From assembly GCF_033568475.1 (NCBI RefSeq), contig NC_133122.1, positions 141,181,402 to 141,245,401 on the forward strand: a DNA stretch of 64,000 bases, given 5' to 3'. Every line of letters begins with the position of its first letter. The stretch's first letter is position 1. The stretch comes from Henckelia pumila. Its lineage: Eukaryota; Streptophyta; Magnoliopsida; Lamiales; Gesneriaceae. The notes beneath the pieces are model-generated. The model was not told the DNA's origin and searched no databases. It saw only the letters and a list, made by a program, of their open reading frames with translations. This document shows, piece by piece, positions 1 through 64,000 of the stretch. The position numbers were made by a program, and so were the translations under genes.

Positions 1-24
1 CATTTGAAGTGCAGGGAGATTTAC

Positions 25-3000
25 CTTGTAGATTTGCACTCTGGAGGTTGGCCCCAGCTAAAAGAGCCCCATGAAGATTAGCACCCGTAAATTCACATCT
101 TTCCTAGGCAAGTTAAATCGATTAGAGACAACAAAGAAGAATATTTATGAACATGACCCAAATAACAATTCCAGCAGGAATCACATATTCTCATCCCAGA
201 AATTCATGTACCGAAAGCATTATGTCGGAATCAACTCCTAACAAAAAGTAATAATAAAGGAACACCCAGAAAGGATAAAACTCCTTAAATTGATTATCTT
301 ACTCTCGCAATGTTGCGTTGTGAAATATGGAAGCCTCAGCATCCACGTCCTGCCACAAAATTAAAACATTCTAGTATTATGAATATAACATCTGTCTTCA
401 TATGAGAAGGTTCCAAGAAGAAAAAAAGTCCAGATCTACGGTGCTAGCCATTAGAAAAGAAAACCAAGTACGATGCACACTGTAGAAACTAGTGGACTAA
501 ACTTCATAATGTTCAAAAGAACCAAACTTTATCCTATATTGGTTAAGAAACAACAAATATGCATAAAATTCCACAAGCATATGTCAACAAATATTTTATG
601 ACCAAGATAAAAAATAAAACAAAATCAAATCACGAGCTGTAAGCCTGCAAGAGATTACATAATTTCATTATTTTAGATAATTCTGCAGCCTTCAATCCAG
701 CACACTTCATCTTTTTACACGAGGGAGGGGACAAGAATGTGAGAAATTTATAGCATACATATGTAATTTATAAATCATAAAATAACTATTACCCACAAAA
801 GGCCTAACATTTCTTTTGAGAATCTATTGTATGCAGTTTAAAACACAACTTTCCAAGAGATTAAAACATATTACATACATGTCACAGGAGATGTGGCAGC
901 ACCAATCATCCATGAAGCAGAATCATTTACATTTTCCTCTCAAAAGAGATTATAATACACACCTTGAACTTCGCAGAATGAAGATTGGCTCGTGAGAAGA
1001 AGACATTCTTTAGACATGCATAACTGAAGTCCACAGAAGATAGGTCCTGCATTTTTAACAAAATTTGCAAGAAGCTGATCAGAGTAGAGGATAAGTTGAA
1101 TAGAAGCAGGAAAAAAACCTAAGAAATTCATGGCCATAAATCTTCTACAGTTGCGTAAAGAAGCATGATCAACTACACTGATAGTCAAATCTCAACTATC
1201 TTATAGCAAACAACAAGGTTCACAGATACAAGCCACAAAACAAGTGCTTTTAAGCAAAAAAAATTGATGTGGTTCTTACTAAGTTTATAATAAACTACAA
1301 TGGAAATGATGGATCATCTTATCAGACATAATGATGTGAGAGCAAATTCACATTATAAGCTAAACGGAACAAATGACTTACATTGAATACCTACCAATCA
1401 CCTGTTTCATAATCCATGAAAGAACATCAACTCAATTACCAGAAAATGTGGCCATGGTAACCACCAAAGCTAATCTTGTAATAATTTACAAGTGTTATAT
1501 TTTCCTTTTCTCAGTTGTGTGTTTTCTCTAACTTTGGGGCATTATAAATCACAACATCAAAACTCAGTTAAAGATTTCAATCCAGTGGAAACATGCGTCA
1601 GAGTCGATTAGTTAGATAAGTAGTACCAGTTTTGACAGATCAAGTCCAGAGAGATTGACTCCTCGAAATCTGACTTTCTTAGACTGAATGCATTTAATAA
1701 TATCAATGCGTGTCAGTTCAGTACCCATCTCCTCATCCACCTTCCTCTTGATCAACGATGTTTTAATTCCATCAATTAAGCCCTGGAAAGTACACGGTGT
1801 TTTCAGATATGCTCATTCACAAACAGGCATAGAGGCGAAGGAAGGGTAATCACCCCTCTAACTTGAAAAATTATTCTATATATATTTTTTCAAATCCAAG
1901 TTATTTTCCCCTCCGACTTTTTGGCTATCAAGTGTAGTACAAACAGTTTTCCACTGTAGCTTATGAATTTATGATACAATTTAACAAAAGAAAAAGAAAA
2001 CAATTCCATCCATGCATGGGCTGAAATTTAATAATTTTTTTTAACTATCATCGAGTTTTAAAGTAGAAGAAATATGATCATTTAATAAAAGAAAGGTTAC
2101 AAACAGAACATGAAAGAAACAAGCACATTGTTGCCGGTCACATGCAAGGCCCGCCGCATAATTTATATATCTCATGATTAAATAAAGAATTAGGAACTAT
2201 CTAAATCAACGTAAAATCAACAGAGAGTAAGGAATGACTCACGAGAAGCTGGAAATACTCAGCCTCTCTCAAAAGCTCAGAATATTGAGCATCTTTCAAA
2301 ATGGGAACTTCCCCGTCCCTCAACCAATTCAAAATATGCCGAAAATGTTCCCCATCTCTATCAACAAAAACGTAGCCCTGTGGCAACATCAGTAGATACC
2401 ATAAATTACATAAATTTCCAGAAAACCCATCAGGGTCAAAGTTCATATAATGCTGGGCTTTCACAAATGGAGAGAACAGTAAAACAACAAATACAATTTT
2501 GAATCAAAATCATGGCTTCATGTCCAGCATCTTTTATTTATCTTTCTGTCTAAGCAATGCTTCTCAATTGACAGGTTTGAGGATAACATTGAGAAACAAA
2601 ATAACGCTTGGGAATGCATCTCTTGCCATTGCTATACCGTATCATTATCCTGACAGATAGTGTGGCGACCACTGAACATTGCCGCAAGCATTGAATCAGG
2701 CTCACGCTGAGTCAAGGTATCGATTGTTGTGCAAAACTTTTTGCCTCCTAAATAACAGAAACACAAGGTTCATCGTATTAATGCAGGATGAATACTTTCC
2801 AAAAACTATGTTCAGAAAAGATTCAAAAAACAAAAATCCATTGATCTCCCTCATATTCAAGACCCACTAAAATATATCATCACACTATCACAAAACTAGT
2901 TCAGAACAACTATCTCTATACACGAAACTATCAATGTATTCGAGCAGTCAAAACTCAAACGAGGCAACAGAGAGTAAAATAATTACACTTTGGCTACGAA

Positions 3001-3184
3001 AACAGTGCACCTGACACAGCAATATAGTTTCCACAGGTGATCAATAGGCACTGGAATTTCATCGAATTACGTTTATAATATCACACAGACCACCAACAAA
3101 AACACATTACACATACACATACTGAGAATTACCGATATTGAGGCGGACGATGCGAGAAGAAGCTTGGGAGCAGAAGGTCATCAT
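25..3184 (-). CDS. FIP2: FIP2-like BTB/POZ and pentapeptide-repeat protein, copy A (3' end outside window)
   Basis: Six exons are legible on the minus strand: 3133-3184, 2638-2747, 2243-2377, 1627-1782, 963-1046 and 25-103. All have GT donors, AG acceptors and consistent phase. Exons 1-3 (about 99 residues) make a KCTD-type BTB domain, seen in RLNIGGKKF, DSMLAAMFSGRH and GYVFVDRDGEHFRHILNWLRD. Exon 4 gives a linker with EEMGTELTRIDIIKCIQSKK and then RGVNLSGLDLSKL. Exons 5 and 6 carry A(N/D)LxX pentapeptide repeats (SRANLHSAKF, TGANLHGALLAGANL). The Arabidopsis homologue FIP2 (At5g55000) was described as a partner of the formin AFH1; KCTD-type BTB domains often serve as CUL3 adaptors, but that role is inference here. 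The last exons lie left of the window. Two adjacent ATGs open exon 1; the upstream one is used. Confidence 0.88.
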
Positions 3185-4807
3185 CCAAATGTTGGGGTTT
3201 TTGAGCTGATAATTATGGATACTTCCGACTTTCTGAGAAACCTGGAATCTTGCGGTAGCGAGTCGGTATTAAACGACGTCGCACAGATGAAATGATGTTG
3301 GCAAACGAATGGGGTGAAAGAACGAAAGTTAATGGGAAATTGCATATTAGTCCTTATAAATAATATTAATTAGCATCTGCTAACCCATTTATTCTTTAAT
3401 AATTAAAGTCGGAAGTCTGGTCTACAACTTTTACTTAAGTTTATAGTAAACATATCATTTTGCCATTTGGATTCTCTATATTACCAAATTTTAATTTTAC
3501 TACTATAATTTTATTTTGGTAATTTTAATACTTTTAAAAGAATTATGATATTAATTCACGTTTTACACGTCAACACAACGCCAATATTGCATTAGTTTCA
3601 TAGTATTAACATCAAGTCTGAAAAAAAAGATTAAAATTATCGACCAAATCAAAATAACAAATTAAACATGAAATAAAAGAGACACTTAGGAAAAAATTAT
3701 AATTTTCTCTTATTTTATACCCTTTCACTCGTTTGACGTAATTTAATTTATAAACTTTATATTCTGAAATGAAATTATTTATGTTATCTGGTTAATTATG
3801 AATCTATGATTATTGATTTTTTTCTAGAAGGCTATGATTATTTATTTTGTCATACTCATTATTGAATTTTTTTTAACATTATTCATAATCAGAAGTTTTA
3901 CTTGTTAGAAAAAATTAATATATAAGTAGATGTGCAAAGAAATCAATGAAAATAAATTAAATTTTGGATTCCATTAACTGATTTAATTAAAAAAATTAAT
4001 CTATATTTGCATATTCGAATTACAGTTAGTAATTGATAGATGACTAAATAAAATATAATTAATAATGTATTGTCAAAAAATTAGAAGCATTCTAGAGTTA
4101 AAATTTGATCAACTCGATTCAGTACGAAAAATTGCAGAATAAATTCCGCATACAAATTAGCTATGAATATTTAGATAATAAAATAAGGAATTAGATCGTT
4201 TCTCCTTGGGTATCCGTATTTTACCAAAAAAACCCTATTAGTAACAGTTTTTTTCTCCCATGTAGCTTCTCTTGATTTTATGTTGTAAATTAATAAATAA
4301 GTTCATTAAAAAGCACATTATTATTTTTTACCCATAATTTTTTTTTTATATCGAAGAAGAAAACATAGTTTTCCATGCTTAACCTTTTGAGTAGTGTTTT
4401 AGAATGCTTCTAAGAAACACTGTCGAGCTTTTCCTTTACAAAATTCTCAAGTGTTTTAGAATGCTTATAAGACACATTATTGAGTTTTTCCTTTACAAAA
4501 TTTGAATTCACAAAAATTTCAAATTTTATGAAGAAAAATATCAAAAATCTTTCCAGAAGTATTCCAAATTTTCGACCACCACTAAATATTTGGGGGGAGA
4601 ACCCTCGTGCGTAAATGTTTCCCATGAAAAATCACTGAAAGCACAAAATATGTTTTTCTAAAAAATGAACTCTCGAGGGTAAAAAAATTAGATGAATCGT
4701 ATAATGTTTCACAAAGGAGATAGATTTCACAGAAGAATTAAAATTCAGAAGATATACTAAATCCGGAACTGATGTAAACTATAGCAAATAAGGGATCAGT
4801 CGTCCAC
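3185..4807. other. Intergenic DNA between RRP6L2 3' end and FIP2 5' end, copy A
   Basis: Strongly AT-rich, with no coding frame I can support. It should hold the FIP2 promoter next to 3184 and the RRP6L2 3' UTR near 4807. The only internal structure I see is a short tandem duplication at 4393-4506. The equivalent in copy B is 31543-33167. Confidence 0.6.
4393..4506. repeat. Two-unit 57-bp imperfect tandem repeat (copy A)
   Basis: The phrase AGTGTTTTAGAATGCTT starts at 4393 and again at 4450. Both units end in a TTTCCTTTACAAAATT motif. The spacing is 57 bp and the units differ at a few positions. It lies about 0.3 kb downstream of the RRP6L2 stop codon. Confidence 0.8.
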
Positions 4808-7800
4808 CTAACGGAAAGTAGCACTGCGATTTCCGGATGCCGGAAAAGCCAGCCGCCTTCTACCCTGTGGCAGAACATCTGTTTTCTCTTCACCGTTTGG
4901 TGATTCAACTGTCACAGAGCTCTTTTTCCCATCTCTTTTAGACCTATTCCTAGTATTATCTTTGCTTTCTTCGGTTCGCATCCTGCGAATGTCCCCAAAT
5001 TTTACCTGCTCTCGAGCAGCTGCATAATTGAACGGTTCAAAGTCCTTGGAGGGTTGGAATTTTTCCACCATTTCTGAACTCTTAGGCTGCTCTTGTGATG
5101 CAAAGAACTTCTGGAAGCTTGAGGATAGGTCGGACAGTGACATGGGCTCATTCTTGATCATCAATCTCTGATGCAGAACCTGCTATGCCGTTTGCTGGCT
5201 GGTTCAAGTCATGGTTGGATGCAGAATTGGAGTTCCCTTTCGCGGATTCTTCCGTATCTGAATCAACACCGAGATTTATAATGTCTTCAGTGGTTGAAAC
5301 AGTAGCTGGTGCTGGGACTTCTTCCATGTTAGCTGGAACTTCAGTTATCGAGGGATATTCCTGAACAGATGATTGAAATTGTTCATCTCTGCCTGAAAAT
5401 ATGTGGAATGGGAGACTCACTGTTGATTTTATTTGCTCCAGCTTAGTGTCTCGTTGTTCCTAAAGCCAAGTAACTAACTTTAATCTTGAGAAGAAGATGA
5501 AAGAAGCGAAGTAACCGAACATAGTGAATCAGGAACTGTCAAACTTCACAATGAAACTCACTATTTTATCAGGATTATGCTTCCGCTTTGCTGAATTGCC
5601 AAACAGTGCCCCAAAAGCTCGGCTTGGCTTCTTCAGAATCGGAGCAGTTGCTGCAGCCTAAATTAAAGCAAGTCAATTTGCCAAAGTAGACGTGTTTTTT
5701 CAGCAGTCAAGGGACAATAATGCTCTGACAGCAATTTTGTGCCAAGAATGAACTGAAACATGATCATAGACTTCTTCGAATCAATAGCAACAGGGGATTT
5801 TATTGGAGGAATGTAGGGTGGTCTGGTTAGCATGTTCTGATTAGTTAAACGTTTATACAAGAATATCATACACAGGAACCAGAAGGATATGCAACGACAA
5901 AAAACTGAAAAGTAGCTTACGGCTGGTGACATTTTCATATCTGTTGATGTAGCTTCGGGATGCCCAGATTCATGTGATGTTTCTGTAGGAACATAAGCAG
6001 CACGACCATCTGTCTCACTTCTTTCATTCCCATTTCTCTCGTAGGGGTAGTGAGCAGATTTTAGCTCGGTTTTACTGATTGTAGCATTAGAACTTTCAAT
6101 GACATGAGACTTGTTCACGTATTGAACCGAAGATATTGAGGTGGCATCTTCGCTGTCATTACGTAAACAGCTATGTTTTATTTCAACTTCCTCGCTAGTT
6201 TTTATTACTTCAGGAGCTGTTGGAGGCAACAATTTCAGAATCGTCTGCAGCCAAAGAATTTTCTTCATTTACCTGCAACAATGGATCTCGTTATCAAATG
6301 AAGCTTTACATAACAAATTAATGGAAAGCAATTGGATATGGATGAGAGAGTTGAGACAGAAACCTCCAAAAGAGAACTTTAACGAGCCTATCTGACACAA
6401 TACCACATATCAAGCACGTTCGAGAAAATTAACATATAAGGGAACCTCTTATCTAGTGACCACAATAAAACCAATCCACTAAAACTTTACAAGATACAAG
6501 CATATCTATATTTGAGAATGAGAGATGCTTGCATAAAAAATCTGTTCCAAGTTGACGTTGATTTCAATTTGCAGAACAAACTTGAAAGCAACTTTTAAGT
6601 TAAATAATAATCAAAAAATGTTTTCTTGTAGTGTTTATGCTGTTCAATATGGTAGATTGTTATTCCTCATGCTCACAAATTTTATCATGTCCTCCAGACT
6701 CAACATGTTGCTCGGTTCTTTCAAATTAAATGTCATAATATTTTGTGTCATGGATGCAAACAAAAGACGATAAGCGGGCACCAGTAACTCCAAAAAATAG
6801 TCTCCTCTGAGTTGATAAAACTTTATTTTTCATTGTGATAAGATACTGAAAGTAATGCTCTCTATAAAACTTTAAAATGAAAGGCACATACACAAATAAT
6901 AAAACAGAGTCTATGACAAAACGTAGATAATTTTCCCCTTTCGACCAGAAATTAGCAAGTTCACAGAGACGAGTTAGCCAGCTGGGCATAGAAAACGAAT
7001 GAGAAGATAGGATAATTCATAAAAAAACATACCATTTCCAATCGCCTCGCTTTAAGTTGTTCAACGGCTTCCTCAAATGCAGAAGCATTTCGGATGGCAT
7101 GTTTTATTATGCTAACAACAGAACCAATATTTCGTTCAATATACGGGTGCTTGGATCTCAAGACATGACGTAATTTGCTGGCAGTGACAGGCATCTGTTT
7201 AGCTTTTCTCAACAAGCATAAAGGAAGAATGAATAGGGTGAGGAGGCAGAGAAAACGGTATGGAACAAAGAAAACCTAGAAACACTGGATGCAGTTAAAT
7301 TTGGAAAAACTAGTAAGTACCAAGTTCGAGAAGATTCCTATTTGGTAAAACATATCCAGTGCTCTCATCTTCAGCACGAGCAACAACATCCCTCCATTCA
7401 TAGAGTCCCTAAATGTCGTTCAAGAGTTACTCAAAAAATATAGATTGCAAGTGTATGCAGGGCCCAGGGGTATAACCAGAAACTTTTAATCCGTTTAGGC
7501 GAAAAAATATACTACAAAATATACATGTAAAATGGAGAAAGAAACAATTTTAATATGTGTCCTTAACAATTTAAATCATAAAGTTCGAATCCATCCTAAA
7601 AAGTTCAAATTCAAGTAATGAATAATTTTCTAAAATATTTAAATCAGGAATTTTAGAATAATTCTTAGAATAACAGTTAAAATATGATATATTTTTATTA
7701 CGTTGATATATGATATTTTTAGACACAAACATAGTGTCCATATAGTGTTTAATTAGATGTAACACACTTTTTTAACGTATTCAAACCACAGCACAAGCTT

Positions 7801-10521
7801 GAAACTCTCGACAAAAGTTCCAATCAAACCTGCTGGGCAACAGCCCAGTTTTGCCTTCGTATATGTCTGCCTCTGTAGTATGCGAAAATGACAAAAAAAA
7901 ATGCAGGAAAAGAGATTGAAAACGCTAGAATCATAGAAAATGTTTGCTTATTGAAATTGTCAATAGCTTGCATAGTGACTGAAGCACTCTAAACGAATGG
8001 GTAATAACTAACCAAACGCAAAAAACACCACCAAAAACACAGATCACGTGAAAACTGTATACAGGGAAAGACAGGAATGAGTAAATTAAAAATGTATGCA
8101 GAAAAAAGACAGGCATGGATAAATTTACTTACAGAAACAACAGCTAGCTGCCTAGTGTTGAGCTCAGCATCCTGTAACCTGCATCATCATATTTTTAACC
8201 AAAAAATCAGAAAAGCAGACGAGTAGAAACGAACACAGGCCAAGAATGCAATATGTTTGCTCTATGGACAACAAGGTCCATGATTAAAGATTGCCACAAA
8301 CTGACAAATGGAGCAATACCCATAAATGTGAAGGTACGAGTCATCAGTCAGAAGCTCCTTTTCATAGAGTTGACTGCATATATCATAACTCCGTTTATAG
8401 ACCTGCCAAAACACCACATAATCGTCAGTTGCAACAAATGTTTAGTTATGCATTAAATTCTATAGCCCATTTATTTGGTAAGCATACCTTCCGCAGGTAT
8501 ACAAGTAAAAGAACAAAGTTAATTTTTTTATTTTTATTAAACAATATCTTAACATTATAACCAATACATACATACATGCATATATACGTACATACATATA
8601 TATACGTATGTATATTAAAGAATTGAAAAATAGCGTTATTATATTATAATATAAAAATGATAGAAATTTTTTTTTTAGTACTTTTACATGTATATAGTTT
8701 TGTTACCCTGCACACTATCGTCAGCTAAGCTGGCACCAACTTGCAGCGTTTGTTTTTTTCTTCTGAAAAATTTTAAGATGTTCAGGTGAACATCTTTGAA
8801 CAATTAAATTCTTGAATTTGATTCATTTATTTTAAAATAAATGTAAATGATGTTATGTTCGAAAAGATTGAGCTCGGGTCAGCCAGGATCACCTTCCGTA
8901 GCTAATTTCAAGTATGTAGTAAAAAAATGGAAATTGAGCCAATATTGCTCCCCAACACACAGGAAACTTGAATATTAGGACACTTGCATTATATGCCACC
9001 ACTAATCACATTAAACTCTCAAGCTGATTGGATGTTTAGTTGATAGGATATCCTTAACAGCAGAGAGGAGTTATGGTGAATCTAAGGGGAAGAGAGTCAG
9101 ACTTTAAATTAAACATGTCACAATAAAACAGTGTAAATATCCAAATAACACGGCTGTTCCCTGCTGAGGTTAACAACTCTTCATTTTGGTACAGACTGGA
9201 CTATTTTCTCCAGTCTGATCAAACCAATCCTCGCACTTCTGACTATCATTTTACGAAAGAACTTCAATGTTTTATTTCAAAAGTTTTCTCTGGTCAGCAT
9301 TTAAAAATTACAGTTTTGAAATCAGGAAGAATTTTGGATCTGTATTTTAGAAATTCACCTGTAATTAGGAAGCATTTTAAAGTTTCACCTTTTAGTGTTC
9401 TAGAATCAAAGAACCAATTTCTGATTCAATACTTGAATCCAAATTCCAACGAAGAATGAATTTAAAGTGCTTGCCTCAGTTAGAGGAGGATCAGAATTTT
9501 CAGATTCAGCAGTTGACATTAGCAACTTTTGCCTCAGCACATCATATATGTACAGCAAATAATGTGTGTCTTCTCTGGCATATCTGTGAAACAGAAATCA
9601 TACACTGACATGAAGATGACCGCACAGTGACAACAAGAACCTTATAATCTTAGCAGATGAAATTATAAATTCTCTCATCTAAAGTCTTGTGATTCATGGT
9701 TGTCTAACTTTAATGCTTCATGTTACTACACAAACAATTCACATCCTTCGCCATCACCTCCAATTATCTCATCTACTAAACTTGATTCACCAGCTAACTA
9801 CCCAGGATTAAGAAAAATAACATATGCATCTGTACATAAAGGTGTACTTATGAGCAAACAGGAAGTGTCACTGTAAAAGCCTCAATACTAAATCATCTAA
9901 TCATACAAGTGTCAATTCAGCACTCTCATGTTCATTTAAAGCAGTGGGTACTGGTCGTGTAACTCAAATTTCTGAGATAGGAGACAACCATAATTTCAGT
10001 CCTCCACATGCATAATTAAGACCACCTATCAAGTACATGAGCAAAACAATGTCCCTATATTGCATTAAATAACAGAGAGAATACTATGAACAGAAAGTCC
10101 GTAAGAGGAGGCTTCTTACGTACAAATTCACATGCTACATGATAATGATAACTGCAGAAAAAATATAACAGAACACGAGTTTAAGAAGAAACCTACGCAA
10201 TCATCTCCTGGGGAAGTGGGCGTAATCTCCAATCTGCATTTTGGTATCTGCAGAAAGTAGCTGGTTAAACCAGTAATCCGCTTCTAACTATACTCTTTCC
10301 TTCTATTCTTCCATTTCTTTATAACTTTTCCTAGGAGTCCCACTATGTATAGTGGTCAGTTCTTCCTATCTATATATATAGAAATTTTCAGCTGCCCAAT
10401 GATGCCCAACTCGTCCTCGACCACTAAAACCCGGTACCGTATTTTAGTTATGCGAAAAATAATTAAAAAAAAAACCACTGGACGAGGTGGGGAAATATTG
10501 TTAAGCAGCTGAAAAGTCCTC

Positions 10522-10561
<40 letters not shown>

Positions 10562-13500
10562 CATTATTATTATTTCAACATGGGGTGGGGGTTTAGCCGT
10601 TTCGGTCACTCCCACAATGGAGAAAGGATTACACCACTCCAACTACAAGGACTGTAGCTTGTAGTTGGTGCTTTTACATAAGAGGTGGCGACATCGCGTC
10701 AGTTAAATTATATGGATCACCATATTACTGGATATTTTATTGCAGGGAAAGATCATACTCTTTGTTTGCTGCAACTCCACAAAAATGATTCAGCAGGTAC
10801 TCAAGGCTGTTACGTTCCATTTTCAATACTCTCGAGGCCTGTCAACAAAGAACAAACATACTCAATCCCAAAACTAGTTAAAGAAATATGGTAACTTCAT
10901 CCATTGTGTTTAAATGCATGATTAACAAAGCATCTATTTTAAATGATATATTTTTCCAATTTTATACATTTTTGCAATGATACCAAGACCAAGTGCAGAG
11001 AAAATGGAGAAAATTCATGTACAGAAACACGCCCAAAATGCCAATGTGAGTACATATAGAAAACTTCAAATTGTTCAATCCAGCAAAATGAATTGTCATG
11101 GGCCACGGTGTTAAGAAATAGGACATGTAGAAGCTACGACATAATTTGGGATTCAGGCGTGTTTAAATGATTAGCAAAGCAAAAAATTCATTTATGCAAC
11201 ATTATCTAAAGAAATGCATTTAATTCGAAGACCTGTCCTGTGTCAAACATATTGCAGACATATATGCTGAAGTCCCGTTGAAGCCATAGAATGTCACGAT
11301 CTGCTCCATGCATTACCTAATCAACCCAAGAATTACACCGATTTAGAGAAGCCGACGTGAAAACAATTATCCACAACAATCAGAAAAGTCACCTTTCTCT
11401 TAGTTGGGTCTTTGAATAGAGGTCTGAGATATGGTCCAATGTGAACCCGGAGTTTCAGTGTGTCGATCACAAAATCCTCAGTTCTTGTGGAAATTTGCAT
11501 CAAACACGTCAAGCCTTGAAAAGACCTGTAATGGTTATGCTCCAAATCAACCTACAAGATAGTAGCACAGTAAAAAAACAAAAACACAAAAAACTCAGAA
11601 ATAATCTTATGAAACTCAAGTATCAAACTCTCCAAGTGAAAATAGAAGAGTATACACTTTTTTTTGGGTTCCACTGGATATCTCATAATTTGTATCAACC
11701 AACGTAATAATGCCTACACAAGCCTTTTAGAAATTTATAGCAACTATCACCAGATTAAGAAAATACATACCATGGTATGTTTTTACACGACTGAAAGGGG
11801 AAAAAAGTAAAAAAACTGACGATGACCTAAGCTGCTTTAATATTAGAAAATTATTTTTCATAAACTAAGTTTAAATATTCTGATAGAACCAAGTTAATAT
11901 CCAAAACATGGACTATTTATTTTTTGAGGTTTTTGAAGAACCTGTCTCACTCACAAGGCAAATAAAAGAGCTTGAGCTCAAACCACAAACCACAAACCCC
12001 TTGCTATGAGTTACACCATGCTTATTACAGGAGAAGTGAAAAACATATTAACAAATAACAATGCATATATATATGCAGGCAGAGAATATGGAGAGCTCTA
12101 GAAAATGTCAATAGCTAGATGTCGATAGATGTAGTTCAAGTGATGTGTTCAGTTCTGAAATGAGTAGTGACACATTAGGCAGGTGTCTGAAGGAAACTGA
12201 AGTCCCTCTTACAATAAAAATCACATGATCATAGGAAAATCCATCAACAAAGATTTCTTCTAACTAGCTCTCATCTGAAGCTCTTGAAAATTCTACTTAA
12301 TATAAGATAAGTTGATATACACTAATTTGGGACCTACCACCATGAATAAAAAAGTGATAGATAAACATTACGAAACTAAAATACTTCATACATCATGACT
12401 TTAAGAACATGAAGCATGGACATCTGAGCAAGTGCTGTCTCATGCATTTGAGAACATAGCAGACGGTCCAATAAGAACAAAAATTGTCCAGTTCAAACCT
12501 TTCAAGCCTAGATGTTTCTCCTTTTGGAGCATGTCTGTAACTCAAAGGTGAGACATATTCATGATAGTGCTTGAAACATATTAAAACATTTGGGGAAGCT
12601 CTGGCATTTAATGAGTTTAGCAGGAGAAGTGATTCCATACATCGGTGAAAACAACTTTAACACAAAAATCGGAAAGCAGCTCTCAATAGGTAAGTGGTAA
12701 CCATGAAGAAAGGCAACATAGAATATCAACAACAACAAAGCCTCTATACCCTGTACTATCATATGAACCAATAATTGACGTAGATACAGTCAAATCAATA
12801 TATCAATGAACAGATACATATATATATATATATGTATATAGTGTGTGTGTGTGTCTCATCAATAAACAGGACATAATTTACCGCAAACTCCTCCACGTTA
12901 GACAATTTTAAAGCCAGCCGTCTCAACTCATTCACATCTTCAACAAGTTTGAATGGGGTAAGTTCTATTGGAGGAGGTTTAATAGGCTCCACAGTGCTGT
13001 CATTTTTATCAACGAAGTCAAGGACAGAGAGCTTTTCCTGTTAATGTATGAGAAAATAAGTTAGCAGTTAGCACCATTAAATATTTTCATATTTTAGCTT
13101 ATTAGATGTACAATTAATAACATAATGAGCCATGAGAAACATCTAATCAAACAATCACCGAGAAGCTAAAGTCAATATGTGCATTTGGTGATCATTTCGT
13201 ACCCAAGTGTGAGCAGAGAGATAGAGATATGTTGTGGACATAATGATTTCAGAGGCTCATTTTCTCTGCCGAAACTTTTTTAAGAACATACAATATATTC
13301 AGAAAAGCATTCCTGGTCCCTTCAAACATTGTCATAAGCTAAACACATTCAATCTTAGACAAACTCTTTAACTTTAATTAAACAAAATGAGGGTTGTCAC
13401 TTTGGCAAGGCAGAATAATATGATGGGGAACTGTTTGAAATGAAACTGCAAAGAAAAAAGGCAAAAGCAAACAAGAACTTACAATAGTCAACAGATAAAG

Positions 13501-14384
13501 AATCTGGATAATCCAATCCAATATTTCTTGTAAGCACATAAACACAACAATCATCACCAAGACACCTAACTCTACGGCAATGCAAGAACATAAGCATAAC
13601 CCAGACAAGTAAGAACACCGCAAGAAACAAACAAAACAACAGACAAATACGAACAGAAGAAAGAAGAACAAATGAAAACCAGTATCTAACCAAGTAGTGT
13701 ACGAAGGTAGACCCATCTTCACTCCTATCCAACCAGACGTGCTCGAACGGCTGATTCAGATTATTTACAATGATTTTGTACTCGTCTTGCGGCCTGGGTA
13801 TCGTGGGTATGTGAAATGGAATCTTAGGCTTCACCTTTTCTGCTACCTTCACTTCTTGACGCTTCACTCTGAATTCTTCCACATTGGCATCCAAACTCGA
13901 AAACATTTTCTTATTCTTCTTCCCATAAACCATCTGAAACCCACTTTCGGAATCATCATCAACAGCATTAACTTTCATCTTCCAGACACCACTCTCCTCT
14001 TCCTTCTTCCGCATCATCTTGAACTCATCCACTGACACATCAAACATTTCAAAAACATCATCATTCACATTTTCAAGCCAGTCGTTCGCCACATCGTCGT
14101 CCAATTCCGTCTTTTCATCAGGCGGGAACATAACCGCCTTTCCTAACAAATCTTCCGATGCCCCAATTTTCATCAAAAGATTTTTCGATTTCTCGCTGAT
14201 TTCTCTAACAGGGTTCTTGAATTCCGGAAAATTATTATAAAAATAAAAAATCCTTCTGCGAGGGTAAGATTCTCGATGAGCCGGAAAGCTTTCCGATTGA
14301 CGTCCGCAAGGAACCCCTCGTTGCCAGATTCCGCAGAGTCTCGGTTCTTCCTGGAGTTGGTTCGTCAGTTTGATCAATATCCAT
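4808..14384 (-). CDS. RRP6L2: RRP6-like 2 exosome 3'-5' exonuclease, copy A (reading frame interrupted)
   Basis: The exon set matches the clean copy at 33168-42739. The start ATG is at 14384 ([13 protein letters not shown]) and the stop is at 4808. The exonuclease core exons are intact, including [24 protein letters not shown] and [14 protein letters not shown]. Three coding homopolymer differences break the frame relative to copy B: an extra A near 14250 in exon 1, an extra T near 6234 in the acidic C-terminal exon, and an extra T near 5150 in the last exon. Substitutions also occur, for example Val for Ala after NDST in exon 2 and Thr for Ala in the SAAESEN stretch. Because copy B is open throughout, these breaks are more likely consensus errors than real inactivation. 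Confidence 0.88.
10381..10520. mobile_element. Small non-autonomous DNA transposon (MITE) in an RRP6L2 intron, copy A
   Basis: A ~140 bp insert has inverted ends: GAAATTTTCAGCTGCCCAA on the left, and on the right a sequence whose complement reads AGGACTTTTCAGCTGCTTAA. A second inner inverted pair (CCAACTCGTCC and GGACGAGGTGG) extends the stem. CTATATATA flanks both sides, which could be a 9-bp target duplication of Mutator type, but the flank is a simple AT repeat so this is weak. No coding capacity. Confidence 0.55.
10528..10575. repeat. (TAA)n microsatellite, copy A
   Basis: A run of TAA units is followed by its complement (ATT)n, giving a near-palindromic tract beside the MITE. Length and internal sequence differ from the copy B tract at 38888-38936. 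Confidence 0.85.
12817..12854. repeat. Compound (TA)n(GT)n microsatellite, copy A
   Basis: A TA run followed by a GT run, in the RRP6L2 intron downstream of exon 2. The TA part is shorter than in copy B. Confidence 0.85.
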
Positions 14385-17300
14385 GATTTGTTTCTTTTAT
14401 CCCCTCGAAACAACACACACTGAAATGGGAAGTTACAGAGAGGGACTAGGGTTTATGGGGTTTTTATCGTAACGCCCATTTTCAGTTCAGAGGTTTCAGG
14501 TACATAACAGAATGCAGACTGTACAACGCATGCATTTCTTGTTTTTTTTTTTTAATCATTTCTTCAACGGCGTGACAAGTGTACGGTCCCGATGGTGTCT
14601 CTGAATATTTGTAGAAAAAATCATAAAAAAATCCACGCAATTATATAATTAGTTTTAAGTTATGCTTTTAATTAACTAATTAAGCATGTTATTATGATTA
14701 AACATACGAAACAAAATCAAGATCACAACAAAGCTTATAATTAATTATTTTTCAAAAGGGAACAAATATTTCAGGCCCCAAAGCTAATTAAGATTTATAT
14801 GAAAAATCAAAAAGGCAAATTGTTAATTTTGATTCGTATATATATTGATATGTGATATTTTTGGTCTAGCATATTTTGGTGAATCAATTATAGTCTTGTA
14901 ACTTATATCCTAAACAATAAATTTAAATTAGTTCTTCTTTTTAAACTCGTGTAATTAATTGACTAATTTCATTATTATTTTTTGATAATTGTATTGTCAA
15001 GCATGCGTGTATGTTACAAAAGGTTTTTTTTAAAAACCATGAAGTTTAGCATAATATTAGTTATTTAATTACATAATTTAGACGAAGACTAAATCTGATT
15101 AATTGAAAAGGTAATTACAAGACTATAATTAATTCAATAAAAGACACCGAAATTAAAAAAAAAATTATTAAACACCAATATATATGACTAAAGTTGATAT
15201 TTTCCAACATCAAATGTTAAGAACAAGATTGAAGCCAAATCAAGATTAAAGTCATGAATTTTAATTATCAGAATATATTAATTGATTTATAATACATAAA
15301 ATCATTTTAATTGTTTCTTTATTATATAAAAAGGAACAAAAAAAATTAATGTAAAATCAATAAGAGACCATGATTCATTATCTGTTCAATGCTGATCTCA
15401 GATAAATAAAAAGAGATGTTCTTTAGAGAAGATCTCACGAATATTTATTTGTTTAATCTGTTTATACCGGTTAACTTTCCATATATATAAAGTTATACAT
15501 AAAATTTTTTAGCATAAAAAAAATACTTCTTAATAGATCTAAACAATTAAAAGATATATCTCACAAAATTAACACGTGAAACGATTTCATAAGAATTTTT
15601 GTGAAATAAAAATATATAACTACAGAGTACATACTACGTAAGATTAATGTATGATATTAATTTACATGTACTTTTTCATGTCTCAATTTTCTCCATGGGT
15701 GAAATTGAGATCAATTCTCCATAATTTTGTTATTGAAATTTCTTTATAAGTCTCCACATGCGAGCATTGAAACTGGGAAATAGGGGGAATATTGTACTGT
15801 ACATGGGGCCGTACATAATTTTGGTATATTTGATTGACATGGTCCATGTTTAAAATGGCATTAGGCTTAGATAAAAGCTGATAAAGTTCCATCCTTTATT
15901 CTTTATTGTTTTTGTTTCGAACACGAGAATTTTATTATATGTTTAAAATAGGCTGAAATATATTGAGGGCTGGGTGTGCCATAAAGTTTAGATAATTTAC
16001 ATTTATGATATATGAGTTATTTATATATGTTGAAAATATATTTCTCTCGTTCTATGAATAAAAGACATGATGTGTTTTCAACTGCCATAATAAAATCATG
16101 CTATTTCATTAGAGTTTAGAGAAAATAATCGAAGAAAGAGCTTTAGTATTAGATATATAATAATAATTGACATTATGCCCAAAAACACCAATTTTCATCC
16201 ATCGAATTCATACCCTACAATCCCACAATGTACAACTAGCTAGTCAACTTCTCGATAATTCAATCATGAATTTCTATAATGGAGTAGGAAAAAACCCTAC
16301 AAGAAATGAGGGGGAGGAATTGAGTGAGCAATACAAAAATAAAAAATAAAAAAAAATGAAGATTATGATGTCAAATTCTATAACATAATTGATATCAAGC
16401 ATCTTATATTAGCCATCACATAATTCACATTTAAATATGTGTTGTTTTAACAATATTTTCTCTGAACAAGGAGTAGAAAACAATGAGGGAACCGATAAAA
16501 GGGATAATAGTAAATTTCATTTTCAAAAAATGTAATTAAATCATCATCTGTTATTTATGTCTCGCTTCTAATTATCTCAAATCCCTATAACTATTTTATG
16601 TGCTTTTTATATTTGTTGGATCAAGTCATCAAACACTCTCTAATCACCGAAAATTGTAAAAGTTATTTTAGTTTTTGTGAATAAAATGTAAATAATGATT
16701 TAGAATTCCACAGAAGGAAAAAAGTGCAAAAGTGCCAAAGGCAAAATGACCAAGCAAATCAAGGCCACAATATGCCAAGGCAACCATATTTAAAGCCACC
16801 AAACCAAAAGCCATAAGCCCCAAATGCTTGTGAACACACTGAAAGCGAAAAGCTCCCTGTCCAAGACAAACGACCAGTTTATGTTTCCCAGTTTTTTCTT
16901 GGAAAAATATATTCAGTTTATATTAAAGAAAATTTACAAGAAGAATACAAATCTTGAAATCTAACAAATTTCTCTTCATGTCCAAATCCCACCATGTAAA
17001 ATAAGAAGATGTTGTGCATGGAGCTGATAATGAATGAATGCGTCCCCTACCCTTGAGAGAAGAATTAAAGGGTCAATGAATCTTTCTTTTCTTTACTTTC
17101 TTTTATGAATTTTGCTTTTCCTTTTGTTGTTCAGTGCAAACCCAAACATTGAGACTCCATTGAAGCTTCAAAAGTATTAATTAAATATCATTATGAGCAA
17201 ATGTCGGGGTATAAAATTTGGGAGAAAGACAAACATACCAAAGACATATAATGCAGATTTTTTTTTTTTTTGCTTAATGGTGGTTGAAATGTAGTTTACT

Positions 17301-17955
17301 TCAGATATTTGTCACTTCAATTGTCTTGATCTCTTGCTTGGTTAGAAGCCTCCAAACTTATAATATGAGAGAACTTGGAAGATTTTTTGCTTTGAAAATG
17401 AAAGAAAAATGGGGCATTGGGATATTTGTTCAAGTCTTGTGAAAGCACCCCCCCCCACAAACTTATTGTTGAAGTTTATGGTTGCTTCCCATTGAAGGGG
17501 GTGTCAGTAGGTTTGGATTATGGTGAGATATCACCTGATTTTTTGAAGCTATCTTGTTGGTGGGGTTATTTTTGTTGGTTGCTTCATTTGTGGGTAGTAA
17601 ATTAGTAATCCACTGATTGTCCACCCCTGTGGGAACAAAGGAATTTCTAAATTTTGAATTTATTTTTAATTTTTCCAAGACGTGTACATTTATCCAGAAA
17701 TCTGATCCAAGACAAATTGGTTTCTGTGGCCAAGAAAGGTTATCAGTCCTGAATCCATCCCCCACAATGAAGGAAATCATGAGAAACTTGTAAATATTTT
17801 TGGTGTCATAGCATTATCCTGTACAGCATTTGCCCCTAATTTCTCATGTTTAAGAATTCATATTGCTTGTTCGCCTTCATGACAAAAGCAGAGCAATTCA
17901 GGACTGAGAATCTTCAAAACTTTTAGAGTGGAAACGCAGTCGAATTCGACTGTTG
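14385..17955. other. Intergenic DNA between RRP6L2 and the receptor kinase, copy A
   Basis: AT-rich spacer between two divergent genes; it should hold both promoters. From about 16.7 kb rightward it carries the single-base insertions typical of copy A. The short hydrophobic frame seen at 44980-45213 in copy B is disrupted here (about 16670-16880). I see no other gene, tRNA or element in it. Confidence 0.55.
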
Positions 17956-20900
17956 ATGGCGGCGTAAATTCCAGAATGGAGAAACTTTAGTCCAAAATGC
18001 CCTTCCCAGTTCTGTTTCTCCTGATGATTTTCAGATCACATACACGGGAGCAGCTTGAATCATCCCAAATCCGAGCCCTTCTGTAAAGTTTCGACAACAT
18101 TTCCTTGGTTTCCTCCCACCCTTTTTTGTGAGAAAAGCTGGAATAAAAGGCCACAGATTTCTGTAACAGTGAACCATCGTTCGAATCTGTACATTGTTTG
18201 TATATGAAAGAGAACATAACTCAGTCTGCATATCGTGGAGAGAAACAGGGGCTCCTCGATTACCTGGAGAGAATTATCTTCTAATCGAATTCTTTTGTTA
18301 GCACACTTGCTAGGATTCAGGCTTGAAAGTCCTAAGATTGGTTTCCTCTTGGCTTATGGGGACCATTTCCCGGTGAATTCACTAATTTATCGTCCTTGGA
18401 ATTACTGAATCTTAACTTCAAAATTTCTTCCAAGGCAGCATATTCCCCAAGTGTATCATCAATCGACACGGCTTCAAAGTTTAAATTACTCGATAGCAAT
18501 AACCTCACTGGTCGGATGCCAGATGGGATAGGTTCGCTTTCATCTTTGGTTGGTTTTGAGAGGCGTGGAGGAGCAATTCTTTAAATGGAACTTTGCCAAC
18601 ATTCATTGGGGAACTTGGGGGACCTCAGAGTTTCTTGCATTGTCAAATAACAAATTTTTCTAGGTGAAGTACCGGATCTTAGTTGGGTTGACAAATCTTC
18701 AGGGGCTTGACTTGGGAAAACAATGCTGTCGGGCCTCGATTTCCTGACGGTTTTGCAAACAATATCGAGAGCATTGTGCTGAGGGACAACAAGTTCACTT
18801 TTGGGATTCCCAGAGAAAGTCCGATCTTATTATCAGCTCAAGATCTTGATCATTTCCCTCCAACAGGATTCGTCGGACCATTTTCCAGTGATCTTTGCTA
18901 TCTCTGCCACATCTCACCTATCTTGATTATAGACACTAGAACAAGTTCAAACAGGCATGCTTGTTTGAAAAACCTACCTTGCAGTGACGAACTTAGTTTT
19001 GTGAACTTTACAGCTAATCTGTTTACCTGAAAAAAAAAAAACTGGAAAATTGCCCAGATGCTTTTCTTGTCAGGATCAAGAAAAAGGGTTTGTGTTTGTA
19101 CGCCGAATAAAAAATATTTTTTTGGTTTGTCAACAGGAGAACAAACTCAGAACCCGAAGTTCTTTATGTAAGAATGAGGGCTTTAGCTGTTGGATATTTT
19201 AGCCTCATCACCGAAAGAGAAAAGCAAGCTTCCAAAGTTATTCTTGCTTTAGGGCATATCTGGATGGAGTTATTCGGGGCAGCCATTTTAGTCAGGATGC
19301 TACCTTTCTTGTCCGCAAGAAATGTTTCTTGGCCAAAGAGCGAAAAGGTAAAAATCTCCTCCTAGACCTTAAATCAGAAAATGTATCAGCTGTATACCTG
19401 CCTCAAAGTTGCTCAAAGATGCAAGTGAGATTTCTCTCCCTTTGTACATTCTTTTTTAGGTGGAAAGTTTTAATTGAATTTAATGAATTTTTATATGTTT
19501 TATTCCTCATAGGATACATAACTCAAGCCAATGAAAGTAGGAGCGGCTTGGCCTCCCTTCCTACCGGACGTTTTCACTGGACAGAGCTTGAGGAGGGAAC
19601 TAAAAATTTTGATACATCGACATTTTCCATGGGAGAAGGATCTCACGGTCAGGTACTTGCTGGCTGCTGCTTTTGGTTTCCGAATAAAATCAACGTTTAT
19701 GCAAAGCATACATAAACCAAATCTAAAAAATTCTCCAGGAGAGTTGGTTTTAAAAAATGTGCAATGAAAGAAATTAACATCTTTTTCAATTTCAAAATCC
19801 TTAAAATAATGCTTGGGCATCATTGGTGATGAGCTGCCTCTACATGGACTCAGATGTACAGAGGTCGACTAAGGGATGGCTCCAATGTGGCAATTCGATG
19901 CCTGAAATTGAAGAAAAGCCACAGCATGCTGTACTTAATGCATCATATTGAAATGATCTCAAAGTTAAGACATCACCATCTGGTTAGTGCTCTTGGGCAC
20001 TGCTTTGAGTATTACTTGGATGATTCAACGGTGAGCAGGGTTAATTCTTGTCATTTGAATATTGTGGCCCAACGGGACTCTAAAGAAGCTGGGATATCAG
20101 GTTGTAAACTAAAAGACGTAATTCTTGTGAGATTCATTTGTGTTTTTATGTTAAAAACTGCCACAGCTCATTGTCATTTCTGGCAGACGAGCGAGTTAGC
20201 CGAAAAGCTTACATTGGGTATCAACGAATAGCGGCTGCTACAGGGGTAGCAAAGGGCATCCAAGTTCCCCTTCACACAGGGAATTATGCCTGGTGTCCTT
20301 TTCCAATAATCTGAAAATAACAGGATGTTTTAACTCTGGATCAGAAACCTAGCTGCAAAAATCAGCAGCTACAACCTGCCATTGCTAGCAGAAAACACGG
20401 AAAAAGTATAAATACAATAGTTTTCCAAATTTGTTGTCTTCACTATCATCTGTTTGCAGAACCTGACCAGTCTCCTAAGAATTGCTTCGATTTCACAGGA
20501 TCGTCTCCAAAATTTCCTTGGTATCCAAAGGAGGCCAATGAATGCAAGGTTTGTTATTATGATTCATGAGTACATGTGGATGTAATAAACATTCAACAAA
20601 AAGTTATTAAGAAAATGCTTCTTCAGGAAAACAGTCTCTTCCCGTCTTCAATATATTACTATTGCCTATTATTAATTGATTCTCAGGGCAAAGCATCAAA
20701 ACAAGTTGGATATTTATGGACATTTGGAGTGATGCTACTAGGAAATCATCTCAGGGAAGCCCCATAATATTCCAGAAATGAAGTGGGTAGTTTCTAAAAA
20801 GATCAGGTACTCACTGAACTTAACTACATTTTTTCAGTTTTCATCCCAAAGCACCCAAATGATGCACAACAATTCATTTATTAATTACTGATACTTTTTT

Positions 20901-21216
20901 TTAACGTTAAGCAGTTTCCAAGCCAGCCATAGTAGCGGATGATACATCAAGACACAGCATCGGTTGATCCAAGAGATTAGAAACTTATGCATCGGGTGAA
21001 TCCATTGAAAAACAATGATGGAGCCTATGCTGTAGATGTTTGATAAAAAGGATCCAGCTGATAGACCTTCCATCGGAAGATGTACTTATGGAAATTTGCC
21101 TAATTTGCTTCTCAGGTTCAGGATGAATGCATGGAGGGGTGATTCCCAAAGCACGTGAGAGCTTCTCCAACTTCGCCTCTGAAATCTGCACGATATTAAA
21201 GCGCAGCATCATAATA
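17956..21216 (+). pseudogene. Inactive LRR receptor-like kinase, copy A (frame destroyed by many small insertions)
   Basis: This is the same gene as 46207-49252, but every exon carries extra single bases, for example in the LRR exon, where runs such as DSNNLTGRMPDGIGSLSSLV survive between frame breaks. The insertions spread evenly over exons, introns and flanks and favour base doubling. Decay under relaxed selection would not affect coding and non-coding DNA equally while leaving substitutions rare. I therefore read it as unpolished long-read consensus over a normal gene and use 'pseudogene' only to mark that no intact frame exists in this sequence. Confidence 0.7.
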
Positions 21217-21846
21217 ATAGATGTAGCAGGTGCTTCCTTCTGTTTCAGTTAAAAGCCTTGACCAACCAGAATTGTAATCTCTACTTTCTGTGCCAGATTT
21301 TTTTTATTTATAGAGGTTATAAACTGGTATGCCAAGTTATGGTGGTATCATTTTTACTTTTTCATGTTAGTGCATATGTTGATTGACAAAAAGATATGAT
21401 TTTGTTGAATCTCTCTTTTCGTAGAGATTGGCACATTCCCCATAAGAAAACACATCAACAACAAAAATTTCATGGTCATAACTCGTAATGCATCAAAAAA
21501 ATTATTAGCGAGATGTTGACGTACGGGCTGGATGATGTTCCCTAGTTCCATCTTCTAAGACTAAATTCTTGCAGTTCTCTTTGTTTGGTATTTCCAAAGA
21601 GCATTTTCATCTGGAAACACGTGCTTAGGATCAACATCGATGCATCTCACTCTTGCATTATGGTGGAAATCTTGTCACGTTTGATCGTGTCTCCTTGGCT
21701 TCCAAAGAGAATCAGGAAATGAAGAGCTCTTTCTTTTAGGTCTAATGAAGTTAGGCATGCAAACAGTCAAAGAAAGTTAAACTTACTTACAAATGTATTA
21801 TTTGAAACACAACAAAAGATTATGTCTGTGTCCGATTTGTAGATGT
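21217..21846. other. Tail-to-tail spacer between kinase and SUVR3, copy A
   Basis: Holds the two converging 3' UTRs. No coding signal. Copy B counterpart is 49253-49851. Confidence 0.6.
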
Positions 21847-22984
21847 TCAAGTGTGTTTCTGATGGAAGGAATCCAGTTACAAGATGAAGAAGTGTCACAA
21901 AAATACATCGTTGACCATTTGGCTCAAGACTAGAACTTCTTCCATAACTAAATGAAAGCTCTTCATTCTCCTGAAATTTTCTCTAGAAGCAAAGAAGCAA
22001 ACGCGAGACAACAGGAGACCCCGAAACTGCCGCACAATCACCGGTTCAAGATTTCCACCGTCGCACGAGGTAGTGATTTAATGAAACGTGGCAACCATTC
22101 CCGATTCTTGTTGTCATCAATGTTGATCCTAATGCTTACATTCCCAGATGGAAGAATGCTCCCTTGACAACCAACAGAGCCGGGGTCAAGCATCCATTCG
22201 ATGCAAGGTCCATCATATTTCTGCTGCGTTTCGTTGTCTAGATTCTTTGGTTAGAGATAAGTTCACCTTCAAGTTGAAGAAACACTAAAATCGAACTATC
22301 CTTCTAAACATCGGCCTATAAAATTAAGTAAAAAATATTAAAATTACCTGCAAATTCACACACAAATTTTCCCTCTCAGGATTCAACTCAGCCAGCACGC
22401 AATCCCCAACCTTTTCGAATCATCTTCAATTCACAATCTTCAATTCACGGAAATCCCTCCCTGAGTCGCCCTGTTTCCCACATGCCCAAGGTCACACATA
22501 CAACTTGGCCACACACCATGCATGGACAGATTATCACAAATCCCACCCTATACCCTCACATTCCGCAGTCAATTCCACCCCTCGACCCGGGAAAAGAAAC
22601 GGGTCGGGGACGGTGTCCTGCCCCTGACACATCTGCGATTCATTGTCGGAGCCCCCCACGGCTGACCTTGTAAGTCGGGCTTCAATCTGGAGAACCTGGC
22701 GTTGTGGGTGTAGAGGAAGTAAGGGTATGGTTGCGAATTCGCGCCCACAATGGGGTTGAGGAAAAGGGATTGGAAAATTCTCGAAGGTTCTGGAAGCATC
22801 CGAGGTTCTCCCTCGCCGTCACACTAGCTTCGCGATTTTGGTACAAGGGAATTACCAGGTGGTAAAAGAAATTGAAGCTAGTTTCGTTAGGGAGTAAGGT
22901 ACGGGAGGGAACACGGCGGGCGCACACTGGAAAAAATGCTTCGCCGGAGCTGTGAGCTCTCTTGTTGCTGTGTTGTTCCTCCAT
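21847..22984 (-). pseudogene. SUVR3: SUVR3-like SET-domain protein, copy A (frame destroyed by many small insertions)
   Basis: Same gene as 49852-50905, with the same start context (MEEQHSNKRAHSSGEAFF) and the same end. Numerous extra bases interrupt both exons and the intron alike. As for the neighbouring kinase copy, the pattern fits uncorrected sequence better than real gene death. Confidence 0.7.
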
Positions 22985-25359
22985 GGAATGGAATTGGGCA
23001 AATCAAATCATTTTAATTAATTATATTTTTACAATTACATATTATCACTCGATAGAATTGTCACCTTGCAAACACTAAGGTGGGTTTGCAGCGCCATCCA
23101 CTCCAAAAAAAAATAAAATAATAAAAACCTCTTGTAATTAATTAAAATTATCAGTTTCGTAAATTTTATATATTGATTTCACACTTATACCATTGTTTAT
23201 ACAAAATAATTAATATAGACAAAATTTCAACTAACTTTTCCATTTTAAAATTATATATATCACCATAAATTTATAATGTATAACTTTTTTTTTTTATATT
23301 TTCTTAAGCCTGCTTTTGAATTGATGGAGAAAATCTCAACTTAAATCAACTTAATTTATTTGGTAGAGGGAGCAAATTCCTTGTGTTTCAAATCCAAATT
23401 AACCGGGCTCTATCCCTACGCAACTTGTCCAACCTTTTGTAAAGGTTAAATTTGATATGACTCAAGGTCTATATGACTTTCTGATTTTTAAAAAAATTAC
23501 AAAAACCTATATCCCGTCTCAATTATATGGACTTGTTTTTTTTACAAACCATAAAATTAAGAAACATCATTTGGAAAAAAAAATTTAGTGATTATACGTT
23601 TCCAGGACTCGGAGGTATATAATATTTAAAACAAACCAAAAAAAAAAAAAAAACATGGTCTACATAAATATATAATCGATGACGGAAGTCGTAAGATTTT
23701 AGAAATTTAAACGTCATAAAAATTTAGAAGTGGTACAATGTAAAACCGCAATATAGCTTAAAATAATCAACCAAAAAACAATGCATAATGCAATTTGAAT
23801 GACCTAAAATAGGTGAACAATAGTATTTGACATCTTTTATTTCACATCAAGTTCACATATCTAAGTTTGCCTAATAAATTGAAATTGCTCTTGGATCGAT
23901 GAATTTTCCTAGAAACTGAACGATTAAGACTTTTATACGACCAACATCAATAATGGTTTCACAAATCATCATCTAAAACCACAAGGAAATGGATGAAGGA
24001 TCACATTTAGGTGTTAATGGAGTCTCCCAATAGACAAATCAAACAAACATGATCATTAGACTTTCACAGTTTCACTTGGCAAATTGTATAAAATCACAAG
24101 GTACCGTACGTATACACATAGATGTAGGCATATCGACAAGGATGGAACCAAGTTATATACAGCCCAAAAAACCCGATACGCGTAAAGCAAGATAAAGAAA
24201 ATGGGAACAAATAAATCACAAGATGAACACGAAACTCTCGTGAGATGGTTTCTCGGGTTCATTTTGTAAGACAAATATCCTATTTAGGTCATATGTATAC
24301 TTTTTGCGTCAAAAGTATTACCTTTTATTTGTAAATATGGGTAGATTGACATGTCTTGCTCACAAGAGACATACTCGAAGAGAAAACTGAATGAAATTTA
24401 TGTAGCCTTGTAGTTTGAAAGAATCAAAATCATTTCCAAAAGAAATTTTAGGATATCTTCATTGCCACCCTCGAGAGGTGTGTTCTAAATTAATGTGATC
24501 TATGGTTTAACTTACTGATTCAAATACCTAGTCAGCCACAGGCCTTGCTATTCGCATGAAAAAACAACAAATTCAAAATAGAATAAGTAAAACACGGGAA
24601 AATCCAAGGTGTTCGCTTTTACACGAAAGTCACAACACATCTAATGGAGGCATCACACAAAAGAAAAGGATGGTTTGTTAATTTGGTTCAGGGCTAAATT
24701 GTCAGGTAAGTTGGTTCATACCATGGGCTATGGAGTGAGTTGCAGCTCCACTTGTGGTCTGGAGACCGAAGCCTGTGCTCAATCCACAAGTAGTTGCAAC
24801 TTCGATACAGTTTATAGAACCAAACAATAAAAAAAGATGTGGTAATTCCGCAAATAAAATATAACATTTAGTTAGACCATCTAACAACTTTTGCTAGAGT
24901 ATGAAATGCACTATAGTCAATAAGCCACATAAGCTAAAATCATTCCAACATTTTGAAAAACATACATTTGAGAGATGTAACTTAATATAGGAAACTAAGT
25001 CCAGCAAAAACAGATAGATCTGAACATCTGGTCTGATTTTTAAAATTCTCTGCAAATTATCCATGTCTTTCATAATAAGGCCATGGGAGATGCAGAAAAC
25101 AAAGACAACGTCTTTGTGTATGCTACCATCAATCATAAATACCAGATACATATATTTGTGGACCTCACCACCTGCATTCGCTTGATCTCATATATGTCTA
25201 TGTTATCAGTACAATAGTTTATCTTAAAGAGTATAGTACTGAATGTCCCTACAAAGTCTAGCAGATCTTATCTTACAGGTCTACCATAAGACACATCCTA
25301 AATTATTCCATAAACCCCAAAAGCAGATATCCCAACAAAAGTTTTCATGTTTACTTCAA
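22985..25359. other. Intergenic DNA right of SUVR3 up to the gap, copy A
   Basis: Low-complexity AT-rich DNA in the first kilobase, then more ordinary sequence nearly identical to copy B. The noisy pattern fades at about 23.7 kb. It should hold the SUVR3 promoter. No supported gene; see 52602-52679 and 53179-53319 for weak exon-like frames in copy B. Confidence 0.5.
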
Positions 25360-25459
25360 NNNNNNNNNNNNNNNNNNNNNNNNNNNNNNNNNNNNNNNNN
25401 NNNNNNNNNNNNNNNNNNNNNNNNNNNNNNNNNNNNNNNNNNNNNNNNNNNNNNNNNNN
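25360..25459. other. Assembly gap of exactly 100 N
   Basis: The run of undetermined bases is exactly 100 long, the usual placeholder for a gap of unknown size. It coincides with the end of copy A, which ties the duplication to a contig join. Confidence 0.99.
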
Positions 25460-27359
25460 GATTTAATCAAACTAATAAAAAATTTGTTATTAGAATTTAG
25501 GAAGAATATATTTTAAATTAAATAGTATGATGAAAGAATTAATGTTTGTGATGTTCACTCCTTATTAAAAGATGTTTTGTCTTTAAAAAAAAAGATGTTT
25601 GTCAGCGTTGTTTGAATTTCGAAGTAGACGTGGACGGTGTAATAAATACAGTAGAAATCGAAACTTGCCGACAGATTTGAGTATTTGAACGAAATAATGC
25701 ACCAAATTAAAATTTCACGTCGCGAGTTGCAATAATTGTCTTTTTTTTATTTGGTAGACGATCGAACCATGACGCTTGAGATGTTGTACGATTTAAAAGA
25801 TTTGAGTTGCACAATTACCACCAGCTATAGCTTTTGATAAAGCGGTAAGCGTTCGGTCCTACAATTGGTATCAGAGTCAAGGTCATAGGTTCGATTCTCA
25901 TTGATTTCAAGTAGTGCAATTATTGGGTGGGAGATTGTTGGATGCAATAATTGTCTCTGTTGGTAGAGCGATCGAGCAATGACGTTTGGGCTACTGTGCG
26001 ATTTAAAAGATTTGAATTGCACCATTACCATCAGCTATATCTTTTGATAAAGCGGCAAACACTCGATCCTACATTCAGACGTCACATAAATTAATTTTGA
26101 TACGGATCTTTGCTTGATGCGATCTATAAAATATTATTATTTTTATATCAAAAATAATTATTTACTTATAAATATTAATTGGGTTGAAGCATATTTTATA
26201 TATCGATGACACATTCTCACCACAAGAGACCTATATCTAAATAAAATAAGGGAAGTGTATTTTCGATAATATATTTCTTTTAAGTAAAATAACAAGGGAA
26301 GTAATAAGGTTACGTTTGAATATGTATTATAAAACATTTTTATAAAAATATTTTTAAAAACTTTTTATAAAATATTTTAAAATTTATTTTAAAAATAAAT
26401 ATATGTTTGGACAAATATTCTATATAAACATTTTAACATTTCAAAATTAATGTTTTTCATATTTACCTTCCATAGTTTCATTTTTAAAATATCTAAATAT
26501 ATTGATTTATTATCATTATATTGTGCATTTTTTTCATCCTATAAATAACACAATCGATACCTTAATATAATTAAACATATTATGATTAAATTTTTATTTT
26601 TAGTAAATCAAATACATAAATAAATGACAACGGCCTGTGGATCAACAACTCTTAGCACATCTCAAGATACAATGTATTTGGACAAATCAATCAGGATCAT
26701 GTATGTGCGCTGCAAGTGTGTAGATTCAGAAATGAACCGAACGTATGACCCATACCAAATTTCAACCGGAATGAAATTGTCCAAAACATTTTAAATCGGT
26801 AAGTAAAACTGGACGCGATTTTGGCTATCTTCTCGCCCAACCTCAAAAAATAAAAATAAAAAATAACTCTATTCGTTCTTACATGATTTTTGCGGAAGAT
26901 TTGTAACCATGTTTTTAAGCGAGCCGAATAAATAGGCACTTTATAAAATTCACACTCAATACTAGTAAACTAAAAATTACACAAGTCACATTTCCTAGTA
27001 CTCAAAAAAAAAAAAAAAAAAAAAACAGCTGCATTTCAACCATTCCCATGCAAAGGACACCCTATCCATTATATAATAACTTTCTTTTTTAAAACAACCA
27101 TTATATTATAATAAGTAGTATAATAACATGGTAAGATAATAATATATAAAAAGAATATTTATCGATGAAAATAAATAAATATAACACTCCACGAACATTT
27201 ATATTTTAAACAAAGGCCAGGATTTCACGATTCAACATATTTTATCAGAAATCAATGAAATATGAATATTCAACCACCAGGTTGGAAAACGAACAATAGT
27301 TTACGACAACGGCTGTACATTATATATTGTCGCCAATCATACATAAAATGTGATGTGCA
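25460..27359. other. Unique intergenic DNA right of the gap
   Basis: This stretch lies downstream of FIP2 copy B and has no partner in the window. It is AT-rich, holds a small LTR-derived element at about 25721-26073, an AT-dense patch at 26320-26600 and a poly-A run near 27006. No gene was found. If copy A is an overlapping contig, its homologue should lie just left of position 1. Confidence 0.55.
25721..26073. mobile_element. TRIM-like LTR retrotransposon fossil
   Basis: Two direct repeats of about 140 bp (25721-25863 and 25936-26073) flank a ~70 bp interior. The right repeat begins TGTTGGATGC and ends CCTACA, fitting TG...CA termini. Immediately after the left repeat comes ATTGGTATCAGAGTC, the usual primer-binding site complementary to initiator-Met tRNA. 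A purine-rich stretch (GGGTGGGAGA) precedes the right repeat. No protein-coding interior exists, as expected for terminal-repeat retrotransposons in miniature. The two repeats have diverged visibly, so the insertion is old. Confidence 0.7.
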
Positions 27360-30300
27360 GAAGCTTTGTCTGATCACCTTAAGCTCCCGTAAATTGGCCC
27401 CATCAAGTTTTGCAGCCTTCCAACTCCTGTCAAGAACATATCAGCAACATAAAATATTGATTCTACCCCAATCTTCGAATTAGCAATGAACGACTTACCT
27501 GCAATCGCGAAGATTTACGTCCCGTAAATAAGCTCTTTGAAGATTTGCACCTCTCAAGATTCGCATTTAGTCAACTTTGCGCCCTGCGCTCACAAAGCAC
27601 ACCAAACGCCGCCAATGGTTTAGCTGAATACAATGGGCATCCTTTTCAACGAAAACTAGGCAATTTATCAGAGCAAAAGAACCACTTTTGATTGTTTCCA
27701 GAATCAATGCAATCGATATACCATGAGAAATTTGAACAACGCGAAAGAAAGTTATTGCCAAGTGAAAAATTCCGTGGCATACTTGCGGATAACAAGAAAT
27801 GATTGAGCACACAAAACAACTACTGAGGTTAGGTCACTAGGAGCACCTTTTTTCCATATGATTTTCAGATGGGTAACTGGGAAATAAATTACACGAAACA
27901 ATTACAGTATTTTTACCTTCAGATTTGCTCCTTCAAGATTGGTTCCTTACTAAGTTTGGCATTGGTTAGATCAGCAGTCTGAAAGAGTTAAAAAAATAGG
28001 CTTTCTTCAATAAAATTATGGCAAAATAAATCTAAATTCAGTATTTCCAAAGGAATTGTTATAGTACCTGTAGAATGTCCAGAACGTAAATCTGCGTCCG
28101 CAAAGGCTACTGTTTATCAAGCAAGCATCTATGATATGAAAAATGATAATTCATTACGTAATTATTAACTCCAAAACTTGCCCCCATACTTAAAACCAAT
28201 TAAAAACCTTCCAAACAAACAGGGGCACATATGTACTCCAAAGTATACTCGTTTCTTCTTGAAATTCGTACTGGAGAGGCATCAGTCATGAAGAACTGTG
28301 GGAATATATTTTTTCATCGACAAACGCACATTTGAAGTGCAGGAGATTTAGCCTTGTATATTTGCACTCCTGGACAGGTTGGCCCCAGCTTAAAAGAGCC
28401 CCCCATGAAGATTAGCACGCCGTAAAATTCACATCTTTCCTAGGCAAGTTTAAATCGATTAGAGACAGTACAAAGAAGAATAATTTATGAACTTGACCCA
28501 AATAACAATTCCAGCAGGAATCACATAATCTCATCCCAGAAATTCATGTACCGAAAGGAGAGCATTAATGTCGGTAATCAACTCCTAACCAAAACAGGTA
28601 ATATAAAGGAACACCCAGAAAGGATAAAACTCCTTAAATTGATTATCTTACTCTCGCAATGTTGCGTTGTGAAATATTTAAAGCCTCAGCATGCCACGTC
28701 ATCCTGCCACAAAATTAAAACATTTCTAGTATTATGAAATATAACATCAGTCTTCAATATGAGAAGGTTCCATAGAAGAAAAAAAGTCCAGATTCTACGG
28801 TGCTAGCCATTAGAAAAGAAAACCAAGTACGATGCACACTGTAGAAACTAGTGGACTAAACTTCATAATGTTCAAAAGAACCAAACTTTATCCTATATTG
28901 GTTAAGAAACAACAAATATGCATAAAATTCCACAAGCATATGTCAACAAATATTTTATGACCAAGATAAAAAATAAAACAAAATCAAATCACGAGCTGTA
29001 AGCCTGCAAGAGATTACATAATTTCATTATTTTAGATAATTCTGCAGCCTTCAATCCAGCACACTTCATCTTTTACACGAGGGAGGGACAAGAATGTGAG
29101 AAATTTATAGCATACATATGTAATTTATAAATCATAAAATAACTATTACCCACAAAAGGCCTAACATTTCTTTTGAGAATCTATTGTATGCAGTTTAAAA
29201 CACAACTTTCCAAGAGATTAAAACATATTACATACATGTCACAGGAGATGTGGCAGCACCAATCATCCATGAAGCAGAATCATTTACATTTTCCTCTCAA
29301 AAGAGATTATAATACACACCTTGAACTTCGCAGAATGAAGATTGGCTCGTGAGAAGAAGACATTCTTTAGACATGCATAACTGAAGTCCACAGAAGATAG
29401 GTCCTGCATTTTTAACAAAATTTGCAAGAAGCTGATCAGAGTAGAGGATAAGTTGAATAGAAGCAGGAAAAAAACCTAAGAAATTCATGGCCATAAATCT
29501 TCTACAGTTGCGTAAAGAAGCATGATCAACTACACTGATAGTCAAATCTCAACTATCTTATAGCAAACAACAAGGTTCACAGATACAAGCCACAAAACAA
29601 GTGCTTTTAAGCAAAAAAAATTGATGTGGTTCTTACTAAGTTTATAATAAACTACAATGGAAATGATGGATCATCTTATCAGACATAATGATGTGATAGC
29701 AAATTCACATTATAAGCTAAACGGAACAAATGACTTACATTGAATACCTACCAATCACCTGTTTCATAATCCATGAAAGAACATCAACTCAATTACCAGA
29801 AAATGTGGCCATGGTAACCACCAAAGCTAATCTTGTAATAATTTACAAGTGTTATATTTTCCTTTTCTCAGTTGTGTGTTTTCTCTAACTTTGGGGCATT
29901 ATAAATCACAACATCAAAACTCAGTTAAAGATTTCAATCCAGTGGAAACATGCGTCAGAGTCGATTAGTTAGATAAGTAGTACCAGTTTTTGACAGATCA
30001 AGTCCAGAGAGATTGACTCCTCGAAATCTGACTTTCTTAGACTGAATGCATTTAATAATATCAATGCGTGTCAGTTCAGTACCCATCTCCTCATCCACCT
30101 TCCTCTTGATCAACGATGTTTTAATTCCATCAATTAAGCCCTGAAAGTACAACGGTGTTTTCAGATATGCTCATTCACAAACAGGCATAGAGGCGAAGGA
30201 AGGGTAATCACCCCTCTAACTTGAAAAATTATTCTATATATATTTTTTCAAATCCAAGTTATTTTCCCCTCCGACTTTTTGGCTATCAAGTGTAGTACAA

Positions 30301-31542
30301 ACAGTTTTCCACTGTAGCTTATGAATTTATGATACAATTTAACAAAAGAAAAAGAAAACAATTCCATCCATGCATGGGCTGAAATTTAATAATTTTTTTT
30401 AACTATCATCGAGTTTTAAAGTAGAAGAAATATGATCATTTAATAAAAGAAAGGTTACAAACAGAACATGAAAGAAACAAGCACATTGTTGCCGGTCACA
30501 TGCAAGGCCCGCCGCATAATTTATATATCTCATGATTAAATAAAGAATTAGGAACTATCTAAATCAACGTAAAATCAACAGAGAGTAAGGAATGACTCAC
30601 GAGAAGCTGGAAATACTCAGCCTCTCTCAAAAGCTCAGAATATTGAGCATCTTTCAAAATGGGAACTTCCCCGTCCCTCAACCAATTCAAAATATGCCGA
30701 AAATGTTCCCCATCTCTATCAACAAAAACGTAGCCCTGTGGCAACATCAGTAGATACCATAAATTACATAAATTTCCAGAAAACCCATCAGGGTCAAAGT
30801 TCATATAATGCTGGGCTTTCACAAATGGAGAGAACAGTAAAACAACAAATACAATTTTGAATCAAAATCATGGCTTCATGTCCAGCATCTTTTATTTATC
30901 TTTCTGTCTAAGCAATGCTTCTCAATTGACAGGTTTGAGGATAACATTGAGAAACAAAATAACGCTTGGGAATGCATCTCTTGCCATTGCTATACCGTAT
31001 CATTATCCTGACAGATAGTGTGGCGACCACTGAACATTGCCGCAAGCATTGAATCAGGCTCACGCTGAGTCAAGGTATCGATTGTTGTGCAAAACTTTTT
31101 GCCTCCTAAATAACAGAAACACAAGGTTCATCGTATTAATGCAGGATGAATACTTTCCAAAAACTATGTTCAGAAAAGATTCAAAAAACAAAAATCCATT
31201 GATCTCCCTCATATTCAAGACCCACTAAAATATATCATCACACTATCACAAAACTAGTTCAGAACAACTATCTCTATACACGAAACTATCAATGTATTCG
31301 AGCAGTCAAAACTCAAACGAGGCAACAGAGAGTAAAATAATTACACTTTGGCTACGAAAACAGTGCACCTGACACAGCAATATAGTTTCCACAGGTGATC
31401 AATAGGCACTGGAATTTCATCGAATTACGTTTATAATATCACACAGACCACCAACAAAAACACATTACACATACACATACTGAGAATTACCGATATTGAG
31501 GCGGACGATGCGAGAAGAAGCTTGGGAGCAGAAGGTCATCAT
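27360..31542 (-). CDS. FIP2: FIP2-like BTB/POZ and pentapeptide-repeat protein, copy B (whole gene, noisy 3' exons)
   Basis: This copy reaches the 3' end of the gene. Exons 1-5 are at 31491-31542, 30996-31105, 30601-30735, 29984-30140 and about 29320-29403. Further pentapeptide exons are recognisable at about 28350-28438, 28080-28120, 27917-27977 (TADLTNAKL, then LEGANLK), 27500-27590 (GANLQRAYLRDVNLRDC) and 27360-27425 (KLDGANLRELK). The frame is not continuous. Exon 4 has one T too many in a homopolymer, where copy A reads cleanly as LDLSKL. The exons from 28.8 kb down have several inserted or lost bases. The terminal stop cannot be placed with confidence. In-frame copy A exons over the shared part suggest that these breaks are sequence error. 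The domain order matches the plant FIP2 family. Confidence 0.82.
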
Positions 31543-32752
31543 CCAAATGTTGGGGTTTTTGAGCTGATAATTATGGATACTTCCGACTTTCTGAGAAACC
31601 TGGAATCTTGCGGTAGCGAGTCGGTATTAAACGACGTCGCACAGATGAAATGATGTTGGCAAACGAATGGGTGAAAGAACGAAAGTTAATGGGAAATTGC
31701 ATATTAGTCCTTATAAATAATATTAATTAGCATCTGCTAACCCATTTATTCTTTAATAATTAAAGTCGGAAGTCTGGTCTACAACTTTTACTTAAGTTTA
31801 TAGTAAACATATCATTTTGCCATTTGGATTCTCTATATTACCAAATTTTAATTTTACTACTATAATTTTATTTTGGTAATTTTAATACTTTTAAAAGAAT
31901 TATGATATTAATTCACGTTTTACACGTCAACACAACGCCAATATTGCATTAGTTTCATAGTATTAACATCAAGTCTGAAAAAAAAGATTAAAATTATCGA
32001 CCAAATCAAAATAACAAATTAAACATGAAATAAAAGAGACACTTAGGAAAAAATTATAATTTTCTCTTATTTTATACCCTTTCACTCGTTTGACGTAATT
32101 TAATTTATAAACTTTATATTCTGAAATGAAATTATTTATGTTATCTGGTTAATTATGAATCTATGATTATTGATTTTTTTCTAGAAGGCTATGATTATTT
32201 ATTTTGTCATACTCCATTATTGAATTTTTTTTAACATTATTCATAATCAGAAGTTTTACTTGTTAGAAAAAATTAATATATAAGTAGATGTGCAAAGAAA
32301 TCAATGAAAATAAATTAAATTTTTGGATTCCATTAACTGATTTAATTAAAAAAATTAATCTATATTTTGCATATTCGAATTACAGTTAGTAATTGATAGA
32401 TGACTAAAATAAAATATAATTAATAATGTATTGTCAAAAAATTAGAAGCATTCTAGAGTTAAAATTTGATCAACTCGATTCAGTACGAAAAATTGCAGAA
32501 TAAATTCCGCATACAAATTAGCTATGAATATTTAGATAATAAAATAAGGAATTAGATCGTTTCTCCTTGGGTATCCGTATTTTACCAAAAAAACCCTATT
32601 AGTAACAGTTTTTTTCTCCCATGTAGCTTCTCTTGATTTTATGTTGTAAATTAATAAATAAGTTCATTAAAAAGCACATTATTATTTTTTACCCATAATT
32701 TTTTTTTATATCGAAGAAGAAAACATAGTTTTCCATGCTTAACCTTTTGAGT

Positions 32753-32866
32753 AGTGTTTTAGAATGCTTCTAAGAAACACTGTCGAGCTTTTCCTTCACA
32801 AAATTCTCAAGTGTTTTAGAATGCTTATAAGACACATTATTGAGTTTTTCCTTTACAAAATTTGAA
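32753..32866. repeat. Two-unit 57-bp imperfect tandem repeat (copy B)
   Basis: Counterpart of 4393-4506, with the same two-unit layout. Confidence 0.8.
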
Positions 32867-33167
32867 TTCACAAAAATTTCAAATTTTATGAAGAAAAATA
32901 TCAAAAATGCTTTCCAGAAGTATTCCAAATTTTCGACCACCACTAAATATTTGGGGGGAGAACCCTCGTGCGTAAATGTTTCCCATGAAAAATCACTGAA
33001 AGCACAAAATATGTTTTTCTAAAAAATGAACTCTCGAGGGTAAAAAAATTAGATGAATCATATAATGTTTCACAAAGGAGATAGATTTCACAGAAGAATT
33101 AAAATTCAGAAGATATACTAAATCCGAACTGATGTAAACTATAGCAAATAAGGGATCAGTCGTCCAC

Positions 33168-36100
33168 CTAACGGAAAGTAGCACTGCGATTTCCGGATGC
33201 CGGAAAAGCCAGCCGCCTTCTACCCTGTGGCAGAACATCTGTTTTCTCTTCACCGTTTGGTGATTCAACTGTCACAGAGCTCTTTTTCCCATCTCTTTTA
33301 GACCTATTCCTAGTATTATCTTTGCTTTCTTCGGTTCGCATCCTGCGAATGTCCCCAAATTTTACCTGCTCTCGAGCAGCTGCATAATTGAACGGTTCAA
33401 AGTCCTTGGAGGGTTGGAATTTTTCCACCATTTCTGAACTCTTAGGCTGCTCTTGTGATGCAAAGAACTTCTGGAAGCTTGAGGATAGGTCGGACAGTGA
33501 CATGGGCTCATCTTGATCATCAATCTCTGATGCAGAACCTGCTATGCCGTTTGCTGGCTGGTTCAAGTCATGGTTGGATGCAGAATTGGAGTTCCCTTTC
33601 GCGGATTCTTCCGTATCTGAATCAACACCGAGATTTATAATGTCTTCAGTGGTTGAAACAGTAGCTGGTGCTGGGACTTCTTCCATGTTAGCTGGAACTT
33701 CAGTTATCGAGGGATATTCCTGAACAGATGATTGAAATTGTTCATCTCTGCCTGAAAATATGTGGAATGGGAGACTCACTGTTGATTTTATTTGCTCCAG
33801 CTTAGTGTCTCGTTGTTCCTAAAGCCAAGTAACTAACTTTAATCTTGAGAAGAAGATGAAAGAAGCGAAGTAACCGAACATAGTGAATCAGGAACTGTCA
33901 AACTTCACAATGAAACTCACTATTTTATCAGGATTATGCTTCCGCTTTGCTGAATTGCCAAACAGTGCCCCAAAAGCTCGGCTTGGCTTCTTCAGAATCG
34001 GAGCAGTTGCTGCAGCCTAAATTAAAGCAAGTCAATTTGCCAAAGTAGACGTGTTTTTCAGCAGTCAAGGGACAATAATGCTCTGACAGCAATTTTGTGC
34101 CAAGAATGAACTGAAACATGATCATAGACTTCTTCGAATCAATAGCAACAGGGGATTTTATTGGAGGAATGTAGGGTGGTCTGGTTAGCATGTTCTGATT
34201 AGTTAAACGTTTATACAAGAATATCATACACAGGAACCAGAAGGATATGCAACGACAAAAAACTGAAAAGTAGCTTACGGCTGGTGACATTTTCATATCT
34301 GTTGATGTAGCTTCGGGATGCCCAGATTCATGTGATGTTTCTGTAGGAACATAAGCAGCACGACCATCTGTCTCACTTCTTTCATTCCCATTTCTCTCGT
34401 AGGGGTAGTGAGCAGATTTTAGCTCGGTTTTACTGATTGTAGCATTAGAACTTTCAATGACATGAGACTTGTTCACGTATTGAACCGAAGATATTGAGGT
34501 GGCATCTTCGCTGTCATTACGTAAACAGCTATGTTTTATTTCAACTTCCTCGCTAGTTTTTATTACTTCAGGAGCTGTTGGAGGCAACAATTCAGAATCG
34601 TCTGCAGCCAAAGAATTTTCTTCATTTACCTGCAACAATGGATCTCGTTATCAAATGAAGCTTTACATAACAAATTAATGGAAAGCAATTGGATATGGAT
34701 GAGAGAGTTGAGACAGAAACCTCCAAAAGAGAACTTTAACGAGCCTATCTGACACAATACCACATATCAAGCACGTTCGAGAAAATTAACATATAAGGGA
34801 ACCTCTTATCTAGTGACCACAATAAAACCAATCCACTAAAACTTTACAAGATACAAGCATATCTATATTTGAGAATGAGAGATGCTTGTATAAAAAATCT
34901 GTTCCAAGTTGACGTTGATTTCAATTTGCAGAACAAACTTGAAAGCAACTTTTAAGTTAAAAATAATAATCAAAAAATGTTTTCTTGTAGTGTTTATGCT
35001 GTTCAATATGGTAGATTGTTATTCCTCATGCTCACAAATTTTATCATGTCCTCCAGACTCAACATGTTGCTCGGTTCTTTCAAATTAAATGTCATAATAT
35101 TTTGTGTCATGGATGCAAACAAAAGACAATAAGCGGGCACCAGTAACTCCAAAAAATAGTCTCCTCTGAGTTGATAAAACTTTATTTTTCATTGTGATAA
35201 GATACTGAAAGTAATGCTCTCTATAAAACTTTAAAATGAAAGGCACATACACAAATAATAAAACAGAGTCTATGACAAAACGTAGATAATTTTCCCCTTT
35301 CGACCAGAAATTAGCAAGTTCACAGAGACGAGTTAGCCAGCTGGGCATAGAAAACGAATGAGAAGATAGGATAATTCATAAAAAAACATACCATTTCCAA
35401 TCGCCTCGCTTTAAGTTGTTCAACGGCTTCCTCAAATGCAGAAGCATTTCGGATGGCATGTTTTATTATGCTAACAACAGAACCAATATTTCGTTCAATA
35501 TACGGGTGCTTGGATCTCAAGACATGACGTAATTTGCTGGCAGTGACAGGCATCTGTTTAGCTTTTCTCAACAAGCATAAAGGAAGAATGAATAGGGTGA
35601 GAGGCAGAGAAAACGGTATGGAACAAAGAAAACCTAGAAACACTGGATGCAGTTAAATTTGGAAAAACTAGTAAGTACCAAGTTCGAGAAGATTCCTATT
35701 TGGTAAAACATATCCAGTGCTCTCATCTTCAGCACGAGCAACAACATCCCTCCATTCATAGAGTCCCTAAATGTCGTTCAAGAGTTACTCAAAAAATATA
35801 GATTGCAAGTGTATGCAGGGCCCAGGGGTATAACCAGAAACTTTTAATCCGTTTAGGCGAAAAAATATACTACAAAATATACATGTAAAATGGAGAAAGA
35901 AACAATTTTAATATGTGTCCTTAACAATTTAAATCATAAAGTTCGAATCCATCCTAAAAAGTTCAAATTCAAGTAATGAATAATTTTCTAAAATATTTAA
36001 ATCAGGAATTTTAGAATAATTCTTAGAATAACAGTTAAAATATGATATATTTTTATTACGTTGATATATGATATTTTTAGACACAAACATAGTGTCCATA

Positions 36101-39100
36101 TAGTGTTTAATTAGATGTAACACACTTTTTTAACGTATTCAAACCACAGCACAAGCTTGAAACTCTCGACAAAAGTTCCAATCAAACCTGCTGGGCAACA
36201 GCCCAGTTTTGCCTTCGTATATGTCTGCCTCCCTCTGTAGTATGCGAAAATGACAAAAAAAAATGCAGGAAAAGAGATTGAAAACGCTAGAATCATAGAA
36301 AATGTTTGCTTATTGAAATTGTCAATAGCTTGCATAGTGACTGAAGCACTCTAAACGAATGGGTAATAACTAACCAAACGCAAAAAACACCACCAAAAAC
36401 ACAGATCACGTGAAAACTGTATACAGGGAAAGACAGGAATGAGTAAATTAAAATGTATGCAGAAAAAAGACAGGCATGGATAAATTTACTTACAGAAACA
36501 ACAGCTAGCTGCCTAGTGTTGAGCTCAGCATCCTGTAACCTGCATCATCATTTTTTTAACCAAAAAATCAGAAAAGCAGACGAGTAGAAACGAACACAGG
36601 CCAAGAATGCAATATGTTTGCTCTATGGACAACAAGGTCCATGATTAAAGATTGCCACAAACTGACAAATGGAGCAATACCCATAAATGTGAAGGTACGA
36701 GTCATCAGTCAGAAGCTCCTTTTCATAGAGTTGACTGCATATATCATAACTCCGTTTATAGACCTGCCAAAACACCACATAATCGTCAGTTGCAACAAAT
36801 GTTTAGTTATGCATTAAATTCTATAGCCCATTTATTTGGTAAGCATACCTTCCGCAGGTATACAAGTAAAAGAACAAAGTTAATTTTTTTATTTTTATTA
36901 AACAATATCTTAACATTATAACCAATACATACATACATGCATAAATACGTACATACATATATATACGTATGTATATTAAAGAATTGAAAAATAGCGTTAT
37001 TATATTATAATATAAAAATGATAGAAATTTTTTTTTAGTACTTTTACATGTATATAGTTTTGTTACCCTGCACACTATCGTCAGCTAAGCTGGCACCAAC
37101 TTGCAGCGTTTGTTTTTTTCTTCTGAAAAATTTTAAGATGTTCAGGTGAACATCTTTGAACAATTAAATTCTTGAATTTGATTCATTTATTTTAAAATAA
37201 ATGTAAATGATGTTATGTTCGAAAAGATTGAGCTCGGGTCAGCCAGGATCACCTTCCGTAGCTAATTTCAAGTATGTAGTAAAAAAATGGAAATTGAGCC
37301 AATATTGCTCCCCAACACACAGGAAACTTGAATATTAGGACACTTGCATTATATGCCACCACTAATCACATTAAACTCTCAAGCTGATTGGATGTTTAGT
37401 TGATAGGATAACCTTAACAGCAGAGAGGAGTTATGGTGAATCTAAGGGGAAGAGAGTCAGACTTTAAATTAAACATGTCACAATAAAACAGTGTAAATAT
37501 CCAAATAACACGGCTGTTCCCTGCTGAGGTTAACAACTCTTCATTTTGGTACAGACTGGACTATTTTCTCCGTCTGATCAAACCAATCCTCGCACTTCTG
37601 ACTATCATTTTACGAAAGAACTTCAATGTTTTATTTCAAAAGTTTTTTCTGGTCAGCATTTAAAAATTACAGTTTTGAAATCAGGAAGAATTTTGGATCT
37701 GTATTTTAGAAATTCACCTGTAATTAGGAAGCATTTTAAAGTTTCACCTTTTAGTGTTCTAGAATCAAAGAACCAATTTCTGATTCAATACTTGAATCCA
37801 AATTCCAACGAAGAATGAATTTAAAGTGCTTGCCTCAGTTAGAGGAGGATCAGAATTTTCAGATTCAGCAGCTGACATTAGCAACTTTTGCCTCAGCACA
37901 TCATATATGTACAGCAAATAATGTGTGTCTTCTCTGGCATATCTGTGAAACAGAAATCATACACTGACATGAAGATGACCGCACAGTGACAACAAGAACC
38001 TTATAATCTTAGCAGATGAAATTATAAATTCTCTCATCTAAAGTCCTGTGATTCATGGTTGTCTAACTTTAATGCTTCATGTTACTACACAAACAATTCA
38101 CATCCTTCGCCATCACCTCCAATTATCTCATCTACTAAACTTGATTCACCAGCTAACTACCCAGGATTAAGAAAAATAACATATGCATCTGTACATAAAG
38201 GTGTACTTATGAGCAAACAGGAAGTGTCACTGTAAAAGCCTCAATACTAAATCATCTAATCATACAAGTGTCAATTCAGCACTCTCATGTTCATTTAAAG
38301 CAGTGGGTACTGGTCGTGTAACTCAAATTTCTGAGATAGGAGACAACCATAATTTCAGTCCTCCACATGCATAATTAAGACCACCTATCAAGTACATGAG
38401 CAAAACAATGTCCCTATATTGCATTAAATAACAGAGAGAATACTATGAACAGAAAGTCCGTAAGAGGAGGCTTCTTACGTACAAATTCACATGCTACATG
38501 ATAATGATAACTGCAGAAAAAATATAACAGAACACGAGTTTAAGAAGAAACCTACGCAATCATCTCCTGGGGAAGTGGGCGTAATCTCCAATCTGCATTT
38601 TGGTATCTGCAGAAAGTAGCTGGTTAAACCAGTAATCCGCTTCTAACTATACTCTTTCCTTCTATTCTTCCATTTCTTTATAACTTTTCCTAGGAGTCCC
38701 ACTATGTATAGTGGTCAGTTCTTCCTATCTATATATATAGAAATTTTCAGCTGCCCAATGATGCCCAACTCGTCCCCGACCACTAAAACCCGGTACCGTA
38801 TTTTAGTTATGCGAAAAATAATAAAAAAAAAAAACCACTGGACGAGGTGGGGAAATATTGTTAAGTAGCTGAAAAGTCCTCTATATATAATAATAATAAT
38901 AATATAATTATAATAATAATCATCATTATTATTATTTCAACATGGGGTGGGGGTTTAGCCGTTTCGGTCACTCCCACAATGGAGAAAGGATTACACCACT
39001 CCAACTACAAGGACTGTAGCTTGTAGTTGGTGCTTTTACACAAGGGGTGGCGACATCGCGTCAGTTAAATTATATGGATCACCATATTACTGGATATTTT

Positions 39101-41163
39101 ATTGCAGGGAAAGATCATACTCTTTGTTTGCTGCAACTCCACAAAAATGATTCAGCAGGTACTCAAGGCTGTTACGTTCCATTTTCAATACTCTCGAGGC
39201 CTGTCAACAAAGAACAAACATACTCAATCCCAAAACTAGTTAAAGAAATATGGTAACTTCATCCATTGTGTTTAAATGCATGATTAACAAAGCATCTATT
39301 TTAAATGATATATTTTTCCAATTTTATACATTTTTGCAATGATACCAAGTGCAGAGAAAATGGAGAAAATTCATGTACAGAAACACGCCCAAAATGCCAA
39401 TGTGAGTACATATAGAAAACTTCAAATTGTTCAATTCAGTAAAATGAATTGTCATGGGCCACGGTATTAAGAAATAGGACATGTAGAAGCTACGACATAA
39501 TTTGGGATTCAGGTGTGTTTAAATGATTAGCAAAGCAAAAAATTCATTTATGCAACATTATCTAAAGAAATGCATTTAATTCGAAGACCTGTCCTGTGTC
39601 AAACATATTGCAGACATATATGCTGAAGTCTCGTTGAAGCCATAGAATGTCACGATCTGCTCCATGCATTACCTAATCAACCCAAGAATTACACCGATTT
39701 AGAGAAGCCGACGTGAAAACAATTATCCACAACAATCAGAAAAGTCACCTTTCTCTTAGTTGGGTCTTTGAATAGAGGTCTGAGATATGGTCCAATGTGA
39801 ACCCGGAGTTTCAGTGTGTCGATCACAAAATCCTCAGTTCTTGTGGAAATTTGCATCAAACACGTCAAGCCTTGAAAAGACCTGTAATGGTTATGCTCCA
39901 AATCAACCTACAAGATAGTAGCACAGTAAAAAAAACAAAAACACAAAAAACTCAGAAATAATGTTATGAAAGTCAAGTATCAAACTCTCCAAGTGAAAAT
40001 AGAAGAGTATACACTTTTTTTTGGGTTCCACTGGATATCTCATAATTTGTATCAACCAACGTAATAATGCCTACACAAGCCTTTTAGAAATTTATAGCAA
40101 CTATCACCAGATTAAGAAAATACATACCATGGTATGTTTTTACACGACTGAAAGGGGAAAAAAGTAAAAAAACTGACGATGACCTAAGCTGCTTTAATAT
40201 TAGAAAATTATTTTTCATAAACTAAGTTTAAATATTCTGATAGAACCAAGTTAATATCCAAAACATGGACTATTTATTTTTTGAGGTTTTTGAAGAACCT
40301 GTCTCACTCACAAGGCAAATAAAAGAGCTTGAGCTCAAACCACAAACCCCTTGCTATGAGTTACACCATGCTTATTACAGGAGAAGTGAAAAACATATTA
40401 ACAAATAACAATGCATATATATATGCAGGCAGAGAATATGGAGAGCTCTAGAAAATGTCAATAGCTAGATGTCGATAGATGTAGTTCAAGTGATGTGTTC
40501 AGTTCTGAAATGAGTAGTGACACATTAGGCAGGTGTCTGAAGGAAACTGAAGTCCCTCTTACAATAAAAATCACATGATCATAGGCAAATCCATCAACAA
40601 AGATTTCTTCTAACTAGCTCTCATCTGAAGCTCTTGAAAATTCTACTTAATATAAGATAAGTTGATATACACTAATTTGGGACCCACCACCATGAATAAA
40701 AAAGTGATAGATAAACATTACGAAACTAAAATACTTCATACATCATGACTTTAAGAACATGAAGCATGGACATCTGAGCAAGTGCTGTCTCATGCATTTG
40801 AGAACATAGCAGACGGTCCAATAAGAACAAAAATTGTCCAGTTCAAACCTTTCAAGCCTAGATGTTTCTCCTTTTGGAGCATGTCTGTAACTCAAAGGTG
40901 AGACATATTCATGATAGTGCTTGAAACATATTAAAACATTTGGGGAAGCTCTGGCATTTAATGAGTTTAGCAGGAGAAGTGATTCCATACATCGGTGAAA
41001 ACAACTTTAACACAAAAATCGGAAAGCAGCTCTCAATAGGTAAGTCGTAACCATGAAGAAAGGCAACATAGAATATCAAGAACAACAAAGCCTCTATACC
41101 CTGTACTATCATATGAACCAATAATTGACGTAGATACAGTCAAATCAATATATCAATGAACAG

Positions 41164-41194
<31 letters not shown>

Positions 41195-42739
41195 GTGTGT
41201 GTGTGTGTCTCATCAATAAACAGGACATAATTTACCGCAAACTCCTCCACGTTAGACAATTTTAAAGCCAGCCGTCTCAACTCATTCACATCTTCAACAA
41301 GTTTAAATGGGGTAAGTTCTATTGGAGGAGGTTTAATAGGCTCCGCAGTGCTATCATTTTTATCAACGAAGTCAAGGACAGAGAGCTTTTCCTGTTAATG
41401 TATGAGAAAAATAAGTTAGCAGTTAGCACCATTAAATATTTTCATATTTTAGCTTATTAGATGTACAATTAATAACATAATGAGCCATGAGAAACATCTA
41501 ATCAAACAATCACCGAGAAGCTAAAGTCAATATGTGCATTTGGTGATCATTTCGTACCCAAGTGTGAGCAGAGAGATAGAGATATGTTGTGGACATAATG
41601 ATTTCAGAAGGCTCATTTTCTCTGCCGAAACTTTTTTAAGAACATACAATATATTCAGAAAAGCATTCCTGGTCCCTTCAAACATTGTCATAAGCTAAAC
41701 ACATTCAATCTTAGACAAACTCTTTAACTTTAATTAAACAAAATGAGGGTTGTCACTTTGGCAAGGCAGAATAATATGATGGGGAACTGTTTGAAATGAA
41801 ACTGCAAAGAAAAAAGGCAAAAGCAAACAAGAACTTACAATAGTCAACAGATAAAGAATCTGGGTAATCCAATCCAATATTTCTTGTAAGCACATAAACA
41901 CAACAATCATCACCAAGACACCTAACTCTACGGCAATGCAAGAACATAAGCATAACCCAGACAAGTAAGAACACCGCAAGAAACAAACAAAACAACAGAC
42001 AAATACGAACAGAAGAAAGAAGAACAAATGAAAACCAGTATCTAACCAAGTAGTGTACGAAGGTAGACCCATCTTCACTCCTATCCAACCAGACGTGCTC
42101 GAACGGCTGATTCAGATTATTTACAATGATTTTGTACTCGTCTTGCGGCCTGGGTATCGTGGGTATGTGAAATGGAATCTTAGGCTTCACCTTTTCTGCT
42201 ACCTTCACTTCTTGACGCTTCACTCTGAATTCTTCCACATTGGCATCCAAACTCGAAAACATTTTCTTATTCTTCTTCCCATAAACCATCTGAAACCCAC
42301 TTTCGGAATCATCATCAACAGCATTAACTTTCATCTTCCAGACACCACTCTCCTCTTCCTTCTTCCGCATCATCTTGAACTCATCCACTGACACATCAAA
42401 CATTTCAAAAACATCATCATTCACATTTTCAAGCCAGTCGTTCGCCACATCGTCGTCCAATTCCGTCTTTTCATCAGGCGGGAACATAACCGCCTTTCCT
42501 AACAAATCTTCCGATGCCCCAATTTTCATCAAAAGATTTTTCGATTTCTCGCTGATTTCTCTAACAGGGTTCTTGAATTCCGGAAAATTATTATAAAAAT
42601 AAAAATCCTTCTGCGAGGGTAAGATTCTCGATGAGCCGGAAAGCTTTCCGATTGACGTCCGCAAGGAACCCCTCGTTGCCAGATTCCGCAGAGTCTCGGT
42701 TCTTCCTGGAGTTGGTTCGTCAGTTTGATCAATATCCAT
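33168..42739 (-). CDS. RRP6L2: RRP6-like 2, nuclear exosome-associated 3'-5' exoribonuclease, copy B
   Basis: Fourteen coding exons can be joined without a frame break: 42047-42739, 41236-41391, 39749-39907, 39589-39672, 39121-39200, 38556-38606, 37834-37942, 36681-36763, 36494-36539, 35679-35766, 35392-35561, 34279-34629, 33921-34016 and 33168-33818. They total 938 aa, slightly longer than Arabidopsis RRP6L2. The N-terminal 230 residues are the PMC2NT-type region. The DEDDy exonuclease follows with D285/E287 (VDLEHN), D344 (HGADRD) and Y409-x3-D413 (YARED). The HRDC region holds [19 protein letters not shown] and [16 protein letters not shown]. The C-terminus is acidic to basic and disordered, ending [17 protein letters not shown]. 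The family trims and degrades nuclear RNA with the exosome; plant RRP6L2 is reported nucleolar. Intron 7 uses a GC donor. The gene is head to head with the receptor kinase, 3.5 kb away. Confidence 0.93.
38740..38880. mobile_element. Same MITE in the RRP6L2 intron, copy B
   Basis: Counterpart of 10381-10520 with the same inverted ends and the same flanking TA-rich repeat. A few bases differ. Its presence at the identical site in both copies shows that it predates their divergence. Confidence 0.55.
38888..38936. repeat. (TAA)n microsatellite, copy B
   Basis: Counterpart of 10528-10575, with interruptions not present in copy A. Confidence 0.85.
41167..41209. repeat. Compound (TA)n(GT)n microsatellite, copy B
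   Basis: Counterpart of 12817-12854, with about two more TA units. Confidence 0.85.
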
Positions 42740-45700
42740 GATTTGTTTCTTTTATCCCCTCGAAACAACACACACTGAAATGGGAAGTTACAGAGAGGGA
42801 CTAGGGTTTATGGGGTTTTTATCGTAACGCCCATTTTCAGTTCAGAGGTTTCAGGTACATAACAGAATGCAGACTGTACAACGCATGCATTTCTTGTTTT
42901 TTTTTTTTAATCATTTCTTCAACGGCGTGACAAGTGTACGGTCCCGATGGTGTCTCTGAATATTTGTAGAAAAAATCATAAAAAAATCCACGCAATTATA
43001 TAATTAGTTTTAAGTTATGCTTTTAATTAACTAATTAAGCATGTTATTATGATTAAACATACGAAACAAAATCAAGATCACAACAAAGCTTATAATTAAT
43101 TATTTTTCAAAAGGGAACAAATATTTCAGGCCCCAAAGCTAATTAAGATTTATATGAAAAATCAAAAAGGCAAATTGTTAATTTTGATCGTATATATATT
43201 GATATGTGATATTTTTGGTCTAGCATATTTTGGTGAATCAATTATAGTCTTGTAACTATATCCTAACAATAAATTTAAATTAGTTCTTCTTTTTAAACTC
43301 GTGTAATTAATTGACTAATTTCATTATTATTTTTTGATAATTGTATTGTCAAGCATGCGTGTATGTTACAAAAGGTTTTTTTTAAAAACCATGAAGTTTA
43401 GCATAATATTAGTTATTTAATTACATAATTTAGACGAAGACTAAATCTGATAATTGAAAGGTAATTACAAGACTATAATTAATTCAATAAAAGACACCGA
43501 AATTAAAAAAAAATTATTAAACACCAATATATATGACTAAAGTTGATATTTTCCAACATCAAATGTTAAGAACAAGATTGAAGCCAAATCAAGATTAAAG
43601 TCATGAATTTTAATTATCAGAATATATTAATTGATTTATAATACATAAAATCATTTTAATTGTTTCTTTATTATATAAAAAGGAACAAAAAAATTAATGT
43701 AAAATCAATAAGAGACCATGATTCATTATCTGTTCAATGCTGATCTCAGATAAATAAAAAGAGATGTTCTTTAGAGAAGATCTCACGAATATTTATTTGT
43801 TTTATCTGTTATACCGGTTAACTTTCCATATATATAAAGTTATACATAAAATTTTTAGCATAAAAAAAATACTTCTTAATAGATCTAAACAATTAAAAGA
43901 TATATCTCACAAAATTAACACGTGAAACGATTTCATAAGAATTTTTGTGAAATAAAAATATATAACTACAGAGTACATACTACGTAAGATTAATGTATGA
44001 TATTAATTTACATGTACTTTTTCATGTCTCAATTTCTCCATGGGTGAAATTGAGATCAATTCTCCATAATTTTGTTATTGAAATTTCTTTATAAGTCTCC
44101 ACATGCGAGCATTGAAACTGGGAAATAGGGGGAATATTGTACTGTACATGGGGCCGTACATAATTTTGGTATATTTGATTGACATGGTCCATGTTTAAAA
44201 TGGCATTAGGCTTAGATAAAAGCTGATAAAGTTCCATCCTTTATTCTTTATTGTTTTTGTTTCGAACACGAGAATTTTATAATATGTTTAAAATAGGCTG
44301 AAATATATTGAGGGCTGGGTGTGCCATAAAGTTTAGATAATTTACATTTATGATATATGAGTTATTTATATATGTTGAAAATATATTTCTCTCGTTCTAT
44401 GAATAAAAGACATGATGTGTTTTCAACTGCCATAATAAAATCATGCTATTTCATTAGAGTTTAGAGAAAATAATCGAAGAAAGAGCTTTAGTATTAGATA
44501 TATAATAATAATTGACATTATGCCCAAAAACACCATTTTCATCCATCGAATTCATACCCTACAATCCCACAATGTACAACTAGCTAGTCAACTTCTCGAT
44601 AATTCAATCATGAATTTCTATAATGGAGTAGGAAAAAACCCTACAAGAAATGAGGGGGAGGAATTGAGTGAGCAATACAAAAATAAAAAATAAAAAAAAT
44701 GAAGATTATGATGTCAAATTCTATAACATAATTGATATCAAGCATCTTATATTAGCCATCACATAATTCACATTTAAATATGTGTTGTTTTAACAATATT
44801 TTCTCTGAACAAGGAGTAGAAACAATGAGGGAACCGATAAAAGGGATAATAGTAAATTTCATTTTCAAAAAATGTATTAAATCATCATCTGTTATTTATG
44901 TCTCGCTTCTATTATCTCAAATCCCTATAACTATTTTATGTGCTTTTTATATTTGTTGGATCAAGTCATCAAACACTCTCTAATCACCGAAAATTGTAAA
45001 AGTTATTTTAGTTTTTGTGAATAAAATGTAAATATGATTTAGAATTCCACAGAAGGAAAAAAGTGCAAAAGTGCCAAAGGCAAAATGACCAAGCAAATCA
45101 AGGCCACAATATGCCAAGGCAACCATATTTAAAGCCACCAAACCAAAAGCCAAAGCCCCAAATGCTTGTGACACACTGAAAGCGAAAGCTCCCTGTCCAA
45201 GACAAACGACCATTAATTTCCCATTTTTTCTTGGAAAAATTATTCAGTTTATATAAAGAAAATTTACAAGAAGAATACAAATCTTGAAATCTAACAAATT
45301 TCTCTCATGTCCAAATCCCACCATGTAAAATAAGAAGATGTTGTGCATGGAGCTGATAATGAATGAATGCTCCCCTACCCTTGAGGAAGAATAAAGGGTC
45401 AAGAATCTTTCTTTCTTTCTTTCTTTTATGATTTTTGCTTTTCCTTTTGTTGTTCAGTGCAACCAACATTGAGACTCCATTGAAGCTTCAAAAGTATTAA
45501 ATATCATTATGAGCAAATGTGGGGTATAAAATTTGGAGAAAGACAAACATACCAAGACATATAATGCAGATTTTTTTTTTTTTTTGCTTAATGGTGGTTG
45601 AAATGTAGTTTACTCAGAATTTGTCACTTCAATTGTCTTGATCTCTGCGTGGTTAGAAGCCTCCAAACTTATAATATGAGAGAACTTGGAAGATTTTTGC

Positions 45701-46206
45701 TTTGAAATGAAGAAAATTGGGGCATTGGGATATTTGTTCAAGTCTTGTGAAAACTTATTTTGAAGTTTATGGTTGCTTCCATTGAAGGTCAGTAGTTGGT
45801 GAGGTGAGATATCACCTGATTTTTTGAAGCTATCTTGTTGGGTATTTTTGTTGGTTGCTTCATTTGTGGGTAGTAAATTAGTAATCCACTGATTGTCACC
45901 CTGGGGACAAGGAATTTCTAAATTTTGAATTTATTTTTATTTTTCCAAGACGTGTACATTTATCCAGAATCTGATCCAAGAAAATTGTTTCTGTGGCCAA
46001 GAAAGGTATCAGTCTGAATCCCAAAATGAAGAAATCATGAGAAACTTGTAAATATTTTTGGTGTCATAGCATTATCCTGTAAAGCATTTGCCCTATTTCT
46101 CATGTTAATAATTCATATGCTTGTTCGCCTTCATGACAAAAGCAGAGCAATTCTGGACTGAGAATCTTCAAAACTTTAGGTGGAAACGCAGTCGAATCGA
46201 CTGTTG
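42740..46206. other. Intergenic DNA between RRP6L2 and the receptor kinase, copy B
   Basis: Divergent spacer of 3.5 kb, AT-rich, with no repeat family I can name. The only candidate frame is the one at 44980-45213. The RRP6L2 promoter should lie just right of 42739 and the kinase promoter just left of 46207. Confidence 0.55.
44980..45213 (-). CDS. Unrecognised short hydrophobic open frame
   Basis: An ATG-started frame of 77 codons. Its first 50 residues are rich in Ala, Gly, Leu and Phe (for example SVSQAFGALAFGLVALNMVA and GLDLLGHFAFGTFALF), which would make two membrane segments. The plus-strand DNA is a loose repeat of GCCAAAG/CCAAA words, so the hydrophobicity may simply reflect low complexity. 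I know no matching family. It lies in the promoter-side spacer of the kinase, on the opposite strand. Copy A has the same DNA with indels. A chance frame is the more likely explanation. Confidence 0.2.
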   Translation of the reverse strand: MVVCLGQGAFAFSVSQAFGALAFGLVALNMVALAYCGLDLLGHFAFGTFALFSFCGILNHIYILFTKTKITFTIFGD

Positions 46207-49200
46207 ATGGCGCGTAATTCAGAATGGAGAAACTTAGTCCAAAATGCCTTCCCAGTTCTGTTTCTCCTGATGATTTCAATCACATACACGGAGCAGCTTG
46301 AATCATCCCAAATCCGAGCCCTTCTGAAAGTTCGACAACTTCTTGGTTTCCCACCCTTTTTGAAAAGCTGGAATAAGGCCACAGATTTCTGTAACAGTGA
46401 ACCATCGTCGAATCTTACCATTGTTTGTTATGAAGAGAACATAACTCAGCTGCATATCGTGGGAGAAACAGGGGCTCCTCGATTACCTGAGAATTTCTCT
46501 ATCGATTCTTTTGTTAGCACACTTGCTAGGATTCCAGGCTTGAAAGTCCTAAGATTGGTTTCTCTTGGCTTATGGGGACCATTTCCCGGTGAATTCACTA
46601 ATTTATCGTCCTTGGAATTACTGAACTTAACTTCAAATTTCTTCCAAGGCAGCATATCCCCAAGTGTATCATCAATGACACGGCTTCAAAGTTTAATACT
46701 CGATAGCAATAACCTCACTGGTCGGATGCCAGATGGGATAGGTTCGCTTTCATCTTTGGTTGTTTTGAGCGTGAGGAGCAATTCTTTAAATGGAACTTTG
46801 CCACATTCATTGGGGAACTTGGGGGACCTCAGAGTTCTTGCATTGTCAAATAACAAATTTTCTGGTGAAGTACCGGATCTTAGTGGGTTGACAAATCTTC
46901 AGGGGCTTGACTTGGAAAACAATGCTGTCGGGCCTCGATTTCCTGAGGTTTGCAACAATATCGAGAGCATTGTGCTGAGGAACAACAAGTTCACTTTTGG
47001 GATTCCAGAGAAAGTCCGATCTTATTATCAGCTCAAGATCTTGATCATTTCCTCCAACAGATTCGTCGGACCATTTCCAGTATCTTTGCTATCTCTGCCA
47101 CATCTCACCTATCTTGATATAGCACAGAACAAGTTCACAGGCATGCTTGTTGAAAACCTACCTTGCAGTGACGAACTTAGTTTTGTGAACTTTACAGCTA
47201 ATCTGTTTACTGGAAAATTGCCCAGATGCTTCTTGTCAGGATCAAGAAAAAGGGTTGTGTTGTACGCCGAAAATTGTTTGTCAACAGGAGAACAAACTCA
47301 GAACCCGATTTCTTTATGTAAGAATGAGGCTTTAGCTGTTGGAATTTTACCTCATCACCGAAAGAGAAAGCAAGCTTCCAAAGTTATTCTTGCTTTAGGC
47401 ATATCTGGTGGAGTTATTGGGGCAGCCATTTTAGCAGGTGCTACCTTTCTTGTCGCAAGAAATGTTCTTGCCAAGAGCGAAAAGGAAAAATCTCCTCCTA
47501 GACTTATATCAGAAAATGTATCAGCTGTATACACCTCAAAGTTGCTCAAAGATGCAAGTGAGATTTCTCTCCTTTGTACATCTTTTTAGGTGGAAAGTTT
47601 AATTGATTTAATGAATTTTATATGTTTATTCCTCATAGGATACATAACTCAAGCCATGAAAGTAGGAGCGCTTGGCCTCCCTTCCTACCGGACGTTTTCA
47701 CTGGAAGAGCTTGAGGAGGGAACTAAAAATTTTGATACATCGACTTCCATGGGAGAAGGATCTCACGGTCAGGTACTTGCTGGCTGCTGCTTTTGGTTTC
47801 CGAATAAAATCACGTTTATGCAAAGCATACATAAACCAAATCTAAAAAATTCTCCAGGAGAGTTGTAAAAAATGTGCAATGAAAGAAATTAACATCTTTT
47901 TCAATTCAAAATCTAAAATAATGCTTGGCATCATTGGTGATGAGCTGCCTCTACATGGACTCAGATGTACAGAGGTCGACTAAGGGATGGCTCCAATGTG
48001 GCAATTCGATGCCTGAAATTGAAGAAAAGCCACAGCATGCTGTACTTAATGCATCATATTGAAATGATCTCAAAGTTAAGACATCACCATCTGGTTAGTG
48101 CTCTTGGGCACTGCTTTGAGTATTACTTGGATGATTCAACGGTGAGCAGGGTAATTCTTGTCTTTGAATATGTGCCAAACGGGACTCTAAGAAGCTGGAT
48201 ATCAGGTAAACTAAAAGACGTAATTCTTGTGAATTCATTTGTGTTTTTATGTTAAAAACTGCCACAGCTCATTGTCATTTCTGGCAGACGAGCGAGTTAG
48301 CCGAAAGCTTACATGGGTTCAACGAATAGCGGCTGCTACAGGGGTAGCAAAGGGCATCCAGTTCCTTCACACAGGAATTATGCCTGGTGTCTTTTCCAAT
48401 AATCTGAAAATAACAGATGTTTTACTGGATCAGAACCTAGCTGCAAAAATCAGCAGCTACAACCTGCCATTGCTAGCAGAAAACACGGAAAAAGTATAAA
48501 TAAATAGTTTTCCAAATTTGTGTCTTCACATCATCTTTGCACAACCTGACAGTCTAAAATTGCTCGATTTCACAGGATCGTCTCCAAAATTTCCTTGGAT
48601 CCAAGGAGGCCAAGAATGCAAGGTTTGTTATTATGATTCATGAGTACATGTGGATGTATAACATTCAACAAAAAGTTATTAAGAAAATGCTTCTTCAGGA
48701 AAACAGTCTCTTCCGTCTTCAATATATTTATTGCCTATTATTAATTGATTCTCAGGGCAAAGCATCAAAACAAGTTGGATATTTATGACTTTGGAGTGAT
48801 GCTACTAGAAATCATCTCAGGGAAGCCCATATATTCCAGAAATGAAGTGGAGTTTCTAAAAGATCAGGTACTCACTGAACTAAACTACATTTTTTCAGTT
48901 TTCATCCCAAAGCACCAAATGATGCACACAATTCATTTATTAATTACTGATACTTTTTTTTAACGTTAAGCAGTTCCAAGCCAGCATAGTAGCGGATGAT
49001 ACATCAAGAAACAGCATCGTTGATCCAGAGATTAGAAACTTATGCTCGGGTGAATCATTGAAAACAATGATGGAGCTATGCTGTAGATGTTTGATAAAGG
49101 ATCCAGCTGATAGACCTTCCATCGAAGATGTACTATGGAATTTGCAATTTGCTTCTCAGGTTCAGGATGCATGGAGGGGTGATTCCCAAAGCAGTGAGAG

Positions 49201-49252
49201 CTCTCCAACTTCGCCTCTGAAATCTGCACGATTAAAGCGCAGCATCAAATAA
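46207..49252 (+). CDS. Probable inactive LRR receptor-like protein kinase (At3g03770 type)
   Basis: Seven exons join in frame: 46207-47557, 47639-47772, 47965-48205, 48288-48493, 48576-48622, 48756-48867 and 48974-49252, giving 789 aa, close to the family norm of about 800. The order is: signal peptide (FPVLFLLMISITYTEQ), N-terminal LRR cap, about ten LRRs (LTGRMPDGIGSLSSLVVL, LSNNKFSGEVPDLSGLTNL), a juxtamembrane Cys pair, and one membrane helix near residues 385-410 (ALGISGGVIGAAILAGATFL). The cytoplasmic kinase fold starts in exon 2. The glycine loop is MGEGSHGQMYRG. The VAIK lysine is Arg (VAIRCLKLKK), the HRD loop reads PGVFSNNLK, and DFG is replaced by SSYNLP, so catalysis is not expected. 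The C-terminal lobe is normal (KLDIYDFGVMLLEIISGKP, RCLIKDPADRPSIEDVLWNL). Start chosen: first ATG that runs into the signal peptide. It is tail to tail with SUVR3. Confidence 0.92.
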
Positions 49253-49851
49253 TAGATGTAGCAGGTGCTTCTTCTTTTCAGTTAAAAGCCTTGACCAACC
49301 AGAATTGTAATCTCTACTTTCTGTGCCAGATATTTGAGGTTATAAACTGGTATGCCAAGTTATGGTGGTATCATTTTACTTTTTCATGTTAGTGGATATG
49401 TTGATTGACAAAAAGATATGATTTTGTTGAATCTCTCTTTTCGTAGAGATTGGCACTTCCCATAAGAAAACACATCAAAACAAAATTTTCATGGTCATAA
49501 CTCGTAATGCATCAAAAAAATTATTAGCGAGAGTTGACGTACGGGCTGGATGATGTTCCCTAGTTCCATCTTCTAAGACTAAATTCTTGCAGTTCTCTTT
49601 GTTGGTTTCCAAAGAGCATTTTCATCTGGAAACACGTGCTTAGGATCAACATCGATGCATCTCACTCTTGCAATGGTGGAAATCTTGTCACGTTGATCGT
49701 GTCTCCTTGCTTCCAAAGAGAATCAGGAAAATGAAGAGCTCTTTCTTTTAGTTAATGAAGTTAGGCATGCAACAGTCAAAGAAAGTTAAACTAACTTACA
49801 AATGTATTATTGAACACAACAAAAGATTATTCTGTGTCGATTTGTAGATGT
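49253..49851. other. Tail-to-tail spacer between kinase and SUVR3, copy B
   Basis: About 600 bp separate the two stop codons. The 3' UTRs from opposite strands probably share this stretch; no gene is visible. Confidence 0.6.
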
Positions 49852-50905
49852 TCAAGTGTGTTCTGATGGAAGGAATCCAGTACAAGAAGAAGTGTCACAA
49901 AAACATCGTTGACCATTTGGCTCAAGACTAGAACTTCCATAACTAAATGAAAGCTCTTCATTCTCCTGAATTTCTCTAGAAGCAAAGAAGCAAACGCGAG
50001 ACAACAGAGACCCCGAACTGCGCACAATCACCGGGTCAAGATTTCCACCGTCGCACGAGTGATTAATGAAACGTGCAACATTCCCGATTCTTGTTGCATC
50101 AATGTTGATCCTAATGCTTACATTCCCAGATGGAAGATGCTCCTTGACAACCAACAGAGCCGGGGTCAAGCATCCATTCGATGCAAGTCCATCATATTTC
50201 TGCTGCCGTTGTCTAGATTCTTTGGTAGAGATAAGTTCACCTTCAAGTTGAAGAACACTAAAATCAACATCTTCTAAACATGGCCTATAAATTAAGTAAA
50301 AAATTTAAATTACCTGCATATTCACACACAAATTTCCCCTCAGGAATCAACTCAGCAGCACGCAATCCCCAACCTTTTCGATCATCTTTCACAATCTTCA
50401 ATTCAACGGAAATCCCTCCCTGAGTCGCCCTGTTCCCACATCCAAAGTCACACATACAACTTGGGCCACACTCCATGCATGGACAGTTATCACAAATCCC
50501 ACCCTTACCCTCACATCCGCAGTCAATTCCACCCTCGACCCGGAAAAGAAACGGGTCGGGACGGGTCTGCCCCTGACACATCTGCGATTCATTGTCGGAG
50601 CCCCACGGCTGACGTAAGTCGGGCTTCATCTGGAGAACCTGCGTTGGGGTGTAGAGGAAGTAAGGGTATGGTTGCGAATCGCCCACAATGGGGTTGAGGA
50701 AAGGGATTGGAAAATTCTCGAAGGTTCTGGAAGCATCCGAGGTTCTCCTCGCCGTCACTAGCTTCGCGATTTGGTACAAGGGATTACAGGTGGACGAAAT
50801 TGAAGCTAGTTCGTTGGGAGTAAGGTACGGGAGGAACACGGCGGCGCACTGGAAAAATGCTTCGCCGGAGCTGTGAGCTCTCTTGTTGCTGTGTTGTTCC
50901 TCCAT
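49852..50905 (-). CDS. SUVR3: SUVR3, SET-domain histone-lysine N-methyltransferase family protein
   Basis: Two exons, 50314-50905 and 49852-50240, join at CEYAG/GEL with canonical splice sites and give 326 aa, close to Arabidopsis SUVR3 (At3g03750). The N-terminal third has a short F-box-like helix stretch (FLPYLTPNELASISSTCN). Pre-SET cysteines follow (IDCGCEGKGGICDNCPCMEC, CMCDFGCGNR). The SET domain has KGWGLRAAELIPEGKFVCEY, the AdoMet-binding and catalytic NVARFINHSCDGGNL, and ELSFSYG with the catalytic tyrosine. The post-SET CFCDTSSCTGFLP closes the protein. All motifs needed for lysine methylation are present; the histone target cannot be read from sequence. Gene order beside the At3g03770-type kinase matches the Arabidopsis interval. 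Confidence 0.93.
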
Positions 50906-52601
50906 GGAATGGAATTGGGCAAATCAAATCATTTTAATTAATATATTTTTACAATTACATATTATCACTCGATAGAATTGTCACCTTGCAAACACTAAGG
51001 TGGGTTGCAGCCATCCACTCCAAAAAAAAATAAAAATAAAAACCTCTTGTAATTAATTAAAATTATCAGTTCGTAAATTTTTATATTGATTTCACACTTA
51101 TACATTTTATACAAAATAATTAATATAGAAAATTCACAACTTTCATTTAAAATATATATATCACCATAAATTTATAATGTATAACTTTTTTTTTTTAATT
51201 TTCTTAAGCCTGCTTTTGAATTGATGGAGAAAATCTCAACTTAAATCAACTTAAATTATTTGGTAGAGGGAGCAAATTCCTTGTGTTCAAATCCAAATTA
51301 ACGGCTCTATCCCTACGCAACTTGTCCAACCTTTTGTAAAGTTAAATTTGATATGACTCAAGGTCTATGACTTCTGATTTTTAAAAAAATTACAAAACAA
51401 TATCCCGTCTCAATTATATGGACTTGTTTTTTTAAACCATAAAATTAAGAAACATCATTTGGAAAAAAAATTTAGTGATTATACGTTTCCAAGACTCGGA
51501 GGTATATATATTTAAAACAAACCAAAAAAAAAAAAAAACATGGTCTACATAAATTTATAATCGAGACGGAAGTCGTAAATTTTAGAAATTTAAACGTCAT
51601 AAAAATTTAGAAGTGGTACATGTAAACCCGCTATAAGATTAAAATAATCAACCAAAAAACAATGCATAATGCAATTTGAATGACATAAATTAGGTGAACA
51701 ATAGTTTTGACATCTTTTATTTCACTTCAAGTTCACATATCTAAGTTTGCCTAATAAATTGAAATTGCTCTTGGATCGATGAATTTTCCTAGAAACTGAA
51801 CGATTAAGACTTTTATACGACCAACATCAATAATGGTTTCACAAATCATCATCTAAAACCACAAGGAAATGGATGAAGGATCACATTTAGGTGTTAATGG
51901 AGTCTCCCAATAGACAAATCAAACAAACATGATCATTAGACTTTCACAGTTTCACTTGGCAAATTGTATAAAATCACAAGGTACCGTACGTATACACATA
52001 GATGTAGGCATATCGACAAGGATGGAACCAAGTTATATACAGCCCAAAAAACCCGATACGCGTAAAGCAAGATAAAGAAAATGGGAACAAATAAATCACA
52101 AGATGAACACGAAACTCTCGTGAGATGGTTTCTCGGGTTCATTTTGTAAGACAAATATCCTATTTAGGTCATATGTATACTTTTTGCGTCAAAAGTATTA
52201 CCTTTTATTTGTAAATATGGGTAGATTGACATGTCTTGCTCACAAGAGACATACTCGAAGAGAAAACTGAATGAAATTTATGTAGCCTTGTAGTTTGAAA
52301 GAATCAAAATCATTTCCAAAAGAAATTTTAGGATATCTTCATTGCCACCCTCGAGAGGTGTGTTCTAAATTAATGTGATCTATGGTTTAACTTACTGATT
52401 CAAATACCTAGTCAGCCACAGGCCTTGCTATTCGCATGAAAAAACAACAAATTCAAAATAGAATAAGTAAAACACGGGAAAATCCAAGGTGTTCGCTTTT
52501 ACACGAAAGTCACAACACATCTAATGGAGGCATCACACAAAAGAAAAGGATGGTTTGTTAATTTGGTTCAGGGCTAAATTGTCAGGTAAGTTGGTTCATA
52601 C

Positions 52602-52679
52602 CATGGGCTATGGAGTGAGTTGCAGCTCCACTTGTGGTCTGGAGACCGAAGCCTGTGCTCAATCCACAAGTAGTTGCAA
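52602..52679 (-). other. Weak exon-like frame, unrecognised
   Basis: On the minus strand a 78-nt stretch is bounded by AG on the left and by GTATGA on the right. It reads VATTCGLSTGFGLQTTSGAA and then THSIAHG. The composition looks protein-like but I cannot name a family, and no neighbouring exon connects convincingly. The identical stretch is present in copy A near 24725-24800. It could be part of a non-coding transcript or chance. Confidence 0.15.
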
Positions 52680-53178
52680 CTTCGATACAGTTTATAGAAC
52701 CAAACAATAAAAAAAAGATGTGGTAATTCCGCAAATAAAATATAACATTTAGTTAGACCATCTAACAACTTTTGCTAGAGTATGAAATGCACTATAGTCA
52801 ATAAGCCACATAAGCTAAAATCATTCCAACATTTTGAAAAACATACATTTGAGAGATGTAACTTAATATAGGAAACTAAGTCCAGCAAAAACAGATAGAT
52901 CTGAACATCTGGTCTGATTTTTAAAATTCTCTGCAAATTATCCATGTCTTTCATAATAAGGCCATGGGAGATGCAGAAAACAAAGACAACGTCTTTGTGT
53001 ATGCTACCATCAATCATAAATACCAGATACATATATTTGTGGACCTCACCACCTGCATTCGCTTGATCTCATATATGTCTATGTTATCAGTACAATAGTT
53101 TATCTTAAAGAGTATAGTACTGAATGTCCCTACAAAGTCTAGCAGATCTTATCTTACAGGTCTACCATAAGACACATC

Positions 53179-53319
53179 CTAAATTATTCCATAAACCCCA
53201 AAAGCAGATATCCCAACAAAAGTTTTCATGTTTATCTTCAATTCTGCTGGACACTCTTCACTAGTTTCACGCATAAACACATTCAAAAGCCCCTCTGCAA
53301 CCTCAACTATTTCTCCGCA
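53179..53319 (-). other. Weak open frame of about 46 codons, unrecognised
   Basis: A minus-strand frame reads GEIVEVAEGLLNVFMRETSE and continues ECPAELKINMKTFVGISAFG before a stop. The mixed charged/hydrophobic composition resembles a real exon more than the surrounding AT-rich DNA does. A possible acceptor (GGTTGCAG) lies inside it. I recognise no family and cannot build a gene around it. Copy A is truncated by the gap just inside this frame. Confidence 0.15.
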
Positions 53320-53969
53320 CAAAATGAATCATGATCAACGTTTTACAAGCAAACAGCAGACTTTTGTGTGGTCTATGCAGTAAAGACGTTTCAGCAATCA
53401 CTACACCCATGTAACAGAGAAGTCCAGCTCTAAATAGACGCTAAAACAATAAACGTAAAAAAAAAAGGACTTGGTAAGCGAAAAGCTCGAGTAAATCCAA
53501 CAAAGATGTGTCATGTGTATCATGCAAACAATGTAGAATTTCTAATATTCACCTTATGAAAGACAAAGGTGCTCACTTTCACACAAACACGCTCTGCATC
53601 TAATCTACACTACACAGAAGAACCACATTTTAATCATTTCTACTTCAAAATACGAAGTTTTTCTTTTCAATTACAAGCAAGAATTACAAACAAAATGAGG
53701 TGCACCCATCACAAGATTTGTACTAACTTTATTTAGGGACGAAAAGGAAAAAAACCACACATTTCGGCAACAGGTTCCCAAGCATTCAAAAAATTAAGCA
53801 TATTCACTGAATTGTTTAAGCCTTTTCCTTTACTTCTAAAACGTGACACACACAGCTAAGAAATAACAGTGAAACAAAAGGGTTCCTCAATCATCCAATT
53901 CTCAGCTCATTACAATCATAAAACCCCAAAAAGAACAGAAGCTAATTTTTCTTATAATAAAACTGTAAA

Positions 53970-54482
53970 TCAGCGAAGATATGCCGGGATCTTAATGCGA
54001 ATAAAGAGCATACTCATAACATAAGAAATCACAACGAAAGCAACCCCAGCTGACGCGTAAGACACCTTCACACTCTTCGCCCTGTTCTTATCCAGCGCCA
54101 GATCCAGCAGCACGATTCCGATGCCTCCCAGAACGAACATGAACCCCGACGAGAGACCCTCGATGATGTATTGGCCATTCACCCGACCCGGAAGGAAGAC
54201 CACAGGTCGAACCGCCCCAGTGAAGCGATCCTGGGTGGATCCGATGCCCGGTGGCTCGACAATGACGTCGTAGACGATGCCGGATACGACCATGAAGTAT
54301 GTGAGGAGGACTAAGGAGAATACCGTCATGGAGGAAGGGAGAGTGAAGGACGGCAGCTTCAGGCGGAGGCGCGGCGGCCGGAGGACAGAGAATGGCAGGA
54401 CCCGGATGAGATGGAAGATCGGGTCAATGGATTCGGAAGATGGGTCGGGTTGGGTCACAGCGGCGGAGCTTGAAGTGGACAT
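53970..54482 (-). CDS. OSTC: OSTC/DC2-type subunit of the oligosaccharyltransferase complex
   Basis: A single-exon gene of 170 aa on the minus strand. After a Ser/Thr-rich N-terminal extension of about 30 residues it follows animal OSTC (DC2) throughout: FSVLRPPRLRLKLPSFTLPS, MTVFSLVLLTYFMVVSGIVY, DVIVEPPGIGS, RPVVFLPGRVNGQYIIEGL, and the end IRIKIPAYLR. Three membrane segments are visible, near residues 52-75, 106-130 and 141-163. Family members belong to the ER oligosaccharyltransferase that transfers N-glycans co-translationally; the Arabidopsis relatives are annotated as OST complex/magnesium transporter family proteins. The start is the ATG giving MSTSSSAAV. It is GC-richer than its surroundings. 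No counterpart in copy A, which ends at the gap. Confidence 0.92.
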   Translation of the reverse strand: MSTSSSAAVTQPDPSSESIDPIFHLIRVLPFSVLRPPRLRLKLPSFTLPSSMTVFSLVLLTYFMVVSGIVYDVIVEPPGIGSTQDRFTGAVRPVVFLPGRVNGQYIIEGLSSGFMFVLGGIGIVLLDLALDKNRAKSVKVSYASAGVAFVVISYVMSMLFIRIKIPAYLR

Positions 54483-56580
54483 TTTGCCGGTGAGTTGAAG
54501 GAAGGAGTGAAGCTGAAGAGGTGAATTACTGAATTTAGGTTACCAATTGACTTAAATCTTTTTATGTTATATTTATTAAATTTCTTTGTTTTTGTTTATG
54601 AGGAAAACATTTATTTAAATTTTATTATCAAAAAATATAAAAAGAACATAAACATTTTACAAATCTTAATTTAATTTAGATTAGCATAAATATTCAGTAT
54701 ATCTTTTCTTTTTTGAAGATTAAAAAAAAAAAATCAGTATATCTAACATAACTGTTTGGCTAAATTTTGTCTGGAAGACAAATAATTAGATGAAAAATAT
54801 TTTTTTTTTATTTTGTTAGTCTTAAAAGACTTTTATCTCCTAATCAAACATTTTCGGTGGATTAAAATGTATCTGTAAATTCAATATTATTTTTGTACAT
54901 CGGGCGAACTGCGAAGTACTTTTTGAAAAAATAAGAGAGAACAAAGATTGCAAACTGCTTTGTGAATCTGTGAGTTATTTCATACACTTTTGGACCGATT
55001 ATCGTGCATCAAGGCTCAAGCCATCACCATATTATGGCATCATCGATTCAATTTCTTCCGACTCCTTGGAACATACCGAAAGAGCAAAATTTTGATTGGA
55101 TGCAATGTAAATGTTTAGTAATTCGATTCTTACCGATACTTTTTTGAACGACTGATGTACATGACTTATTCAGTATGGTTTACCTAGCTAAATTTTGGTG
55201 TGTACTGGACTCATAGATTTATCCGGTACACATCAAAATATAGCGATTGTGAGTTCTCAAGTAAATTTTTTTAAAAAAAAAGTAAAAATTTTATGCAATA
55301 TATTAATTGATGAGTTTTCATCTTTTGGACAATCACTGTGGGTAACTACGTGAGAACGAAATGACATAACACATTGTACAACCAATAAATAATTAAAACG
55401 TCCACTGATGCTCACGCCGTAGTTATCTAGGAAATCAAAACTCGTTAATTGATATCATATCAACTAAATAAAATAAAGTAATTTATTAGGACAAAAGAGA
55501 AATGCAATATCTTTTAAATAAGATATATAAATTTAATTTTAAAAAATTCCATTTATACTGACTAATTTTTAATCAGTTTGCTTGATTTTACAAAAATATT
55601 CTCAAACTTATCTCCAACAATATCTAATTATTTCTCGCATACTATTTGATCAACTCATCTAAATTCTTGAATTTTTATAATATTTGTTTTAATTAAAAAT
55701 TTTATAATAATTAATCTTTGAACTAAATCGGAATTTTATAAAATAAAGAATTATTATACTTAAATAATATATATATATATATATAATTATTATATAATAC
55801 ACTTATTGCGTGTGCTGGATACAATAGTATATATAAAAGATGATGTACCCATTAATAAGAAGGAAAAAAAAACTATATTTCATAATTGAAGAACAATCAA
55901 TTTGTCATGTGAAACCTGTAAAAAGTAGATAATAATTTAAAAACAAATAATGTGTTATATGAAACCTGCAAATATATTTCAACACGTGAAAAATTCAAAT
56001 TCTCGTCAAAAAAATCATCTCGAACATTGGATAACGTCCTTTCAAGAAAGAAAGAAAAATTTCTTGCCAAAAACAATTTTACTATTATCCACGAACTATT
56101 ATAAGGTGAAATCAATTAAAAAAAATAAAGCTGATATTTTCAAGGCTTTTTTTTTCTTTTTTCATACAAATTGTAAGAATTGCTTTCAAATTGTAAGAAC
56201 TCTTTTTAAAAATTGTATTATATTTACAAAAAAATTTATCCAAATTTGCATTGTAACATGTTTAAGTTTCAATAAAAAAATATGGTAACCTTCAACATAC
56301 TATTCTTGATCTTTCAATATATCATACTTTATTTCAATAACAAGGATAGTTATGAGGTAAAAATATTTTGATGAAAAAATTAGACTTGAAAGACGTTTCG
56401 TCTGATATATCACTCGATCTTTGACGACTGTTTTATACTCTGATTGATTATTTCCTACTAATTCATGAAGTATTTATTTTTTTTTTTGAAGAGATGAAGT
56501 ATTTATTTTCTTACACGCGAACCAACCATATTCGTTTGTCTTACATGCTCAATTATGAGATCACATGTGATATTATTATA

Positions 56581-56609
56581 AACACAAACACAAACACAAA
56601 CACAAACAT
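56581..56609. repeat. (CACAAA)n microsatellite
   Basis: About five consecutive hexamer units of ACACAA/CACAAA. Confidence 0.85.
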
Positions 56610-56649
56610 CTATAATTTGTTTTTCAATACGTAAGTTTTTGCTAAAGCT

Positions 56650-56830
56650 TATACCGAACCAAAATACCAATATTTCGAAATATTGTACCAAATTTTTTTC
56701 GATATATTGATATTTTTTGGTATATCGATTTTTTTTCGATATCTATATGAATTTTTTTTCATCCGAAATTTCGATATCGACATAAATTTTTTTCATACCA
56801 ATATTTTAGATACGATAAACCGAAAATCCA
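56650..56830. repeat. Low-complexity ACCGAA/CGATAT-rich repeat
   Basis: Words such as ATACCGAACC, ATTTCGATATCGA, GGTATATCGATTTTT and ATAAACCGAAAAT recur with T runs, ending near CCACCCCTAA. Similar patches are common in plant genomes and often belong to non-autonomous DNA elements, but I cannot define ends here. Confidence 0.4.
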
Positions 56831-57386
56831 CCCCTAATTTTTGCCTTGTCTACATTTGAAGAAATGATGTCAATGTTGGACATCGGGGAAGGGCGTTTTC
56901 GAAAACACCCTAACAAACTTTTTGTCAAAAATAACTTTTTTTAAAAAAGGAAAAATAAATCCTCAGTCCAATCCAATTTGTTAAGTGTCAATTATTTTTT
57001 TCTAAAAAATAAAATAAAATAAAAGGTGGCCGTCAATGTTAAACCAAAATCACAAAAAAGTAACAAATATCAGACATTTTTCACTACTAATGAACGAAAA
57101 CAGTCGATCTCCGGACCTAAAATCCAGCAGTGGTTCGTTTCACAAACCATCTAGAGATCTACCAAGAAACGATCTCTGCTGAAATTAAACCGAAACCCAT
57201 GAAAAAATTGTCGAACAAACTTAGAAAATAGCAGTACTTTGACATGAAAAACATTAGGCCACGCTGCTACCCAGAGACCAGAAACTTGACATCGTAACGT
57301 TAGTTGAAATCTGCACTATCTTTATGAACACTTGAGTTAGCATATAATATACCACAGCAATTTCTAAAAGGATCCCTCCCTTGTCA

Positions 57387-60300
57387 TTAACCTGTAAAAC
57401 CATAGAGATATAATACATATATTAATGCACTGAAACAGTTTTTAAGGCGATCTTTTAAGACCAAATATATCTCAGATTTACCATATCGCCGGGATTTCTT
57501 CTTGAAGTATTCACCAAAAGGTCTTTCAGGAACAGGAATCAGTTTTCCAACAATAGCAAGAGGCCAGCTGGTAATCATCAAGTAAAATTCAACATTAAGC
57601 TTCCATGAATATCGTCAAGGAACTAATGGGATCTTATTTCTGTTGCACTAAAGATATTAATCCTAGCATTTTAAATAAGTCGTGATGAACATGAAACTCG
57701 AAAGTGAGGGCAATGATATATAAACCTGACAAAACCTATGGCAATAGAAACAAGCCACAGTTGCCAACTTAGACGAATTGTTGATGCAAATTTCCCCAGG
57801 AAAAAGATTATGACGACCTGGATAGCAAGAAAGTACATACATACACATATATATATAAGTATAAAAAACAAGAGTGAAGATTATAGTTCACTAAGGAAAT
57901 AAGGCAGTTATCTATTACATTTGGGAAGAAAAAGCATACCTGAAGCACCACTTCGATACCGATTATTCCCATGAAGAGATGGTTCTTAGTGACTCCTTTC
58001 CAAACATTGATCTGATCTGGCTTTCGAGAATTAACTTCATTGAATATCTACAATTATAAGAGATTGAGAGAATTTTAGTTCGAAATGAAACAGTGTTTCA
58101 AGGATAATTGAATTGTCATTAAAAGTCACCAGAGACACTGGTCGATACAAATATTCATCATGCATATAGAGAGATGCTTACAGTTTTGAGTTTGGTTGTT
58201 GATTTGATTCATATTTCATCATTTATTGATTTTACCTAAATAAACATAATTCTCGTCTAACCTAGATTCAGTTAGAATTTGAATACTGAACTTCATGATA
58301 ACTTCCATGTTCTATTGAATTTTCTATACAATTTCACAATTTCTTTCATGCTTCCTAGTTTCAGATTTGACTCGAGTTACTAGAACCAGTGCAAGATATT
58401 ATTTGACAAGATGCCCATGGCTTAACAATTTGCAACCTGCTCTCCGTGCTTGTGCCACAAAGCTACTGTCAAATCAATACTCCTTTCACTCTTGTGAAAT
58501 AGGAATAAGGAGATATAAAAAACTGTTAGAATTATCTAACAATATAGTTCACACAATCACAATCAAATAGGTTTTCCTAGCCAATTTCACATAATATCAG
58601 ACACCATTAAATGAAGAGCAACAGATTTCCGAAACAAACGGAATATTTTCGCGAATGTTTCATGTCCTGTATTGGTAGATAGCCGTATTCCACGTGTCCA
58701 TACATTTTCAACAATCAAGTACCATAAGCGGCAAGAAATCTTTTCACAAGACTTATCAACATACCTGACAGAGGACGAATGCGTTGAATATTAGTGTATT
58801 CTTTACTTTGAAAGCACGATCTTTGGTCTCATGCTCCAGATTCAGTATCTTGTTTCCTCGGAAATTGAGGACTAAGAGCACAGTGACTTGATAAAGAGCC
58901 TAAAATAATTCGACGTGAAAATTAGGACAAAAAAACACATGTGAATAGAATTACGACAAAAAATCAATGTAATTGTGAATGGATATAACTATTGAATATA
59001 CCGCCTCAAAATAGTATCAGAGCCAAGAAAGGAATCAGAAATTCAACGTGTGAGGGAATGTGAAAAATAAATCTATTTATTGTCCCCATCAACTTGAACG
59101 TGTGCACCTAGATTATTACATTTCAGCCACATATTTACCGATCTCTAGTTTAACGTGTGAGGGAGTGTGAAAAATAAATCTATTTATTGTCCTCTCCCAT
59201 GAATTCGAGCTTTTGGGAGAAGCAGTTTTAACAATACCAAAAGCCATTCATCTCCCCATCCAATTGGCATGGTCATGACAAAAGGAAATTATACCTGAAT
59301 TAACAAATTCCTCCACATGATATTGGTTATCAGAGGTTCCCTAAAAAAAAAGAGTATTTCTCAATTAGTAGGTATTCGAAAAATAATCCAGAAGCAGTAA
59401 AATTTGGCAATGGATCGAGATAAAAAAAACATGGAAATCTCACACTGTAAAACCTTTATATAACAAAATCAAAACAGTACTCAAAGATTTTGGATTAACC
59501 AATTTTAGCAAGCAGATGCTCTTTTTTTTCTTTTTCTTTTTTTCTTGAAAAAACCAATTATAAACAGACTGATAAATCATAAAAGAACACAATTTACTTT
59601 TATCAACTGGCACGAGCCCTTCCCAGAGAAAGCTTTTAACTGATTATTATAAAGGATAGATAGAACATTTCAACTTCCAGATGCAGGGCAAACTATTTCT
59701 TAAGGTCATTGACAGATTTGGAAGTGAGGGAAAAACCATCTTGTCTAAAAATAAATGGACTATGGATAAAGGGCAAAAGGAGTAGGATCCTATACGATGA
59801 CAATGCTGAAGTAGTAAATATAAACATCATAATTATTTATATTAGCATTAAGATCCATTTATATAATCTCAATTCCTGCATTTGTAAGGATGCATAATGG
59901 TCGGTGGACAAAGACGACAAGCCCTGTCATCATTCAAAAAACTAAACGAATTTTTACTAACACAAACATGAGCATCAGAACTCTGGCTAATACACATGTC
60001 TAACCTTCTACCAACTGGAGCTCTATGCATCAAATGATCTGTAGGAGCCTCTGTAGCTAGTGCAAGAGCTCCAAGAGTGTCCATAATAAGATTTACCCAA
60101 AGAAGCTGGAGAAAAAATATTAGAAAGCATAATATGTTTACCTGAAAACTGTTACAAACTTCGTACACTGATGAAAGCAAAAACAATACAGAGGACACCA
60201 ATGCAAACAAATAGATGGAGAGGGAAGGAGAGAGATTCAAACCTGCACTGCATTGAGAGGGACATTACCAGACGAAACTGCTGAGACAACATTGATAATC

Positions 60301-62769
60301 AGAGCTGCAACATTAACTGTCAGTTGGAATTGTATGAACTTCTGAATATTGGCGTAAACAGATCTACCCCATCGTACAACCTGCCATCCATATAGAAATT
60401 AGATGCAGCTTTGCACGACTGATATTAATTTCAATTCTAATGGTGATAAGCTATAACAGCAAAAGTTGTAGCCAAGAAAGTTGGTTATGCTAACTCTTCG
60501 TACTCCCAAAATCAATGAATAGCATGCTTAAATCATTAAAAACTTTAATGGACTCCTGATTTCCCAAATGTTAGCTCAACTAATGCGAAACATATAAGTT
60601 TTTCATCACGTCCCTAAAATTTTATGAACCCGTAAACCAGCGCCAAGTGATAAGGATGGAGACAATTGCACCATCATAAATACACACATCCAGGCAGCAA
60701 TTAATGTATAGTACATTTACACTGAGCGAAGGTTAACCGCAACAATTTCAGATTCAAAAACATAAAACAACATTACTACAAGATTGCTAAAAGTGAGAAG
60801 AGCATTCTGCAAGAACCAAACTCTTAAGCATTTGCACAACTGTCAGCATCAACATAAGAGAGACAAAAGCTAACCTTTACAACAGAAGCAAAATTATCGT
60901 CCAATATAATGATATCTGAACTTTCTTTCGCAACTTCTGTGCCTTGAATACCCATAGCAAGGCCAATATCAGCCTGCATCATTAAACAAGTATAAACCAG
61001 TTCAAGTAAATAAGAAAAAACAAAACCCAAACACCAACAGAATTATTTACAGCATAGCAACCTCGCATTTAAATAAAATCACCATCTACTGACAGGACAC
61101 TGAAATTTATGAGCCTAGTACATTTGGATGTGTATCCAAAAAGTGTCTACCAAAATTCATTATCATTGGTGAGCCAAATAATATAAAGTGATCTTTTTTA
61201 TAATTTTAGTAGCATGTCAGATTAGCAACCAATGTAATTTGGAAAAATCATGTTCCTTCTTGGCTTCAAAAAGTTGTATTTTATGACATTCGGGAGTAAT
61301 GAATTCCTCTTCTTACTTTAAAAAAAAAAACACACACACACAGAGAGTTCAGCAAATACACATTAAAGAGTAGCTTTAACAAGCTAACATTTTCTCTCTC
61401 TAAAACATAAGAAAACGTGCAGATTCAACTAGGAAGTGAAAAACAGACCTCGTGCAGTGCAGGAGCATCATTAGTGCCATCTCCCGTGACAGCAACAACA
61501 TGTCCCTTTTTTCTCAATGCTTGCACGAGCAACAGTTTGTCATTTGGTGATGACCTTCCCATCACCTTTACAAAGTGAAAACAAGAAGTTACTAGTACCA
61601 CCTCCTCAACGATCAGAATTTTAGAACCATCATGTGAAGCACAGAAAATTTCAGCTCATACCGAAATTCTGTCGGCCACATCGACTCTTTGTGTCTCAGT
61701 CATGTTACGGAATACCTTTCCTTCAATAATATTAGGTTCAACAACATCTGCCTTTGACCCCAAGATCCCACATTCTAAAGCTATAGCTCGAGCAGTTTGA
61801 AGATTGTCTCCAGTGACCATGCGCACCTATAAAATTGTGTATTGTGTCAGGTATCAAGCTTCAGGTAGAACTTAGAAGTAAGAAAAAAAAGGCCAACCAT
61901 TCTTAAAAAGGCCAACCATTCTTCAAACAAATTTAGACAACCATAAACATCAATTAAGAACAAGAATTTTGAAGTAATAGAAAAGTAGTGACTTCGGATT
62001 CTGCCACACAATACACTGTTTCTCTAAAATATTAGGGGATGAATAATGTAGATTTTGCACATTTAAGATGAACAGTAAAAACTTTAATATTTTCATATTT
62101 TAATACACAGGAAAAGAGGGAGAGGAGTTGGAGGCAAAGGAACCATTTGTTTTTCATGGTACTATCGTGAAATAAGGGGGAGAGCAGTCCAGCGAGCTCA
62201 ACCTCCTCCCTCCAAAATTGTGCCCTTGGATAGAGGAATAAAGCTTTAAATGGGAGCACCAAAACAAATTACTTCAAAGAATTCTTTGTTTCGTGTTTTC
62301 ATGACATTTAATTCACGACACAATAATCTAAAAGTTTTGAAGTAAAGATCAGCTTATTTAGCATAACTCAAGGAGGATATGAGGTGGTTGTGCGTTGAAA
62401 GGAAACCATCATGGGCTCCGATCACAGTAGTAAAATGATCTGAAGTACAGGTGAGCTTATTTAGATTAGCACAACGAAGATTGTAGACTAGACGGCAGCC
62501 TGCTGAGCATAAACCATCATAGGTTCTGTGGCCCACTGCTGATGGAAATTGCGGCAGCCGTTCATGTCACAGATGAGATACCACAGAATCACATATAAAT
62601 TAAATAACAAACGAATGGTGATACATGTACTGATCCACAACAAAGATAAACACAAAACAAGAAAAAGCTAATGACTTGTGCGGGAATGTGTGTAGACATT
62701 AATACGTACCTTAACACCAGCATTAGTGCATAACAGAACCGAATCTTTTACACCTGGACGACAAGGATC
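57387..62769 (-). CDS. Autoinhibited plasma-membrane-type Ca2+-ATPase (ACA8/ACA10 group), 3' part only
   Basis: Twelve 3' exons join in frame over 383 aa: 62710-62769, 61662-61826, 61449-61565, 60875-60973, 60243-60380, 60005-60105, 59295-59340, 58765-58899, 57940-58047, 57726-57817, 57482-57567 and 57387-57391. The first reads [20 protein letters not shown]. The P-domain hinge is [14 protein letters not shown], followed by [20 protein letters not shown]. The transmembrane region has [20 protein letters not shown], which holds the Asn/Asp Ca2+ ligands of helix M6, and later [15 protein letters not shown]. The C-terminus is [15 protein letters not shown] then KKKSRRYG. The family pumps Ca2+ out of the cytosol and is released by calmodulin at the N-terminus. 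That N-terminus and the phosphorylated DKTGT Asp lie beyond the right edge. The last intron is 90 nt and open in frame. Confidence 0.92.
58985..59250. mobile_element. Possible TRIM/LTR-derived fossil in a Ca2+-ATPase intron
   Basis: Two direct repeats share GTGTGAGGGA(A/G)TGTGAAA followed by ATAAATCTATTTATTGTCC (about 59048-59091 and 59156-59199). AGTATCAGAGCCAAG, resembling a Met-tRNA primer-binding site, lies just left of the first. The phrase CGAGCTTTTGGGAGAAGC is familiar from plant LTR ends. The element is short, non-coding and worn; its outer limits are approximate. It sits between two ATPase exons and should be spliced out. Confidence 0.35.
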
Positions 62770-64000
62770 CTGCAACCAACATGTGTTACTATTAACAAAT
62801 ATACATTAAAAATATATGCATAAATCAAATCGATTCATGTAAAAAGGGAGAAAATTTCAGGATGAAAAGCGTTAAAATCTAAGAGGGCGTTGGATGTTGA
62901 AATTATTGATGGTAAGGCCAAAAAGGAAATCACAAAAAAAAGCCGCAAAAAAACAAAAACTAGCATGCCCAAAAGAAAGACAGAAAAATATCAAAACAAC
63001 AATTAAAAAATAAACTAGCAACAAACCAAATAATACGTTTTATAATTAAGATTGATGCACTGAAAGCATTATATATTTTAAAATAATTTTGATGTGATTC
63101 AATAATGAAAAATATCTACCATACTGATCAAAACCTCTCACCTATGTAAAGAGAGAACATCATACCAAAATTAAGAAATACTGATAAGAGTTTTTTGCCA
63201 ACTAGCAGTCTAGCATTGCCTTGTATTTGTCAGTCTTCATGCAAAACTACATAAGATCATGTGTTCTGTGCATTATCTATTCGTTATCATTCTATTATTA
63301 AAACTTCAACATTATGTCACAGCGGGAATATATACTTCCCCGCCTAGTGTGTTGACCAAAAATCTATCAGCGCGAAAAAAGGCCCAAGATTTCAAGAAGT
63401 AGTTGGAACCACAATTCTTTCTGACCATTGATTGTGGGTGTGCAGTGCAAGCCTTGTTCTACCTCTTCTTGGAAAAAGAAAGTTTTCATGTGAATGTTAA
63501 CCACAAAAAAGGGTTCCTGGTCTAAAATCAGAATAAATTGTTAAATTAGAAGACATCTTCGATATAATTCATTATTTAGCTATTAATTTTTTTAATTACA
63601 TTATCCCAGATGTCAATACAAGGAGAATTGTTGTCTTCCATTTTAAGATAAATTAATTAGGGTTTGACATTATTCATAAATAATATAAGGTATTCACAGC
63701 TGATCCACGTAATCACGAGTTGTATTGCATTCTCTCTTCATTATCTAGGTATTACTTAAAATTCAACAAAATTAACATCAGGTAACAAAAATAAATGATA
63801 AAAGCCACCATTCCAGAAACAACTTAGGTAGCCAATGTCAAATGATGTTGGTGGCTCGGAGCAAAATATCTTGACCCAAATTGCTATTATTTCCATTCAC
63901 ATGTCAAGCCAACAGTGTTTATCAAGGATTTTTAACAAAATATTTGAAGACTAATTAAGAGTCATTCGAGAAGTACCAAAAACCACCGCTCAAAACATGT
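62770..64000 (-). other. Intron of the Ca2+-ATPase gene running out of the window
   Basis: The exon beginning DPCRPG starts at 62769. In this family the preceding residues end in a VGIKD-type motif, which should come from the next upstream exon. I found no such exon up to 64000, so this is at least 1.2 kb of intron, AT-rich with no element recognised. Confidence 0.6.

What the first reader, a model, noticed from the sequence alone, without database searches (positions are those of the whole stretch)
1..53241. Same 25-kb locus present twice around a 100-N gap: likely missed contig overlap or unpurged haplotigs
Copy A (1-25359) and copy B (28329-53241) match gene for gene and base for base through introns and spacers. 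Copy A ends exactly at a 100-N gap. Copy B is preceded by 2.9 kb that would extend copy A to the left if the two contigs overlap, and continues on the right where copy A stops. This end-to-start geometry is expected from an unmerged overlap. Any gene count or paralogue claim for FIP2, RRP6L2, the LRR kinase or SUVR3 from this assembly would be inflated.
Basis: partly seen in the sequence, partly recalled or inferred. Interest (0 to 1): 0.8.

Follow-up and report, generated by a model that had tools for sequence, protein, structure and literature searches.

The report
Assembly artefact: one locus assembled twice
A 25-kb stretch of what looks like a plant genome appears twice around a gap, most likely because two overlapping pieces of the assembly were never merged, so the doubled genes are probably an error of the draft sequence, not biology.

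Summary
The repeat is real in the letters: 1-25359 and 28329-53241 align in a single match at 97.33% identity (107 mismatches, 374 indels), and copy A stops at the first N of the 100-N gap. The differences point to an artefact. They pile up in two tracts, one in each contig on the side facing the gap. A 16251-23846 has 301 insertions in A to 5 in B, and there the long LRR-kinase and SET-domain frames are open in B. B 28329-28794 has 22 insertions in B to 2 in A, and there the pentapeptide-repeat exon reads cleanly in A. This insertion-heavy pattern resembles PacBio error, not evolution. Elsewhere identity is 99.0-99.9%; 28 of the 35 remaining mismatches lie in 8.0-13.5 kb and look like SNPs between haplotypes. 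So I read it as a false duplication: an unmerged contig overlap, partly between alleles. A true recent tandem duplication is not excluded, because no reads and no genome are held. Low interest; a warning for gene counts.

The parts
1..25359 (+). Copy A: right end of contig 1, abutting the gap; redundant with 28329-53241
   Evidence: single BLAST match, 97.33% identity, whole of A covered
25360..25459 (.). 100-N gap, the only N run in the window
25460..28328 (+). Left end of contig 2, present once in the window; carries what reads as the broken-frame remainder of the BTB/pentapeptide gene (minus strand)
   Evidence: no match to copy A or to 53242-64000; three-frame reading by eye shows pentapeptide-like pieces switching frame
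28329..53241 (+). Copy B
16251..23846 (+). Insertion-error tract in copy A: 92.9% identity to B (44595-51726), 301 insertions in A to 5 in B, 65 mismatches
   Evidence: longer open frames in B
28329..28794 (+). Insertion-error tract in copy B (A 1-435): 91.0% identity, 22 insertions in B to 2 in A, 7 mismatches; may extend left towards the contig start
23..103 (-). Pentapeptide-repeat exon that reads cleanly in copy A; in copy B (28350-28439) its pieces are spread over frames
   Evidence: Pfam Pentapeptide E 1.5e-7 in A; frame 0 of B gives no Pfam match, the other two frames hold stops and were not scanned
8000..13510 (+). Patch with SNP-like differences from B (36362-41866): 28 mismatches, 17 of them transitions, 6- and 7-bp tandem-duplication indels, AT-repeat steps; probably a different haplotype
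23847..25359 (+). Clean last 1.5 kb of contig 1: no mismatches, two 1-bp indels against B
46180..47586 (+). LRR receptor-kinase ectodomain ORF, 469 aa, open in B and fragmented in A (17928-19455)
49855..50923 (-).
   Evidence: Pfam SET E 5.8e-13 in 49855-50304; 50288-50923 gave no Pfam match
33171..42751 (-). RRP6-like exonuclease gene in B; A equivalent about 4811-14395
   Evidence: Pfam PMC2NT E 2.7e-5 at 41756-42751; DNA_pol_A_exo1 E 0.004, below cutoff, at 37768-37956; ORFs 33171-33818, 33937-34647 and 35323-35652 gave no Pfam match and are placed in this gene by position only
29287..30861 (-).
   Evidence: Pfam BTB_2 E 1e-9, Pentapeptide E 5.9e-6

Best explanation
False duplication. Contig 1 (ending at 25359) and contig 2 (starting at 25460) cover the same chromosomal segment and overlap by about 25 kb within the window, and by about 28 kb if contig 1 continues left of position 1 as predicted. 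The facing contig ends contain poorly corrected long-read sequence with many inserted bases, and part of the overlap (8.0-13.5 kb) seems to come from different haplotypes. The ends were then too unlike for the assembler to merge. A scaffolder placed them side by side in the same orientation with a 100-N gap. Shown: the overlap, the two facing tracts, which copy keeps the reading frames in each, the SNP-like patch. Inferred: thin coverage, failed merging, scaffolding, a diploid source.
For: (1) Homology runs to the last base before the gap, and no duplication breakpoint is visible in the window. (2) A 16251-23846 has 301 insertions in A to 5 in B and 65 mismatches; extra A bases make up 469 of 7,601 columns (6.2%), mismatches 0.9%. 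Published raw PacBio rates are about 8% insertions and 1-2% substitutions (PMC7671305, passages). (3) Frames: B holds a 469-aa ORF where the longest A ORF of the tract is 170 aa. Over 17 ORFs picked as open in B, 182 frame-breaking indels have the extra bases in A and 6 in B. B 46894-47208 scores LRR_8 E 3e-11; the A piece over the same stretch, 18692-19027, scores nothing. Indels do not spare coding ORFs: 190 of 306, 163 expected. (4) The mirror image at the left end of contig 2: 22 insertions in B to 2 in A, with the pentapeptide exon clean in A. (5) Transitions are 18 of 65 mismatches in the large tract, 0 of 7 in the small one, 17 of 28 in 8000-13510. (6) A gap between the pair on one scaffold is a mark of false duplication in Ko et al. 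2022 (PMC9516828, passages).
Against: No reads, no depth, no whole genome, so nothing here measures copy number. The last 1.5 kb of contig 1 is clean, so its error tract is not strictly terminal. Raw PacBio reads also carry about 3% deletions; the tract shows only 5 such events, so it is not simply a raw read. The 8.0-13.5 kb differences could be paralogue divergence. The 17 ORFs were chosen by eye because they are open in B, which biases point (3); of them 8 had a Pfam match (two below cutoff), 4 were scanned without a match and 5 were not scanned. In one of them (29958-30170) the indels are mixed, 1 in A to 2 in B. For one more A piece without a match, 19203-19712, the part of its B equivalent that was scanned has none either, nor has that of 22685-23002, so these two say nothing. 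In the small tract one B frame stays open through the exon, though without a pentapeptide match.
Confidence: 0.93

Rival explanations
1. A true, very recent tandem duplication of at least 28 kb (four genes); the assembler broke inside it and the gap hides the junction.
For: Same orientation and adjacency; assemblers do break in long near-identical repeats (general knowledge); the SNP-like patch at 8.0-13.5 kb would fit paralogues with patchy gene conversion.
Against: No breakpoint or junction is seen in the window. The coding damage is mostly inserted bases with few substitutions, which looks like sequencing error. Mismatches outside the tracts are strongly clustered rather than spread: 28 of 35 in 5.5 kb, reached by 0 of 20,000 uniform placements.
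Confidence: 0.05
2. Pure homotype artefact: one haplotype assembled twice, all differences being errors. This is a variant inside the best explanation, so its confidence is part of the 0.93.
For: 5 mismatches in 7.6 kb (436-7999) and 0 in the last 1.5 kb; the two tracts look like errors.
Against: 28 mismatches in 8000-13510, 17 of them transitions, plus clean 6- and 7-bp tandem-duplication indels, look like alleles.
Confidence: 0.25
3. Copy A is a decaying duplicate (pseudogene block), its insertions being real mutations.
For: Frames in A are broken and indels do not spare coding ORFs.
Against: 301 insertions to 5 deletions and 306 indels to 65 mismatches are the reverse of neutral decay, in which substitutions outnumber indels and deletions outnumber insertions (general knowledge). 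The tract ends sharply at 23846, followed by about 980 identical bases, and a mirror tract is in B.
Confidence: 0.01

Closest known systems
Heterotype and homotype false duplications (Ko et al. 2022, PMC9516828; passages read)
   Same: Near-identical pair on one scaffold with a gap between; haplotype differences and sequencing errors named as causes; inflated gene counts.
   Different: Here both causes seem to act in one overlap; the depth, read-pair and k-mer criteria could not be applied.
Haplotypic duplication as targeted by purge_dups (PMC7203741; search listing with start of abstract only)
   Same: Two copies of a region left in a primary assembly, breaking contiguity.
   Different: The program was not run here.

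Membership tests
False duplication in a genome assembly (Ko et al. 2022) | Near-identical duplicated pair | tested here: met
   97.33% over 25.4 kb; 99.0-99.9% outside the two error tracts
False duplication in a genome assembly (Ko et al. 2022) | Scaffold gap between the pair | tested here: met
   100 N at 25360-25459
False duplication in a genome assembly (Ko et al. 2022) | Half or lower read depth on the copies | not testable with these tools
   no reads; no genome held
False duplication in a genome assembly (Ko et al. 2022) | Discordant read pairs across the junction | not testable with these tools
   no reads
Homotype subtype | Sequencing errors distinguish the copies, no haplotype-specific k-mers | tested here: inconclusive
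   error-like differences dominate two tracts, but an SNP-like patch exists; no k-mers from reads
Heterotype subtype | Heterozygous k-mers in both copies | tested here: inconclusive
   28 clustered mismatches, 17 transitions, and natural-looking indels at 8.0-13.5 kb; read k-mers not available
True tandem duplication | Visible junction or breakpoint between the units | tested here: inconclusive
   none visible in the window, but it could lie in the gap or left of position 1

The most novel reading that the evidence does not exclude
A very young tandem duplication of a block of at least 28 kb with four genes (BTB/pentapeptide, RRP6-like, LRR kinase, SET-domain), possibly polymorphic, with patchy gene conversion, its junction hidden in the gap and its copy A obscured by sequencing errors.
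Probability: 0.05. Interest if true: 0.25.

Novelty: not a real feature. Interest (0 to 1): 0.1.

Why it matters
Gene counts, paralogue claims and copy-number calls for these four genes from this assembly would be inflated, and the copy-A kinase and SET-domain models could be called pseudogenes or split genes. The case also gives a read-free test: when the copies differ mainly by insertions, and each contig is the damaged one on its own side of the gap, an unmerged overlap is the likely cause.

Tried and rejected
Searching the window's own genome, with the left end of contig 2 as query: not possible. A neutral-decay reading of copy A: rejected on the insertion bias and the mirror tract. A pure single-haplotype overlap: weakened by the 8.0-13.5 kb patch. 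tRNA scan: 0 genes; Rfam at gathering thresholds: 0 matches. Papers: a search asking for five terms on PacBio error types, CLR among them, found 0 papers; another wording found 7 (6 listed), of which I read passages of PMC7671305. A search on undetected contig overlaps listed 10 of 1,544 papers; I read passages of PMC9861903 on Hi-C misjoins and took nothing from it. The species was not identified; I ran no search for it, as no plant genome collection is on hand. One of three alignment settings was rejected by BLAST as unsupported; the two that ran gave the same counts.

Full report
Observation. The window has one N run, 25360-25459, and one large self-match: 1-25359 to 28329-53241, same strand, 97.33% identity over 25422 columns, 107 mismatches and 374 gaps. 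It covers all of copy A up to the last base before the gap. The two gap-cost settings that ran gave the same counts; a third was not supported. The flanking pieces 25460-28328 and 53242-64000 match neither each other nor copy A.

Gene content. ORFs of copy B give Pfam BTB_2 (E 1e-9) and Pentapeptide (5.9e-6) at 29.3-30.9 kb minus, PMC2NT (2.7e-5) at 41.8-42.8 kb minus with a sub-threshold exonuclease match at 37.8-38.0 kb, LRR_8 (3.7e-20) and protein kinase (3e-8) at 46.2-48.3 kb plus, and SET (5.8e-13) at 49.9-50.3 kb minus. Of the ten ORFs, four gave no match (33171-33818, 33937-34647, 35323-35652, 50288-50923). Right of the repeat lie an OST3/OST6-family ORF (2.6e-9) and a cation-ATPase gene (3.2e-10). 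That the source is a plant is inferred from this gene set and the plant receptor kinases among the solved relatives of the LRR ORF.

Where the copies differ. By zone of A: 1-435, 91.0% identity; 436-7999, 99.6%; 8000-13510, 99.0%; 13511-16250, 99.5%; 16251-23846, 92.9%; 23847-25359, 99.9%. In 16251-23846 there are 301 insertion events in A, 5 in B and 65 mismatches. In 1-435 there are 2 in A, 22 in B and 7 mismatches. In 436-13510 the two directions balance, 15 to 15. The single extra bases of the large tract equal a neighbour in 162 of 225 cases, against 44% expected for random insertion. Copy A also has extra bases in a thinner run before the tract, 12 to 0 bases in 13511-16250.

Which copy is wrong. 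In the large tract B holds a 469-aa LRR ORF where the longest A ORF of at least 100 aa is 170 aa. Over 17 ORFs picked by eye as open in B, 182 frame-breaking indels have the extra bases in A and 6 in B; three neighbouring pairs overlap by 17-20 bp, so a few may count twice. The choice favours B; 8 of the 17 had a Pfam match (two below cutoff), 4 were scanned without one and 5 were not scanned. In ORF 29958-30170 the indels are mixed, 1 in A to 2 in B. Of four A pieces of the tract given to Pfam, three had no match and one a kinase match of 20 bits, against 33.7 bits for its B equivalent. Of the three without a match, one is informative: the B equivalent of 18692-19027 scores LRR_8 at 3e-11. 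For the other two, the B pieces scanned have no match either. In the small tract it is the reverse: A 23-103 reads a 27-aa pentapeptide stretch (E 1.5e-7), while the same exon in B (28350-28439) has seven extra-base events. Its exon-start frame stays open but has no Pfam match, and the other two frames hold stops, with pentapeptide-like bits scattered over them. Left of this, in 25460-28328, what reads by eye as the remaining pentapeptide exons switches frame within exons, suggesting that the tract runs on towards the start of contig 2; there is no second copy to compare.

Interpretation. So each contig is insertion-rich on its side of the gap, and in each tract the other contig reads better. 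Evolution hardly does this: in the large tract indels outnumber mismatches 306 to 65, insertions outnumber deletions about 60 to 1, and coding ORFs are not spared (190 of 306 indels, 163 expected). Long-read error does. Published PacBio raw rates are about 8% insertions, 3% deletions and 1-2% substitutions, with elevated transversions (PMC7671305, passages). The tract has 6.2% extra bases and 0.9% mismatches but hardly any deletions, so a partly corrected consensus is likelier than a raw read. Transitions are 18 of 65 mismatches in the large tract and 0 of 7 in the small one, against 17 of 28 in 8000-13510 and 4 of 5 in 436-7999. A Fisher test with slightly different limits (436-15700 against the rest: 21 of 34 and 18 of 73) gives p 0.0004.

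Haplotypes. Of the 35 mismatches outside the two tracts, 28 lie in 8000-13510 (0 of 20,000 uniform placements reach that), together with 6- and 7-bp tandem-duplication indels and AT-repeat steps. That is what two alleles look like. The other three zones have 5, 2 and 0. I read the overlap as part same-haplotype, part different-haplotype; patchy gene conversion between true paralogues would look alike.

Verdict. The best reading is a false duplication of the kind described by Ko et al. 2022 (PMC9516828, passages), who list a gap between the pair among its marks and name both haplotype divergence and sequencing error as causes. Their depth and read-pair criteria could not be applied. A real tandem duplication keeps about 5%: no breakpoint is visible, but the gap and the window's left edge could hide both. 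Unexplained: why the last 1.5 kb of contig 1 is clean while the 7.6 kb before it is not.

Noticed in passing
25728-25863 and 25943-26073: Imperfect tandem pair of about 137 bp, 81% identical, in the 2.9 kb before copy B.
   Followed up: no
48233-48496: The kinase exon reads HTGIMPGVFSNNLKITDVLLDQ where an HRD catalytic loop would be expected (motif recalled), with a Pfam kinase score of 14.6, below cutoff: possibly an inactive receptor kinase.
   Followed up: no
4393-4502 and 32753-32862: 57-bp tandem repeat, about two units, present in both copies of the locus.
   Followed up: no
59042-59085 and 59149-59192: 44-bp direct repeat, 95% identical, in the right part that occurs once in the window.
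   Followed up: no
23847-25359: The last 1.5 kb of contig 1 is free of mismatches although the 7.6 kb before it is error-rich; the boundary is sharp.
   Followed up: partly
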